This document shows, in pieces, positions 1 to 64,000 of a stretch of DNA of 64,000 nt. Under the pieces are notes generated by a model. The model searched no databases. It saw nothing but the letters and a program-made list of their open reading frames with translations, and had not been told where the DNA came from. A program made the position numbers and the translations under genes. This DNA is from Agarophyton chilense (taxonomy: Eukaryota > Rhodophyta > Florideophyceae > Gracilariales > Gracilariaceae): positions 1,364,001-1,428,000 of the forward strand of contig JARGXX010000117.1 of assembly GCA_030374765.1 (NCBI GenBank), given 5' to 3'. Each line of letters starts with the position of its first letter. Within the stretch, counting starts at the first letter, position 1.

Positions 1-990
1 ACGCTGTCGACGTACCCGTCACTGGGATTGTACCGAGAAGCCTGGAAGGAGTGGCTTACGAAGATGGTGCCGATAGCCCGGAAAGCAATGGACAAAGCTC
101 AACGCGCCTACAAGAAGGACTTTGACAATCGGGTTCGCAAACCTCTACCTCAGGTGGAGCCCGACGACTTCGTCTTCCTTCGAAAGGAATACTACAATCC
201 TGAAAAGGAACGTAGGCACAAGCTTTCGCCAATTGTGGACGGACCCTATCGTGTGGTTTCTGTAGACCCGGACACGGTGGTATTGGATATCGCTAACCGC
301 CACGAACGGATCTCCAGGGACCGCATCAAACGAGCGCCCAACCCAAATGTGGAAGTGGTGTCGGCACCAACGCCCTCCACAGGGGATGATTCAACGGAAG
401 TTAACCCGTCAGGTGGAGATTCTAACACCCGCCCCGTTATACTTCCGCACCCGGAACGTGGTTTAACCGACCTACCGGAAACTTCGGATACTCCCGAACC
501 AGGGCCCGCTCTCTCAAGGGCCCAGTCTACGAACTCTTACAGAGGTACTCCCCCACCGGAGGTAATCAAGCCTCCTGGCTCTTCGCCTAAGGAGGGGGAG
601 GAGGACTTAGTTCCTTCGCAGGACGATGTTTCGGCGTCAGCCAGTCGCCCTAACAGGGAATCTAGTTCTCACAGTGAGACGGCGAGCCCGACGGAGCCGG
701 CGATAGAGAAGTCACAACCCCAGCATATGGATAGCGGCATCACCGCCGACCCAGCCGAGCACGACGTCAGAAAAGATGACGAAAACCCGCCTAGGGAGAG
801 TCGTGTGGAGAACTCTGCACCCGTAACGCCTACAGAGCCGACGATCACCCACCGCCGCGGACGAGACACTGAGGTGTCGCACACTCAAACCCCGCTTTCT
901 CGGGAACGAGCTGTGTCAGCGGACCCGCACGGGGAAGATCTCGACGACGAGGTTGACCAAATTTGGCTCTCCGTTATGGAATGGGAATAG
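1..990 (+). pseudogene. E1 pol C-terminus (integrase C-terminal domain and disordered linker)
   Basis: The frame is open from the first base of the window, so the 5' end is cut by the edge. Residues near the start (RKAMDKAQRAYKKDFDNR, then a block with YYNPEKERRHKLSPIVDGPYRVV) match the integrase C-terminal region of E5 at about 62250-62470. About 200 residues of Pro/Ser/Glu/Asp-rich, probably disordered linker follow. The frame ends at TAG 988-990, and a TGA follows at 1036-1038. In E5 the equivalent linker runs on to a chromodomain, so E1 pol is probably broken here. It would act in integration of the cDNA. Confidence 0.8.
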
Positions 991-1161
991 GAACTCTTAT
1001 GGAGACACTGGGACCCTCAGGAATGGGAAAGAAATGAGTGAGACCCGTCGGTGACAGCTCAGGAGAGTGCTAGCGCGTGTCGAAAGCGCCACCTCACATC
1101 CGCTTCCGGAGTGGCAACCGGCGCCCGCGCATTTATGTTGCACACGTCGAATGGCACCGAG

Positions 1162-1261
1162 CCAATCAGAAGCCTCTAACGACCAACCGTTGCGCAAACC
1201 GCCTCACCGATCCAATCAAAAGGCTCTGACGACCAACCATCGCGCAAATCGCCTCCGTCGC
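1162..1261 (+). repeat. 50-bp tandem duplication in the E1 linker
   Basis: Two copies with a period of 50 bp start at 1162 and 1212 (CCAATCA, then GACCAACC and CGCAAA blocks). They differ at several positions. They lie in the broken linker between integrase and chromodomain. Confidence 0.7.
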
Positions 1262-1539
1262 ACGGCGCGTTGCACAAGAGCAACCTTCGTCCCCGTAGCT
1301 CGGGTTGACGTTGAAGTCCTACGCCCCTGAGATTGGAGACGCTACCGCGTCGCGGTTTCTCAACCGTCACGAAATCTAAGAACACCGTTGTTATCGGGAA
1401 AATCTCAGATTTAAGAAGAACCCAAGACTCGGCCGTTTTGACTCCGTAGACGGAAGTTACAACGTAGCCCACAGGCCACTCGGCGCCGTTTGGACGAAGT
1501 GCTGAGACCCGCTCGCAACACGGAAGAGAACCCACCGGG

Positions 1540-1779
1540 GTGTGTCTAGACCCTACGTTGACACCCTCAAGGGAACTAGAGCGTTCCAAGATGGAAGAGA
1601 AGCCCGAACAGGGAAAAGTGTACCCGCTGGAAATCGTTATCCATCGCATCGTGCGTCACATCTACACCCCCGAGGGAGAAGTTCGCTACCAAGTCCGATG
1701 GTACGGATTCTCGCCTGAGGAGGATACAGTGGAACCCATTGAGCACCTTCCGAGGTCTAAGGTTTTATCCTATCACTGA
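1540..1779 (+). pseudogene. E1 chromodomain, end of pol
   Basis: The block from about 1620 (EIVIHRIVRHIYTPEGEVRY, ending QVRWYGFSPEED) is a chromodomain of the kind found at the C-terminus of chromovirus integrases, where it directs integration to chromatin with particular histone marks. It is in the same frame as the integrase fragment at 1-990, but the 991-1539 stretch between them has several stops. The usual TWEP signature reads TVEP, so the conserved Trp is missing. The first ATG in frame is at 1591, but this piece is most likely the tail of pol and not a separate gene. Confidence 0.75.
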
Positions 1780-1989
1780 CGCGCTCGGGTAACCTTGCCT
1801 CCAAGTCTGGATCGTGCCCAAGTCGGGTAAGCCACCACGGGAACTGTTGTGGATGGGACCTCAAAGTGAAGAAGATGTTGGACCTCTGAAGAGGAATTGA
1901 GGAGAATATCCCGGAGAACACGTATTGAGAGGGAATGTCTACTGGCCCTCGGCCTAGCGCCGTTAACCGGGGAACACAGCACCGGTTAT

Positions 1990-2166
1990 CGGGACAGTTT
2001 ATGATGAAAAAAGGAAAAGAAGACCCACGAAGTGGAGAAGAAGATTAAGAAGAAGACTGGACCCTAGGAAGGGAAGAAGATGAAGACGAAGATGAAGAAG
2101 ATCCTAAGAAGGAAGAAGAAAAGAAGTAGAAGTTAAAATCCTAGGAAGGAAGAAGAAAAGAAGTTA
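1990..2166 (+). repeat. Purine-rich GAA/GGAAG tract between E1 pol and aORF
   Basis: About 170 bp made almost wholly of A and G on the pol-sense strand, with repeated GAAGAAG and CCTAGGAAGG units. It lies between the end of the chromodomain (1779) and the end of the antisense ORF (2231). E2 and E3 have comparable tracts in the same place. It could be an internal polypurine tract, a transcription-end region for the two converging units, or simple low-complexity DNA. Confidence 0.7.
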
Positions 2167-2230
2167 TGCAAATATCAGAAGTTTACTATTGTCGCCAAGC
2201 TATGGACTCCACAATTGCCCGAAGGCAAAA

Positions 2231-3958
2231 CTACGGAAAGCCCGAGGAGGGACCCGCCCCACCGTTGGGATTCTGACCCTGATGGTACGCCGAGGCGAAA
2301 GCCAACATCTGGCTCACATCCGTCATACCCGGGGGAATCGGAATGCCTGCGTTCACGAGGCCTTGTCGCACACTATCCGCTTGCGGAGTGGCAACCGGCG
2401 CCTGCGCAAGGGTGTTCACACCACACCCGGGGGGAGCAGATGCACCGTCACCGGATGCATTCGCCGCCGCAGCTGAGGTCGTTCCCACTGGTTGGAAGGG
2501 GGCAGATGGCTCCACAGGGAGTACTCCACTAGGAGCTGGCATTTCGTTATCCAAATCTGGATCGCCCAGGTCTATTGGAGGCTCGTACTCGTAATCCTCG
2601 GTATAAATGAACCCCGTCGGGTGTCCCACCGGCATCGGTCGAGGCGAGTCAATCAGCGCCCGTGCTTGCGCCGCGCTAATGCGAACCCTTTCGAAGGGAT
2701 TGTAATAGACCCAGTTACCGGAGCCCGGATCGAACCGGCCAGGAGACTTGTCTCGCGCGGATCCTTCCCCTGCGGGCTGATTTTCCACTGGAACTCGATC
2801 CCATTGGGTGTTGTCGATCACGTCCAAGATTGGATACAGGTCCTGCACGCTGCTGGCCGAACCCAACGCTGGGACAATGTCGATCTGACGCATGATGGTC
2901 CGTAGCATCGGAGGAATATACCAGATACGGAAACGGTCATGAGCATCCCAGAGGAGGTGCGCCGCTACGCGGGCTGCCCACTCGGCTGCAACGAGGGCCC
3001 AGTATCCCGAGTTCGGGTCGTGCATCAAACGAGACCCGATATAGTAGATGCATGGGGGCAGTTTAGCAAAGCACCCTCGGGGGGCCTCGACCTTACTCCA
3101 CCAAGCTGGAAGGGGCATGAATCGCCCAACCTTCGCCGTGTTACGGATACGCTCCAGTTCCACGTGAGGATACGGGACAAGGAACCCGAAACGGGAGCGC
3201 GAGCGGCGCTCGAAGCGCACGCGTCGATCGAACCCATACTGGGTAAACTGCCGTTGAAGGTACCTGAATTCAGCCCGAAGGATGGGACGACTCCATTGGA
3301 GCATATCTTCTCGGAGAGGAAAACCCGGTCCGCGGAACTCGGCTTCGGGAAAGGCTGCCAGGTTATCCCCGTAGGAGACCTCACCGTACGTGCGGTAATA
3401 GGCGACATCGAACCCGTACTCCGGGGGAACCAGATGGTCAAAGCGTGACCTCTCCAATCGCTGGTAGGCCAGAGCCGCCATCGCTGCTCTCGCCTTGTCC
3501 AGGGACTCCCCGCGACTGCGGTATAGATACTGAGGCTTTATGGCTACCCGCGCCCTCCAAACGGGAGAACGTACAACCTCGACAGGTAGGCCACCCGGCA
3601 ATAAGACGTCCTCCACGAAGGAGTCGATGAGCTCATCGTCGCGAACCGCTGTCGGATGAAACCACGGAGCGCGGGAATATATCACCGGATCGGTAAGGGG
3701 ACTCCACCTTCGAAAGGATTCGTTTGAGATCCAACCTCTGGAATTTGCTACCAAGGGCATCGCATGAGCAGAGTTCCACGCCACTGCGTTAATGTCCAAA
3801 TCCTCCTGAGGATGTCAGTTGCTCGCCGAAGCGGAAGGTTCGGTACCTGACGGAGCAGCATACAAACCGGAGAAATATCCACCCTGCTGGGGAGTTTCGT
3901 TGTCCGCCGGCGCGGAGGCCGACGGCCCCGAGAGTGGGTTGATGACGTATGGGTTCAT
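2231..3958 (-). pseudogene. Antisense ORF (aORF) of E1, near-intact
   Basis: A 575-codon frame antisense to gag-pol, broken only by one TGA at 3817-3815. I chose the ATG at 3958 because its start, MNPYVINPL, matches the MNPY start of the E2 copy. Shared blocks in order are RAPWFHP, LRAEFRYLQ, RSRSRFGFLVPY, SGYW, VIDNTQWDRVP, then a Pro/Ala/Gly-rich tail and a C-terminal motif around VRQGLVNAGIPIP. I recognise no known domain, catalytic motif, signal peptide or membrane segment. Homologues occur in E2, E3 and E4 at the same place and in the same antisense sense, which argues that it is a real coding module. The function is unknown. Confidence 0.75.
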
Positions 3959-4098
3959 TCCCTTGAGAGGGCTGGTTGAGACTGCTGTTGCGAGAAGTTG
4001 CTTATCGCCGAAAGTCGGAGGAGTAGAAGAAAGTTGTACCGATGTGCCGGTTTTTTGGCGATCCTCAGAAGTGGTGAAGGACCCCATTGGGAGAGAAG

Positions 4099-4106
4099 TA
4101 TATATA
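4099..4106 (-). promoter_or_regulatory. TATA-like box upstream of E1 aORF
   Basis: TATATATA lies about 140 bp upstream of the aORF ATG at 3958 and inside the polypurine tract/3' LTR boundary. It is symmetric, so it does not fix direction alone. Its position matches TATA-like boxes of the E2 and E3 copies, which suggests a promoter private to the antisense ORF. Confidence 0.5.
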
Positions 4107-4155
4107 GTGACCGGAAAGCGAGACACCCACGGCTCGGAATGCTCTTCCTCGTCTT

Positions 4156-4168
4156 AAGGAGGGGGAGA
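4156..4168 (+). promoter_or_regulatory. E1 polypurine tract
   Basis: AAGGAGGGGGAGA ends one base before the TG that starts the 3' LTR at 4169. This is the expected primer site for plus-strand cDNA synthesis. E4 has a near-identical tract (AAGGAGGGAGATA). Confidence 0.85.
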
Positions 4169-5086
4169 TGTAGAGCAACGCCCAGTCAGGGGATACTTGA
4201 AGATGCAACTCATAGAATGAGGATATAACCCTCCGCGGGTTATGACTATGATCCCCTCTAAGGTGTGCTGAGGTGGCACTGTTTTCTGGTTAGAGTTCGC
4301 CTATGAAGTGAAAATTCGGATGGCCCATGGTTGGATTGGCCCCGTGATACACGTGGCTTAATTTTAGCACCGATATTCGGATATTTGTTAGAACGTTGGA
4401 CTTTTGGGCCCTGACAGTAGGATCTCGACGTGTATGGCCCTGAGCAGGTGTGCACTACTGTAGAGTTTAGTTAGTGGGCCCTACTTAGGGAGATGAGATC
4501 TGACAGTCCGAAGCTCAAAGTAAAGGGTAACCAAGGTTGGTCTTCGATACCTTTAGAGGTTCTTCGTCGCCATCGTTTCGGCCTTACAACCCGGAACGGG
4601 CTCTGGTTAGCAACGCCTGCGTAGGGACACGACTCCACTTGGAGAGTGCCCACGTTTGGGTTCCGTGCAACCACCCCCTTGGGACCGCTCAGACGACCTG
4701 CGTGCACGATACCCCGTGGGGGTTCTGCTTACTCGTTGCGTGCTTTTTGTGTTTCCTTTCGAGGACAGGTTTTCGCCCCTGTATTGGGTTTCTTTTGTTG
4801 TTTCGCCCCTTTTTTGGTTCTCAGGTCCGGTGCCTGTTAGTGCCCGACCCTCGCCCCGTTTTTCCTCTTCGCCGGATTTTCCCCCATTCTTTGGGATACC
4901 CATACCCATTCCCGATCCAACGGTTTCTATCCCTCACCTCCGTCGGTACTGCCGGAATCCCCCGTGGGAGTTACACCCCACACTACGGGTGGAACGGAGG
5001 GCTCTGTCTCTGAGTCTGCCTCCCCCAGGGAGCAAGGCTTCGAACACCTTGAGAGCACTTCCCGTCGCCGGGTTTTGCTCCACACA
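4169..5086 (+). repeat. E1 3' LTR
   Basis: Starts TGTAGAGCAACG directly after the polypurine tract and ends near CACA at 5083-5086. The second half is strongly pyrimidine-rich, as in the E5 LTR. Length is about 918 bp, and the 5' copy lies outside the window, so the right end rests on the ending and on the E2 coding sequence that follows. Open frames in this stretch are not genes. Confidence 0.65.
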
Positions 5087-5590
5087 ACGTGAAGAAAAAA
5101 GGGTAACCGTAGACCCGACGACTATGCAGTCAGAAACCGATAACGATGATACAGTGGCAGAAAAAGGCCCTCAGCTGTCCGAACAGACTACGCAGGTTCA
5201 ACCTGAAGATATAGGGATTTCCAAGCGCTCTCTCGAGAGGTTCAAGGAAACGACAACGTTGTCATATCCAGTCAGGATTCAACGCGTTCGTTTGTCAGAC
5301 GGTATAAGCCGGTGAACCGCAACCTCACGCCATCCGCCGAAGCGTTGGGAAGTGCCCAGTAATAAGCCATGTATCGAATCATCGATCACGGCGAAGACGA
5401 AGACACTCACAGACTAGTGTATTGTATCGGTTGGTACGGTTTTTCTCCGGAAGCGGATACGTGGGAGCCTATAATTCATATCCTGCGCTCGCAGGTTGTG
5501 CGTTATCATCGTCACATTCGATTACCACTCCCTGCGGAGATCGACACCGCAATAATGGGCTTTCTAGACGCCATTTTGCGGAGCGACTGA
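5087..5590 (+). pseudogene. E2 pol tail with chromodomain
   Basis: 5087-5315 reads as a charged, Gln/Thr/Glu-rich linker in one frame. The chromodomain at 5369-5590 (YRIIDHGEDED, IGWYGFSPEADTWEPI, SQVVRYHRH) is in another frame, so there is a frameshift between them. This chromodomain keeps the conserved WYGF and TWEP positions. It is the C-terminal targeting domain of the integrase. Confidence 0.75.
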
Positions 5591-5599
5591 TAATCCCCT

Positions 5600-5698
5600 G
5601 TCCCTTCAGAAGAAGGATTTGGGAGAAGAAGACGAGAAGGCTCGAGAAGAAGAAGAAGTACTTAGGGAAACGTGAAGTCAAGGAAACAGAAGAACTGG
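5600..5698 (+). repeat. Purine-rich tract between E2 pol and aORF
   Basis: A stretch rich in GAAGAAG on the pol-sense strand fills the 110 bp between the chromodomain stop (5590) and the aORF stop (5701). It sits where the E1 and E3 tracts sit. Confidence 0.65.
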
Positions 5699-5700
5699 GT

Positions 5701-7415
5701 TTATGTTATCGCCTCAAGGGTGTTGACGACATCTGACGGTGAACGAACTTCCCCGCTGGTTTGATGATTCAGCATGGCTATAAGCTCAGCAAAATCGCCT
5801 TGCAGCTGTGCTTCGGGGAAACCCGCGTCTAAGAGGAATTGTCTCAACGGTGCCAAAAAGGGATTCTCCGCCTCGCTCGGTTATTGGGCGCACCTATGAT
5901 GGCATCCCATCGACGGGTTGACACCTAATGTCATAGCCGTTGGTGGCGAAGCAGCCGTCACAGGCGCACTACCGGATGGTTCAGGTTCATCCTCGAAATC
6001 GAGTTGGGCATCAGCAGCTGGAGATTCTCCATACTCCTGATCTGAAAACTCAAAAGGGGTGGACTCGTACACATATCTAGTACGCTGATTTGAGGAGGAC
6101 TCCCTAGAATTTTCACGAAGGTCACGAGCGTGATCAGTTGTGATTATCTGGCTGGTCCAGGGATTTTACCATACAAAACCTCAATCATTAGCTGTGCATC
6201 CTGGCGAATGATCTCGATGACGCACCCTTGTGCCTCTAGCTGATTCCAGTCGATACTGTCGTTCAAGTCTACCAAGAGTAGGAATTCGTCATAATTGGCA
6301 TGGGACCCCAACACAAGGGAAAGATCGAGTTGTCTCGCATATCTCCGCGCTGTTGGCGACATGTACCAAACCCGATAGGTATCGTATGCTCCCAGAGAAT
6401 ATAAGCTGCCATCTTGGCAATGAACTCGGAGAACACGACCGTCCAGTATCCCGAGAAAGAGTCGTTAATCAACGCGGAACCGATATAGGTTATGGCAGGA
6501 GGAAGCTCCACCGGACATCCACGAGGGCTCTCGATCTCCGCCTATTGTTCTGGCAGCTCGACATAGAGTCTGACGCGAGCATTCCGCCTAATTCGACCAA
6601 TCTCGATCATTTGGTATGGAACCAGGTACCCCCAGCGGGATCTCGTACGTCGTTCCCAACGAAGATAATCCCAATAAAAATGTCTCTCTTGTGAAGGAAG
6701 CGGAAGTCCGCACGGAGGAAGGGCCGGCGAAACCAGAGTGCTGCGTAGCGTACATCGCGTAAGCCGCGCCATTCGTCGACGTCGACTTCGTATAAGGTCT
6801 CGATGTATGAGTATCCTTCGCCCTTCGTGCGAGCCATACAGGGATCCAGATTCCAATCTGCAGTGACAACGACCATCCTAATGAAACGGTGCAGAAGCTG
6901 GTATATCAGTTTGGTGAGCCGAGTTTGGGCTTCGTCCATACTTTCATTGGTATTCCCGGCAATCGCTTTATCTGGCAAATCACAGTGAGTAAACCAATCG
7001 TGGCTGCGGATAGCCACATACGGAAGGCCATCTGGAAGGTAACCGCTGAAGACGTACTGGCTGACCAACGCGTCATCGCGAAGAGCGACTGGGTCAAACC
7101 AGGGAGCCTGCGCGAAGAGGTCAGCATCGTCGAAAGGGTCTCGTCCCACCAAGTCCGCGGGATGTGGATAGCTGCTTTGAGCCCTACGAGACAACGCTCG
7201 AATGATCCCAGCGGAGGATCCATAAGCCGCATTCGACATCACACCGGAAGCCGAAGGCTGTAACGGCAGGGAGTGGAAACCCACGCGAGGAGACGAGACC
7301 GCATTGATCAGAAGGCGAAAGGCGCCGGAGCTTGCGAATTGAAGCCACTTCTGGCGTAAGGACCCTCTGAGGGTACGTCACCGTTGTTGGAGTTGTGCGG
7401 CGCGTATGGGTTCAT
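5701..7415 (-). pseudogene. Antisense ORF (aORF) of E2, decayed
   Basis: Starts at ATG 7415 (MNPYAPHNS, matching the E1 start) and ends at TAA 5703-5701. The frame is broken by a TGA at 7310-7308 and several frameshifts. Conserved blocks can still be followed: FAQAPWFDPVALRDDALV, LRADFRFLHK, a TRSRWGYLVPYQMIE block, SGYWTVV, DSIDWNQL and the C-terminal LRQFLLDAGFPEAQLQGD. Blocks of the E3 copy match best, for example VELPPxITYxGSxLxND. No known domain is seen. Position and orientation relative to pol are the same as in E1, E3 and E4. Confidence 0.75.
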
Positions 7416-7485
7416 CTCTGATCAAGTCGAAACAGGTGGTACTTTCGTGGAGACGAGGAAATTTCGGAATGCCGCTGCATGCTCC

Positions 7486-7496
7486 GGTATATAAAG
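7486..7496 (-). promoter_or_regulatory. TATA-like box upstream of E2 aORF
   Basis: CTTTATATACC on the minus strand lies about 70 bp upstream of the aORF ATG at 7415. The same bases read TATATAAAG on the plus strand, so the direction is ambiguous. Position agrees with the E1 and E3 copies. Confidence 0.4.
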
Positions 7497-7524
7497 ATGT
7501 CTTTCGTCGCAGGTGCTTTGCGCT

Positions 7525-7538
7525 GAACAGGGGGGATG
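7525..7538 (+). promoter_or_regulatory. E2 polypurine tract
   Basis: A G-run (GAACAGGGGGGATG) ends directly before the TGTAG that opens the 3' LTR. The E3 tract (AACGGGGGGGATA) is very similar. Confidence 0.75.
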
Positions 7539-8185
7539 TGTAGTATTCTGCACTGTCGGAGTGCCCATGGAAATTTTTTTTGGCTAAGTATGATGATACT
7601 CATAAGTGAGTGCAAAGGCTAGGATAAATATATGAAGCGGCACCCCACAGATAGTCCGTGAGGTGGTATATCTCACGTGGGATCTCAGTCTGCAACGGCT
7701 CATCCGATTCAACCCTTTGTAGAGAAATACCGGATTGGCAGCAGCGCATATAGTAGGTAGCCACGTGGCGTTCAGGCCTACCCTTCGTAGGAGGACACTC
7801 ATTTATAGCTATTTTTCCCGTACTGTAGAGGGATTAATTGGCTAACCAAGTTCATATCTAGATATTATTATGTGCGGCCCTCAATCCTGTGCACAGTACT
7901 TAAGGCACAGAGGGCAGCGCCGACTCCAAAGTAAATGAGACAACAAACGGGTTCACAACTCACTTGTTCCTTGTTCAGGATTCCTTAACCGGAGATCCCG
8001 AAAAGCTACAACAAATAGTTGTCCGTTTCATAGTACCAACCACCCTCATTGGTGAGTGGGGCCTTCCCCATTCTTGCTCGCTAGTGTTGTGCTCTACTTC
8101 ATCTTCCCCTTAGCCGAAAGCACCCATTCGGCAGTCCCGAACACTATCGTAGGTGTCTGCTCTCTCCGTTAGAGCGGATACTACA
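7539..8185 (+). repeat. E2 3' LTR
   Basis: Starts TGTAGTATTCTG after the polypurine tract. The right end is placed at GGATACTACA (8185), by analogy with the LTR ends CCTACA (E5) and GTTACA (E4). Length would be 647 bp. No second copy is in the window, so this end is tentative. Confidence 0.5.
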
Positions 8186-9741
8186 TAGACTTACTGTCCC
8201 TCAACCGGTGTGTATGTGTTCTCCAACGAGGGACGAACGCGTGGTATTGGAAAGAGCAAAGAAGCAGTTGCTGTAACGCAATGGAGCCAAGTCTCGTAGG
8301 GGACGTAGGATAGGTATATCACTATAACAGTAAGTTCTAGTTACTTTCCATACAAGGTAGACTACGTTTAGGCGTTTGCACAGAATCCGTGTGGCAGAGC
8401 TGTATGGGCTCTTGAGACACGGACTGTTTAATGTCTTCAAAAAGTGGCTGCAGATGCTGGAGATGCGCTCAATGACGTTTTGGTTGACCAGCGTCACCAC
8501 AATAAACCTCTAGCATCCCTATAGACTGAATCTTTTCACCATCTCTAATATCGTCTTTTAGGGGCGGCTTCTGCAATTCACTGTGCTGCACGCGTGTTTT
8601 GTGGATGGTTGTTACCGTCTTAATACGTTAGTTATTCCCTGCGTGGTGGATATTGCGAAAATTATATTCCCTTTGGACATCCTAAAGTGTATCTTTACTC
8701 GATGCACTCCAAATTCCAGCCAAGATCGACAAGAGGCCACATTGGAGGAAAGGAGAAAAAGAAAAGTAAACGAAGAAAAGGTTAAAAAAATGCCCAAGAG
8801 AGTGGAAGAAGTAGGCCAAGGCCAGGAAGCAATCCTTATACAAGGCGTAACTACAATAGTTGGTAAAAACCCCTCCCAATTCTGGAACTTTTTGGATGTA
8901 AATAGACAATAGACCACGTGTAGACAACTAAATATCCCTACTGTAATAAGTAGAATCTCTGGCGTAGACAATGGCGCCTAGAACGAAAAAATTGTTGAGC
9001 GACATTTACTAGACTCGATAGCAAAGTCGCCTGTTCCGTAAATACTATTGCTCGCTACATTTATTTAATTATTAATAAAGTGTTAACCTTCATTATCTCT
9101 GCATTATCGCACGCTTCCAATCAAATCCACCTCGGTGGTCCCCAAAATTACTCCCATATCATCACCGCAAGACCTTTTACTTCGGGAAAAAACCACGTAT
9201 TAAATGTTTTCTATGAACGGCGTTGTACGTCAGTCTATAACCATCAAACGCCCCGAGTTAGGTGTGAGGGTAAATGAAGATTGATGTGCTGTTTGTGCGA
9301 AACAATGAGTGGAATTAGTAGACTTCTGAATGATGCCTTTATCATTTTTTCGAACTATAACACCACCTAAGTTGTCGAAGAAGTATGTATATCGTTAAAC
9401 AGAGGTATGCCAAGTTATTTCCTTGGACGCGTAGTCTCGAAATCTATGCCGGTATGCATGAAACCAAACCTCCATTTCAGAAAATCCTATCCCGAACTTA
9501 AAAGAGATAAGCGTTCATATAAATTCTTGCAGCAGTACGACTCTTGCCTCGAAATGAATTCTATTGTAAATACTTTAAACATACTGGAACAGCCAACGAA
9601 GCTGGATTCATTCTCAAACACTCCAAAAATGATTTTCTCTGCCATAATAAATCCAAAAAGAACTATCAAAGTAATTTGTAGCATACATTTCTTAAGAACA
9701 TTTCAAGCGGGCATCTAAACATATATTCTGGTTGTATTTTT

Positions 9742-9779
9742 TGAGCCTCCTGATTAGGCGCTCTATCCAATGGAGTGAC
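9742..9779 (-). pseudogene. tRNA-Arg-like 5' fragment
   Basis: On the minus strand this reads TTGGATAGAGCG followed by CTAATCAGGAGG, as in the D arm and anticodon arm of a tRNA-Arg(CCT), but about six bases are missing from the anticodon stem. No T arm or acceptor pairing follows; an A run does. It could be a dead tRNA copy or the head of a SINE. The assignment is from memory of tRNA consensus only. Confidence 0.3.
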
Positions 9780-9915
9780 ATGGAATCCGCTCTTGATCAT
9801 GCCGATTATTTCTGCCTTACCGCGTACCGTAATGTAAACGAATCAATCGCATCATGGCGTACTCTGACGAGTTGAGCAAGAACGACACTCTGTCCAACAT
9901 CACCGCTACTAAGTT

Positions 9916-10176
9916 CTAGAACTTGATCACATATGCTTGACCCCCCTCGCTGGGTCTCTGCCTTAAAAGCGCACAAACATCGCCCGCATTTTTGATGTAG
10001 CGATGAATCGCTTTTTGAACGAATAAATTGGCTAAGAACCAAAGTATGGAGAGGACAAATTTTGCCGGCGCTTCAGAATGTCTCGCAAAGTCAACGGTTG
10101 AGTCTAAGAATGCCCTAACCCACGCGTCTGCAAGCGTTTTATTCTTTAATACGTCCAAGCTATTTCTGCGGTCCAT
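9916..10176 (-). CDS. Hypothetical 86-residue ORF
   Basis: The frame from ATG 10176 starts MDRRNSLDVLKNKTLADAW and has a plausible amphipathic/hydrophobic middle (KFVLSILWFLANLFV) that could be a membrane segment. I do not recognise it. The frame continues upstream towards the solo LTR at 10306 without a better start. It may be a real short gene, an exon, or chance. Confidence 0.22.
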   Translation of the reverse strand: MDRRNSLDVLKNKTLADAWVRAFLDSTVDFARHSEAPAKFVLSILWFLANLFVQKAIHRYIKNAGDVCALLRQRPSEGGQAYVIKF

Positions 10177-10305
10177 GACGGTGAGAATGTGGCTAGCCGC
10201 AGAAGTGGCGGAGGTGGTCAGGAAGAGACAAAAAGGAAATGGTTCTTGTGTTGGGGAATCAGAAGGTGAAAGGGTGTTTGTGCTGATGGAACAGAAGGTG
10301 CAAGG

Positions 10306-11085
10306 TGTAGCATTATGGATGCACCTGAGTTCGACCGATCGAAATACTACGATGTCGCGATGCGGCATTCATAAGCTATTTCTTGGGCTCTACTCGATTA
10401 TGAGAACTTTTGAGAATAATTACTTCATGGAAAGGTTTGGACAGGAAAAACTTAATTAGGAAGTACTTTATTTATTGTACACTGTAAGGTGCCATCACCA
10501 AAAATTTTATTTGGTGTTATTAAGATACTTGTGTAGTGACACGACACGTGTTTGAATTACTGTACAGTACTTGGTTGGCCTCTTGGCACATTAAAGGGTG
10601 CAAGGCACAGTTGAGGACGTCGAAAGGCCAACCAAAAACCAACCAACCTAAACAACATCTTGGTACGTCCTGGAAATCCTAAAATGGTTCACCACAAAGA
10701 GGCACCTATTGTTTCAGTTCTTAACCGTTCTGATATATAGCTCTTGTTACGAGGATACTATCTACTGTTGCGCGTGTACCGCTCTTTTTCTACAGCTTTC
10801 TGTGTGTGTGTGTTGCTTCGTTGTTTTTATCTCTACTATTACTTGGTTATTTGTATTATCAAAAGGTTTGTCGAACCGATTTCGTTTGCATTACGTACCG
10901 CTGTATCTGGACATCCGTCCGTGAATACACGTATTATGTCTATTGTTCAAGAACAATTGGCTGCTTTGCGCACACTCTCTTCTTATCTAAGAACAGTCGC
11001 TCGCAAGGTGACACCCGCTCTTTGCGGTCATTTATGTGGATAAACACTGAACTGAAACCTCTACAGTCTTCAGTGGAATACAACA
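10306..11085 (+). repeat. Solo LTR of the E3 family
   Basis: A 780-bp TGTAGCATT...ACAACA unit that matches the E3 LTRs along its length in reverse complement, but is clearly more diverged from them than they are from each other. It includes the same (TG)n run at about 10800. Flanking 5-bp sequences are CAAGG (10301-10305) and CAAGA (11086-11090), a 4/5 match that fits a target duplication. No internal element sequence adjoins it, so it probably arose by LTR-LTR recombination. Confidence 0.8.
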
Positions 11086-12505
11086 CAAGATGTGTTTTTG
11101 TTGGGGATTGGGAAGTTTGCGCCAAAACTCTACTTGACTGTTTAATCACGATAGCCATGCTAGTGTCTCTATTCATTTCATTAGATACGATTCAACCTCT
11201 ATTGGGGGGTGCGATAGAGGAAATATGACCTCTAAAGAAAAACGAAATGAAAAGGATATATTTCATTTCCAGCGGTAGAGTTGCATTTTAGCCCCGCGGC
11301 ATGAAAGTCCAGGATGGATCTACTGCGGTAGAGATGCTCTAAGATTCACAAAGGTCTAGAAAGGTATTTCTCTATATGCTTTTGTTGAGCGATTTGATTC
11401 CTAGAATCTATGAAATTTACAAATAATCTCGCAAGTGATTCAGGCGGCGCACAAAAGTGGCCAACCAAAGACCAAAATATAAAGAGTAATGCATCCATTC
11501 GCAACGCTCTTAGTTTTTTACTCTTGGATTATGTTTCGTACTGATCCATGATCAGACGCATTCCAAATATGAGCTGTTTAGAAAAATATTTAACAACCAA
11601 GTTCTTTTCCGTGTGCGTAAGCATATGATTTTCGGTTTTCTATTGAATAGTTTACTGTGCTTGGGCGGTTTTGTATAATACGGCACTGTGATAAAAATCT
11701 TTTTTTATTTTGGTTCTAATACCTTCACTTCAAATTCTTCATGACGAAACAGATCTTGACATCGATAACCTACAATGTAAAAGTTGTACTTATTAGAATG
11801 GTATTCCCTTTTCCAATTGTTTTTTTTGCTCGGGCATATGACTTGCACAAATGTAGTTTTGTTTGTCACCCAAGAGTCTAATGAACAGCAGCAGTAATTT
11901 TTGATCAGAGAATGTAGAATTGGTCACCTTTTTTGGCAGTGATAGTGTTATTTGCGAACCATGCAGAGCGTTGAAGGTTCCAGGAAGCATCATGAGGAAA
12001 AAATGAGCCCAATCGGGCGGGAAAATATCGAATACGTTTTTCCTTATCGTAGGAAAAGTACATGGGCTATCCCTTGATGTATTAAGATCAAATCAATCAA
12101 AATTTTGCTACGACTGGCGTACCTATTGGATCAATTCTAAGTTGAATTTAGCAACAGCTAATGCCATTGCTTTTCTTATGTTCACGATAATATACATAAT
12201 TGGAAACAACAATTGGAAATCTGACAACCAACTGTTGCCCATAGTGAAAATACTATGCCCGATTACAGAAACAGTTTATATCTAGTGTCTATTGGACCAA
12301 TGGCCTCATATGCGGTCACTTGGTTTCATATGAGGCCAACTTTTATTTCTTTGTACTTCCGCAATAAAAATGATCTAAAAACTCTGTTCAACGGTAACAT
12401 ATTATTGAATCATATGGTTTTGTTAACATCTACCTTCGAAGTATGTAACACTCGATGATTAAACCGGATATTATTTTTTGACTTGTTTTTCTAGGATGGT
12501 GTTCT
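11086..12505. other. Gene-free AT-rich stretch
   Basis: I see no convincing gene. The stretch holds a palindromic 40-bp unit at 12301-12340 (GGCCTCATATG...CATATGAGGCC), which recurs in the same direction at 17447-17486 on the far side of the copia element. Confidence 0.6.
12301..12340. repeat. GGCCTCATATG palindrome, left copy
   Basis: TGGCCTCATATG and CATATGAGGCCA arms with a short loop form a hairpin. A diverged copy in the same orientation is at 17447-17486. The pair brackets the copia element at unequal distances. Confidence 0.6.
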
Positions 12506-12762
12506 TGTCGTAGATGCAGAAGTTGTTTCGTCGAAGCTACCGACGTTTTACTGTTGCGGTGTTGCGCTGCTATGGTCTTAAGTACTACTCGTTCTAGCTA
12601 CTTGGCCTCCAGCCTTCTAGTCACCCAAAATCTAAAATGTAGTGCTGCACCGTACCAGTGCTCGTAATTGAGCGCAGTGTAGAAGCCAAACGTCCGTATC
12701 GGACAATAGTGGCCAAACGTCCATCTTGGACCGTCGGGGCCAAACGTCCAGATCGGACAACA
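12506..12762 (-). repeat. Copia 3' LTR
   Basis: On the plus strand it runs TGTCGTAGATGCAG...GGACAACA. It matches the 16952-17209 copy with scattered differences. The polypurine tract adjoins it at 12763. Confidence 0.85.
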
Positions 12763-12775
12763 CTCCCCTGCTTCC
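12763..12775 (-). promoter_or_regulatory. Copia polypurine tract
   Basis: GGAAGCAGGGGAG on the minus strand stands directly before the TGTTG start of the 3' LTR. Confidence 0.8.
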
Positions 12776-12901
12776 TACAACGAGCTGAATTGTGCAAGAC
12801 ATTCTAAGTACTTTCTCAACCATCTATCATTCTCATTTGCAGGTCCTTGCCAACATGCTTGTGCAACCATCTCTTCAAAGGCATTGCGAAAACATCGGCT
12901 T

Positions 12902-15900
12902 TCATTTCACTTGTCGCAATGTACTCAATGTGAACTTCTCCTTTTCGTGTTGTGTCACGAACCACAAGTGGTACTTCACATCTATGTGTTTCGTGCGTTC
13001 ATTACACACCTCATCTCGGGAGAGACAGATCATTCCTTGATTGTCCCCGTACAACGTAGTTGGTCCATTCAGTGGCACTTGGAATTCCTTTAACAGTCTT
13101 CGCAGCAATACCGCTTCTCGTACGGCAAACGACATTGCCACGTACTCTGCCTCCAACGTTGACTGGGCGACAACAGACAGTTTCTTGCTTCTCCAAGCAA
13201 TCGGTCCACCCGCATACATGAGAACAAAACCACTTGTAGACTTCCTGTCTACTATATCACCAGCAAAATCAGCGTCCGAGTAGCCAATCAACGTGCCATG
13301 GGTCTCAGAACCATAAGTGATGCATTGCCTGCGAGTTGTATGTAAGTATTTCAAGACATTAAGGGCTGCTTTCCACAAGGTTTTGTTGTACTTGCTCATG
13401 TATCTTGCGAGAAATCCAACTGAGAAGGCAATGTCTGGCCTCACTGTATTTGCCAGATGCATCAGAGCCCCTACCAATTCTTGACAGGGCATATATTCCT
13501 CCCCTTCTGATGCCTCTGCCTCCTGTAGGGTCGCTGTGTCCGGCAATGGAACGTGAACAGGCTTGCAGTTGACAATTCGGAACCTCTCAGAAAGATTATC
13601 GATCATCGGAGAGTTGTGAATCCGTACTGTACCTTCTTCCTTCCAGTGATCAACCACAATTCCAAAGAACTTCTTCGGCGTTTCTTCCGTTCGCAGCTCT
13701 ACCTTGGTTCTCAGCTCCGCCAGAAACCCAACCAGCCGCCCATAATTGCTTCCTGCCACCAATCCGTCGTCCACATACATCAGTATCCAGATCCTTTGGT
13801 GTCCATTTCCATGGATGAATAGTCCTGGGTCAGCCTCCGACACCTTGCACCCCATGCCGAGTAGAATAGCCGCGTACTTCTTCCGCCACGCCCTTGATGC
13901 CTGCCGAAGACCGTACACCGCTTTGTATAGCTGATATACGTAGTCCTCTTTGCCTTCCTGGACAAACCCTTGCGGCTGTGACATGTACAGCGTCTCTTCC
14001 AGATCACCATACAAAAACGCAGTACAAACATCGAACTGTATCTTTTACAGTCTCAGTGAAGAGATGATTGCAAGCAAGGCACGCAAAGTGGCATATCAAA
14101 CCACTGGGGCAAACAGTTCGGTGTAGTCAATTCCTTCTCGTTGATTGAAGCCTCTTGCCACCAGCCGGGGCCGGTACCGCGCTACACGGCCCTGTTCATC
14201 TCGTTTCTTGTAGTACACCCAGCGATTGTCCAATGGCCTACACTCCGCAGGAGGCCTAACAAACTTCCACACACCCCTGCGTTCCATGTTACTCATCTCA
14301 TCCTGCATTGCAGCCACCCAGAGCTCTTTTTCAGAGCCATTCATAGCTTCTAGAAAGGTATCTGGTGCCTCTATATCGTCTGCACCAAGAATAGATCGTG
14401 CCAGGAGTGCAGTGGCTGCATCTGGCGTAAAGCGTGACGTTTGCTTGCGAGCACGCGTTGACTTTCTCGGCTCAGGTGGGTAGTGTGTCACCAGCTCAGG
14501 ATCGTAGCTATACTCTGACACAGCATCTTCAAACGTCTCTTCAGGTTCCGATTTGATGACTACAGAAGCGTTGGTGGTCTGGTGATTCTTCTCGACCTTG
14601 CTCTCAACCTTGCCCAAACTATGCGAAACATTGCGCACTTCATGCAATATATGTGTGTCATCACTCTCCCCTGTCGCCTTGTCCCATCCTACCAGATCTT
14701 CATTGAACCGTACATCCTTGGAGACGGTGGACTTGCGCGTCTCCGGATAGAAGACTTTGTAACATTTTCCTTTAGCGTAGCCCACGAGGATGCCCTTCAC
14801 AGCTCTTTCTTCATACTTGCTCGCGTGCTTCCTCGTCTCCTTAGGAATATGAACAAAACCCTGTGCGCCAAACGTGCGAAGATGCGCAATGTTGGGTTTG
14901 CGACCCGTGAATGCTTCGTAGGGCATATCGTTCTGTCCATCACTAGTGCTGGTTGACGTGCGATTGCGGAGATAGTTGGCAGTGTTCACCGCATCTTCTC
15001 ACAGTTGCTTCTTATACGGTGGGCCCTTCATTTCAGAAAGCATGGTTCGAGATTTGCCATTCAGAGTGCGGTTCAGACGCTCTGCCTTCCCGTTTGACTC
15101 CGGACTGTAGGCCGCAGTCGTCTCAATCTTGACACCCTTGCCTTTCAACCAAGCCGTGAAGGATTGAGACACATACTATCCTGCGTTATCAAACCAAAAC
15201 CGTTTCAACTGATGTTCAGATTGTGTCTCCAGCTCTTGAACCATTTCCTTGACTGCCGCCTCAACGTCCGAACGACGCTTGACAAATCGCACGAGAGAAA
15301 GCTCGCTTTTATCCTCGTAGATCGTGACGCAGTAGACCGCACCAGACAGAGACGGGTGCGGCATAGGTCCCATCACGTCTGAGTGGAGTAGTTCCATGAC
15401 CTTCTTGGCCTGATTCTCCGCGTCTAGTGCTTTCCGGGACACAAGTGCGGATTTTCCAACTGCACATGGCTCACAGAAGCCTATGTCAGACACTATAGAC
15501 ATTCCAACATCTTCTACAACCTTCAGAGTCTTTCGCATCGCATCAGCAACAGGATGCCCAAGTCGCTTGTGCCACAGTATTGTAGAGTCCTTGCTTGCCG
15601 TTGAAAGAAATACCGACTCTTTGGACACAGAACGGAACACCATCTGGTAGAGGTCTGTCTTGATTTCTATACCAGAGGCCATGATATCGTCCGTTCGTTG
15701 ATTGATTACCAGACACAGTCCGCTCCCCAGCTGATCAGACTTGAAAACGATAGAGCAGCCCTTACGGCGAATGACACTCACCGATAAAAGGTTGCACATT
15801 AGGTCCGGTACGTACTGAACATCTTCTAGCAATATCTATTTCTCATTCCCGAAACAAACGCCTCTGCAATGCACATCACCTTCACCTCGAATGATGACGG

Positions 15901-16885
15901 TTCGACCATTACCAACCGCAATCTCCTTCTTCTTTGGAGCCCGAAGCTCCCCTGCGAAGATGTGTGCACTGTTGGTCATGTGCTTCGTGGCACTAGAGTC
16001 CAAGTACCACTTGTGTTCTCCCATGATAGACTCTTTCTTTCCAGAGGCCATATATGCTGCAAGGAATGACACCTAGGCATTTTCGTCTGCCTTGTCGTCC
16101 GATCCTTGGGCCACCTTCTGCTTCCCGGCGCCCTTCGAAGACACCCCGTCCTTCATGACGTAGTTATCGCTACGCGGGTTCTTTCTGCAAAAGCGTTTGA
16201 TGTTTCCTTTCCCGTTACAGAAGAAACAGGTTCTATCCTTGTTCGATGTTGACCCTCGAACGTGAAATGCAGTCCCACTACTTTTGCCAGCCGGTCCTGA
16301 TGCGCCCATGTCCACCTGAACCTCCCTTGTGATTAGCATTGGAGTAGCTTCATGTAGCTTCTTGTCAGTGGCACGAATTACCTCTGCGGTCACTTCATAC
16401 TTTTTCGTTAACCCTCGAAGGAGTGCACGTAGCTTATCTTTGTCTGATACAGAATGACCAACTCTGCCGAGCTTTGATTTGAGTTCTGCTAGACGGCTCA
16501 TGTATGCTAGCACAGATTCACCCAGTTGCATGTATATATCCTGATACTTGTGGAGCAGAACGTCGATGCTGGCTTGTGACACCATTTCGAAGTTCTTCCG
16601 CAGTGGCGGCCACACGACTTGTGGATCGTTCTCTTCCAGAACGAGGGCACTACAGGAATCGCCCACAGAAAGAAGGATGCACGAAAGCGCAATGTCGCGC
16701 TTCTCCTGATGTTTCTACTGCCCAGCTACTGATTCGGGATTCAGAATGCAAACACTGTCATCAATGATACCCTAAACACCTTAGACCCGCAACACCAATT
16801 CAATCTTGCAAGACCACATGAAGTAGTTGTTGGCCTGCAGCACAGGTACGCGTAGCTTAGAAAGCTCCACGAGCGCGTTTTCAAT
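12902..16885 (-). pseudogene. Copia gag-pol polyprotein, multiple in-frame stops
   Basis: All coding pieces lie in one frame, so the element was a single long polyprotein. From the N-terminus: gag with a zinc knuckle (CFFCNGKGNIKRFC, in which the expected His is Asn), protease (LDSSATKHM), GAG-pre-integrase (LWHKRLGHP), integrase, RT with YVDD, and RNase H (DRKSTSGFV, then KHIDVKYH). In-frame stops include TAG at 16075, 15838 and 15178, TGA at 15001 and 14098, and a TAA near 14047; two more lie near the start of gag. Several replace Trp or Arg codons that the family keeps. The start ATG seems to have become ATT near 16885. It is inactive. Confidence 0.9.
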
Positions 16886-16937
16886 CTTGTTCAGCGATCA
16901 AAAAGATAGCTGAGAAGCACAGATTTGCGTTACGATA

Positions 16938-16951
16938 GGCCCATAACCTCT
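16938..16951 (-). promoter_or_regulatory. Copia primer binding site (initiator tRNA-Met, internal)
   Basis: The minus strand after the 5' LTR reads AGAGGTTATGGGCC. GGTTATGGGCC is complementary to the anticodon arm of eukaryotic initiator tRNA-Met (GGCCCATAACC). Drosophila copia is known to prime from a cleaved half of this tRNA, so the same mode is inferred here. Confidence 0.75.
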
Positions 16952-17209
16952 TATCGTAGATGCAGAAGTTGTTTCGTCGAAGCTACCGGCGTTTAACTGT
17001 TGTGGTGTTGCGCTGCTATGGTCTTAAGTACTACTAGTTCTAGCTACTTGGCCTCCAGCCTTCTAGTCACCCAAAATCCAAAAATGTAGTGCTGCACCGT
17101 ACCAGTGCTCGTAATTGAGCGCAGTGTAGAAGCAAAACGTCCGTATGGAACAACAGTGGTCCAACGTCTATCTTGGACCGTCGGGACCAAACGTCCATAT
17201 CGGACAACA
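16952..17209 (-). repeat. Copia 5' LTR
   Basis: The second LTR copy, 258 bp. Its terminal TG has become TA on the plus strand, and internal substitutions relative to 12506-12762 show that the insertion is old. Confidence 0.85.
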
Positions 17210-18000
17210 CGTGTGAGGCCAAAAATATTGAGTTACTGTTATGTTTGCGCCTGTATAAGTTTGCTACACCAAAATTATATCGTTTTAAAGAAGTTTAAAG
17301 CTATATTTGATAGGGTTTCTGAGCCTTTTTTTTATGATAAGGATGAATGGGTTTTTTTTCTGTTGAAGAGTCAAAAATTTCTTAACTGTTCTAAATTTGA
17401 ACATTTAAATACTGTGGGAATTTAAATTACTTTTCAAGAGAAATTATGGCCTCGTATGAGGTGAAGTTGGTTTCATATGAGGACAATTCTTTGAACGCAG
17501 AGACACTAGTATTGCATACATTAGCGCTTAAGTTCAAAAGGGTTAATAGATATCCACGGTATTATCATCAGCGAAGAGTTTAGTGATGGCTTAGAGTGGA
17601 CAAAAAGCAGGACTCATAGAAACCGCAGCCATTGAGGTCAACGTTTTTGCAAATAACAGAAAAGGCTCTACAATGAATACCTTTTCGATATATCTTGATG
17701 TCCTCGTTCTACTCTGAAATTATGTACTGGAGCAAAGCAGATGTAAGGCAACATAAAAAAAGAGAAGATCATGCACAGACAATCTACGATGACATCACTA
17801 AACGGATCCGTCGAAACCCTACAAAAAAAAGCGGCACAGCTGCCTTGGACATGAACATTTTTGTAAGGTAATCGCTTATAACAATTCGTAGTAGCTGGCT
17901 GTTTTCAAGCAAAAGCGACTGTTTGCGCACGTGGTTGACACCTCTAGGCTTTTTATAAAGTATATATAAATACAAATCAACCTTACATGTCGTTGAAGGC
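17210..18000. other. Gene-free stretch before tRNA-Pro
   Basis: AT-rich DNA with no convincing coding frame. It contains the right copy of the GGCCTC palindrome at 17447-17486. Confidence 0.6.
17447..17486. repeat. GGCCTC palindrome, right copy
   Basis: A diverged copy of 12301-12340 in the same orientation, with GTTTCATATGAGG intact. Confidence 0.55.
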
Positions 18001-18072
18001 GGCCGCTTGGTCTAGTGGTATGATTCGTCCTTCGGGTGGACGAGGTCCCGGGTTCGATTCCCGGAGTGGCCC
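18001..18072 (+). tRNA. tRNA-Pro(CGG)
   Basis: A 72-nt cloverleaf. The acceptor arm GGCCGCT pairs with AGTGGCC (one G-T pair), with discriminator C at 18072. The anticodon arm is CGTCC-TTCGGGT-GGACG, giving anticodon CGG at 18033-18035. The T arm is CCGGG-TTCGATT-CCCGG. The A box (TGGTCTAGTGG) and B box (GGTTCGATTCC, 18051-18061) are canonical Pol III promoter elements. No intron and no encoded CCA, as expected for a nuclear gene. Confidence 0.96.
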
Positions 18073-18079
18073 CGAAATC

Positions 18080-18083
18080 TTTT
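18080..18083 (+). terminator. Pol III terminator of tRNA-Pro
   Basis: A TTTT run begins 7 bases after the tRNA 3' end, the usual Pol III stop. Confidence 0.8.
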
Positions 18084-18678
18084 GATTGTAAACGCTGACC
18101 CATCTACGAAAAGGTACCGAAGGAAGCAACCAAGAAGGTGTTGCCCAGAGTGCACAGTCCGGTCGATGGCCAGGCGGGTTGAGGAATGTTGCGTGAATTT
18201 CGACAATTGTGTGCTCCCCGCATCTAATGTTATAGCCGGGCCCGCTGAAACTCCTGGCATCCATTTTTGCTAATGCATTAGAACGCATTGAAAGGGATCC
18301 TAAGAAAGGCTGCGACTCTACGCTTGCAATGGCGATCCATACCGAACACCCAGCCCTTGCGTGTGGAGCACTGTGTGCTCCGCAACCAATGGCAGCAGTA
18401 CGCGTGGCCAACACCTCAGTGTCAGCCCCCCATCTAGACCCCAGGGCATTGCAAATGAGTGCCGGGCAACGTGCAGAGGAACGTTGCACAGCAGAGTCAA
18501 CAGTTGCCGCTGATGCCTGCGTCACAAGCATATAACCGCGCCGTTGTATGTCTTGCGTTTAAGCCCGCCGTTGTCGCCTTCTTCACCATCTTCGCCATCT
18601 TCGCTCACAGTTGCCGTCAGCGTCGTTCTTCCCTTCCCGTCGCCCCGCCCAATCCTTCCTTCTTTGCACGACTTCAGA

Positions 18679-19053
18679 ATGCGGCGCTACGTTCTGCTTT
18701 TCCTCATCCTGACTGTACTGTCTCTAACCTCCGTCTCAATCGCAGAGGACGCTTCTCCTTCTCCGGTTCTCTCACCTGTTCCATCCCCAGCACCATCCGA
18801 AGCAGATCAGAAGGTCGAAGATGCCACCACCCTATCAACCGATGATAATCTTGCTGAAAGCACCGACCCAGCTGCGACCGAGCAGTCCGAGGAGAAGGAA
18901 GGAAAGAGTTTTCTGAGAAGACTGATACCGCCCGTTGCTGTCTTTCTAGTTATTGCTGCAGTCATTGCTGCCCTTTTGTGGTGGTGGCGTCGTCGACGAC
19001 AGCAGAATTTTGCGCAGACCATGATGTCACAGCCTCACAGTGAGCCTATATAA
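18679..19053 (+). CDS. Small type I membrane protein (124 aa), function unknown
   Basis: I chose the ATG at 18679 because it opens a classic signal peptide (MRRYVLLFLILTVLSLTSV, cleavage likely near SIA-ED). The frame is open further upstream, but that part is a low-complexity Pro/Ser run. About 65 residues of Pro/Ser/Glu/Thr-rich lumenal or extracellular sequence follow, then one membrane segment (LIPPVAVFLVIAAVIAALLWWW), an RRRRQQ stop-transfer cluster and a short cytosolic tail. It is therefore a single-pass secretory-pathway protein. I do not recognise the family. It has no visible intron and converges on the transaldolase gene. Confidence 0.7.
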   Translation: MRRYVLLFLILTVLSLTSVSIAEDASPSPVLSPVPSPAPSEADQKVEDATTLSTDDNLAESTDPAATEQSEEKEGKSFLRRLIPPVAVFLVIAAVIAALLWWWRRRRQQNFAQTMMSQPHSEPI

Positions 19054-19540
19054 TCCGTTCCAGCTTAACTTTTTTCTATGCGTTTGTTTTCGCACCCCTC
19101 ACTGGTAAAAATGTGTCTCCTCTTTTGCATTGAAGCAATTTACCTCTCCCTGTGGCACCGGAATTGTGGAGTAGGAAGCATCATGAGGAAATACAGTGTC
19201 TCTGTTGACGATTTATATCGCGAAACTTTGCTTTCACAATTCTGCGTTCTACGTGCTTCGAAATGGATGATACCGCTGCACAGTCACAGTCTTCACAACT
19301 TTGTCCTCGACAAACCAGAAGCCCTGATTATAATGTCGTGGGCAGTGCTCGTACAAAAGGCCGCGTCATGTTATTCTTTACATGCTGGTAACCGACATAG
19401 TCACTACCGTTCCATTTCACGGATTAATTTCGTCAATCATGTTCAGTAGTCAATCCCTGTCAGAGAACCGTTCCTGTAGAACCAACATTTCGTTTATTTC
19501 TCAAAAGAGCGCCGATTCACGAAAGAAATACAAAGCGTCT
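19054..19540. other. Intergenic region between convergent genes
   Basis: This holds the 3' regions of the small membrane protein (plus) and transaldolase (minus). I see no further gene. Confidence 0.7.
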
Positions 19541-20623
19541 TTATGCGTCTATCATGCCTTGAAGTTGTTTATCGAGCTTCTCCAAATCTCTGGCGAATCC
19601 GCGAATGCCCTGAGCAAGCTTTTCTGTCGCCATGGCATCTTCATTCATCAACCATCTGAACTCAGGCTCGCCCAAGTCCAACCTGGGAATAGACTTGCAT
19701 TGCTCCACAGTGGGCATGGAGAGCTTCGCCTCAACACTCTCAGGAGTGTCCTTCAAGCTGTTGATAAATTTGGGAGCTATGGTGAGGCGGTCACAACCGG
19801 CAAGCTCGAGAATCTCACCTTTGTTTCTGAAACTCGCACCCATCACAATAGTATCATAACCCATGCATTTGTAGTAATTGTAGATTTGCTTTACGCTTTG
19901 CACCCCAGGGTCTTCTTGCGCAGAATACGAGTCCCTACCCTCTGCCTTTTTGTACCAGTCGAGAATTCGGCCGACAAAGGGAGAAATCAAGAAGGCGCCG
20001 GCCTCTGCGGCGGCAACCGCCTGCGCAAGGGAGAAGAGAAGAGTCATGTTGGTCTTGATACCCATCTTCTGCAGTTGGCGACAGGCCTGCACACCTTCCC
20101 ATGTTGTGGCGAGCTTAATGAGCACACGTTCACGATCAACCCCGACTTCCTCGTACATCTTTATGATGTTCTGCGCAACCTCAACCTGGGCGGGGACATC
20201 GAAGGAAAGACGAGCGTCCACCTCAGTACTAACGTCACCGGGGACGTATTTGAGAATCTCAGCACCGAACAGAGTGAAGAGTTTATTGCGGACGACTGCC
20301 AAGGTGTCTGTTCCGGCTACAGCCTTTTCGCGGCCGTACATGACGGCTTCTTCAAGCAAGTGCTGATACTCAGGCTTGGTGGCGGCGGAGGCGACTAGTG
20401 AGGGGTTGGTGGTGGCTGCATACGGGCGATGGGCGCGAATGGTTTCGATCTCACCGGTGTCCTCGACGATAGTGGTGACGGCGCGGAGGGAATCGTACTG
20501 AGTGAGCTGGGTGGCGGTCATGGTTGGACCCCTGGCATTGCGCGACGCAGCTGAGCGGCGAGCGCAGATGTTGGAAACCGGGGAAGAGCGAGCGACTGGG
20601 AGGAAGGAGGAGACGAAAGCCAT
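19541..20623 (-). CDS. TAL: Transaldolase, probably plastid-targeted
   Basis: Intronless, 360 residues. It transfers a dihydroxyacetone unit from sedoheptulose 7-phosphate to glyceraldehyde 3-phosphate in the pentose phosphate pathway. The first family signature is ATTNPSLV (residues 70-77). The Schiff-base lysine is Lys170 in VLIKLATTWEG, and TNMTLLFSLAQ and FLISPFVGRILDWY follow as in TalB-type enzymes. Family members are about 315-330 residues, and the extra 30-35 N-terminal residues are Ser/Arg/Ala-rich with a Phe at position 3. That fits red algal plastid transit peptides, which often carry such a Phe. Met35 could give a cytosolic form. The identification is secure; the location is inferred. 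Confidence 0.96.
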   Translation of the reverse strand: MAFVSSFLPVARSSPVSNICARRSAASRNARGPTMTATQLTQYDSLRAVTTIVEDTGEIETIRAHRPYAATTNPSLVASAATKPEYQHLLEEAVMYGREKAVAGTDTLAVVRNKLFTLFGAEILKYVPGDVSTEVDARLSFDVPAQVEVAQNIIKMYEEVGVDRERVLIKLATTWEGVQACRQLQKMGIKTNMTLLFSLAQAVAAAEAGAFLISPFVGRILDWYKKAEGRDSYSAQEDPGVQSVKQIYNYYKCMGYDTIVMGASFRNKGEILELAGCDRLTIAPKFINSLKDTPESVEAKLSMPTVEQCKSIPRLDLGEPEFRWLMNEDAMATEKLAQGIRGFARDLEKLDKQLQGMIDA

Positions 20624-22431
20624 TGTTGAAGATGGAGTGAGTGCGTTAACGACCGGGGGTGATTGAAAGCGGTTCTACTGAGAAGCACTTTAACCGACCA
20701 TGAAAGAAGTGTTACAGCTTAAGTAGGGGCTGGCAGGCCGAATAGAACAGATCCCAAATCATGATTGGTGCAGACAATCAGAACAGGGGCCATTTTCTAC
20801 GCCTCGACGGCACTAAGAAGATGTCGCGTTGTGGTAGTGTGGCCGGTAGGCCATTTGCGACGTAGCGGGGGCTATGTGAAGAACGACTGCGGGAGAGAAG
20901 ACTGCCAAAACCAGAGCCCCTTGCTCATGGCGAAAAGGGATTGCTGACGTGACGAATCGTTGGAAGCGTAGGAGATAGAGAAGAGCAGCGCGACGTCTCT
21001 TTTCTACCGGTTGCGCGAATATCTTTGGAAATGTTTCTATGCTCCGTGGATTAATTGCTCGTAGGTTAACAATCCTACTTTACCCACACATAAATGTACA
21101 TGTGTCAAATGGCGCACAGTGCAAACTCCTCCTAATCTTAAATAAATTATGGTTTGTTTGAGGTTGTGGAGGTCTACAGTAGGTGTAAGCCATCTTTTAC
21201 AATCAGGCAGTTTCTTGGCACAGAAAAAACTCTGATACTGTAGCACGCTACGCTATCGCAATATCTCCAGCGTGCAAGCGCAAGCAGTGTGACCGGAGAG
21301 ATAAAGCAAACGGCACGTCGAAGAAATCTTTAAGGAGTTCCGAACGCCAAGCTTACGGAAGAGCTGCAAAGTCAAAGACAATGACTATTAGTGATGCATC
21401 ACAACTTGAAATATGTCACACTTGAATTGGCGCGCTTACGTGTAGTTTCGTCCGTTCCGGTGTGCTTCCAGTATTCCTTTACAATCATATTGTCATGCCC
21501 ACATCATCTCGTTCTACCGGTGCACGACTGTATGGGCTCGAACGTTGCGTACTAGCGAAAATCGTCTTTCTTAGGAATCTTTCGACGTTCGGTTCACCAC
21601 TTTGTATCAGACACGAGCGATAGGCATGATGAGGAACCCAACAGCCCGATGTGAGCGATGTGTTGCTTCACTCAAACCATCTACAATTGGACCATCTGCC
21701 CCTCGTATTCTTGCAAATCATTTCTTCTCCTTGACTCAACTGCAAGCTCGCTACACTCAATCCCTTATGGTTCGAAAAGACCAAACACAGAGGCGTCAGT
21801 GTGGGGAAAATCTGGTGATCGCGAAGCAAATGCCTTTTGGACTGTCTGTGAACCAAGGCTATGTTTCCCATCTATTGCCAGGTGTGCAGATTCGAATAGT
21901 CTCGATTTCTCAAGTAACGAGACACCATCTACAGTTTAACAGCCCTTCTCGAGCACCGTGACGCACTTTACTGTTTGACCCTATGTATTATCACTTGCTT
22001 GATTTCTAATACCTTTCCGAATTGTTGGCTGTAATAGCTCCTGGCCATGTGTAGGGTGTCTCTACTATTGCGGTCAAGAGGCTCGACATTCAGCCCATTC
22101 CAAAGAATCATCGCCTGTCTGGCTATCCCCGTCATTGCTGTCAGACTTGGGAGACCTATACGATCAGCACAAGCAGGCATGCTCCTTTATCGGAGAACAT
22201 GTCAAGTAAAGTTTCTTCTCAGACAATGTCAAGGATCAAATTCCCCATCGTACCCCTTCAATCCAGAAATTCTTATCATGAAAAGGTTGGGTCCGCTTCG
22301 CATTCTACGAAATTAGTATTTATTTAACAGTTTCTAAGGTTATTCACTATGATATCTACATGAGTAATCGACTTCACGTATTTGGGTCCCTCGTCCCTGC
22401 CAAAACGTTGGGCAAGCTACCCTCAGTATCT
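20624..22431. other. Intergenic region, transaldolase promoter side
   Basis: About 1.8 kb with no convincing coding frame or RNA gene. It must hold the transaldolase promoter and the 3' end of the next minus-strand gene. No clear TATA box was identified. Confidence 0.6.
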
Positions 22432-23712
22432 CTACACGCTTCCACGGCCATACACATCTCGAGCAATGCCAAATCCTCCTATGTCTTCTGGTGCTTCGAG
22501 TGACTCAGCTTGTGCTTGTGCTTCTTCGCGTCTGCGGGAGCTGAAGATGGCCAAAACGCCACCAACTGCCACAGCAAGAAGGGCCAAGCCAAGAACCGAC
22601 AGTCCAGCTATTAGTCCCACATTCGTTCCAACTCCAACTGGGCTACCGTTACCCAGAACCTTGTCTGCGCTAGACCTTACAAACTCTACTGAGAGGTCAT
22701 TATCAAACAACACCGCATCCGATGCCGCTTCTCCATCTCTTGTGACACGGATTTTCAATGGGAAAATACCCTCATCGATTGATCCGACGAAGCGCACCTT
22801 TTGATCGAAGTCAAAAAACTCCGAACCCTCACGGGTCGCTTTAAACACACTGTCTCCAATCACCGCCTTCATCGCGGGGAAGTCCGCTGCATTATACACA
22901 TCCAACTTGAATTCCGCAGTCCCGTTGGGTGAAACTTCCGCAACGAGCTCCCCTTTCTGCGAAATTACCACTGGTGGGGAAGGAACATCTGGCACAGAGA
23001 TCCGCACTACCGTCTCATACAATTCGCCATTGATCTCCAGATCTGCAAACTCAATCGTAACAACGACACTTCCAGTCCGATACGGACTCAACGACAAGGA
23101 CATTTCATTCCCGGAAACTTCAACACCCGATTCCAGCAGAAGCGGGTTTTCTCCAGTTCCACGTGCCGAGCGAATGAAAGGCTTTCCTTTCAGACTAATA
23201 CCGGGCGGTGCGTGCGCAACAGCCTGGAACACCCGCGGAGCAGATTCCCGAGTTGTGAAGGAAGTGTATTCAATCCCCTCACTCTCATCACCTGAAATCA
23301 TTTTGCGGTCGCCATTAATCACTTCGTAGAAAACCACCCCGTACACCGAATGCATTGTGGCAACCCGAGGGCGATTTTCTGCGCCATTGGCCGAGAGAGT
23401 TATTGCTTCGACAGAGTAGTTCACTTCTCCAGGTTGTCCGTCGAAGAATAGATTCACCGAAATATTGTATAGACCCGGAGATACTTCAGAGAACAAAATG
23501 TCGTGCGATGTGAGAACTTCGCTATTTTGAGAAATAAGAGTTACTGCTGTTAAGGTTTCATCGGCTGATACGGACAGGAGGAATGTTTGTGTTGATTGAG
23601 CAGATCCGTACTGTAACAAACTCAGTTGCGAACCTGATTCCAAGACCAGTTGAGAAATAACCAATGAAGGAAACACTAAAAGGAGAGATGTAATGATAGT
23701 CACGACGAACAT
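22432..23712 (-). CDS. Type I membrane glycoprotein (426 aa), function unknown
   Basis: I chose the ATG at 23712 because it opens a signal peptide (MFVVTIITSLLLVFPSLVIS); the upstream 100 codons of open frame look non-coding. The lumenal part (about residues 21-350) is beta-rich in character and has several N-glycosylation sequons (YNIS, VNYS, PNGT, GNGS). One membrane segment (VGLIAGLSVLGLALLAVAVGGVLAIF) is followed by SSRRREE and a tail of about 40 residues. The layout is that of an ER/Golgi or surface receptor-like protein. Overall shape recalls ribophorin-like subunits, but I see no diagnostic match. Intronless. Confidence 0.75.
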   Translation of the reverse strand: MFVVTIITSLLLVFPSLVISQLVLESGSQLSLLQYGSAQSTQTFLLSVSADETLTAVTLISQNSEVLTSHDILFSEVSPGLYNISVNLFFDGQPGEVNYSVEAITLSANGAENRPRVATMHSVYGVVFYEVINGDRKMISGDESEGIEYTSFTTRESAPRVFQAVAHAPPGISLKGKPFIRSARGTGENPLLLESGVEVSGNEMSLSLSPYRTGSVVVTIEFADLEINGELYETVVRISVPDVPSPPVVISQKGELVAEVSPNGTAEFKLDVYNAADFPAMKAVIGDSVFKATREGSEFFDFDQKVRFVGSIDEGIFPLKIRVTRDGEAASDAVLFDNDLSVEFVRSSADKVLGNGSPVGVGTNVGLIAGLSVLGLALLAVAVGGVLAIFSSRRREEAQAQAESLEAPEDIGGFGIARDVYGRGSV

Positions 23713-25064
23713 TTCGATCGCGCTATGGAAATTATGCTTCACTTCAAGGGCTATTGCGGACCTCCACGATTTCCGACGGTGAGGATGTTGAGAAGACACT
23801 GCGGTGGAGGGGGGGGAAACATAATCGCTTAAGTACGAACCTGGAGGCTGTCTGGGTTGCGCCCAAAGATCCAGGTTCGCTGGCTCTTTCAGATCGCAGG
23901 GGTGTCCCTTGCAAAGAATGGCGAGGTTCACCCCAGGCTTGTCCGGTGTATCTCTTTCGGGGCCCGGGAGCAACGCACCACAAAGGACATCGTCTGCTAG
24001 AAAAGGAAACATACTCTTGAATTATTAACACCCGATTCGTAGCAGCTAACGGCGACGGAATGAACAGGTTTCGATTGTGCACATGCCCAAGTGCGTAGCA
24101 GTACGAGAAGATGAATTGATGTCCATTCAAGTCACTGACCGAAATTGAATGAGTCCCTTATCAGGGCAATACATCGTGCCTAATGTAGAATTGGCATGTG
24201 GTCAAAACACGCCTTGTGCGAATGCTGGGAGGATGAGGTTGTCATCACGACACAGCTTGTATCATAAAGATACACAACGAAAAACTGAAGGATGCAATGC
24301 TTAAGCAACGCGAAGCAGGAAGTGCTGGTTGTCGAAGTCAGAGTGGTTGGTTGGGAAACCTGCGCAATAGGTTTCCAAATGTTCAGAAGCGATGAGCAGG
24401 TTTACCCTTCTCCCAACGTTGTGACTCAAAAAGTAATGGATCGCTCTCTTTGAGGTATACCTCCTTTACTCTTACAAAACAACACTTACAACTGCGAGAG
24501 CTTTCCATCGAGCTCTCTCTCTGCTAAGGTGGACGACAAATTCTTATTTCGATTGTGATCGCTTTACTCGTTTGAAGAAGTTCCTTGTGCTTAACGAAGC
24601 CCCTCTCACTTTAAGCCTCCACAATAGATAATCATTTTCGACACTGTCTATCGTATCTTAGGGCGGTGTGTAAACAGAGAGACAATCGACAACGTAAACG
24701 CCGAGACTGCTTATATTTATTTTTAAAAAAAGAGCTGTAAAATTATGTTGACCAAAGTTGTCCGAACATGGAGGTCCTGATTTTGCTGGCCCGCCGTCCC
24801 ATTGAGGGCGCTCGTCAGCATGGCAAAAAATCAGGCCTGAACCAAAAATCTTGGGTTTCTGCCGTTACAAAAGTCCTCGGTATCCCGAGCGGATCGCTGG
24901 GATATCGGCGCCTCTAAAGCGCCGGTCTCCCAGCAGAAGTTTGTCAAGATGTAAGAGATGATAGGAAAAATACTGCATATTCTTCCTTTATCGGATACTC
25001 CATCCAAACGTTTTGGTTCGCAAGCCACGTGCAGATATTATTTCCTGCGCCAGTTAAATCCCAC
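23713..25064. other. Intergenic region
   Basis: About 1.35 kb between divergent genes (minus 22432-23712 and plus from 25065). It should hold both promoters. I see no RNA gene or element ends; short GC-rich inverted repeats are present around 24780-24935. Confidence 0.55.
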
Positions 25065-25517
25065 ATGTTTGCCTTTGGGACTGCGCGTCCTTTCCGCACA
25101 GTTTTGAACGTTCCCCTTCTACATTGCTTCCCAGCTTCTCTTCCACCACTAACTTCTACTCGCGCTCAGTTTCAATCGCGGCTCTTTGTACTAACTTCTA
25201 CTCGCGCTCTTTTTCAATCTCGTTTTCAGATGTTCCCGGAGCTCGTCCAGAGAGAGATTGCTTCTTTTTCACCAACAAAACCCCCATCACAAACGTCTCT
25301 ACCAAGTGCCGCTGAACCGAATTTGTTTCTTGCAGAGGATACAGTTCAGCTCAACCATGATGCAGAAAACTTTCAATCTCTTCAATTTGAAATTCTGAAA
25401 ATGGAGCTCGCGTTTTCTTACGACTACCTTTCGTCTCGGACGACCAGGATACTTCAAACTATTCTCAGAGAGGTTCGGCGTAACCTTTCTGGCTCGAAGC
25501 TCGTTCTCGTCGCTTGA
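25065..25517 (+). CDS. Unrecognised ORF (150 aa), first part of a split frame
   Basis: From ATG 25065. The N-terminal third contains a 14-residue tandem repeat (TSTRAQFQSRLFVL / TSTRALFQSRFQ), then a Pro/Ser stretch and a predicted helical C-terminus (LKMELAFSYDYLSSRTTRI). It ends in TGA at 25515-25517, and the next codons in the same frame are ATG ATG of the following ORF. The two may be one gene of about 373 residues with a premature stop, or a readthrough pair. No family recognised. Confidence 0.4.
   Translation: MFAFGTARPFRTVLNVPLLHCFPASLPPLTSTRAQFQSRLFVLTSTRALFQSRFQMFPELVQREIASFSPTKPPSQTSLPSAAEPNLFLAEDTVQLNHDAENFQSLQFEILKMELAFSYDYLSSRTTRILQTILREVRRNLSGSKLVLVA
25149..25232 (+). repeat. 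42-bp tandem duplication inside a coding frame
   Basis: Two copies start at 25149 and 25191 (CTAACTTCTACTCGCGCTC). The period is a multiple of three, so the frame is kept, and a 14-residue protein repeat results. Confidence 0.75.
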
Positions 25518-26189
25518 ATGATGCTGCACATTCACTCTGAAGTTTGCCGGAATATTATGCCGGTTTCGCTTTTACTTAGTATTGTACCGAATGATTGTCG
25601 CAACTACATGCGCACAATAGACTGCCTGTCGTGCAAATATCCGCCTGGTGTTCCAGATCTATTGCAAGCGATTACTAGTGTCGCGGAGAGAACTAAATTC
25701 GGTCATGACATTTCCCACACCCTGGTTGTTTCTAAAGCGGCATCTCTAACGAAGGATTTAGAAAAGAAGAGGAAAGAAAATTCAACGGATTTCTCGGAAG
25801 AGAAGTTCGCCAGGTTGCTTCTAATGCTGCGAGATGATTTTAAATCCAAACGAACGGTGGAGAGGATTTCGAGTGCACTGTCACGTGAAGCTCAAGACGC
25901 TGGATTGAAACGCCCTGATCTTTGGAATCTACTGGCTGATCGGTTCAACAGCATGGATTTTTGCCCTACTTACTCCTTTGATCCACCAAGACGTTGCGAC
26001 ACATCAAATGCTTCCGACAATACCAGAAAAGAGGACGTTACGAGATCAGGCCAGTTTTCCGGATCTTCTTCAAGGATCCATCTCATTGTCGATTCATCTC
26101 TAACAACAGAACCGAAAAATCGGGGCCGCGAGCTGCGTGGGACACTCACGCGATCCCCCAAGGCAGCTGCACAGACTGCATCGTTGTAA
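25518..26189 (+). CDS. Unrecognised ORF (223 aa), second part of a split frame
   Basis: In frame with 25065-25517 and separated from it by a single TGA. Residues 75-145 are charged and helical (LTKDLEKKRKENSTDFSEEKF onwards), followed by a Ser/Thr/Arg-rich tail. It has no recognised domain. Its TAA lies inside GTAAGT (26188-26193), a perfect 5' splice donor, so the true gene might continue in an exon beyond the E3 insertion at 26353. It is otherwise a plausible conserved hypothetical protein or a pseudogene. Confidence 0.4.
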   Translation: MMLHIHSEVCRNIMPVSLLLSIVPNDCRNYMRTIDCLSCKYPPGVPDLLQAITSVAERTKFGHDISHTLVVSKAASLTKDLEKKRKENSTDFSEEKFARLLLMLRDDFKSKRTVERISSALSREAQDAGLKRPDLWNLLADRFNSMDFCPTYSFDPPRRCDTSNASDNTRKEDVTRSGQFSGSSSRIHLIVDSSLTTEPKNRGRELRGTLTRSPKAAAQTASL

Positions 26190-26352
26190 GTATCCCAAAG
26201 TTTGAGATTTATTCCAATGGCGGCCCCACGATGCTGAACGATAAAGGAACTCTCAATACGGATGAAGCTTGCACATCCCCTCTTCGAATTCTTGATGAGA
26301 TCTGCATAAAACGCTACGTGTTAATGTCCAGTCTCGCCCATTCCGATTTCAA

Positions 26353-27126
26353 TGTGGTATTCCACTGACGACAGTATAGGTCTCGGTGCAGTGGGTATCC
26401 ACAGAAATAACAGCGAAAAGCGGGTGTCGCCTTGCGAGCGACGGTTCTTAGATAAGAATAGAGTGTGTGGAAAGCAGCCAGGTGTGCCTGAACAATGGGG
26501 AAAATAGGTGGATTCACGAGGCGGATGTCCAAATGCGGCGGTACGTAATGCACACGAGACCGGCTCGACAACCCTTGTGACAACATAAATAACCAGGTAA
26601 CAGTAGAGAAAACAACACACACACACACAGAAAGCCGTAGAAAAAGGGCAGTAAACGTGCAACAGTGGAGGGTACCCTCGGAACAAGAGCTATAGCTCAG
26701 AACGGTTAAGAACTGATATTATAGGTGCTCCTTTGTGATAAACCACTTTAGGATTTCTAGGACTCACCAAGATGGTGTTCAAGTTCGTTGGTGGTTCTTG
26801 GTTGGCCTTCGCCGTCCTCACCTGGGCCTTGCGCCCTTTAATGTGCCAAGAGGCAAAGAAAGTACTGCACAGTAAGGCATACACGTGGTGTGCCACTACA
26901 TAATTATCTAAATAATACCAAATAAAATATTTGGTGATGACACCTTACAGTGTACACTAAATACAGTACTTCCTTATTAAATTTCTCCTGTCCCAATCTT
27001 TCCATGAAGTGATTCTTCTCATAACTTCTTGTAATCGAGTATAGCCCAAGCAATAGCTTATGAATACCGTATCGCGACTTCGTAGTATTTCGATCGTTCG
27101 AACTCAGGTGCATTCAGAATGCTACA
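26353..27126 (-). repeat. E3 3' LTR
   Basis: On the plus strand it runs TGTGGTATTCCACT...GAATGCTACA, 774 bp. An (AC)n run is at about 26612. It pairs with 44650-45423. Confidence 0.93.
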
Positions 27127-27139
27127 TATCCCCCCCGTT
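27127..27139 (-). promoter_or_regulatory. E3 polypurine tract
   Basis: AACGGGGGGGATA on the minus strand stands directly before the TGTAGC start of the 3' LTR. Confidence 0.85.
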
Positions 27140-27167
27140 AAAAGCAGAACCCCTGCGACGCATTGTC

Positions 27168-27173
27168 TATAAA
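27168..27173 (+). promoter_or_regulatory. TATA box upstream of E3 aORF
   Basis: TATAAA in the correct orientation, 131 bp upstream of the aORF ATG at 27304, and inside the 3' LTR. It is the clearest of the three TATA-like boxes found before aORF copies. Confidence 0.55.
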
Positions 27174-27303
27174 CTCAATCGCAGCGCGCTTCAGGGACAT
27201 TCTAATTCTTCTTTCCGTATCACAACCTTGTGTTTTCTCACTCCACCTTGCGATCATCTCGCTATTCCATCCTTCAAGCTTTTCTTGTATCCGACATCTC
27301 GAG

Positions 27304-29827
27304 ATGAGCAACCTTCCGTCTTACATGGTCAATCCACCTCCGTCCTATGACGATCTTGAAAACTCTCCGTTTAAGCAGACTTCTGCGCCGCCTAGTGGTT
27401 CCGCTTCACTCTCCCGAACTGTCCCTTTGCTGCAATCGGCTTCCAGACCTGGTCCTGCATACCTTTCCTCCACAGCAGCTGTTCTTCAACCTGCGTCCTC
27501 CTCCGTACAAAGGTTCCCACATTACGCGGACTTCGTCGGCCGAGACCCCCTGCAGCACTCTGCCTTATGCGCGCGAGCACCTTGGTTTTTGAAGAGCAAC
27601 GTCCTCCAGGGAGGTTTTTGGGGACTTAAGTTTTTTCCGGAGCCTCCGGCGTGCAACCTCGTTATGAGTAGGAGTAATCCGTTTTCACGGCGATGGCCGG
27701 AACGCCGGTGATGCACCGGCGGGACCGGGTGCCATACACGTGGCCGCAGCACCCGCGCGACACGTGGCCGCCAGATTGGCCCCCTTTATTAGACGGACAT
27801 TTAGCTATTTAGGATAGACTTTATTTATTCTGTTCTACGGTGACTACAGTACTTAGGCCGCCGGCCTCGTGGCCGCTGGTCCAGTAAAGTCTCCCCAACA
27901 AGGGTGATCTTGGTCTTCCAGATCTTGGCTCTGGGTCGAACCGCCTGCACGGATATACAACTCCTTACGGAGGGATTTCCCGTGGTGCACGGCTTCCCAA
28001 CCCCCCTTGGACGTTCAAGCAGCCTTCGTGTGTTGGGTATCTATTCCCACTTTCGTGGTTCCGCCCGTGTATACGGTTTGCTACACCCGGCAGTGCCGGC
28101 TATTCCCGAGTCCCCTCTTGCGACTCGTGGTCAACCTCGCCCTCTTGCCTCCGTTCCCATTTTCCTTCCCTTTTCCTCCCCTTCATTGGGCGATTCCCGC
28201 TCTTGCGGCTCGCACTGACACCTGTCGTCCTCGCCACTCTCGTGGGTTTTGCCTCCTCAGAGGATACGAAAGCACCGCTTCGGCGGATATTCTCGGCTTC
28301 TTTCAGCCTCCCTGCGCCCGTGGCGACGGTTCGGCTCCGGCTTACACCCGGCATTGCGCGCCGATCCCTGGGAGGGCTCTACCGCGCCGGTTACCTCGTG
28401 AGAGGAAGATCCGGACGTCTTCGTAGGTTTTCCCCCTTGGGGGCGTTGTCCTACAGTTTTTACCTGTGGAGGTCCACGAAGAAGCTCTGATGAATCAGTA
28501 TGTGGTCGCCGGTTGCGTTCCCGATGTTATCAAATGGAATGTTTTGCTTACAACAGATTGGTTAAGCCATTGCGCCGTCCCAAACCATGCGATCAGTCGC
28601 TTCGGAAACGAAAGCTTGCCCGAAGCTCGGGAACGATTCCCTCGTCTGGTATACCAGCGTTTACGCCGCATTATCAGCTCGGTGCCTCTCAATGAGGATT
28701 GGCAATTCGATATCTGCTGTGCCAGAACAAATGGCGAGGTCTACTCGTATGGCGAGAACCTAGCGGCTTTGGATGTCCAAAGGTGGCGCGGTGTTCGTGA
28801 AGTATCCAACGGGGCCCTCTGTTCTGACAGTCCTCAATTACGCGCGTAATTCCGCTATCTCCGCAAACGGGATAGTCCGTATTGGGAATTCCCCCGGTGG
28901 GAACGTCGTACCAGATCTCGACTGGGATACTTGGTTCCATACCAGATGCTCGAAGTGGAACTAATTCGGTATAACTCGCACGTCGGGCTCTACGTGCCGA
29001 TTCCTCAATACTGGTATGAGATCGAGAGTCCTCGTGGCTGTCCTGTGGAGCTTCCTCCTTCAATCACCTACGGAGGTTCCTCACTCGCGAATGATCTGTT
29101 TTCCGGTTATTGGGTAGTCGTCTACAGTGAATTCATCGCGAAAATAGCCGTGTTCATCCTTTGGGATTTATACGAAACATATCGTTTGTGGTATATGAGC
29201 CCGATTGCTCGACAACTTGCGAGAGAACTCGATCTGTCACTCTTCCTGGGTTCACGTGCCAATCACGAAAAATTTCTGCGTCTGATGAATGTCATTGACC
29301 AGATTGACTGGACCCTTGTTCCTTCTGAACAGCAGACTAGAGGACGTCCTCGTCGCGACCATTCACTCGGAAGAACCGGTCCCAGCGATGACTTTGTCTG
29401 GTACGACCCCTGGACTAACCAGCATATCGACGGCGATCACGCCAAAGCTCTGCGGGAAACTCCGCGAGCAATGTCTCCAACCCAGACAACTGGTTGCATA
29501 CACGAGCCAACTGCTCAGAATGCCGACGCACTCGTTGACGAGATGCAGGAAATCTATTACGACAAAGAGCCAGAAGAGGTCATCCTCGAGGATCCCGCTT
29601 TGGGTGAGAACGACGGCATAGAGCCAGTGGTCTCTGCAGCGATGCAGAGCGCTGTACCCGAGCCTGTTCGATCCGCAGTGGCTTCCCACAATGCCGAGCT
29701 TGGCCATCTGAGGCAGCTTCTCGAAGACGCTGGGATTCCTCGGCACCATGTTCAAGGAAATCGACAGCAGATGCTGAATCTCTGGCGCTCCTCGATGGGT
29801 ATCAACTGGGATAACCCGAATCCCTAA
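27304..29827 (+). pseudogene. Antisense ORF (aORF) of E3, interrupted by a solo LTR
   Basis: Antisense to E3 gag-pol. It starts at ATG 27304 (MSNLPSYMVNPPPSYDDL) and ends at TAA 29825-29827. If the solo LTR and one copy of its GTTTT duplication are left out of the count, a 550-residue frame is seen with only one further stop, TAA at 28847-28849, in a block that reads LRAEFRYL in E1. Conserved blocks are APWF (split by the LTR), FRYLRKR, TRSRLGYLVPYQMLE, SGYWVVV, NVIDQIDW, FVWYDPW and the C-terminal LRQLLEDAGIPRHHVQ. An acidic stretch precedes the C-terminal motif. No known domain. Function unknown. Confidence 0.8.
27590..28455 (+). repeat. Solo LTR of the E5 family inside the E3 aORF
   Basis: An 866-bp unit, TGAAGAGCAACG...GTCCTACA, which matches the E5 5' LTR (55515-56378) along its length with only scattered differences. 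It is flanked by a perfect 5-bp duplication, GTTTT, at 27585-27589 and 28456-28460. It lands within the conserved APWF codons of the aORF. No internal sequence remains, so it is the product of LTR-LTR recombination. It dates E5-family activity after E3 insertion. Confidence 0.95.
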
Positions 29828-29879
29828 CTTTCTTGCCTGAGGGCCCTGTCAAAAACCGAATAGTGGTAGTCTTCAGATG

Positions 29880-29979
29880 ACCAAAACAAAACGCTTTGAT
29901 CTTCTGCAACTTCTTTGCTTCTTCTTCTTTCTGCGAGGCATCTCCTCTTCTTGCTTCACTTCTCACTTCATGCGGACCT
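29880..29979 (-). repeat. Purine-rich tract (minus strand) between E3 pol and aORF
   Basis: CTTCTTCTTT-type pyrimidine runs on the plus strand, hence purine-rich in the pol sense. It fills the gap between the chromodomain stop (29982-29980) and the aORF stop (29827). Confidence 0.65.
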
Positions 29980-32900
29980 TCACTTCATTCTTCCTCCTTC
30001 TGGAGTTGTTTCATACTTCTGTAGAGGTCGGATTCGATCAGGCTCTCCTGACACAACCAAACCGACGAGAGTGTCATCAATAGTGTCTGGAACATCCAGT
30101 TTAGCACGTTGGCAGTACGCGAGCACTTGTGATCGTGGTAGATTGCATATAGGCTCCCATGTATCGTCTTCGGGTTGATACTCATATCAACGCACTTTAA
30201 AAAGTAAATTGTTGTCCTTTGCATGCCATCCATGATCTAGAATGCGTTCGATGATGTATTCCATCACCTCAGTTGCGGAATCCTCAGTCGGGGTGGCACT
30301 CCTGTCAACAGGTTCCGTAGCGTTCGCTATGGCGTTCGGAATCGTGTCATCACGTTCTCTCCTCTCATCAACATCCGGGGTTCTCAAAGCCAGTCGTCTG
30401 GTTTCCCTATATTATTCCGGTCTGGCCGGTGCTTCCAACTTCCTTCTCGGTTTTTCCGAACCTCGCGGCGAAAACGCGACTTCAGTTGCCACTGTACGCC
30501 ATAGGCTTGCCCCGTTGGGCTTCTTCTCTTCCGTATTTAAGGTGTCCGGATGTTCTGGGGGTCGCCCCAAATGCTCGGTATCCATCGCAAATGGGTCAGC
30601 CGGTACAGTCATACTGTCTCCATGTGGCGTCTCCACAATTGCGGTGTCCCTTCTGGAATTCTTCTTTTCTTGAGACCTTCTGCACTCCTCAGGGAGAGTT
30701 ACGCTCTTCAATCCGTTTGGCGAAATTAGCTTGCTGATCTTAGCTTCGGTTCCTTCTGATTCTACGCCAAATGGCGATTCTTTTCTTTCATCAGGACTCC
30801 CTGTAGAGCCTTCACGACTTCTGATACGTGAGGTATAATCCTCAATTTCTTTTGCGTCCACCGCGTGGTCTGAGGGAGAGACTGCAGTTTGCTGCGCGCT
30901 CACAGTGCGGATCGCCGTGTCTCCTCTCACTGCTACAGTGGGAGCTATGATTATGTCATGGGCGGATGCGCCTTATTCGCAGAACTGTTGTTCAGCGCTG
31001 TAAGTCGGATCTCCGAATTCTTTTCACCAAGTGGCAGTTTTGGAATTATATTGCCCTGCGACGATATTTCCGCAAGCTCCTGTACAACTAGTGGCTGTGT
31101 TGGTTCCTGCACCTCAATATCTCCACGTGTGGACTCCTCTCACTGTACTTCAGCTTCTCGATCTGGCGCAACAACTACTCGGTCGCGAGAAATGCGCTCT
31201 ATCTCAGTTCCTCTCCGTATTACCACGGTATATTCGTCGAATTAGACAACTTTATGCGGTCCTGTAGCGATCGGCGCTAACTTCTGACGGAGTTTCCGTT
31301 CCTTTTCCTTTCCAGTCTTCCGGCTATCATTCCTTTCCAATCTCACGAAAACGTGTCCTCCGACTCGGATATCCGGGAGTGCCCGTCGCATTGACGCGTT
31401 GTAATTACGCTTGTAGCGCGCTTGGGCCTTTCCCGTCTCTTTTGCAGCCTTTGTAGTGCGTTCGCGCAACTCATTTCTCCAGCGTAGGTGAAACTGAGCC
31501 GGCTCCGGCATTGACTCTTCTTTGGTTCTGTCCGAATCAACCTTGATTGGCAAAGCCGCTGATCGGCGAGATATAACCAATTCAAAGGATGTTAGCTTCG
31601 TCGTCAAATGCACTTGAGTATTGTACGCGTAGCAAAGCGTGTCTGTATTCAGATCCTAGTCCTTCGGATGTTGTCCGATGTGGTGCCGAATTCCGGCGAG
31701 TAGTGTACGGTTGTACCGTTCCACCTGCCCGTTACATTGCGGATGATACGTCGTGCGGAACACGGTCTTAACTCCAAGGATCCTTCATACATCTTGAAAG
31801 AAGCGGACAACGAATTGCTTGCCATTATCTAAGAGCAGAGTATCCGGTGGTCAGTAGTAATAAACCCAATGGTGGATAAACGCTCGTGCTATCACGGAAG
31901 CAGTAATCCGTTTCAGCGGAACAGTCTTAACCCGCTTAGAGAAGCGGTCAGTAATTACCAAAAGGTATCTGTTTCCCTTCTTCGAGCGGATCAATTCCCA
32001 AACTATGTCAATACTGACATACTGTAGAGGTGCGATTGTTGGGAACAGCTTCAGTGGCTTCTTCTTTTTCCAGAGCTTCACTCTATTCCTCGCGCACGTT
32101 ACACACATCTTAGCTGTCGCGTGACAATCCATTGCCAAAGTTGGCCAATAAAAATACCTTCTGATGGTTAGATACAGCTTCGTACCTCCTGGATGACCAG
32201 ACATTTGCGAATAATGTGCCAAATGCAGTACTCTGCTCTTAAGAGCGTGTGATATCACGATTTGCTCATTCGATTCAACAGTTCGAACAAAGATTCCTCG
32301 ATCGTCGAGACGAAAAGGCAACACCTCCCCCCCGTTAAGACGAGAGCGGATAGCCGCGCAGAAGGCATCTGTGACTTGTTCACGTAATAGATCTTCAAGA
32401 GAGATTCGGTCGAGTTGATCTTCTGGATCACTGTCCGTAGTCTGGGCTACCAGTAATTCCATTTGATAATCCTCTTCTTCTAGATCTTCTAGTTCTTCTT
32501 CTTTCGTTCTCGAATTCTCCTTTACCAAACATGGTATCTCATCATCGATTTCCAAGTGGGTTTCTCCCAAGGTTTCGAGTCGCGATAAAGCGTCGGCGTG
32601 TACGTTTGAAGTTCCCTTCTTGTAGTTGATTGTGAAATCAATTCCTGAAAGGCGCAGACGCCATCGCATTAAGCGTCCCGACGGGTCGGTAATCGACATG
32701 AGCCATCTGAGGCATGAATGATCGGTATTGACCATAAAGTGAGCACCCTCTAGGTCAGGTCTGAGGGTCGTGAGAGCCCAAACCATAGCAAGGCATTCCA
32801 TTTCTGACACAGAGTAGATCTTTTCTGCCTGGTGCAGTGTTCTAGATCAGTATCCAATAGGATGTCGTATGCCGTCTTCGTGCGTTTGAAAAAGGGCACA

Positions 32901-35129
32901 TCCTATCTGATAATCGCTAGCGTCCGTATCGACAGAGTAAGGAAGATCCGTTTTCGGAAGAGATAACACAGAAGCTGTGGTCAGCTCTTGTTTTAGCTTT
33001 GCGACTGCTTCCGTTTCGGCTTCTCCGAATTCCTTCAATTAAACCGGTTGTCCCTTCTTCAATAAAGCATCAAGGGGTGCAGCGATATGCGAGTAGCGCG
33101 GCACAAATCATCTGTAGACGTTACAAAGTCCGAGAAAAGATCTCAATTGCGTCTGCATTCGCGGAGGTTTGAACTCACGAATCGCAGCGGTCTGCCCTTC
33201 CTCCATTTCCAGTTTCCCTGGCTTTATCCTGTGCCCCAGGTATTTCACTTGGTCCGTGAACCATTCACACTTCTTGATCTTCAAGGTAGCTCCAGCTTGC
33301 TGTAACTTCTCGAGGATTCCCTCATCATTCCCGAAATGGTATTCCATATTCTTTTTGAAAATGATGATGTCATCCAAATAAACAAGACATGTTTTCTATT
33401 TATACTGTGATGATATTATATCGATAGCACGCTGAAAAGTCGCAGGGGCGTTAGTCAAACCAAATGGCAATCGCTTAAAGCGATACAGTCCTGCGTGACA
33501 CGCAAATGTAGTCTTACCTTGGTCTTCTGGGGCGACTGGTATCTGCCAGTATCCCCAATTTGCGTCAAGCGTTGTAAAAAAATTGGCTTCTCCAAGACTA
33601 TCGATGCATTCATCTATACGCGGTAATGGGTACGTATCCCTCACAGTTACTGCATTCAGTTCTCTGTAGTCAACGCAAAAACGTAAAGAACTATCTCCTT
33701 TGAGAACAAGGACCACTGTGGATGCCCAAGCTGATTCAGCTGGCTCAATGATTCCCTTCTCCAACATGGAGTCTACGTGTTCTTGCTCGATCTGACGAGT
33801 TCGCGGGCCTGCCCGATACGGTAATTGAGCGATGGGCCGTGTACCCGGTACAACGGAAATATGATGTTCTGTAGCCGCGATTTGGCCAATGTGTCTACTC
33901 CACATATGTGAAAACTTCAGCAGCAATCTGCGCAATCTTCCTCCATACTCCTCGGGAACGTATTCCATCTTCACGCCCTCCAGGGCTTCTTCCATCTCTT
34001 CTTCAGAGACATTCTCTTCCTTGATTTTCTTCATATTCTTGACCGCTTCTGTCGCTGTCGACTTCTGCTCGCCTGTGGGCGTTACTCTTAAGACGTCTGC
34101 CGTCATTACGTGTGTCGGTATCACAACTGAAGGGTGTGGCAGCGCCATGCCCAAGAGCTGATGCTTGTGTAAGCGACGCTCTTCAGAGCCAGCATTGCTC
34201 ACCAATATCCTGAAAGGGATCTTCGGGCTCACATTTGCAATGCCGTTAGCGAGTAGCAATTCACTAGTGTGCTACAGTGCTGCGTTAGGCTGAATAACGA
34301 TAAGTCCGTGCTCCTCAGTAACGACTGATACCCATGTTTGACTTTTTGGTGGTATCACCGTTAGTTTACACACCCCAACCTTCGGAGATGTTCTGCCTAG
34401 TGGGGCTTCGTATTCCAACGACGGTGGTAATAGTGCAATTGAAGCGGATCGCTCCAGAGGTCTGCGAACGATTGGCACTGTAGAGTCATCGTCCAGCTCC
34501 ACTTCCCGATTCTTCGGACGAATCGATTCGACAAACTTGTCACAGTAGTCACAACCCAGCACAACTGGTGCAGCCAATGTGATACACACAATAAATGTTA
34601 ACATGCCAACATGATTTCCCAAGCGAACTACAAGCCGTATTGTTCCAGTAGACTTTATCGGTCTCTTGTCAGCATCCCGGATATCCGGTATCTGTGCCTG
34701 GTTTATTCGAGCTTGCTCGTCTTCGCGCAATTCAGACAACCTGATAAAGTTCGGGCCTGCACCTGTATCCAATACAGTGAGTCTTCGCGATAACAGCGCG
34801 TGAGAAGAGCCGACGTCGGCATAGACCTTGTAGTTCCTTCGGGCCATAATCATGACTGGACTCGTCCTCCTACTTGGATCCACATATCGTCTCCAAGGAC
34901 GTTTCAACATACAGTCAAACCACACATAGTTTCCGACATTCGAAGATCTTCCTGGTCTCAGTAGGACCTTCGGTTTAAATTCCCGGGAGCGGGGCAATGT
35001 TGGTACCCCGATCGGCATGGTGGGTTTGAATCCACCCAACCCCCTGAGGGCTCTCTCACTTAATTTCCAGATGACGCGGGTTTCTCCCTGGCCATATCGG
35101 CGTTCTACTGTACTTCTGGGGCTGAACAC
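29980..35129 (-). pseudogene. E3 pol: protease, RT, RNase H, integrase, linker, chromodomain
   Basis: 35129-31242 is one frame with in-frame stops only: TAG 34274, TAG 33398, TGA 33110, a TAA near 33040, TGA 32849 and TGA 31853, among others. Protease has LDTGAGPNF (about 34765). RT has FCVDYRELNAV and YLDDIIIF (about 33375). RNase H has DTDASDYQIG and NTDHSCLRWL. Integrase has the H2C2 finger (HLAHY...CVTC) and NGQVERYNRTLL. A frameshift near 30930-31240 moves to the frame of an acidic linker and a chromodomain (MEYIIERILDHGW, then YEYQPEDDTWEP), in which the expected Trp of the VRW motif is TGA. It would copy and integrate the element, but is inactive. Confidence 0.9.
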
Positions 35130-36400
35130 TGTGATCTTTCACAGTTTTGATCTCTCGCATGAGTTTTGCGTACCATATCCGCAAGTCCCCAAGCTTTTGC
35201 CTTCCCATATGATTGTACCGGTACACGGGTTCGTTCTGGCTCCGGGAGAGCTTCATAATTCGAGACAACTCGACGTACCTGTGTAAAGGGCAAAGTGCAC
35301 TCCGATGACAAATGATGTCTTCCATAGCACCCATAACATATCAGGCCGTCCCTTTTCCATCTCAGCTGTGGCTGTTCTGTACCGCGGGTATCTACCCAAC
35401 CAGGCTTCTGAGAAGTAAATCCATCCACTGGCAGGACCATCGGACTTCTTCTGTATGGATAACGCCGTGGCTCCATAGCCAATATATCATATTCCACATA
35501 GGAATCAGTTGACGGCAAATCCGTAGTAGGCACTGACCCCCCTGGATCATCCAGATAATTAAATGCGTCTTCTCCAGTATAGCTGTCATCATGAGGCATA
35601 AACGTCGAAACGCGTGATTCCTCTGGCGACTCCAGATGCAAAACCTTGCCTTGCTTGATAGAGCGTTTTATGTCCCGGTTAGCAACGGGGTATGTCACTA
35701 GAAGACGTGTTCCACCTCCGCAACGAGCGCGAACTGCTTCACCTTCAGTATGTGCATACTGCACTAATTCCAGACAACTGATTCTCGAGTGCTTCTCCCG
35801 ATGACGGGCTACCAATGACTTGATAGTCGAACCGAGTCCATCGAAAAAAAGTGTAATCTTTTCGTCTTTAGAATGGACATTTCTACAGCGTGTAGATGCA
35901 TTATTCAGTCTTGAACTGTACTCAACCTCCTTTTCTCCAGGCTTGTGGGTAATACCTCTGAGATTCAGAATAGCTTCGGGAATCGCATTAGACGTTGCAT
36001 AACTACGCAGCAAGTACTGCAGGGTTTCGGCCCAACTGGTGACTCCACCTTCATCGACGGTAAGTGAACCACTTACGGCACGGTATTGCTCTAATGAAAA
36101 TCCAACTAACAAGTGTGGAAGTGCCACGAATGCTTGAGCTCCACTCATCCCCAGCGTGTCGGCTACGATTACAAAGCGATTGATAAATTCAAATATGAGA
36201 ATGAGATCCTTCCCAGAAAAAGTAAGACCATCGAGGCCAATCTTCAAACGAATAATGTGATCTCTCACTTTGGCTGTCTCGCGACGTGTTCGCTTCCCCA
36301 TTTGTAACTGAAGCCGATATACACGATAATTCGTAATCTTCCTGTAAAGCGGGTTCGTACACGAAAGCGGTTTCAGATTATTGTAGGGCGGTCCCTTCGT
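35105..36400 (-). pseudogene. E3 gag, C-terminal part
   Basis: An open frame from DT1 to 35105. It contains the capsid-like region (DLILIFEFINRFVIVAD, LLRSYATSNAIPEAI, VEYSSRLNNASTRC) and a canonical CX2CX4HX4C zinc knuckle (CYGCYGRHHLSSEC). E5 gag aligns well, including the join region (NNLKPLSCTNPLY against GLKPLKPTNPLY). It overlaps the start of the pol frame by 25 bp in a different frame. Gag would form the intracellular particle and bind the RNA. Confidence 0.9.
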
Positions 36401-36403
36401 CAG

Positions 36404-36420
36404 TGTTCTCGAAATGCTAG
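36404..36420 (+). repeat. DT1 left terminal inverted repeat
   Basis: TGTTCTCGAAATGCTAG. Further CTAG-containing motifs (GCTAGTTT / AAAACTAGC) follow at about 36527, 36546, 36569 and 36590. Confidence 0.85.
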
Positions 36421-36616
36421 TTCAGTGGTCAAAAAAGGACGAATTGAAATGACCGAAAAACCCGTGAATTTATCCAAATTTGGAGGTGTTAATTTCCGAA
36501 AAAATTTTCATTCGTTCATTAGTGCTAGTTTGTATGGGAAGGAAAACTAGCACATATCTGCAGTTTTTCTAGTTTTGATGAAGGTAAAACTAGCGTGAAT
36601 CTTTCTGTCGCCGCAG

Positions 36617-39332
36617 TTTAGGTCCATTGGTTTCGCCCCCTCCACCATCTTCGATCCCCATAAACGCTTCTCCGCAACCCTCTTCCAGAAAGACGCAATT
36701 CATGTCCTCAAACAACAGCTCGCCCTCGCACACTTCAAGAACACCTTTTTCCACCCCGTCTCCCAAACATCCGCCTCCGGCTCCCGCGCCTTCGCACACC
36801 CCATGGCAGCCACCCTCGGCTCAAAAGTCGTCCCCGCACTCAAGACCGCCATCATGCAGTCCACAAAAGATAACATCGTCTGGCATCTCCCTCACTCCAC
36901 CGGTATCGACACCTTCATCGGCCTCGTCCAAATCTACTCCGACAAGTCCTCTACTTCTCTCAAATCTTCTTCCATCACCTCCTACCCCCTCCACATCACC
37001 CTTCTCAACTTCTCCGACTCCTTTCGCCGCAAATGCATTTCCGACAATCTCACACTCCTCGGCTATCTTCCCACCTCCTTCACCCCAATCACTTCTTCTC
37101 CAGATGCAGATATCATCACTCATTCCTCGTCCATCCCCCGCCAAACAAAAATTGAACTCATACAGCAGACCATCTCCTCCCTCCTTCAACCTCTCTTCTC
37201 TTCCGCCCTCCCCGGTTTCCCCTTCCGCGACGCAGACGGCATTCTTCGTCAATGCCACCCCATCATCGCCAGCTACTGCGCAGACATTCCCGAGGCAAAG
37301 GATATTCTCGCCATCTCCCACGGCACCCGCCCCCAGCACCCCTGCCACAGATGCTCTATCCCTCGCTCACAACTCCACCAACACTCTCACGCCCATCCCC
37401 CTCGATCTCTTCCCCTCACCCTTGCAGCCCGCAACAAACACTTCTCCCTCCTCAAGGACTCCGAAGCAGCTCTCCTCGCCCGCAAGCCAAGAGTCTCGCG
37501 CAACTTCAAGGAACAAGCTCTCCAAGCACTCCACTCCCTCTCCCTCGCAAAATACCCCTCCCTCTTCGAGTCTTACCCCCTTTTCAACATCACCCCCCTC
37601 CTCACCCCAAACAACATCTTCCCCTTCGAACCCCTCCACAACTTCCACCTCGGCGTTTCCAAACTCATCAAGCTCGCCGCCATCGAACGTCTCAGATCAG
37701 AACACCTCTTCACCACCATCAGCTCCACAAACTCCAGCCGTTCCTTCCACTCCGTCCGCACCTCCATCCTCAAGCACTCCAACTTCATCCTTACCGCCAT
37801 CGAAAATCATTCCCCAGCTACCGGCCTCCACATCGACTTCTCTACTTCCGAAAGCGGGCAGTCCCTCAACGGCTTCTTCACAACTGACGGCGTCCGCGGC
37901 ATGCTAGAAGCAAAAGACTACCACGCCCTCGACATGGTCTTCCCCTTCATCGGCGCCTTCTTCGACCGCTGCTGTGACGAAGCCAATTCCGCTCCCATCA
38001 CAACCGTCTTCTCCAAGTACACAGACCTCCTCCTCACCTCCATGTGCTACAACTCCGTCCCCGAATGGACCACTTCTCTTCTTGCCAAACTCGCCTCCCA
38101 AATCCATTCCTTCAAGCACAGAGCTGTCGATGTTCTCGGTCCATACCATACCTCCAACCTTGGCACCCTCAAATTCCACCTCCTCGATCACATCGCAGAC
38201 GACATTCGACGCTTTGATGGGTCTCCACTTCAACGATGCAGGCATCTTCGAACAAGCCCATACCCTCTTCAAAGCACATTACTCCCGAACCTCCAAGCGC
38301 AGACCCACCGCGCACAACGAAACCATCCGTGCCATCGAACGCTCCGATGCCGTCAACAATTGGATTTCTCTCTCCGCTGATCCTTCCGTCACCTCATCCT
38401 CCCATGCCCCTCCTCCTCCCTTCCAAGCCCGCAAACCAGGTTTCGTCCGTGATGGCAAGCACACCTCCTTTTCCGATCTCATCACCGCTCACAAATTCCT
38501 TCGAGCAAACCCCCACTCAACAATCTCTTCCCTTCAGGACCTCTTCTCCCCAGACTCTATCGCCATCATCTCACAAATTGGAACCCCCGCACTCCCCTCC
38601 CTCGTCACACTCACACTCGAAACACTAGCTCTCAACCAGGACTCCCCAACTCTCCGCCAAACCCGTCTCACATTCTTCAATTCCGCATACGTCGTCGGCG
38701 GCTTCACCCCAACCCTAGACGACTACATCGCCGATCGAAACGAGCTCGCCGTCAAAGATCCCCCTTTCCCACTCATTCAACGTATCTTCGCTGCTCCCTT
38801 TTTCGGTCCCTCTAAAACCCCAAAGTTCTCCCACATCCTCGTTGCCGGTTCCAGCTTCTCCAACCCCACTCCCACCGCCTGGGTCTGCAAGCTCAACTCT
38901 CTTCTTCGCTTCACCACCCCTTCTTCCCCTTCCACTCATAACGAGTTCGCCTTCGTTCAGTTCCTCGAACTCGTTCCACCCCAGGATCAAGTCGATTTCT
39001 CTCTCAATTGCATCTGCATCCGATGGGCAACAGACGGCGAACAAAACCACACCGCCCACCCGCTTCCTATCTCAAACACTTCCAACTACGACGACGTCTC
39101 CCCCTGGTTCGGCCTCGTACCATCCTCTTCCATTCTCGGCCCCGTTCATGTACTTCGCCAAAACTACCCTGCACCCCCCTTCACCGCTCGATTGCACTGG
39201 CGCTTCCATAGATTTTACCTCAACAGATTCTACCGAGACCCAACTGCCAAGCCCTACTTCTCCAACACCACCACTGGTGGCACAACACCTCCACTGGGTG
39301 GCACCCATAATAATACCTCCCAAGGCACATGA
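36617..39332 (+). pseudogene. DT1 transposase (EnSpm/CACTA or Plavaka-like), one frameshift
   Basis: The frame is open from 36617 (just after a CGCCGCAG that could be a splice acceptor) to about 38220, then shifts frame and runs to 39332; about 900 residues in all. Features typical of large CMC transposases are ASYCADIPEAKDILAISHG followed by a CX2C pair (HPCHRC), FEPLHNFHLGVSKL, an acidic DGVRGMLEAKDYHAL block, and KFHLLDHIADDI leading across the frameshift to DAGIFEQAHTLFKAHYSRT. The tail contains a domain that reads like a bromo-adjacent or virion-like fold, not assigned. The gene is extremely C/T-rich on the sense strand with C-ending codons, unlike its neighbours. The superfamily assignment is from motif memory. 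Confidence 0.7.
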
Positions 39333-39419
39333 TCCAATAAAATAGTCAACGCTGCTTTTCTTACATAGCCGACCCCCATCTTGCTCCATCTCCTTACCCC
39401 CTTATCCCCCCGTACCTTA

Positions 39420-39974
39420 TCACTCTCCCACTCCTTGCCTTCTCCCCAACTCTAAGCGCTTGAACCGTGACCTTTTTGGTCCACATGACGCTAGATAGCA
39501 ATCTAACACCTCTCCAAGTCTTCTCGTGAGATTCTCCATGGAAAACTCCTCCCTTATCGCCAGATAGATTTTCTCTCTCGACGGTATCCATAGCCCAACC
39601 GTCGCGATTCTCTCCTTATTCCCACTCACATCTCTACAATTCCCTCCACAGAATCCATCATTCTCAAACTCCTCAGCATACTCATCCTTCACCATGTTCC
39701 AGGCAACCCTCAATATGTCCTCAACAGCCAGTGGTAGAAACCTCCAAAACAGCGTCGAGAACAAAAATTGCCTTTGGCCTCCCCGCCCAACGTCTCTATC
39801 CATCGTGGTCACCACACATCCAATCCATGCATCAAGCCACGCAAGATGCATCACCGTCCCATCCACATACTGCCTTTCTCCATTTCTGTGACTCTCTACC
39901 GCGTAGCCCATAAACTCTTCCAACGCTTTCAACGACACCTGATTTCGTCGGCTGACAGAGTGCACCGTGTACAT
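39420..39974 (-). CDS. Possible second DT1 gene (184 aa), unknown
   Basis: An intact frame from ATG 39974, convergent with the transposase. It reads protein-like (LKALEEFMGYAVESHRNG, DILRVAWNMVKDEYAEEF, KIYLAIREEFSMENLTRRL) and has several Cys (GFCGGNCRD). Its first codons lie in a repeat that recurs at 42545-42600, so the real start may be further in. CACTA-type elements often code a second protein, but no homology is recognised here. Confidence 0.35.
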   Translation of the reverse strand: MYTVHSVSRRNQVSLKALEEFMGYAVESHRNGERQYVDGTVMHLAWLDAWIGCVVTTMDRDVGRGGQRQFLFSTLFWRFLPLAVEDILRVAWNMVKDEYAEEFENDGFCGGNCRDVSGNKERIATVGLWIPSREKIYLAIREEFSMENLTRRLGEVLDCYLASCGPKRSRFKRLELGRRQGVGE

Positions 39975-40147
39975 CTGGCCGTTCCAAAATTATATGTATT
40001 ACGAGTGGCTCCGATCCGTGCTTTGCACGGTGTTGTCTGTGCAAACATGCATTTGTAGCGTGATATTCGTGTTGCACTGCACACATCTACCTTGACCGCG
40101 CGAGTGCACACGTGTCGCTTGCACGAATATTCTTCAGCCTGCGGGGA

Positions 40148-40413
40148 GTGCTACGGCATGCCATTGGCCAACTTTCCTACACGTCTCGACATCCTCCAAT
40201 CACGTGCCGTGGCACTCTTGGTTCCGCCGCCCGCGCGAGTGCCACGGCACGCCATTGGCGAGCGCGTGTACACGTGTCCCCATCCTTGAATCCTGCGACG
40301 TGGCACTCCTGTTCCGCCGCCCAGCCTAGTGCCACGGCACGGTATTGGTCATCTGTTACACGTGTGTCGCCGTTGACCAATCCCATGCCGTGGCACTCTT
40401 GTTCCGCGGCCAA
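40148..40413 (+). repeat. Three tandem ~90-bp hairpin units (GTGCCACGGCAC)
   Basis: Units start at 40148, 40239 and 40329. Each opens GTGCCACGGCA(T/C)G, has an ATTGG(C/T)CA box and a TACACGTGT core, and closes with an inverted CC(A)TGCCGTGGCAC followed by TCTTGTTCCGC. Each could fold on itself. Confidence 0.8.
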
Positions 40414-40478
40414 GTGCCCCATTCGTATCACACGCAGCGACACACACACACACAAACATATGCTTTAGTAGTTGGAGA
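40329..40478 (+). repeat. 150-bp segment duplicated at 42318-42475
   Basis: The third hairpin unit plus flanking CACACGCAGCGACACACAC and a GCTTTAGTAGTTGGAGA end recurs almost unchanged at 42318-42475, where the (AC)n run is longer. The two segments may mark an internal duplication of DT1. Confidence 0.75.
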
Positions 40479-41335
40479 CGAGTGGCTCTGTAGCGTGCTT
40501 TGCACGCGTTTGACAGTGTACATATGTTGAGAAAAAGCTTTGAAAGTAGTTTGTGGCGTTTGTAAATTAGAAGTGCCTTGTAAAAAGACAAATTTTTCTA
40601 GGACGGCTAGTTCAAAAGGTTCAGAGAAGCATAGAAAAGATGTGAAAGAAAAACAATGTCATCCTTTACGATTAAGTATCCAAAACCTTTTTCACGGCAG
40701 TTTATCTGGAAAGGCTACATGAAATCTTTTTGTTTAACCGCTTTTCACACATATTCCGACGTTGAAATGGTTTGTAATACGGGAGAGAGTGACATAGAGA
40801 AAACCGTGAAAAATGCAGGTATCTTAAAGATCGAACTCAGCTCTACTCCGAAACTCCACTCTACTCCCACACTTAACCCTACTTCCAAACGATTTCCCTT
40901 GTACGTTATTGGTTGTGAGAGCGAAGCGTTAAGACGAAAAGTTGAAATGTATCGTCTATATGTCCGCAGGGCATTCTCGGCAAGCAAAAAAGCTGTCCAT
41001 TGTACGAACCTGTAGCTGACAGAAAGAAAATAGGCTAGTTGTCATCCCATGCACTTCATCTATGGCCCAATACATATGTCTCTTTATAATGTCCAAGTTT
41101 CGTAGAAAAATTAACATGAATCCTTTCTTCAGCTTACAATAATGATCAAGAATGGCATCTTTCGCGCTGAGTGTATTTTACACCTCCACTTACGCGCGAG
41201 ATTTCTTTCTGGGGTTTACGCTCTCTACTTTGAGAAAGACGTTTTTTCTTATTCTCGAATCTCATTCGTCGCTTTGTAGTGGTCATTTGGCCCTCCGTCC
41301 CTGGGTTTCTTTCCATTGCGTCACCTCCGCTTTTC
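40414..41335. other. DT1 internal region without clear gene
   Basis: Two overlapping short frames (40540-40722 and 40656-41015, plus) lie here. The first has a CGVCKLEVPC...KHRKD spacing like a small zinc finger, but it ends quickly. I see no intact gene. Confidence 0.4.
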
Positions 41336-41592
41336 AGTCTGTTCTGCTGTTTCATTTCTTCGTCTCACAGCTGCGTGGTCACGCTGTTGTCTTCTCAAAA
41401 CTTCAGTTGCATCGATTGACGGTATGTTCGGCATAATTTCGCAAGACGTCCAGTTTGTTTCCATGGACATGTCATGGCGTACCTCGTTCAAACTCAGTCA
41501 CACCCTATAACCTCAATCTTGCAGCGCCCATGAGCCCGATGATGAGCCCAGCGGTAAGCACGCAATGAGGCGCCGTTTCAATCATACGCAAG
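41336..41592 (+). repeat. ~240-bp diverged duplication, copy 1
   Basis: CTGTTCTG...CTTCGTC...CATCGATTGACGGTATGTTCGGCATAAT through CGCAATGAGGCGCC matches 41821-42056 at lower identity. Another partial copy of the AGCGGTAGGCGCGCAGTGAGGCGCC part is at 41680-41760. Confidence 0.65.
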
Positions 41593-41820
41593 AGTTGAAA
41601 ACCCGTGCTTTGCGTGACGAACCGTGCTTTGTGTAAAAACCCATGCTTTGCGTGAGAAAACGTGCTTTTCTGACTTGGCTCGCAGCGCCCACGTGCGCAA
41701 TTGTGTGCCTAGCGGTAGGCGCGCAGTGAGGCGCCATTGCACTCAAACGCAGTGGGTGTTTGTAAGTCATGCGCGCCGAATTCTAGCGCGTTCTTGGTTG
41801 CGACGCCCTCGTTCTTCGGC

Positions 41821-42056
41821 CTGTTCTGAAGTTTTAGCTCTTCGTCGTACAGCAGCACGCTTGCACTGTTGCCTTGTGCGAGCTTCGGCTGCATCGGTTG
41901 AAGGTACGGTCGGCATGATAGTGTCAAAAGACCACGTTAGTGCCTTTGGACGTCTCACCGCGTTCCCATCTAAATATCTCCTAGTACCGAAAGTGTTTGC
42001 AACTGTGTGCCCAGTAGTGAGCGCGCATTGAGGCGTCATTGCAGTCATACGCAGTG
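41821..42056 (+). repeat. ~240-bp diverged duplication, copy 2
   Basis: Second copy of the 41336-41592 unit, with CATCGGTTGAAGGTACGGTCGGCATGAT and GCGCGCATTGAGGCGTCATTG conserved. Confidence 0.65.
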
Positions 42057-42087
42057 TGTGAGAAACCCTGCACTCTGCACTTCTCCT

Positions 42088-42251
42088 GGAGCAGGGTGGA
42101 AAAACCCTGCTCTTGGACTTGCCTTGGAGCGGGGTGCGAAACCCTGCTCTTGGACTCGTTCCGGAGCGGGGTGGGGAAACCCTGCTTTTGGAGTTGTCCC
42201 GGAGCAGGGTAGAAAACCCTGCTCTTGGAGTTGTCCCCGAGCAAGGTGTGC
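42088..42251 (+). repeat. 38-bp tandem repeat, about 4.3 copies
   Basis: Unit GGAGCRGGGTG...AAACCCTGCTCTTGGA, period 37-38 bp. Each unit contains inverted GCAGGGT/ACCCTGC arms, so each is a small hairpin. Long open frames across it are a by-product of the repeat. Confidence 0.85.
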
Positions 42252-42402
42252 AACGGCACGCGATTGGTCAAATGTTACACACGTGTCACCCTCAGCACTG
42301 TTCTTCCGCACAGCGGAGTGCCACGGCACGCTATTGGTCAACTGTTACACGTGTGTCGCTGTTGACCAATCCTATGCCATGGCACTCTTTTTCCGCGGCC
42401 AA
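42248..42402 (+). repeat. Two more GTGCCACGGCAC hairpin units
   Basis: Units at 42248-42317 (shortened) and 42318-42402, of the same family as 40148-40413. Confidence 0.75.
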
Positions 42403-42481
42403 GTGGCCCATTCGTATCACACGCAGCGACACACACACACACACACACACACAAACATGTGCTTTAGTAGTTGGAGAAGAA

Positions 42482-43154
42482 GGCCGACAAAGGTGCGCTC
42501 CGACTTCATCGGGGGTCCCGATGAAGTCCCCGCGCACCTCTGTTGGCCGACAGAGTGCACCGTGTACACCTCGGCGTTCCAAAATTATATGTATTATGTG
42601 GACCGACAGAGGTGTGCTGCGACTTCATCGGGGACCGCGATGAAGTCCCCGCGCACCTCTGTCGGCCGACAGAATGCACCGTGTACACCTGGGCGTCATA
42701 AAAATTACAAAATTATATGTATTTTGTCGGCCGACAGAGGTGTGCGGGGACTTCATCGCGGTCCCCGATGAAGTCGCAGCACACCCCTGTCGGTCCACAT
42801 AATACATATAATTTTGGAACGCCGAGGTGTACACGGTGCACTCTGTCGGCCAACAGAGGTGCGCTCTGACTTCATCGGGGGTCCCGATGAAGTCCCCCCG
42901 CACGTCTGTCGGCCGACAAAATACATATAATTTTGTAATTTTTATGACGCCCAGGTGTACACGGTGTATTCTGTCGGCCGACAGAGGTGCGCGGGGACTT
43001 CATCGAGATTCCCGATGAAGTCGGAGCGCACCTCTGTCGGCCGACAGTCGACCAACATCTCAGAAACGCATCATTCGTGATGTTACGGCGTATTTGTCGG
43101 CCGACAGAGGTTCCCTGCGACTTCATCGGTCCACCGATGAAGTCGGAGCACAAG
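42482..43154. repeat. Array of six nested palindromes (GTCGGCCGACAGAGGTGCGC)
   Basis: Six hairpins of about 70 bp lie at 42482-42551, 42601-42670, 42726-42796, 42845-42917, 42973-43045 and 43096-43154. Each has outer arms GTCGGCCGACAGAGGTGCGC / GCGCACCTCTGTCGGCCGAC and inner arms GACTTCATCG / CGATGAAGTC around a 5-7-base loop. The spacers alternate: spacer 3 is the reverse complement of spacer 1, and spacer 4 that of spacer 2, so units 1-2 and 3-4 also form a larger inverted repeat. The sixth unit lacks its right outer arm. A lone spacer copy is at 39947-39998. Confidence 0.9.
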
Positions 43155-43407
43155 CCTAGTAAGCAAAAGGGCCAGCAACGAGGTAGAAGGTACTGACGAC
43201 TGCCTTGGTATGGATCTCCACCTAGAGCGGTCAAAAGTGACGAGTAAACTGCAAATGCAGACTAAACTGCATTAAGTGGTCAAAACACTAAGATTCATGG
43301 AGTTCTTATTTCCAAAATTTTTTTTCAGGTGCCGAACTAGAGCAATCTGCAAAATTCTTAGATTTTTTGGCTTTTTATTTACAAAACTAGCTATCTAGCA
43401 CACTTAT
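43155..43407. other. DT1 right subterminal region
   Basis: No gene. It carries GGTCAAAA motifs (43219, 43278) like the one near the left end (36427), and AAAACTAGC / CTAGCACA motifs close to the right terminus, which are candidate transposase-binding repeats. Confidence 0.6.
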
Positions 43408-43424
43408 CTAGCATTCCGAGAACA
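43408..43424 (-). repeat. DT1 right terminal inverted repeat
   Basis: CTAGCATTCCGAGAACA on the plus strand, the inverse of 36404-36420 with one mismatch. Confidence 0.85.
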
Positions 43425-43427
43425 CAG

Positions 43428-44262
43428 AAGTTTTTGCGGGACAGTATTGAGCTACCCATTCTTTTCTTTCTCGAACGCCCAATGTCCTCCTCGCTCGAGG
43501 TATCATCAGAAGATGAACTTCCATTCTCGGGATCCTCAGTATTTGAACTATCGGAATCCGTACAATCGGAATCATCTCCGTCTCCATAGGTGTCATGTCT
43601 TCTTGAGAGTTTTCTCGATTTAGAGCGCCTTGAAGATAGCTTCTGTGCCTTTTACTTCTTCGAATATTTCTTGCGCGACCGCGCATCAGCAACGATGAGT
43701 CCCACCTCCTGTACTTTCGGGTGCGGAATTTGCAACGGTGCATTTACCACAGTCTCCAATTGCTCTAAGCGAGTGTTTATAAGTGAGAGGAACTCCTAAA
43801 CAGTAACCGGTATAGCTGGTAAGGCCCTTGTGGCATTTCCTTGCTCTTCTAGCAATTGATTTAGATCTTCTCGCATTGTCCGAACAGTTTTGGCCATCCG
43901 ATTCGTTTCTAGATTTCGATTCTCCAGAGAAGTGTGGTCTCTTCTTAACGTCTCTAATGAAGATTTTAACATGTTGAATTGACCTTCCATCTCTTCCAGA
44001 CGGAACTTCTGCGTCGCAGATTCCGCACGGAGTTGCTGTAGTTCAGCTCGCAAGGCTGCACCTTTTGTGATATAACGTTTAGATGAGGTAGTATCCTCTA
44101 GAGCGATCGTCGTCGGAACCTCCGAAGCTGCAACTGCGCTTCCTGTCGATTTAGACTTCTTCTTCGCCTGACGATATAGGCAGTTGCCGGCTTCTGTAGA
44201 GGTGGCTAAGTGGAGTGCCGCGGACTCACTTCTATCCGAATCCGGTCGGCTTCTTGTTGGAA
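43428..44262 (-). pseudogene. E3 gag, N-terminal part
   Basis: In one frame from about 44262: a Ser/Lys-rich start, a coiled coil (RAELQQLRAES, EEMEGQFNMLKSSLETLRRD), then acidic Asp/Ser-rich sequence (DGDDSDCTDSDSSNTEDP) and GRSRKKRMGSS before DT1. Stops are TAG at 43798-43796 and TAA at 43654-43652. E5 gag shows the same plan (coiled coil, then Ser/Asp-rich and basic stretches). No ATG is visible at the start, so the initiator has probably mutated. Confidence 0.8.
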
Positions 44263-44630
44263 TGGCTGCTTATTATCACTGGCAATCCAGATAACAAATG
44301 CGAACGATGCAAACCCAATATCTCAATGAAAAAAATATATTTATTGCGATCGATAAATTCAATGTCGACAACGATAGAAACTTCTAGCTAATAGAACCCA
44401 TAAACAGTGAAGATTCACTCTAATATTCGGGTTGACTGACAAACGTGGCGAGTGGTTAGATCCCGTTCCAAATGTCTTCTGACAATGTAGATTCCGTGAT
44501 GACGGTTCAAGCTTCAGTTCATTGATCCCAGTACAACGCAAAGGATTCCAACGAGGATCATTCGAACGTGCGAAACACGATATTTCCGGTCCAAGCGACC
44601 AATATTCCACACACAGGTGTACTACTTTCA

Positions 44631-44644
44631 AAGTCGGGAGACCA
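44631..44644 (-). promoter_or_regulatory. E3 primer binding site
   Basis: TGGTCTCCCGACTT on the minus strand, 5 bases after the 5' LTR. It is identical to the E5 site and one base off the E4 site. The first 11 bases fit CCA, a discriminator A and a seven-base acceptor strand of a tRNA that starts with C1, as eukaryotic tRNA-Tyr does. Confidence 0.8.
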
Positions 44645-44649
44645 ATTTA

Positions 44650-45423
44650 TGTGGTATTCCACTAAAGACTGTAGAGGTCTCGGTGCAGTGGGTATCCACA
44701 GAAATAACAGCGAAGGGCGGGTGTTGCCTTGCGAGCGATGGTTCTTAGATAAGAATAGAGTGTGTGGAAAGCAGCCAGGTGTGCCTGAACAATGGGGAAA
44801 ATAGGTGGATTCACGAGGCGGATGTCCAAATGCGGCGGTACGTAATGCACACGAGACCGGCTCGACAACCCTTGTGACAACATAAATAACCAGGTAACAG
44901 TAGAGAAAACAACACACACACACACAGAAAGCCGTAGAAAAAGGGCAGTAAACGCGCAACAGTGGAGGGTATCCTCGGAACAAGAGCTATAGCTCAGAAC
45001 GGTTAAGAACTGATATTATAGGTGCCCCTTTGTGGTAAACCACTTTAGGATTTCTAAGACTCACCAAGATGGTGTTCTGGTTCGTTGGTGGTTCTTGGTT
45101 GGCCTTCGCCGTCCTCACCTGGGCCTTGCGCCCTTTAATGTGCCAAGGGGCAAAGAAAGTACTGCACAGTAAGGCACACACGTGGCGTGCCACTACATAA
45201 TTATCTAAATAATACCGAATAAAATATTTGGTGATGGCACCTTACCGTGTACACTAAATACAGTACTTCCTTATTAAATTTCTCCTGTCCCAATCTTTCC
45301 ATGAAGTAATTCTTCTCATAACTTCTCGTAGTCGAGTATAGCCCAAGCAATAGCTTATGAATGCCGTATCGCGACTTCGTAGTAGTTCGATCGGTCGAAC
45401 TCAGGTGCATCCGGAATGCTATA
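44650..45423 (-). repeat. E3 5' LTR
   Basis: 774 bp, the same length as 26353-27126. The terminal CA has become TA at 45422-45423. Most differences between the two LTRs are transitions. Confidence 0.93.
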
Positions 45424-45512
45424 GTCAACATGAGTCTAACGCAGTTTCATGGGTGGCTTCTCATGTAGTTTGCCAATTGGACGCTCTAAGAAACTGTGAA
45501 CTACAAGGTCCG
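45424..45512. other. 89 bp between E3 and E4
   Basis: Sequence between the E3 right end and the E4 left LTR, so likely the continuation of the DNA left of 26353. It is too short to show a gene. It contains AACGCAG and CATGTAG, which could serve as splice acceptors. Confidence 0.5.
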
Positions 45513-45966
45513 TGTGAAGGAGCAACGATTAAAGTTGAGTACTGGAAGCCGTCAGGGTCTGATGGACCTCACAGACGCCAAGTGGACTGACCGACCTCCG
45601 CTGGACACATTTACAAAATTATTTTATTTTATTTTATTATTTAGTGTGATGGAATAGCTTTACGGAGCCAGGGAGATCCCAGCACCTCGCCATTGATATT
45701 TACTTGGCTCAAGTGACGCGCCTCCCTTAGAATCAGCGAGGCATCGTTAGGATACTAAATTACCCCGTTTGGTACATTAGTTCCACCAGTTGGTCTTCAA
45801 GCAATCGTTTCCGTAGCTCCGACCTGTAGAACTACGCAGTAAACGCCCTCCCATTGCACCAAGTACTTTGGGAGTGCCGCCGTCAAGGATACGGACCTTA
45901 GGACCCGCCCTACCACGGTACCCCAGGTTGAGACCAGTACGCTGATCTACCAGTCATTGCGTTACA
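45513..45966 (+). repeat. E4 5' LTR
   Basis: TGTGAAGGAGCAACG...GCGTTACA, 454 bp, much shorter than the other LTRs. It contains an A/T run (TTATTTTATTTTATT) at about 45620. The 3' copy at 55338 starts TGTGAAGGAGCGATG and is well diverged from it. Confidence 0.85.
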
Positions 45967-45969
45967 TGT

Positions 45970-45983
45970 TGGTCTCTCGACTT
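45970..45983 (+). promoter_or_regulatory. E4 primer binding site
   Basis: TGGTCTCTCGACTT, three bases after the LTR. It fits the tRNA-Tyr-like primer proposed for E3 and E5, with a T for C at one position. Confidence 0.8.
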
Positions 45984-46091
45984 AGAATCCCTTAAGAATG
46001 ATTGAGCTGACCACTTCAGAAAAGAATTATACGGATTCTATCCTTTGGTTTAATTCCTCAACGGACCAGAAGTACTGAAGCAACAGCCATT

Positions 46092-48303
46092 ATGGATACT
46101 GGAAACAAACCCAACCAACCAGACCATAGGACTCCTACAGAAAGACAAAGTGCGACTACCACGCCGGCGATTTCGCCTGACCCTCCGGTGGATACCACTA
46201 GCGACCTCAGGAGCACGTGGAGCTAGCCGCAAGAAGTACTGACCTCTCTGGATAACACTGAAAGGATTCGCCGAGAACCCACGGCGGCAGCGCGTTTACT
46301 TGAACGCCTCACCAGGGCCACCTCTACGCCATGGACACCTCAGGGAGAAACCCACCAGAACGAAGGAATTAGAGAAAACATGCCCGCAGGACTTGCCGAC
46401 CTTCTCTGGTCCCGTCTCCGTGAGCTCTGCTCAGCCCATGTGGATTCCGTTATGGACGTGCGACCCGCTACGGCGATCGCTGAACATACGGATTACCTTA
46501 TCATGCGATTCGTCCCTAAGGTAATGGAATCTGAATTATTCATAGACTCCCTCCTACAGGCCGTTTAAAGAGCTGTCACGCGCTAGGCAGGAAATTTGGT
46601 CCCTAGAACCACTCCACCACATATTAACCATCCGGTCTTCATATGGCAACCACCTACCGAAACCCTAGGAGCTGTGGGATTATCCGCCCCTCGCCGGGAA
46701 TACCATCAGGAAAACCCCATGGTGGGACAATCTTGGAGCAGAAGAGAAGCTTTGCGTCTAAATGAGAGACAGGTTACCATCAGAAAAATCAAAGGGTGGG
46801 ACAAGCCAAGAGCAGAAGAGAAGCTCCCCGTCTAGAAGAGAGACCGCTTGCCCCACCCGACGGATTATATGAGCTACAGCGATCTCAGGGCTCCATCGGA
46901 TCTGATAGAGAGATCGACCCTTTAGGTCCCTATTGCGCTGGAAAGAAAAGAAGCAACCACAAAAGAAAGAAGAAAAGAAGGAGTGAAAGAAGAGACCATT
47001 TGGACACGAGTGATTCCAAATCGGCCTCGACCGAAACGACCGATTCGGAAGTGGATGAGGCTGCCGTTCGAGGCCGCCGACCACTGACAACAACCAACGA
47101 ACTTTCCTTAAGGTTGTAGACTACCGGAATTACCGGCTAGCCGACAGGTCCGCGAAATATTCGGGTTCCGTGGCTCGCAGAGTCGCCAAATGGGCCAAAC
47201 GGATGCAACTAACTCTTACGGACAAGTTCTCGGGTTCCGATCCCATTGCTGTGCTTAGGTTTCTCAGTTTGTTCCGTACGGCCTGCGATCAGAACGGTAT
47301 CCACGAGGGCGCTGATGTGTACCTTTTCCAATTCTTCCTTACAGGACAGGCGCGTGACCGAGTGGTGTCCAAGATATCTGGCACAACTGACCTCGTTGAT
47401 GCTCAAGACTTTGAGCTCCTCAGGTCATACACTCAGGATGTTCATTACCTCTTGGAAACTTACGCCACGGATGACGTTCTAATGGATGCCCACCAGGAAG
47501 TCATCTCCTTTAGGCAGAGCTCTAACATGACCGAAACGGCTTTCGCAGACGACCTATGGAAGAAGGCTTACTGAGGTGAAAACGTGATCTCCGAAGGACG
47601 GCTTAAACGTCACTTCATCCCGGGATTGCCCCCTGCCATTCGGACACATGTGCGCAATTACCACACGGAAAACCCGCAACACTCCTTCCAAAGGCTCGTT
47701 AACTATGCCGAGGGTTATGGAAAACCCTACAGGACCTCCAGGCGCAACGCAGATATATCCAGAGAACACGCAACTCAATTGCGTAAACCCAACCAATCCC
47801 ATTTGGTTAGCTCCACGGAGTTGGACATGGATGCTCCACTCATTCATGCGGATTCGGCAGATGTCCTCGCGGTCAATTTCAGTGCTTTTCCGTCCGGGCC
47901 TTCATCATATACCTCTCAGGGAACTACCGCGACAACTGGACCACCCACACTCAATTATTCTCCCTTTCCGCCCCGAAAGCATGTTTTCGTTCGCTCCCCA
48001 AAGGCTTGCTTCCTCTGCCTTTCAGTGACCCAACCTTGTGACTGTACGAGGTATCTGCCTGAGAACGCACGTAAGAACCTCCTAGCCCTAAGGGAAGAGA
48101 ATTACCGGGTGCGGAGATCCGAAGGAATGTATAACAGGGCACACCAACGAACTACAGGGACCCCTGGAACCTCACGCTATGCCACGCCTCCGAATACTGC
48201 GATCAAAGCCCCACAGATCCACGCCATTGTAGATCCTACGGACGACCACGTGGAAGAACCCTATTCTCAGGAAGAAACGGAAACCCCATCGGAAAACTCT
48301 TAG
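46092..48303 (+). pseudogene. E4 gag, decayed
   Basis: The first ATG that fits is 46092 (MDTGNKPNQPDHRTPTERQ). The N-terminal half is fragmented. From about 47150 a clear capsid-like frame runs (LTLTDKFSGSDPIAVLRFL, VHYLLETYATDDVL), with one TGA at 47572-47574, to a TAG at 48301. The zinc knuckle region reads CFLCLSVTQPCDC, which keeps CX2C but lacks the usual His spacing, so RNA binding may differ or be lost. Confidence 0.75.
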
Positions 48304-48353
48304 AGGGACGACTCGAGGCAAATCACCCCTCTTTAAGCCCCTGCCTCTATCAA

Positions 48354-51300
48354 TTGGACGGTCATGATCCAAAGAGCTCCTCACCCCCCAATACGAACCA
48401 CCCACAACGAACCACTCAGGATGAACCACAATTAGAACACACTAACGACCCCGTCTGTATCCTTAGGAAAAAGAACTATAAAGGTCGAGTAACCGTAGTA
48501 CTTCGCTCCAACAACTCTCGAGTGGCCACAGCTGTATTGGACACAGGCGCTGGTCCCAACTTTGTCCATCCTAAGCTGCTCCCACTGGGGTGGCAAGATT
48601 TCGTTCAGGCAAGGAAGACCCCAAGGATTACCGATGCATCACGTAGACCAGTCGACATTAAAGGAATAGTACCACTTTACATTCAATTAGGACAATTCAA
48701 ATTCCACGTGTGGTTCCTTGTATGTCCTAACTTGAGCAATGAGGCAATCCTAGGGACCTTCTTTATCGATCGATACATTAAGGCTATTTATCTAGACCTT
48801 AAGAAAGTCGCAATCCACCGCGCACCTTCCATCTCCAAAGCTGGCTCCGCCCCAGGGCCAGAAGCTAACCGCAAACGGGCGGTTGTCTCCGAAAACACGA
48901 AGTCCCATAAGGTTCGCTTGTCGCAGGCCACAACGATACCTCCGATGACCCAAGTCCCCGTATCGGTCCATTCCCAGTCCTCAGGTCTCGTAACGATTCA
49001 GAACCACCCGAAAACAGTTCTGAAGCAATTTACCTTTATGGCCATTGGACTAATACATCCACCCCAACAGGTCCTTCTTGGTCACAATCAGCAACTTCCG
49101 AGATAATCCCGTGCGGTTACCTAAAGGTATAGTGATTGGCATCACTCTACCTGCGCCTGTGGCCATTATGAAGGCCCAAATGGATAACCTTTCAACGCGA
49201 ACTACGAACAAGGACATCGACTCTTGGGAGGGGACGGTCGCCATCGGCGCAGAATTCGAATCCTATAGGCCCCAGGTACTTGATCTCCTAAGGGAATACC
49301 AGGCCATGTGTTCAGGTAGATTGGGCACAATCAGAGCCACTACACACCGCATTGACCTTCAGGATGATACCAGACCACAGTTCCAGCACCCATACCGCAC
49401 CTGCCTTAGAGGTAGGGAAAATGTCGCCGACCAGATGGACAAGATGCGCAAAGCTCAAGTCATAGAGCCGGCGCCTCCGAACCAATCCGAATGGGCAAGT
49501 CCCCTTGTCATCGAGACGAAGAAAGATGGCTCCGTCTGGTTCAGTTTCGACTACAGGAAGCTGAACGCAGTAACCAAGAGGGACGCATACCTGATACCCC
49601 GCATGGACGACTTTCTGGATTCCTTAGGCGAAGCTGTCATATTTACCACACTGGATGATAGCTCGGGATATTGTCAAATCCCTTTGGCCGAAGACGCGAG
49701 AGCGCTGACAACCTTTACCACCCATGAAGGTTTGTTCAGATTTACTCGCATGCCCTTTGGTTTGAAGAATGCACGAGCCATGTTCCAACGGGTAATGGAT
49801 ATTATACTGTCCAGAATCAAATGGAAGATCACCCTGGTCTATTTGGATGACGTTATAATCTTCTCACGGACCGTAAAGAAACACTTTAGCCACGTGAAGA
49901 AGGTGCTAACAATCCTACAGGACGCGGGAGTAACACTGAAAGTCCGCAAATGCGCTTTCTTCCAGGCCTCAGTAAACTATCTCGGTCACGTCGTCCTCCC
50001 AGGAAAGCTAAAGCTGGCCACACGGACCACAAATGCGATTCGCCAGGCTAAGCCTCCTAGGACCCACACGGAACTACGATCCTTCGTGGGCTTGTACAAC
50101 GTTTACCGTCGGTTCGTCCAAGGGATTGCCAAGATCTCGGCCCCCTGTCATGGCGATGCTGAAGGAGGGAACACCTTCGGAGATCGAAGCCCTTACGGAC
50201 GACCAGTACGAGGCATTTCAGACCCTAAAAGACAAATTGCTGAACCCACTCATATTGGCCTTACCAAAGCCCAATAGGCCTTTCGTCCTGGACACAGATG
50301 TCTCTGATTTCGAAGTGGGTTGTGCACTGCTACAGGAACAGGATTCACCGAAGTACTATCGACCTATTGACTACTGGAGCAGAACGCTCACCAGCGCGGA
50401 GCCAAACTACAGTACGACAGAAAAGGAATATCTATCCATCGTATGGTCTGTATTGACACTCCCTCCGTACCTCGAGGGAACCAGGGTTATTATTAGGACA
50501 GAACATGATTCACTCCGCTGGTTACTCAATATCACCGATGCATCGAGTCACCTCGCTAGGTGGCGCCTCAGGCTGTCAGAATATGACTACGAGATAAGCT
50601 TTAGGCCAGTCATCAAGCACCTGGCCACAGATTCCTTCTCGCGAATCATTACCGACGGAACTGATGACATACCATTGGACGACCTAATTCTCACCCCCTT
50701 TCCAGATGATGGACCTCAGGATTATAGGGAAACAGATGACCTTATGGGTAAGGGGCAATCGAAGGATCCTGAGGTAAAGGAGAACGAAGTACACCTATTA
50801 GACTAGGAGACAGTACCGCCCAATTCGGCACCACATCAGGTTAATGCGATAGCCCTGGAGGAAAAAGTGCTCCTCCCCATAACTATTGAGGAACTTCTAC
50901 AGGCGCAGGTCGAAGATGGGTACTGCAAGGAAGCAGCCCAATCGGTAGGAACCCCAGGATGCCTGTTCGACTATGACCGATTTGGACTACTATGTCGCCG
51001 CCCACCGCTGGATGGCGCACTCCAATGGGTAATACCAACTTCGCTAAGGGCACGATTCCTGTACCTCGCCCATTTCCCCCGCTTGGCTGGTCACCCTGGA
51101 GACCGAAGAATGTACCAGACCCTAAGGAAGTTCTTCTACTGGCTACTTATGGCGCAGGACCTATGGCAAACCGCACGGAACTGTGCATCGTGCTCGCAGA
51201 TGTGAGGGTCTCGCGCCAACCATTAGGCCAAATTGAAGCTCTTCCCCGCCGCAGGTCCAATGGAATTTGTCGCGATGGATATACTTGGGCCTTTGCCTAA

Positions 51301-52537
51301 GTCGTCCCATGGAAAACGGGTTGTTTTTGTTATAACCGATAGGTTTACCAAACGTACCCGAGCCATACCCCTAGGGAAGACAACGGCCACGGATGTCGCC
51401 ACGGCCTTCTTGTCCCACTGGTTATATCCATATGGCATGCCACTCTACCTCCTTACGGATAATCGCAGCCAGCTTGTATCCAAATTCTTCTCACATGTTT
51501 GTGTTACCATACGAATCAAACATGTGACCACTACGGCGTACCAACCGCAGTCAAATGGCCAAGCCGAACGCTTCAACTGCACCCTTCTGAATTGATTGGC
51601 ACACTACGTATCGGAGCACCAATTGGACTGGGGCGACTATGTTGAGCCACTGTTTTATGCCTACAACACGCAGGTGCACGCTTCCACGGGGACAACACCG
51701 TTCGACTTAACGCTAACGAGAGCGCCGCCACCGATAGCTGTTGACTTTCAGGAGTCTATCATATCCCAGGACATAACCGAAGGAATGACTCTTACCCAGG
51801 CGAAGCACTACTCGCGCCGACGCATAGACCGCATTATCCAATCGGCTGAAACTGTACTATCCAAATCCCAACGGCGCTACAAGATTAATTTCGACAAAGC
51901 CGTTTGAAACACACCAACCTTTGGGAAAGGAGACCTGGTCTACCTAGACCCGCCACCGAAGGATAGTGAGGAACTCGAGGACACTCCACGGAAGCTCTTA
52001 CCCCGCTGTACGAAACCATGCAAAGTCCTAAAGGCCAATTACCACACTATCACGTTGCTAATCGACGGCCTACAGGACACCGTGTCTATTGACCGCGTGA
52101 CAGGAGCTCCCTGTTCCTCCGGACCACCAAAGTCCCAGCCCCCTAACCCAACGGAAGCACAACCACCTCAGGTCGACGCTCAAGTCTCCACACCCCCTAA
52201 AGCAGCTCCCGCGGACTCCACTAGCCCCACGGACCCGATGGTCAACCTCAACTACTATGACCCATCTCTCCCAACCGACTCCGATTGATTCGCCCCTCTG
52301 GACCACAATCTCCTTCGGGAGAATGAACACCAACCGGAATATGTGATTGAGCGCATCATCTCTGCCGGTCGGGGAGAAGATGGAACTATGCGCTTTCGCG
52401 TCCTTTGGTTTGGCTACACACCTGAGGACGACACTTGGCAAGAGCCTCAAACCATTCTTGCTAATTTTATCGCCCGGTTTGGCGCAGAATCAGCCACACG
52501 GAGCGTGGCATTCAAGAGGGGGCAACCATTGGTCTAA
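48354..52537 (+). pseudogene. E4 pol: protease, RT, RNase H, integrase, chromodomain
   Basis: Protease (LDTGAGPNF, about 48537) is in frame 3. RT (FDYRKLNAVTKRDAYLIPR, YLDDVIIF at about 49840) is in frame 1. RNase H (DTDVSDFEVGCAL), integrase (HFPRLAGHPG...CASC, MDILGPLP, NGQAERFNCTLL) and chromodomain (YVIERIISAGRGED, VLWFGYTPEDDTWQEP, 52340-52490) are in frame 2. There are therefore frameshifts near 49080 and 50150, plus stops including TAG 50804, TGA 51593, TGA 51905 and TGA 52286. The chromodomain has an extra residue within the TWEP motif (TWQEP). It is inactive. Confidence 0.9.
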
Positions 52538-52895
52538 ATAATCCTAAAACGCCTCCAAAACCACCTCCCTACACGACTGTTCTCTGAAGCAAGACGGTTC
52601 GTCGTAGCTCCGGTATTAGGGAACAAGGTCAGTCGTTCGGAGACACCTGAGAGAGACCCGATACGGTCTTAAGATTGGAAGCTGTCCCGGAGCACGCACT
52701 TTGAGACACAAGAACGACCTTGGGAGAGGGCAAGCATTAATTTATTTGACAACTAACAGAGGTAGAAAAGCCCTCACCATGACCTCAAGGTTCGCGGAAG
52801 GGCTCGGAACACCAACAAGACTCACTGGGTGGCGCAGGAGTAACTCCGTCGTTCTCAGTGGAACCTGCAGCAGCAAAACCGGGACCAAGGTCACC
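52538..52895. other. Gap between E4 pol and aORF
   Basis: 358 bp without a gene. It is only weakly purine-rich, unlike the matching gap in E1, E2 and E3. Confidence 0.6.
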
Positions 52896-55288
52896 CTAAG
52901 AGCTAACTGGACCACTAGAATTGGCCCCATCGAGCCGAGCACGCTTCTTCGGCGGAGAGTCACCTGAGGAACTATTGTCAGCATTGGAAGCCTCCCGGTC
53001 ACTCAAATTTAGACCATACCGGGCATCCGAGTCGGCAGTAACCCTTTGGGACATCACCTGCGCATTCTGATGCAGGATATTGACCATGGCGGTCTTCAGA
53101 TCCTGACCCTGTGGGATAACCGCGGCGTAGCTAGCCGAGAGACGCGCCCAGGAGCAGGCTTCCCTCAGAACTGTCGCGATCTCCACCGAGGCCGTAATAC
53201 CAATGGTACGGCAGACATGACGGAGATCCGCGGCTGCAGCCGTGACCGAAGCGGGGAAGTTTGGCAATGGAGAGGACTGAGCGATGTCGACGCCCCCAGT
53301 GGACGTTTGAGAAAGTGCATCTCCCACAGGACTATCAGCTTCGACAGTAACCTCGCTAGGAGGAATGTTCACTTGGGCGACGGGCGGTTCATACGAGAGC
53401 TCATCCTGAGGAGCAGCGCCCAGAGGGGCTGGAGGAGGGGATGCGGTCGGCAACACCACAGCGGACTCGACCGGACGATGACCGCCCTCCACGGGTAGGA
53501 CGAAGGGAGATTCACCGAAGGATTCTGAGTCGGACATACCGGCAGGTACCAACGGCGTATCTTCCACATCAGGCTCGAAGCAAAGAGGATCGAAACCAAT
53601 GACTTTCGGATGATTGTCGGGAACATGATGCCTCGGAATGTCCGATGGTTGATTTCTCAAAGGCTTGGCGGGCTAGGCACAAGCGTCGTCCTGACCCTAA
53701 GGATGCAGCGGACTCGGCGTGAATGATTCGGTATCCCAGTCATACAAAAGGAACCCGGGAGTCTTGCCCAACTCCACCTGCAGGACATGATCGAAAAGGG
53801 CCTCGGTCTCCTCGACGTCGAACTGAGTCTCACAGACGACATTCTGGATGCCCAGGTTCCTTAGGAAGCGAATCATGATGTCCAGGAGCGGGATTAGGCG
53901 ACCTCGAGGACCGGGTATGTTCCCATCGTACCACACCGTCCAATCTTCCGAACGGACATTACCGCGGATTCCGTATTTCACGGTATCCAGGAATGCCATG
54001 AGGGACATCACGCCGAACTCAACGAAGAGTATCTTCCAGGACAGCCACGAACTTCAGTCATTGTCATCGCTCATGAGTCGAGACGAGTGGTACGCTACTA
54101 CAGACGTCGTTGGAACCAAAAGGAGCGGCGAGACACGGCAGTAGTTGGCCCATTGGTTCTCATCTTCGTCGGAAAGCGAAAGACATAACGGAAGACGTTT
54201 GTCTGCGGTCATGTCCTGGACTCCACCTGGTGCCAACAAAAGAAGAACCCCAGGGATTGACGCAAACGAACATCGGGCTCGTGCATCTCATTCCAATAGA
54301 CCCGGTTGGACATCCAGAACAGGCGGTCATACGACAGCCGGAAGCACATAAGCGCGAAGAGGTTGTGACGAGCCGGAGGAAATCGCATATGAGGCGAGAT
54401 GAAGTCCGTATATAGGTCGGAAAGGAGTTTGTTCACCCTGAACTGGTAGCCGGCTTCCTCCTTGCAGCGGACGTATGGCATGTCCGCTTGGACAAGGGTG
54501 CGACATCGCGTCGCCGAACACGGATCCGGAGGACAATGCAACCATCGGTTGTATTACGAGACGCTGCGCGCGTTCTTGCTGCCCCTCCGGAAATAGGGCA
54601 TCTTGGCAAACATTCGGGAGTCGAAATACATATGGCAGAACCTTTGGTATTCTTCCACAGAGCAAGGAAGAATGGCATGACGCACTTCCAGCGGGTTTAG
54701 TCCGATGGTATCGTCATAACGGTCCCCAGGACGTTCGTATGCCACTTGGTATCCCGAGGAGCTCCCTGCTTGGGTTTTCGAAGCCATGGTGCCGCTGCCC
54801 ACAGGCTGGTCCGCCGGGAATTAAATAGGATGACCAACGGTAGCGGCAAAGTCCGGAGGGAGAACTGCATATCCAACGGGCTTGTAAGGCGAGTTCGGCA
54901 TCGCGCACGACCAATGGAAAAGTACCACGATGGGAAGACGAGGTGACAGAGTCGACCCGGACGGACTGACGGGCGTGAACCACGGTGGACGAAGCGCGGA
55001 GGGTAGCAAATGGAGGAACGGAGACTCAGGAAGGCCCCAGTGACCATCAAAGGAGAAGAAGCCAATGGATCATCTCGGCAACGCGACGCGAGGAATGCCG
55101 CGGCGATGCACCTATGGCCAGCGCTCACGGCGCGTTGGAGTTTCAGTCCCTAGGCAAATTAATTGCCCTTCGACGCCAATGGTTAGCTCACGCTTCCCCG
55201 CATCCCCACAGGCGACAAAGACGCGACGTCCCGTCGCGCCCAATGGTACCGGGAGCAACGAAGTGCTCGCGTCCCCTAGGTCAAGCAT
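52896..55288 (-). pseudogene. Antisense ORF (aORF) of E4, decayed and divergent
   Basis: Minus-strand coding remnants run from ATG 55288 (MLDLGDAST) to TAG 52898-52896, with stops and frame changes. Recognisable blocks are RPPWFTPVSPSGS (the APWF block), IGLNPLEVRHAIL with MPYFRRG, LSYDRLFW, LLDIMIRFLRNLGIQ, FLLYDWDTESF (compare FVWYDPWTNQH in E3) and, near the end, a DLRHVCRTIGI segment in place of LRQxLxxAGIP. The C-terminal 254-residue piece (53660-52896) is intact and acidic/Ser-rich. It is the most diverged of the four copies, and some matches are short, so homology rests partly on position. Confidence 0.6.
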
Positions 55289-55324
55289 GAGGCCATGTGG
55301 ACTTCGCCATAACGGCCGAATTCT

Positions 55325-55337
55325 AAGGAGGGAGATA
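55325..55337 (+). promoter_or_regulatory. E4 polypurine tract
   Basis: AAGGAGGGAGATA directly before the TGTGAAGG of the 3' LTR; very close to the E1 tract. Confidence 0.85.
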
Positions 55338-55514
55338 TGTGAAGGAGCGATGATATCGGTTGAGCCCTGTAAGCCGCCGGGCCCTGAAGGATCTTGCAGA
55401 TCACACGTGACGTGGACGAGTCAACCTCAGGAGCATTCATGTAGAATATTCATTTTTTAATTAGTGTAATACACTAGCATTACAGTGCTAGTGAGATCTT
55501 AGCGCCTCGCCAGT
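55338..55514 (+). repeat. E4 3' LTR, first 177 bp
   Basis: Begins TGTGAAGGAGC as the 5' LTR does and follows it to CCTCGCCA, then is cut by E5. The last bases, CCAGT (55510-55514), should be the E5 target duplication. Confidence 0.85.
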
Positions 55515-56378
55515 TGAAGAGCAACGTCCTCCACGGACGTTTTTGGGGACTTAAGTTTTTTCCAGAGCCTCCGGCGTGCAACCTCGTTATGAGTAGGAAT
55601 AATCCGTTTTCACGGCGATGGCCGGGACGCCGGTGATGCACCGGGGGGACCGGGTGCCATACACGTGGCCGCAGCGCCCGCGCGAGTCGTGGCCGCCAGA
55701 TTGGCCCCTTAATTAGACGGACATTTAGCTATTTAGGATAGACTTTATTTATTCTATTCTACTGTGACTACAGTACATAGGCCGCCGGCCTCGCGGCCGC
55801 CGGTCCAGTAAAGTCTCCCCAACAAGGGTGATCTTGGTCTTCCAGATCTTGGCTCTAGGTCGAACCGCCTGCGCGGATATACAACTCCTTACGGAGGGAT
55901 TTCCTGTGGTGCACGGCTTCCCAACCCCCTTGGACGTTGAGGCAGCCCTCGTGTGTTGGGTATCTATTCCCATTTTCGTGGTTCCGCCCGTGTATACGGT
56001 TTGCTATACCCGGCAGTGCCGGCTATTCCCGAGTCCCCTCTTGCGACTCGTGGTCAACCTCGCCCTCTTGCCTCCGTTCCCATTTTCCTTCCCTTTTCCT
56101 CCCCTTCATTGGGCAATTCCCGCTCTTGCGGCTCGCACTGACACCTGTCGTGCTCGCCACTCTCGTGGGTTTTGCCTCCTCAGAGGATACGCAAGCACCG
56201 CTTCGGCGGATATTCTCGGCTTCTTTCAGCCTCCCTGCGCCCGTCGCGACGGTTCGACTCCGGCTTACACCCAACATTGCGCGCCGATCCCTGGGAGGGC
56301 TCTACCGCGCCGGTTACCTCGTGAGAGGGAGATCCGGACGTCTTTGTAGGGTTTCCCCCTTGGGGGCATTGTCCTACA
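55515..56378 (+). repeat. E5 5' LTR
   Basis: TGAAGAGCAACG...GTCCTACA, 864 bp, with a close match to the solo LTR at 27590-28455. The second half is pyrimidine-rich. TTTATTTATT runs near 55745 may lie close to the transcription start, but no TATA box is certain. Confidence 0.95.
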
Positions 56379-56381
56379 AAT

Positions 56382-56395
56382 TGGTCTCCCGACTT
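56382..56395 (+). promoter_or_regulatory. E5 primer binding site
   Basis: TGGTCTCCCGACTT, three bases after the LTR. The 11 bases TGGTCTCCCGA would pair with CCA, discriminator A and the acceptor 3' strand of a tRNA starting CTCCCGA; tRNA-Tyr is the best candidate because it starts with C. Confidence 0.8.
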
Positions 56396-56501
56396 AAAAG
56401 TCAAGACCGCTTGTGTCCTCTCTGAGGGTCTTTTCCGTTTAACTGGTTTTCCCCGGTCTCACCGGATTGCTTTCTATTCTTCCGTCGAGACGGTGTGGCC
56501 A

Positions 56502-58613
56502 ATGCCAAGGAAACCGCCTAGCATGGAGCGTCCTGCAACACGAAGCCGTTCCCGCCAAAGCGGTGATGCCAGGGGCACTGATGTTCCACAGGCCCTGGCT
56601 CCAACACCGGATTCCCGGGAGATACCGGTCACCGGCACTGAAGACCCGCAGCCCGATTCCAGGTTAACGACCGTCGCAACGGTGGTTTCTCCGCCTCCGG
56701 GGTTGGTCGACCAAGCGCGGATGGTACGCTTGGAAGAGCAGCTCCGCTCCCTGCGGGCTGCTTACAATACCCTCTCGAGGGAGTTCACCTCTTTACGAGG
56801 AAGCCTCGCTAACCCCCCTCCAAGTGAGTTAGCCGAGGATACCCGCGTATTGCGGTAGGACATCAATACTCTACTCGAGTGTTTTGGCGCGCCGTCTTCC
56901 TTCGTAGAAAGTATGGAGAATCGCTTCGAGCGTCTCCGAAGCCGACTTGAGTCGGTCGAGAGGACGTTACCGTCGCCTGCGAACGCGGCTAGACCGGTTG
57001 TCTCTAATCGAGAGACCCAGTCGCGGAACCGGAAGAGCCGGAAGAACCGGGATTCTAACCGTAAGCACGGACACCCGTCCGACTCATCATCTGAGTCGGA
57101 CGGTAAACCGGGTGACTCGGAGAGTTCCGATTCGTCGGTGAGCGATGACCCACAGGATCGTTTTGGGCGCTCTTCCCGCTCAAAGCGGTCCTCTGCCACC
57201 TACGGGGCCATCCGGTCGCGCCCCAAGGGTCGGCGACATCCGGGCCTCAAACCCTTGAAGCCCACCAACCCTCTGTACGGGACACTCCTGTGCTACCGGT
57301 ATTACCGGCTAGAAGATTCTTCTTTAGGTCGGACACCGCGTGACAGGGGTAAAGTGAAAGACTGCATCAAGCAGACGCAGCTTTCACTTCGTATCCAGTC
57401 GTTTACTGGGGATGATCCAATTCTGGTCTTGGATTTCCTACACCACTTTGTAGCGGAAGCCGATATACTCGTAATGAACGAAGGACAAGCCTACGTGGCG
57501 CTACCCTACTTTCTACGGGGTGTCGCTGAAGATCAGTTTTTGTCGGTTCGGGGCTCGTCGCGAGCCTCCGAAGGATGTGTGAACTGCTGGCCCGAGGCCG
57601 TGCAGTACCTCCTGCGTTCCTACGCAACCAACTCCGCGATACAAGCGGCGATACTCGCTTTGCGAGACACTCGACAACGCTCCGGCGAGCTCGAGACCGA
57701 TTACTCGGTACGCCTGAATAAGGCTTTCCACCGTTGTGGTAATGTATACCCCGCTGGGGAACGCTGTACGATGTTCATTGATGGCTTGGATCCAGCCATC
57801 AAGACTCTTGTCGCCCGTTACAGGGAACAAGAGCCGAAGGTGACCTACCTTGAACTCGTACAGTTTGCCCGCGCAGAGGGAGATGCACTACGTGCACGCA
57901 ATCCGGGAACCCGGTCGAAGGCCGCTAAAGCATTGCTGCTTGAGTCGGACTCTTCTTCACCGTCATTTACGACGGATGGCATCCCCAAACAGGGTTATGA
58001 CAATATGAATGTCATCCATCACGATGGTTTATCTATTCCGACAACGGAATTACCGTCTACGACGGATGGCTCGGTTGACTCAACCGCAAGGGACACAGAG
58101 AACGGGCAGGTCTATTATCTTAATGACCGCCGCACTCCGGCCTCCCGTATGCCGTACTCGAACGGAATGACACGAAGTCAGCGCCCTGGATGGGTTGGAA
58201 ACCGGGAACCCGGAAGATACACCGATGCTCGGAATGCCGTACCGCGAAACGCGCGAGTGACGTTGGCGTGCCACTTGTGCTACGAGCGCGGGCACACCTC
58301 CCCGCAATGCCTTTTATCGCTACGCGATATGGCGCGAGTGGTGGATAATTACGAAGCCCTCTCCCCGCAGGAGAAGGGCTCCGTGCCACTCACGTCATAT
58401 CTCCGCGCGAAGACGGACTTCCCCAACGCATTAGCTCACACTCCGAATTCTCGGTACAAACCGGCTCAGCCGGCACGCGCCGCACCAGCGCCAAACCACG
58501 CTGGTGGATCTCAACCCGCTCCTGCGGTAGCTACAGTGCAACGGAATCATGCACTCGTTGCCGAGGAAGTCGGGCCTTCGCCCGACCAGGAGCCTGTACA
58601 GGGAAAAGAATAG
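56502..58613 (+). pseudogene. E5 gag, one in-frame stop
   Basis: Starts at ATG 56502 (MPRKPPSMERPATRSRSRQ). Coiled coil follows (MVRLEEQLRSLRAAYNTL), then a TAG at 56856-56858, a second helical stretch (MENRFERLRSRLESVERTL), Ser/Asp-rich and basic regions, and the capsid-like part (LSLRIQSFTGDDPILVLDFL, LLRSYATNSAIQAAILAL, CGNVYPAGERCTMFIDGLD). A canonical CX2CX4HX4C zinc knuckle (CHLCYERGHTSPQC) comes near the end. Stop is TAG 58611-58613. About 703 codons, long for a chromovirus gag. Pol follows in another frame. Confidence 0.9.
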
Positions 58614-58675
58614 AGGGAGTCTCCCCTTCGGGAGAGGCATCCTCAGAGTTGAGGCTGACGACGCCCGAGGCGCCG

Positions 58676-61600
58676 ATGCCTCGCTCCCCGGTGAAAATCC
58701 TGACAAGGAAGGACACCGCAGACGCGGACTCTAAACACCTCGGTGTTTTGCGTCGACCGTGGATACGGATTAGAAATAACCGGATCCCGGATAGAGTCTT
58801 GGTAATGGCCAAGCGTAACTACAAGATTTACGCTGACCTTGGTCTGCACACGCAGTTTATGGGGAGATATCTCACTGTCCTGGATACAGGTGCTGGACCG
58901 AACTTTATTGTGGAATCGGTTTTACCCCCGCCATTGCGGTCACTCATCCGTTCTGAAACGGTACCCGACGTCTCAGACGCCAATAACAATTCGTTGAAAA
59001 CGGTTGGTGTGATCGACCTGGTCGTCAGGCTAGGGCGGATGGTGGTTAAACTAACTTTTATTGTGTGCCGCTCGCTGGGCGCGTCAGTTATACTGGGATG
59101 TGACTACTGCGACAAGTTTGTCGACGCCATCCGCCCACGCCTTAAGCAGGTGGAACTTGAGGACGGATCGACCGTCCCCATTGCTCGTCAACCGCTGAAG
59201 CGGGCATCGAAGAAACACGTTCCTCTACCTGCTGCGCAGGAACCCACACCGGCGAACCGGGATTCTACGAAGCTACGCGTTGCCTCGTCAGTCACCATAC
59301 CCCCTGAGAGCCAGGTTATGGTTTCAATCAATTCCCGTCAACACGGTCTTCGGGTTGTTCAGCCCTTGCCCTTGTTGTACGAGAAATTTCAGTTAACCGT
59401 TGCGAACGGAATCGTGCAAGTCACGCCGAATTCCCCTTTCAGGGTGTTGGTTGCCACTCTGGGAAAGGCTCCCCAGACGCTGGCAAAGAACCAAGTCATT
59501 GGGTCTGTGACGCCGCACCCACTCGCGATGCTCCCTACAAAGGTGACAGCTGCCGAAGTACTCGGAATAACTCCCTCTACCGAGGATGGTCTCCCGGTAT
59601 CCGGTGCAGAAACCTCCGGGGAGGCACAGCAGTTGGCGCTCGATAAAACCGTCAAGACGGATGCATTTCCGACCTCGTCGGTTCCCACACCTGACACCAG
59701 GGCACAGCCTACGAGCTACGATAAGATAGACCCGATCAAGGCCCTCGAGGACCTGGACCTGAGTCATGTACTGGTCTCACACCGGGACCGCTTACGCGGA
59801 ATGCTACGCGAGTTTACCACAATGTGGGACGGCTCACTGGGTGAGATCTATACAACCGAACATCGGATAGACTTGCTACCGGACGCACGTCCGGTTGCAC
59901 AACCCCCTTACAGGGCGAGACCGAAAGCTTGGGAGGAGGAAGAATTTCAGGTGGACAAGATGCTCCGTGCTGGAGTCATCGAGCCCGCCCAATCTCCTTG
60001 GGCTTCACCGGTGGTGCTGGCCCTCAAGGCTGACAGCACGTGGCGGTTTTGCGTTGACTACCGCCGCCTCAATGCCGTCACCGTGAGGGACACCTACCCG
60101 ATTCCGCGCATGGACGAGTGTATAGACTCGCTCGGAGACGCTACCGTGTTTACGGCTCTGGATGCTAACTGGGGCTACTGGCAAGTCCCAGTCCGGCAAG
60201 AGGACCGAGACAAAACCGCGTTTGTTTGCCACTCGGGTTCCTACCGCTTCAAGCGGATGCCGTTTGGTTTACCCAATGCACTGGCCACCTTTCAAAGGGC
60301 AATAGACATACTGATGTCGCGTTTCAAGTGGCGCACGTGCCTTGTCTACTTGGACGACATCATTGTCTTTTCCAGAAACCTGGACGATCACCTGACCCAC
60401 GTGCGGGACGTGATGACCGTACTGCGAGACGCAGGAATAACCCTCAAGTTGAGGAAGTGCGAGTTCTTCACCGACACGGTGAAGTATCTCGGGCACGTCA
60501 TGCGTCCAGGACGGTTAATGATCGAACAAGTTCGTATCAAGTCCCTCTGCGAGGCGAAGGAGCCCCGTACTCAAACGGAGCTCCGATCCTTTTTAGGTCT
60601 GGTCAACGTCTATCGACGGTTTATACCGAGTTTCTCGGATATCGCCGCTCCGCTAAACGCGCTACTGCGGAAGGGCCAGCCACCAAAGCTTGCGCCATTT
60701 ACCACCGATCAGTCGGAATCTTTTCGCTCCTTGATTAAGGCGGTTACGACAGCTCCCATCCTATCCTTGCCCAAACCTGGGCTTCCCTACTCCATCGACA
60801 CCCACGCCAGCGACCACCAGGTGGGGGGCGCACTGTTCCAAACCACCCCCGAGGGGGAACGCAAACCAATTGGCTATTGGTCCCGCACGCTGAACGTCCA
60901 CGAGCGCAACTACTCGGTCTCCGAGAAGGAGTGCCTCGCAGTGGTCTGGGCGCTATCCACTCTGCGCCCATACATCATGGGCGTTCATTTCACCGTGTAC
61001 ACGGACCATGCCTCGTTGAGGTGGCTGCTGAACATCGCAGATCCTTCTGGCCGCTTAATGCGGTGGCGCCTCCGCTTAGCGGAATTCGACTTCGAGGTCG
61101 TCTACAAAAAGGGTGTCCAGAACACCCAAGCAGACGCCCTCTCTCGATTACCTACGACAGGTGAAGCACTTGCCGACCCGGAGGTCGACGAGATCCCGTG
61201 CTTTACCTTGGAAGGGGAAACACCGACGGAATCGGATTGGCCCGAAACCGGGAAAGACACCATGGAAATGGATGAGCTACTCGCAGCGCGCGGGAATGAA
61301 ACACCCGTACCCGGGACCTTTGTACCCATCTCCACCGAGGAGATGATCCGAGAACAGTTCGGCGACCCGTTCTGCACGCGCATACGGGCCCACCTAAACG
61401 GTGGAGAGGACCTCCCGTTCGAGGTAAACGACATCGGTTACCTCGTCCGGACGGTGGACCACTGATCCCAGATTGTGGTTCCCCACACCCTGCAAACCAG
61501 GGTGCTCCACCTCTCACACTACCCGACCCTCGGGGGACACTCCGGTGGGAGAAAAATTTATCTAACCCTGCGAAGGGACTTTTATCGGCCCGCTATGGCG

Positions 61601-63892
61601 GTTGATTGCTACGCTACGGTGCAGTTCTGCACCCAATGCGCAAAGAACCGGGTGAAACTCCGGAAGCACTCCAAACGGATGAAGCTTTTCCCCGCAAGGG
61701 CGCCTCTCGAGTTTGTCGTAATCGACATTCTCGGGCCTCTACTCAAGACGCGCAAGGGAAACAAGTTCCTCTTGGTTATCACTGACCGCTTTTCGAAGCT
61801 GGTGCGCACCGTACCTTTACGGAAGATCACCGCTTTCACGGTTGCGAACGCCTTCGTTACGCACTGGGCGTTCGTTTATGGCCCTCCGATAGAGGTTCTA
61901 TCCGATAACGGTAAGCAGTTCGCCTCTAAGTTCTTTCAGGACGTCTGCCGCATCCTCGACGTCAAGAACCTGTTTACTACCACCTACCACCCGCAAACAA
62001 ACGGGCAGGTGGAACGCTTCAACCGCACCCTACTCGCGTCGCTACGCTCCTACGTATCCGATCACCCAATGACGTGGGACATTTATTCTGATGCTATCAC
62101 CTACGCCTACAACACGCAGGTTCACCGGACAACCGGTCTGACTCCTTTCGAGCTTGTGCTCTCCAGGACACCCCCGCCAGTGGCGGTCGAACCCCAACAC
62201 AGGGTCAACTCTTTCCCATCCGTGGGTCAATACCGCCTCAAGTGGAAGAACTGGCTTACCAAGCTCGTACCGGTCGCCCGGAAGTCCATGGAACGTGCCC
62301 AGGCCGCCTACAAGCGGGATTTTGATAACCGCTTACGCGGACCACTACCGGCACCGCCCAAGCCAGGAACCTACGTGTTCGTTCGCCGGGAGTACTACAA
62401 CCCCCGGACCGACAAGCGTCACAAGCTCTCGCCTGTCGCTCAAGGTCCGTTCCGGGTCGTGTCCTCCCTCCCCGGCACCGTTGTGGTGGACAAGAACGGC
62501 GACCACGAACGTCTTTCACAAAACCGCATCGTAGCCGCCCCACCGCCGCAGGCGGAAAACGCATCAGCCCCCGTCGAAACGGCCTCGGATGCCACAGGTA
62601 CAACGGTGGCACCACGCCCCGCCGTGGTACCGCACCCCTCACGGGGTCTCTCCGATATACCGACTTTATCGGAACCACCAGCAATGCCGGAAACACCTGG
62701 CCCTCGCGGCCAGCTACCCTTACGGGCGCTGCGCAGCGGTATTTGTACCCGCCATGCGGTTAGCCCACCATCACCCGTCGCTCCGTCTAAGGAGGGGGAG
62801 GGGACCCGCTCAATCGCGGAAGCATCGCCGTCGCGACGGAAGTTTAACCGGACACCCCGGGCAAGGCCCCCGAGCGGGCATCCGGCATCGTCGCCAGACG
62901 CCACTCCGCTCCCGCGGGACGCGGCGGTCAATCCGACCGCCACGCAACCCCGCAAGGGGAACCAAGGCGCTGGAAGACCCGAAGCCGGGAAGCGAGACCC
63001 TACGGACGCTCCGCATCGCGTGGAAGCAACTAACGGCTCCCCGCACATTCGCGGTTGCACTCCGAGCGTTTCGGTCGATACCGGTACTCCTGCGGGCGCT
63101 GCGCAAGCAGGTCTAGCGAGCCACTCCGTTGAGAACGGTACGAACCCCATGGGGGAAAAGGGGCGCAACGACAAGTCGAAAACCGCCTCCCTTGCCGAAC
63201 AATCGGAGCCAACCGTCCGCAACGGCCCGACCACCGGTCCTCAAGGTCACGTGACCCGGGCGGGAGATCGGACCAATGGGCACCCGGCATCCCGGTCATT
63301 GGCTGACAGCCACCCCGCGGAGGCGGATCACCGGGACGGTGAACCACTCACCGCCCACGGCGCACCGCACAGCGGAAACTGCCCACCAATGGGAACGCCG
63401 CATGCCGCAAATCAAGCGGAGGCCTCCAGCGAACCGTGACCAAGACGGAAGGACCCCCGCAAACTCGCGGTAAGAGCGGACTTCAAGGAAGCCCCTACCG
63501 CCCAGCGGAAACACAACCCGGCCGCGCCGGCAACTTCCGCGAAGCGGTACGGCAGCCCCGGGCATCCGGCGACAACCGCAGAGCGAAATGACAAACCGGG
63601 TGACCCGGAACAGGCGACGACGAGCCCAGAACCACGCGGCGCTGAGGCTCGGGTCACCACCACCCGGCAAGGCCGGCAATTTTACGTGCAGGATTACGTC
63701 CTCGACCGAATCTTCGGACATAGCTACGATGAGAACGGGGTGCTCCAGTACCGGACCCGCTGGTACGGATACGGGCCGGAGTGGGACACCCCGGAGCCCA
63801 CCGAGCACCTCCCGCGCTCCGCGGTAATGCGATACCACCGCCTTGCGGGGACCGCACTCCCAGCCACGCTGGTAAACGCCCAAGAGGGATAA
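58676..63892 (+). pseudogene. E5 pol: protease, RT, RNase H, integrase, long linker, chromodomain; two in-frame TGA
   Basis: One frame of about 1,740 codons. The first ATG after gag is 58676, but the frame is open further back, so -1 frameshifting or reinitiation is possible. Protease LDTGAGPNF (about 58880); RT FCVDYRRLNAV and YLDDIIVF (about 60350); RNase H YSIDTHASDHQVGG and YTDHASLRWLL; integrase H2C2 finger (HLSHY...CTQC, about 61510-61645), IDILGPL and NGQVERFNRTLL. After the integrase C-terminal block (YYNPRTDKRHKLSPV) lies a Pro/Ala/Gly-rich linker of about 380 residues, then the chromodomain (YVLDRIFGHSYDENG, RTRWYGYGPEWDTPEP). Stops are TGA 61463-61465 and TGA 63437-63439. Otherwise the domains look complete. 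Confidence 0.93.
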
Positions 63893-64000
63893 ACCGGGAA
63901 CACAGAATGGAATGGCTGATGGCGCCACGCGCCATCTCCGTCCATGCCCCAACGCGGGGAAGGAAGCAACGGCTCACGCTATCCCAACGTCGTTGGTGGT
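63893..64000. other. Sequence after E5 chromodomain, to window end
   Basis: 108 bp. An antisense ORF would be expected to begin further right; nothing can be assigned here. Confidence 0.5.

Follow-up and report, generated by a model that had tools for sequence, protein, structure and literature searches.

An antisense protein-coding gene between the chromodomain and the 3' LTR of Ty3-type elements in the red alga Agarophyton chilense

Antisense accessory genes located after pol and ahead of the 3' LTR are known mainly from flowering-plant elements, where their function is described as unsettled (PMC7264820, PMC11963269). In the plant Retand/Grande elements the antisense aORF has a TRP28 domain (PF04195), the Grande gene being gene23. 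According to the same two sources, the Grande product is nuclear and a promoter upstream of the gene drives its transcription. The fungal element Boty of Botrytis cinerea is reported to carry an additional antisense gene, brtn, in the same position (PMC7264820; the Boty/brtn paper, Zhao et al. 2011, is cited by title in PMC8365987). An earlier sequence-only reading of the locus studied here had pointed to antisense extra ORFs in Tat elements; this stands for Grande/Retand, but such ORFs are not confined to Tat elements, Boty being described with one too (PMC7264820). In HTLV-1, the antisense accessory protein HBZ is encoded at the 3' end of a reverse-transcribing element and is nuclear (PMC11963269), and the HTLV antisense promoter is described as lying within the 3' LTR (PMC7264820).

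Position and state of the gene in four elements

The window is a 64,000-nucleotide stretch of an Agarophyton chilense contig. Reading frames confirm the earlier proposal that each of its elements E1, E2, E3 and E4 has an antisense coding region between the chromodomain and the 3' LTR. The features of E1 and E2 are:

1468..1776, plus strand: E1 chromodomain reading frame (PF00385), Pfam match above cut-off
2231..3958, minus strand: E1 aORF, opening with MNPY and interrupted by a single in-frame stop (3815-3817)
2231-3814, minus strand: open part of the E1 aORF, 527 codons
4100..4106, minus strand: E1 TATA-like box, putative antisense core promoter, 148 nt upstream of the aORF start codon
4158..4168, plus strand: E1 polypurine tract
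4169..5084, plus strand: E1 3' LTR
5366..5587, plus strand: E2 chromodomain (PF00385), Pfam match above cut-off
5701..7415 (5701 approximate), minus strand: E2 aORF, start MNPY as in E1, broken at several places
6607-7377, minus strand: one of the intact pieces of the E2 aORF

Those of E3, whose element sense is minus, and of E4 are:

26352..27126, unstranded: E3 3' LTR
27168..27173, plus strand: E3 TATAAA box, lying 136 nt before the aORF start codon
27304-29827, plus strand: E3 aORF overall, split by an inserted 867-bp LTR
27304..27588, plus strand: N-terminal part of the E3 aORF, ahead of the inserted LTR
27589..28455, unstranded: LTR inserted in the E3 aORF, 95.8% identity to 55514-56378
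28456..29827, plus strand: remainder of the E3 aORF, one stop just before 28850
28850-29827, plus strand: open core of the E3 aORF
29983..30411, minus strand: stop-interrupted chromodomain region of E3, weakly matching half of PF00385
52289..52534, plus strand: E4 chromodomain (PF00385), Pfam match above cut-off
52896..54898, minus strand: E4 aORF, a damaged copy with several stops and breaks of frame
52896-53672, minus strand: open C-terminal piece of the E4 aORF, holding the basic stretch PPKKRARL
55337..55514, unstranded: probable remnant of an E4 LTR, on the far side of the aORF leader and bounded by the start of the neighbouring element's LTR (55514-56378)

The pol order is RVT_1, RT_RNaseH and rve in E4, and RVT_1 followed by RNaseH and integrase in E3; it was read in these two elements, the RT of E1 and E2 being outside the window or missing. 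A chromodomain had been claimed for all four elements. PF00385 passes Pfam's threshold in E1, E2 and E4, while in E3 the C-terminal half alone is detected, weakly (E 0.073). The E4 chromodomain is in the same frame as the preceding pol pieces, across single stops. That of E1 has a frame of its own, some 600 nt past the pol stop near 987, and would be joined to pol by a putative splicing event or frame change. Long terminal repeats are represented by the E1 3' LTR, by an E3 pair (the probable partner of the E3 3' LTR is at 44649-45421, with 96.2% identity over 773 positions) and, in E4, by the probable remnant only, which has just 66.8% identity to an LTR-like stretch near 45513. For a fifth element, with gag from 56859, an aORF would lie beyond the window, and none of the best-scoring matches listed falls there.

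The single stop codons noted earlier in E1 and E3 outside the inserted LTR were both found, but the E4 start that had been placed at 55288 has to be moved, as the start common to E4 relatives is near 54898. The motifs quoted as shared recur in E1-E3, with small variants in E2 and with the P of APWFxP missing in E3 near the inserted LTR; E4 does not have them in that form. In these Ty3-type elements the aORF is a genuine protein-coding gene, located on the strand opposite to gag-pol in the interval between chromodomain and 3' LTR, and it is present in several diverged element families.

Copies, homologues and protein properties

The genome holds at least 352 scored aORF loci (82+123+147), a total that may count assembly duplicates, as the loci L040 and L041, for example, look alike. 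There are at least 82 E1-type matches, E1 itself included, at least 123 E3-type and at least 147 E4-type loci; the searches give best-scoring loci only, and a single host copy might escape them. The complete 575-codon frame is kept in 19 of the 30 best-scoring E1-type copies, and the 527-codon part is stop-free in 45 of the 82 E1-type matches listed (hand count). The earlier reading had asked whether copies always lie antisense before a 3' LTR: among copies with a listed pol match nearby, 40/41 E1-type and 44/47 E4-type aORFs are antisense and downstream of pol, counts that omit those aORFs for which no pol match was listed inside 8 kb (41/82 and 100/147, respectively). The exceptions, one E1-type and three E4-type, are on the same strand at odd distances and are probably neighbouring elements. 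An LTR/polypurine junction was located in the stretch searched in 29 of 30 fetched E1-type copies. For E3-type copies, the LTR is upstream of the aORF in 26/30 and the chromodomain side downstream in 29/30.

The copies align significantly, as the sequence-only reading had supposed. E1-, E2- and E3-type proteins align directly, the E1-type protein having 30-52% identity to E2-type, E3-type and database proteins. The E4 aORF is a distant relative, for which direct profile comparison gives 65%, while profile comparison with bridging relatives joins it to the other aORFs at 97.0% (E 9.8e-11); the likely homology of E4 to E1-E3 rests on profile comparison. Database searches found relatives in Gracilariopsis chorda and Agarophyton chilense. 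E-values of 1.6e-108 and 2.3e-157 and identities of 41 and 49% were obtained for database proteins. The Gracilariopsis chorda homologue, BWQ96_10156 (565 aa, 41% identity over 83% of the query, E 1.6e-108), is annotated as a hypothetical protein and was compared at the protein level. The claim that the protein matches no known family also held. Full-length aORF proteins have no significant Pfam match (hmmscan), including to gag, env and movement families, and neither PHROGs nor PDB sequence searches returned anything significant. PF04195 (TRP28) is absent at E up to 1 in six proteins and up to 10 in five. Three weak hits were discarded: LRV on the C-terminal 60 residues of E3 (E 0.0094, under its cut-off), and the matches of Ish1 to the C-terminal 60 residues of the copy L070 (E 0.11) and of SH3-A_UBE2O to the protein P0003 (E 0.15).

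A TATA box precedes the start codon in the E1, E2 and E3 leaders, against 7-12 of 500 shuffles with one. TATATAT or TATACAT is found at -146 to -148 in 27/30 E1-type copies, 12 of these 27 having TATACAT, a sequence outside the TATAWA consensus; TATAWA was not found in the E3b and E4 leaders examined, nor in that of the E3a copy L042. The boxes of E1-E3 suggest that the gene is transcribed antisense from a promoter of its own, which would lie in the short leader that separates the polypurine tract from the start codon.

The proteins carry low-complexity termini. The E1-type protein has an arginine-rich central segment; the E1-type copy L017 gave arginine-rich matches only, near residues 245-255, with no clear classical nuclear signal found. 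The E4 type has a C-terminal basic stretch, PPKKRARL in E4, which is a candidate nuclear localisation signal. Peak 19-residue hydropathy is 0.91-1.33 in four E1/E3-type proteins, which contain no membrane-like segment by this measure, and a borderline 0.95-1.82 in six E4-type or related proteins, values still compatible with a membrane segment. Two AlphaFold models were of low confidence (mean pLDDT 44.4 and 36.2) and gave no fold. The first model contains a C-terminal helix pair with pLDDT of about 75, a weak feature that is not relied on.

Selection, alternative explanations and proposed role

The aORF amino-acid sequence is under purifying selection. In E1-type copies omega is 0.37 for shared polymorphisms and 0.77 for singletons, the latter mildly below 1 (p 0.02). 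The E3a and E3b families have a dN/dS of 0.14, with dS saturated, and differ at 324 third codon positions vs 193 and 159 at the others (p 8e-16). Pairwise dN/dS of E4 copies is 0.34-0.57. Most of these values lie well under 1; the exceptions are a pair at 0.83 and another at 0.92, each within a family, which is what decaying copies should give. These data bear on two explanations that need no functional protein. That the frame is the shadow of a sense-strand gene, or open by chance, is hardly credible: a 253-codon sense frame is indeed open opposite the aORF in the E3b family, but the three sense frames contain 8, 21 and 13 stops over the E1 aORF and 7, 12 and 8 over the E3 core. Under one scoring, shared-change omega is 0.34 in the aORF frame vs 0.48-2.01 in the five others, the 0.48 belonging to an opposite-strand frame that shares wobble positions. 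On sense-frame stops and frame-wise omega this explanation was rejected for E1, in agreement with the earlier reading. It is also very unlikely that the antisense RNA is itself the functional product, base-pairing with sense RNA while the open frame is secondary. The convergent layout and the leader TATA boxes of E1-E3 would suit such an RNA, and regulation of plant elements by antisense transcripts is discussed in PMC7264820. However, RNA as the sole function is largely refuted because selection is found at the codon level, both in shared E1-type changes and in the E3a-E3b third positions, and it leaves the database proteins at 41 and 49% identity unexplained.

Two further explanations accept the protein and differ as to its role. 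An antisense message might encode a structural or infectious protein, such as a second Gag-like, envelope-like or movement protein; we consider this improbable. A large conserved extra gene ahead of the 3' LTR occupies the usual site of env-like genes, and the low-complexity termini and the hydrophobic segment of E4-type proteins (up to 1.82) would be in keeping with it; but peak hydropathy in the four E1/E3-type proteins is low, the gag, env and movement families gave no significant Pfam match, and env-like genes are reported in sense orientation in PMC7264820. We hold it marginally less doubtful that a gene was captured from the host, or from another mobile element or a virus, and kept for a borrowed enzymatic or binding role that is not particular to the element. 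The protein is indeed without known fold or family. However, the gene is also found in families merely 30-36% identical to the E1 type, and any capture would therefore be old; as to a viral source, a scan of viral contigs with the protein P0001, which detects close relatives only, gave one pattern match and none confirmed.

On balance we lean slightly towards the view that this selected antisense gene has its own promoter and that its product is an accessory, probably nuclear, regulator of the element. Such a product would most likely act in the nucleus on transcription, silencing or integration of the element. Because the aORF converges on pol, its transcript could also oppose the full-length sense RNA. 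A more specific proposal, rather unlikely but worth stating, is that red algal chromodomain elements evolved independently, or acquired long ago, an antisense-encoded nuclear protein under its own promoter, and that this protein acts in trans with the integrase chromodomain, for example by countering host chromatin silencing or by steering integration.

Comparison with antisense genes of other elements

No described chromovirus with such an antisense protein was found in searches of an open-access library. Here the arrangement occurs in chromodomain-bearing elements of a red alga; its protein family has no match in any library searched and is found at no fewer than the 352 loci above. Since numerous copies are nearly identical and keep their frames open, strand-specific RNA and localisation experiments could address the question. 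The aORF is most likely analogous to the antisense genes of plant Grande/Retand elements: as in the Retand/Tat aORF, the red algal gene is antisense between pol and the 3' LTR. In contrast, Retand is a non-chromovirus lineage of eudicots and Liliopsida, and searches of the red algal proteins did not detect the TRP28 of Retand/Grande. Boty brtn, as described, resembles the red algal gene in position and strand. The HTLV promoter for HBZ lies inside the 3' LTR, whereas the TATA boxes of E1-E3 are outside the LTR, again compared by description. The aORF proteins most likely form a new family. If the same arrangement has recurred with an unlike protein, this would be an argument that its position and strand matter to the life cycle of the element. 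Under the more specific proposal above, of a protein acting with the integrase chromodomain, plants, fungi, retroviruses and red algae would have converged repeatedly on antisense accessory genes, and the aORF protein superfamily would be new to science.

Antisense coding regions in four chromodomain elements

The sequence-only reading had placed a coding region antisense to gag-pol (aORF) between the chromodomain and the 3' LTR of four chromodomain Ty3-type LTR elements, E1 to E4, and in our analysis it is present in all four. The E4 start, put at 55288, had to be moved, since relatives place it near 54898.

aORF copies in the window
3958 (MNPY start) to stop at 2231, minus strand: E1 aORF, one internal stop
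start 7415, MNPY as in E1: E2 aORF, broken
start 27304: E3 aORF, split by an inserted LTR, one stop just ahead of the open core
27589-28455: LTR inserted in the E3 aORF; it shares 95.8% identity with the 55514-56378 LTR
start near 54898: E4 aORF, more decayed than the other copies

The aORF is convergent with pol, and in E1 about 450 nt separate the chromodomain stop from the aORF stop. This interval holds a purine-rich repetitive tract on the sense strand (about 1990-2170), variable among the E1-type copies inspected. The E1 chromodomain occupies a separate frame about 600 nt past the pol stop (987-1591), as it does in six of nine E1-type copies inspected (L009, L010, L011, L014, L016 and L017); it may be produced through splicing, through a change of frame or as a small protein of its own.

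Among genomic copies, grouped into families named after the window copies, the E1-type aORF is antisense to and downstream of the pol end in 40 of the 41 copies with a pol end listed within 8 kb (41 of the 82 listed), and likewise of the RT in 46 of the 47 with an RT listed within 9 kb. The E4-type aORF is antisense to and downstream of an integrase piece in 44/47, these 47 being the copies, among 147 listed, with such a piece listed within 8 kb. Of 30 E1-type copies, 29 have an LTR/polypurine junction directly upstream of the aORF; the outer LTR edge aligned in 28 of the 29 compared with L017, and the bases flanking it, judged by eye, are unlike one another. Thirty E3-type loci gave LTR sequence upstream in 26, chromodomain-side sequence downstream in 29 and the inverted arrangement in none. 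The window E3 is among the four without an LTR because the inserted LTR displaces its 3' LTR beyond the stretch searched.

Other features were also seen in the window. A Plavaka-type transposase frame (PF18759, 36599-38377) lies inside the probable E3 span, between gag and the right-hand LTR (44649-45421), and an array at 42482-43152 consists of direct and inverted units of about 120 nt, 60-92% alike. An LTR-like copy at 10306-11088, which shares about 84% identity with the E3 LTR and has the opposite orientation, is apparently a solo LTR. The apparent minus-strand element at 12503-17210, which from its motifs we take to be of Ty1/copia type, is flanked by repeats of about 262 bp that share 93.9% identity. 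A fifth Ty3-type element (56859-63439), its 3' end beyond the window, has a pol frame with a long low-complexity tail and, opposite pol, a 266-codon minus-strand frame. The transaldolase frame at 19541-20674 (PF00923) is apparently a host gene.

Copy number, coding and selection

The 79.8-Mb genome contains at least 82 scored E1-type and at least 147 scored E4-type matches, and the E3 query gave at least 123 scored candidates (125 matches), which cluster mainly around 80% and around 53% identity. By hand count, a 527-codon part is stop-free in 45 of the 82 E1-type matches listed; the complete 575-codon frame is found in 19 of the 30 best-scoring copies, E1 among the 30.

In 30 E1-type copies, polymorphisms shared by at least two copies (n=60; 33 synonymous, 27 non-synonymous) give an omega of 0.37 after correction for the mutation spectrum (binomial p 0.0001). 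Singletons, treated as mostly post-insertion changes (n=338; 116 synonymous, 212 non-synonymous, 10 stop changes), give 0.77 (p 0.02 against neutral); Fisher's test separates the shared changes from the singletons (p 0.006). Expected counts were derived from a single real copy, L017, not a consensus. Shared changes gave 0.48 to 2.01 in the other five frames and, by the same scoring, 0.34 in the aORF frame; the 0.48 comes from the opposite-strand frame with common wobble positions. Between the E3a and E3b families, dN is 0.44 and dS, which is saturated, 3.1; differences number 193 at first, 159 at second and 324 at third codon positions (p 8e-16). Together with the shared E1-type changes and the E3a-E3b comparison, dN/dS values of 0.34-0.57 for E4 pairs show that the ratio is not near 1 for all pairs; L017 against E1 gives 0.60, and two within-family pairs are near neutral (E3a 0.83, E3b 0.92), a look expected of decaying copies. 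The three sense frames contain 8, 21 and 13 stops across E1 and 7, 12 and 8 across the core of E3, which argues against the aORF being a shadow of a sense-strand gene; E3b has one open sense frame, of 253 codons. The aORF is coding, and it is antisense.

Relationships, character and expression

E1-, E2- and E3-type proteins align with one another, with just pieces of the window copies of E2 and E3 entering the alignment. The motifs that had been quoted as common to all four (APWFxP, LRAxFRYL, RSRxGxLVPY, SGYW, an IDxxxW block and LRQxLxxAGIP) are not seen in E4-type proteins, and direct comparison of the E4-type and E1/E3 profiles gave 65%. One related protein, P0021, has matches to the E4 profile (E 1.9e-46), to the E3b-like protein P0003 (BLASTP E 2e-10) and to the E1/E3 profile (96.5%). 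Adding relatives brings the match between the two profiles to 97.0% (E 9.8e-11, 199 columns). Alignment of the copies is therefore significant, directly for the E1 to E3 types and through profiles with relatives for the E4 type. Because P0021 bridges the types and these profiles match, the four aORF proteins are, judged by sequence comparison, a single superfamily.

The sequence-only reading had named no known relative of this protein. Pfam gave no significant family, PHROG no match and a sequence search of solved structures no significant match. Database relatives include an ENA protein at 49% identity and Gracilariopsis chorda BWQ96_10156 at 41%. Agarophyton chilense fragments are 86-96% identical, plus one at 37%, and 11 of 13 database hits for E4 are from A. 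chilense, which makes a source in or near that genus probable for the genome. The protein ends are enriched in P, S, G, A, T, Q and N; residues 241-288 of L017 are strongly basic (+7), and E4-type proteins terminate in a PPKKRARL stretch or variant, presumably a classical nuclear signal. No membrane-like segment was found in four E1/E3-type proteins, E4-type proteins are borderline, and predicted structure models were too poor for use. We therefore consider the product probably an accessory regulatory protein, and probably nuclear, a role assigned by analogy with the plant Grande/Retand antisense genes.

A TATAWA box precedes the start codon of the window copies at -148 (E1), -78 (E2) and -136 (E3), and occurs in 7 to 12 of 500 dinucleotide shuffles per leader. 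None was present in the E3b leader or in two E4 leaders tested (the E2, E3b and E4 leaders being a fixed 170-200 nt, of an extent not set by the LTR edge). TATATAT or TATACAT stands at -146 to -148 in 27 of 30 E1-type copies, 12 of the 27 having TATACAT. The boxes in the E1 to E3 leaders and their absence from the E3b and E4 leaders tested therefore suggest a putative own promoter for part of the superfamily only.

Comparison with known antisense genes

A search of the open-access literature, mainly titles and abstracts, gave no red algal or chromovirus antisense case, which is weak evidence of absence. According to the available text of PMC7264820, the Grande antisense product is nuclear and has a promoter upstream of its gene; that of PMC11963269 has TRP28 encoded by 97% of clusters of Retand, a non-chromovirus lineage, and the domain known only from flowering plants. 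TRP28 had no match in the red algal aORF proteins. The aORF is a real, conserved antisense accessory gene that resembles the Retand/Grande antisense genes in arrangement but, with no TRP28 match, lies outside their protein family. The superfamily is new, its arrangement of an already known kind.
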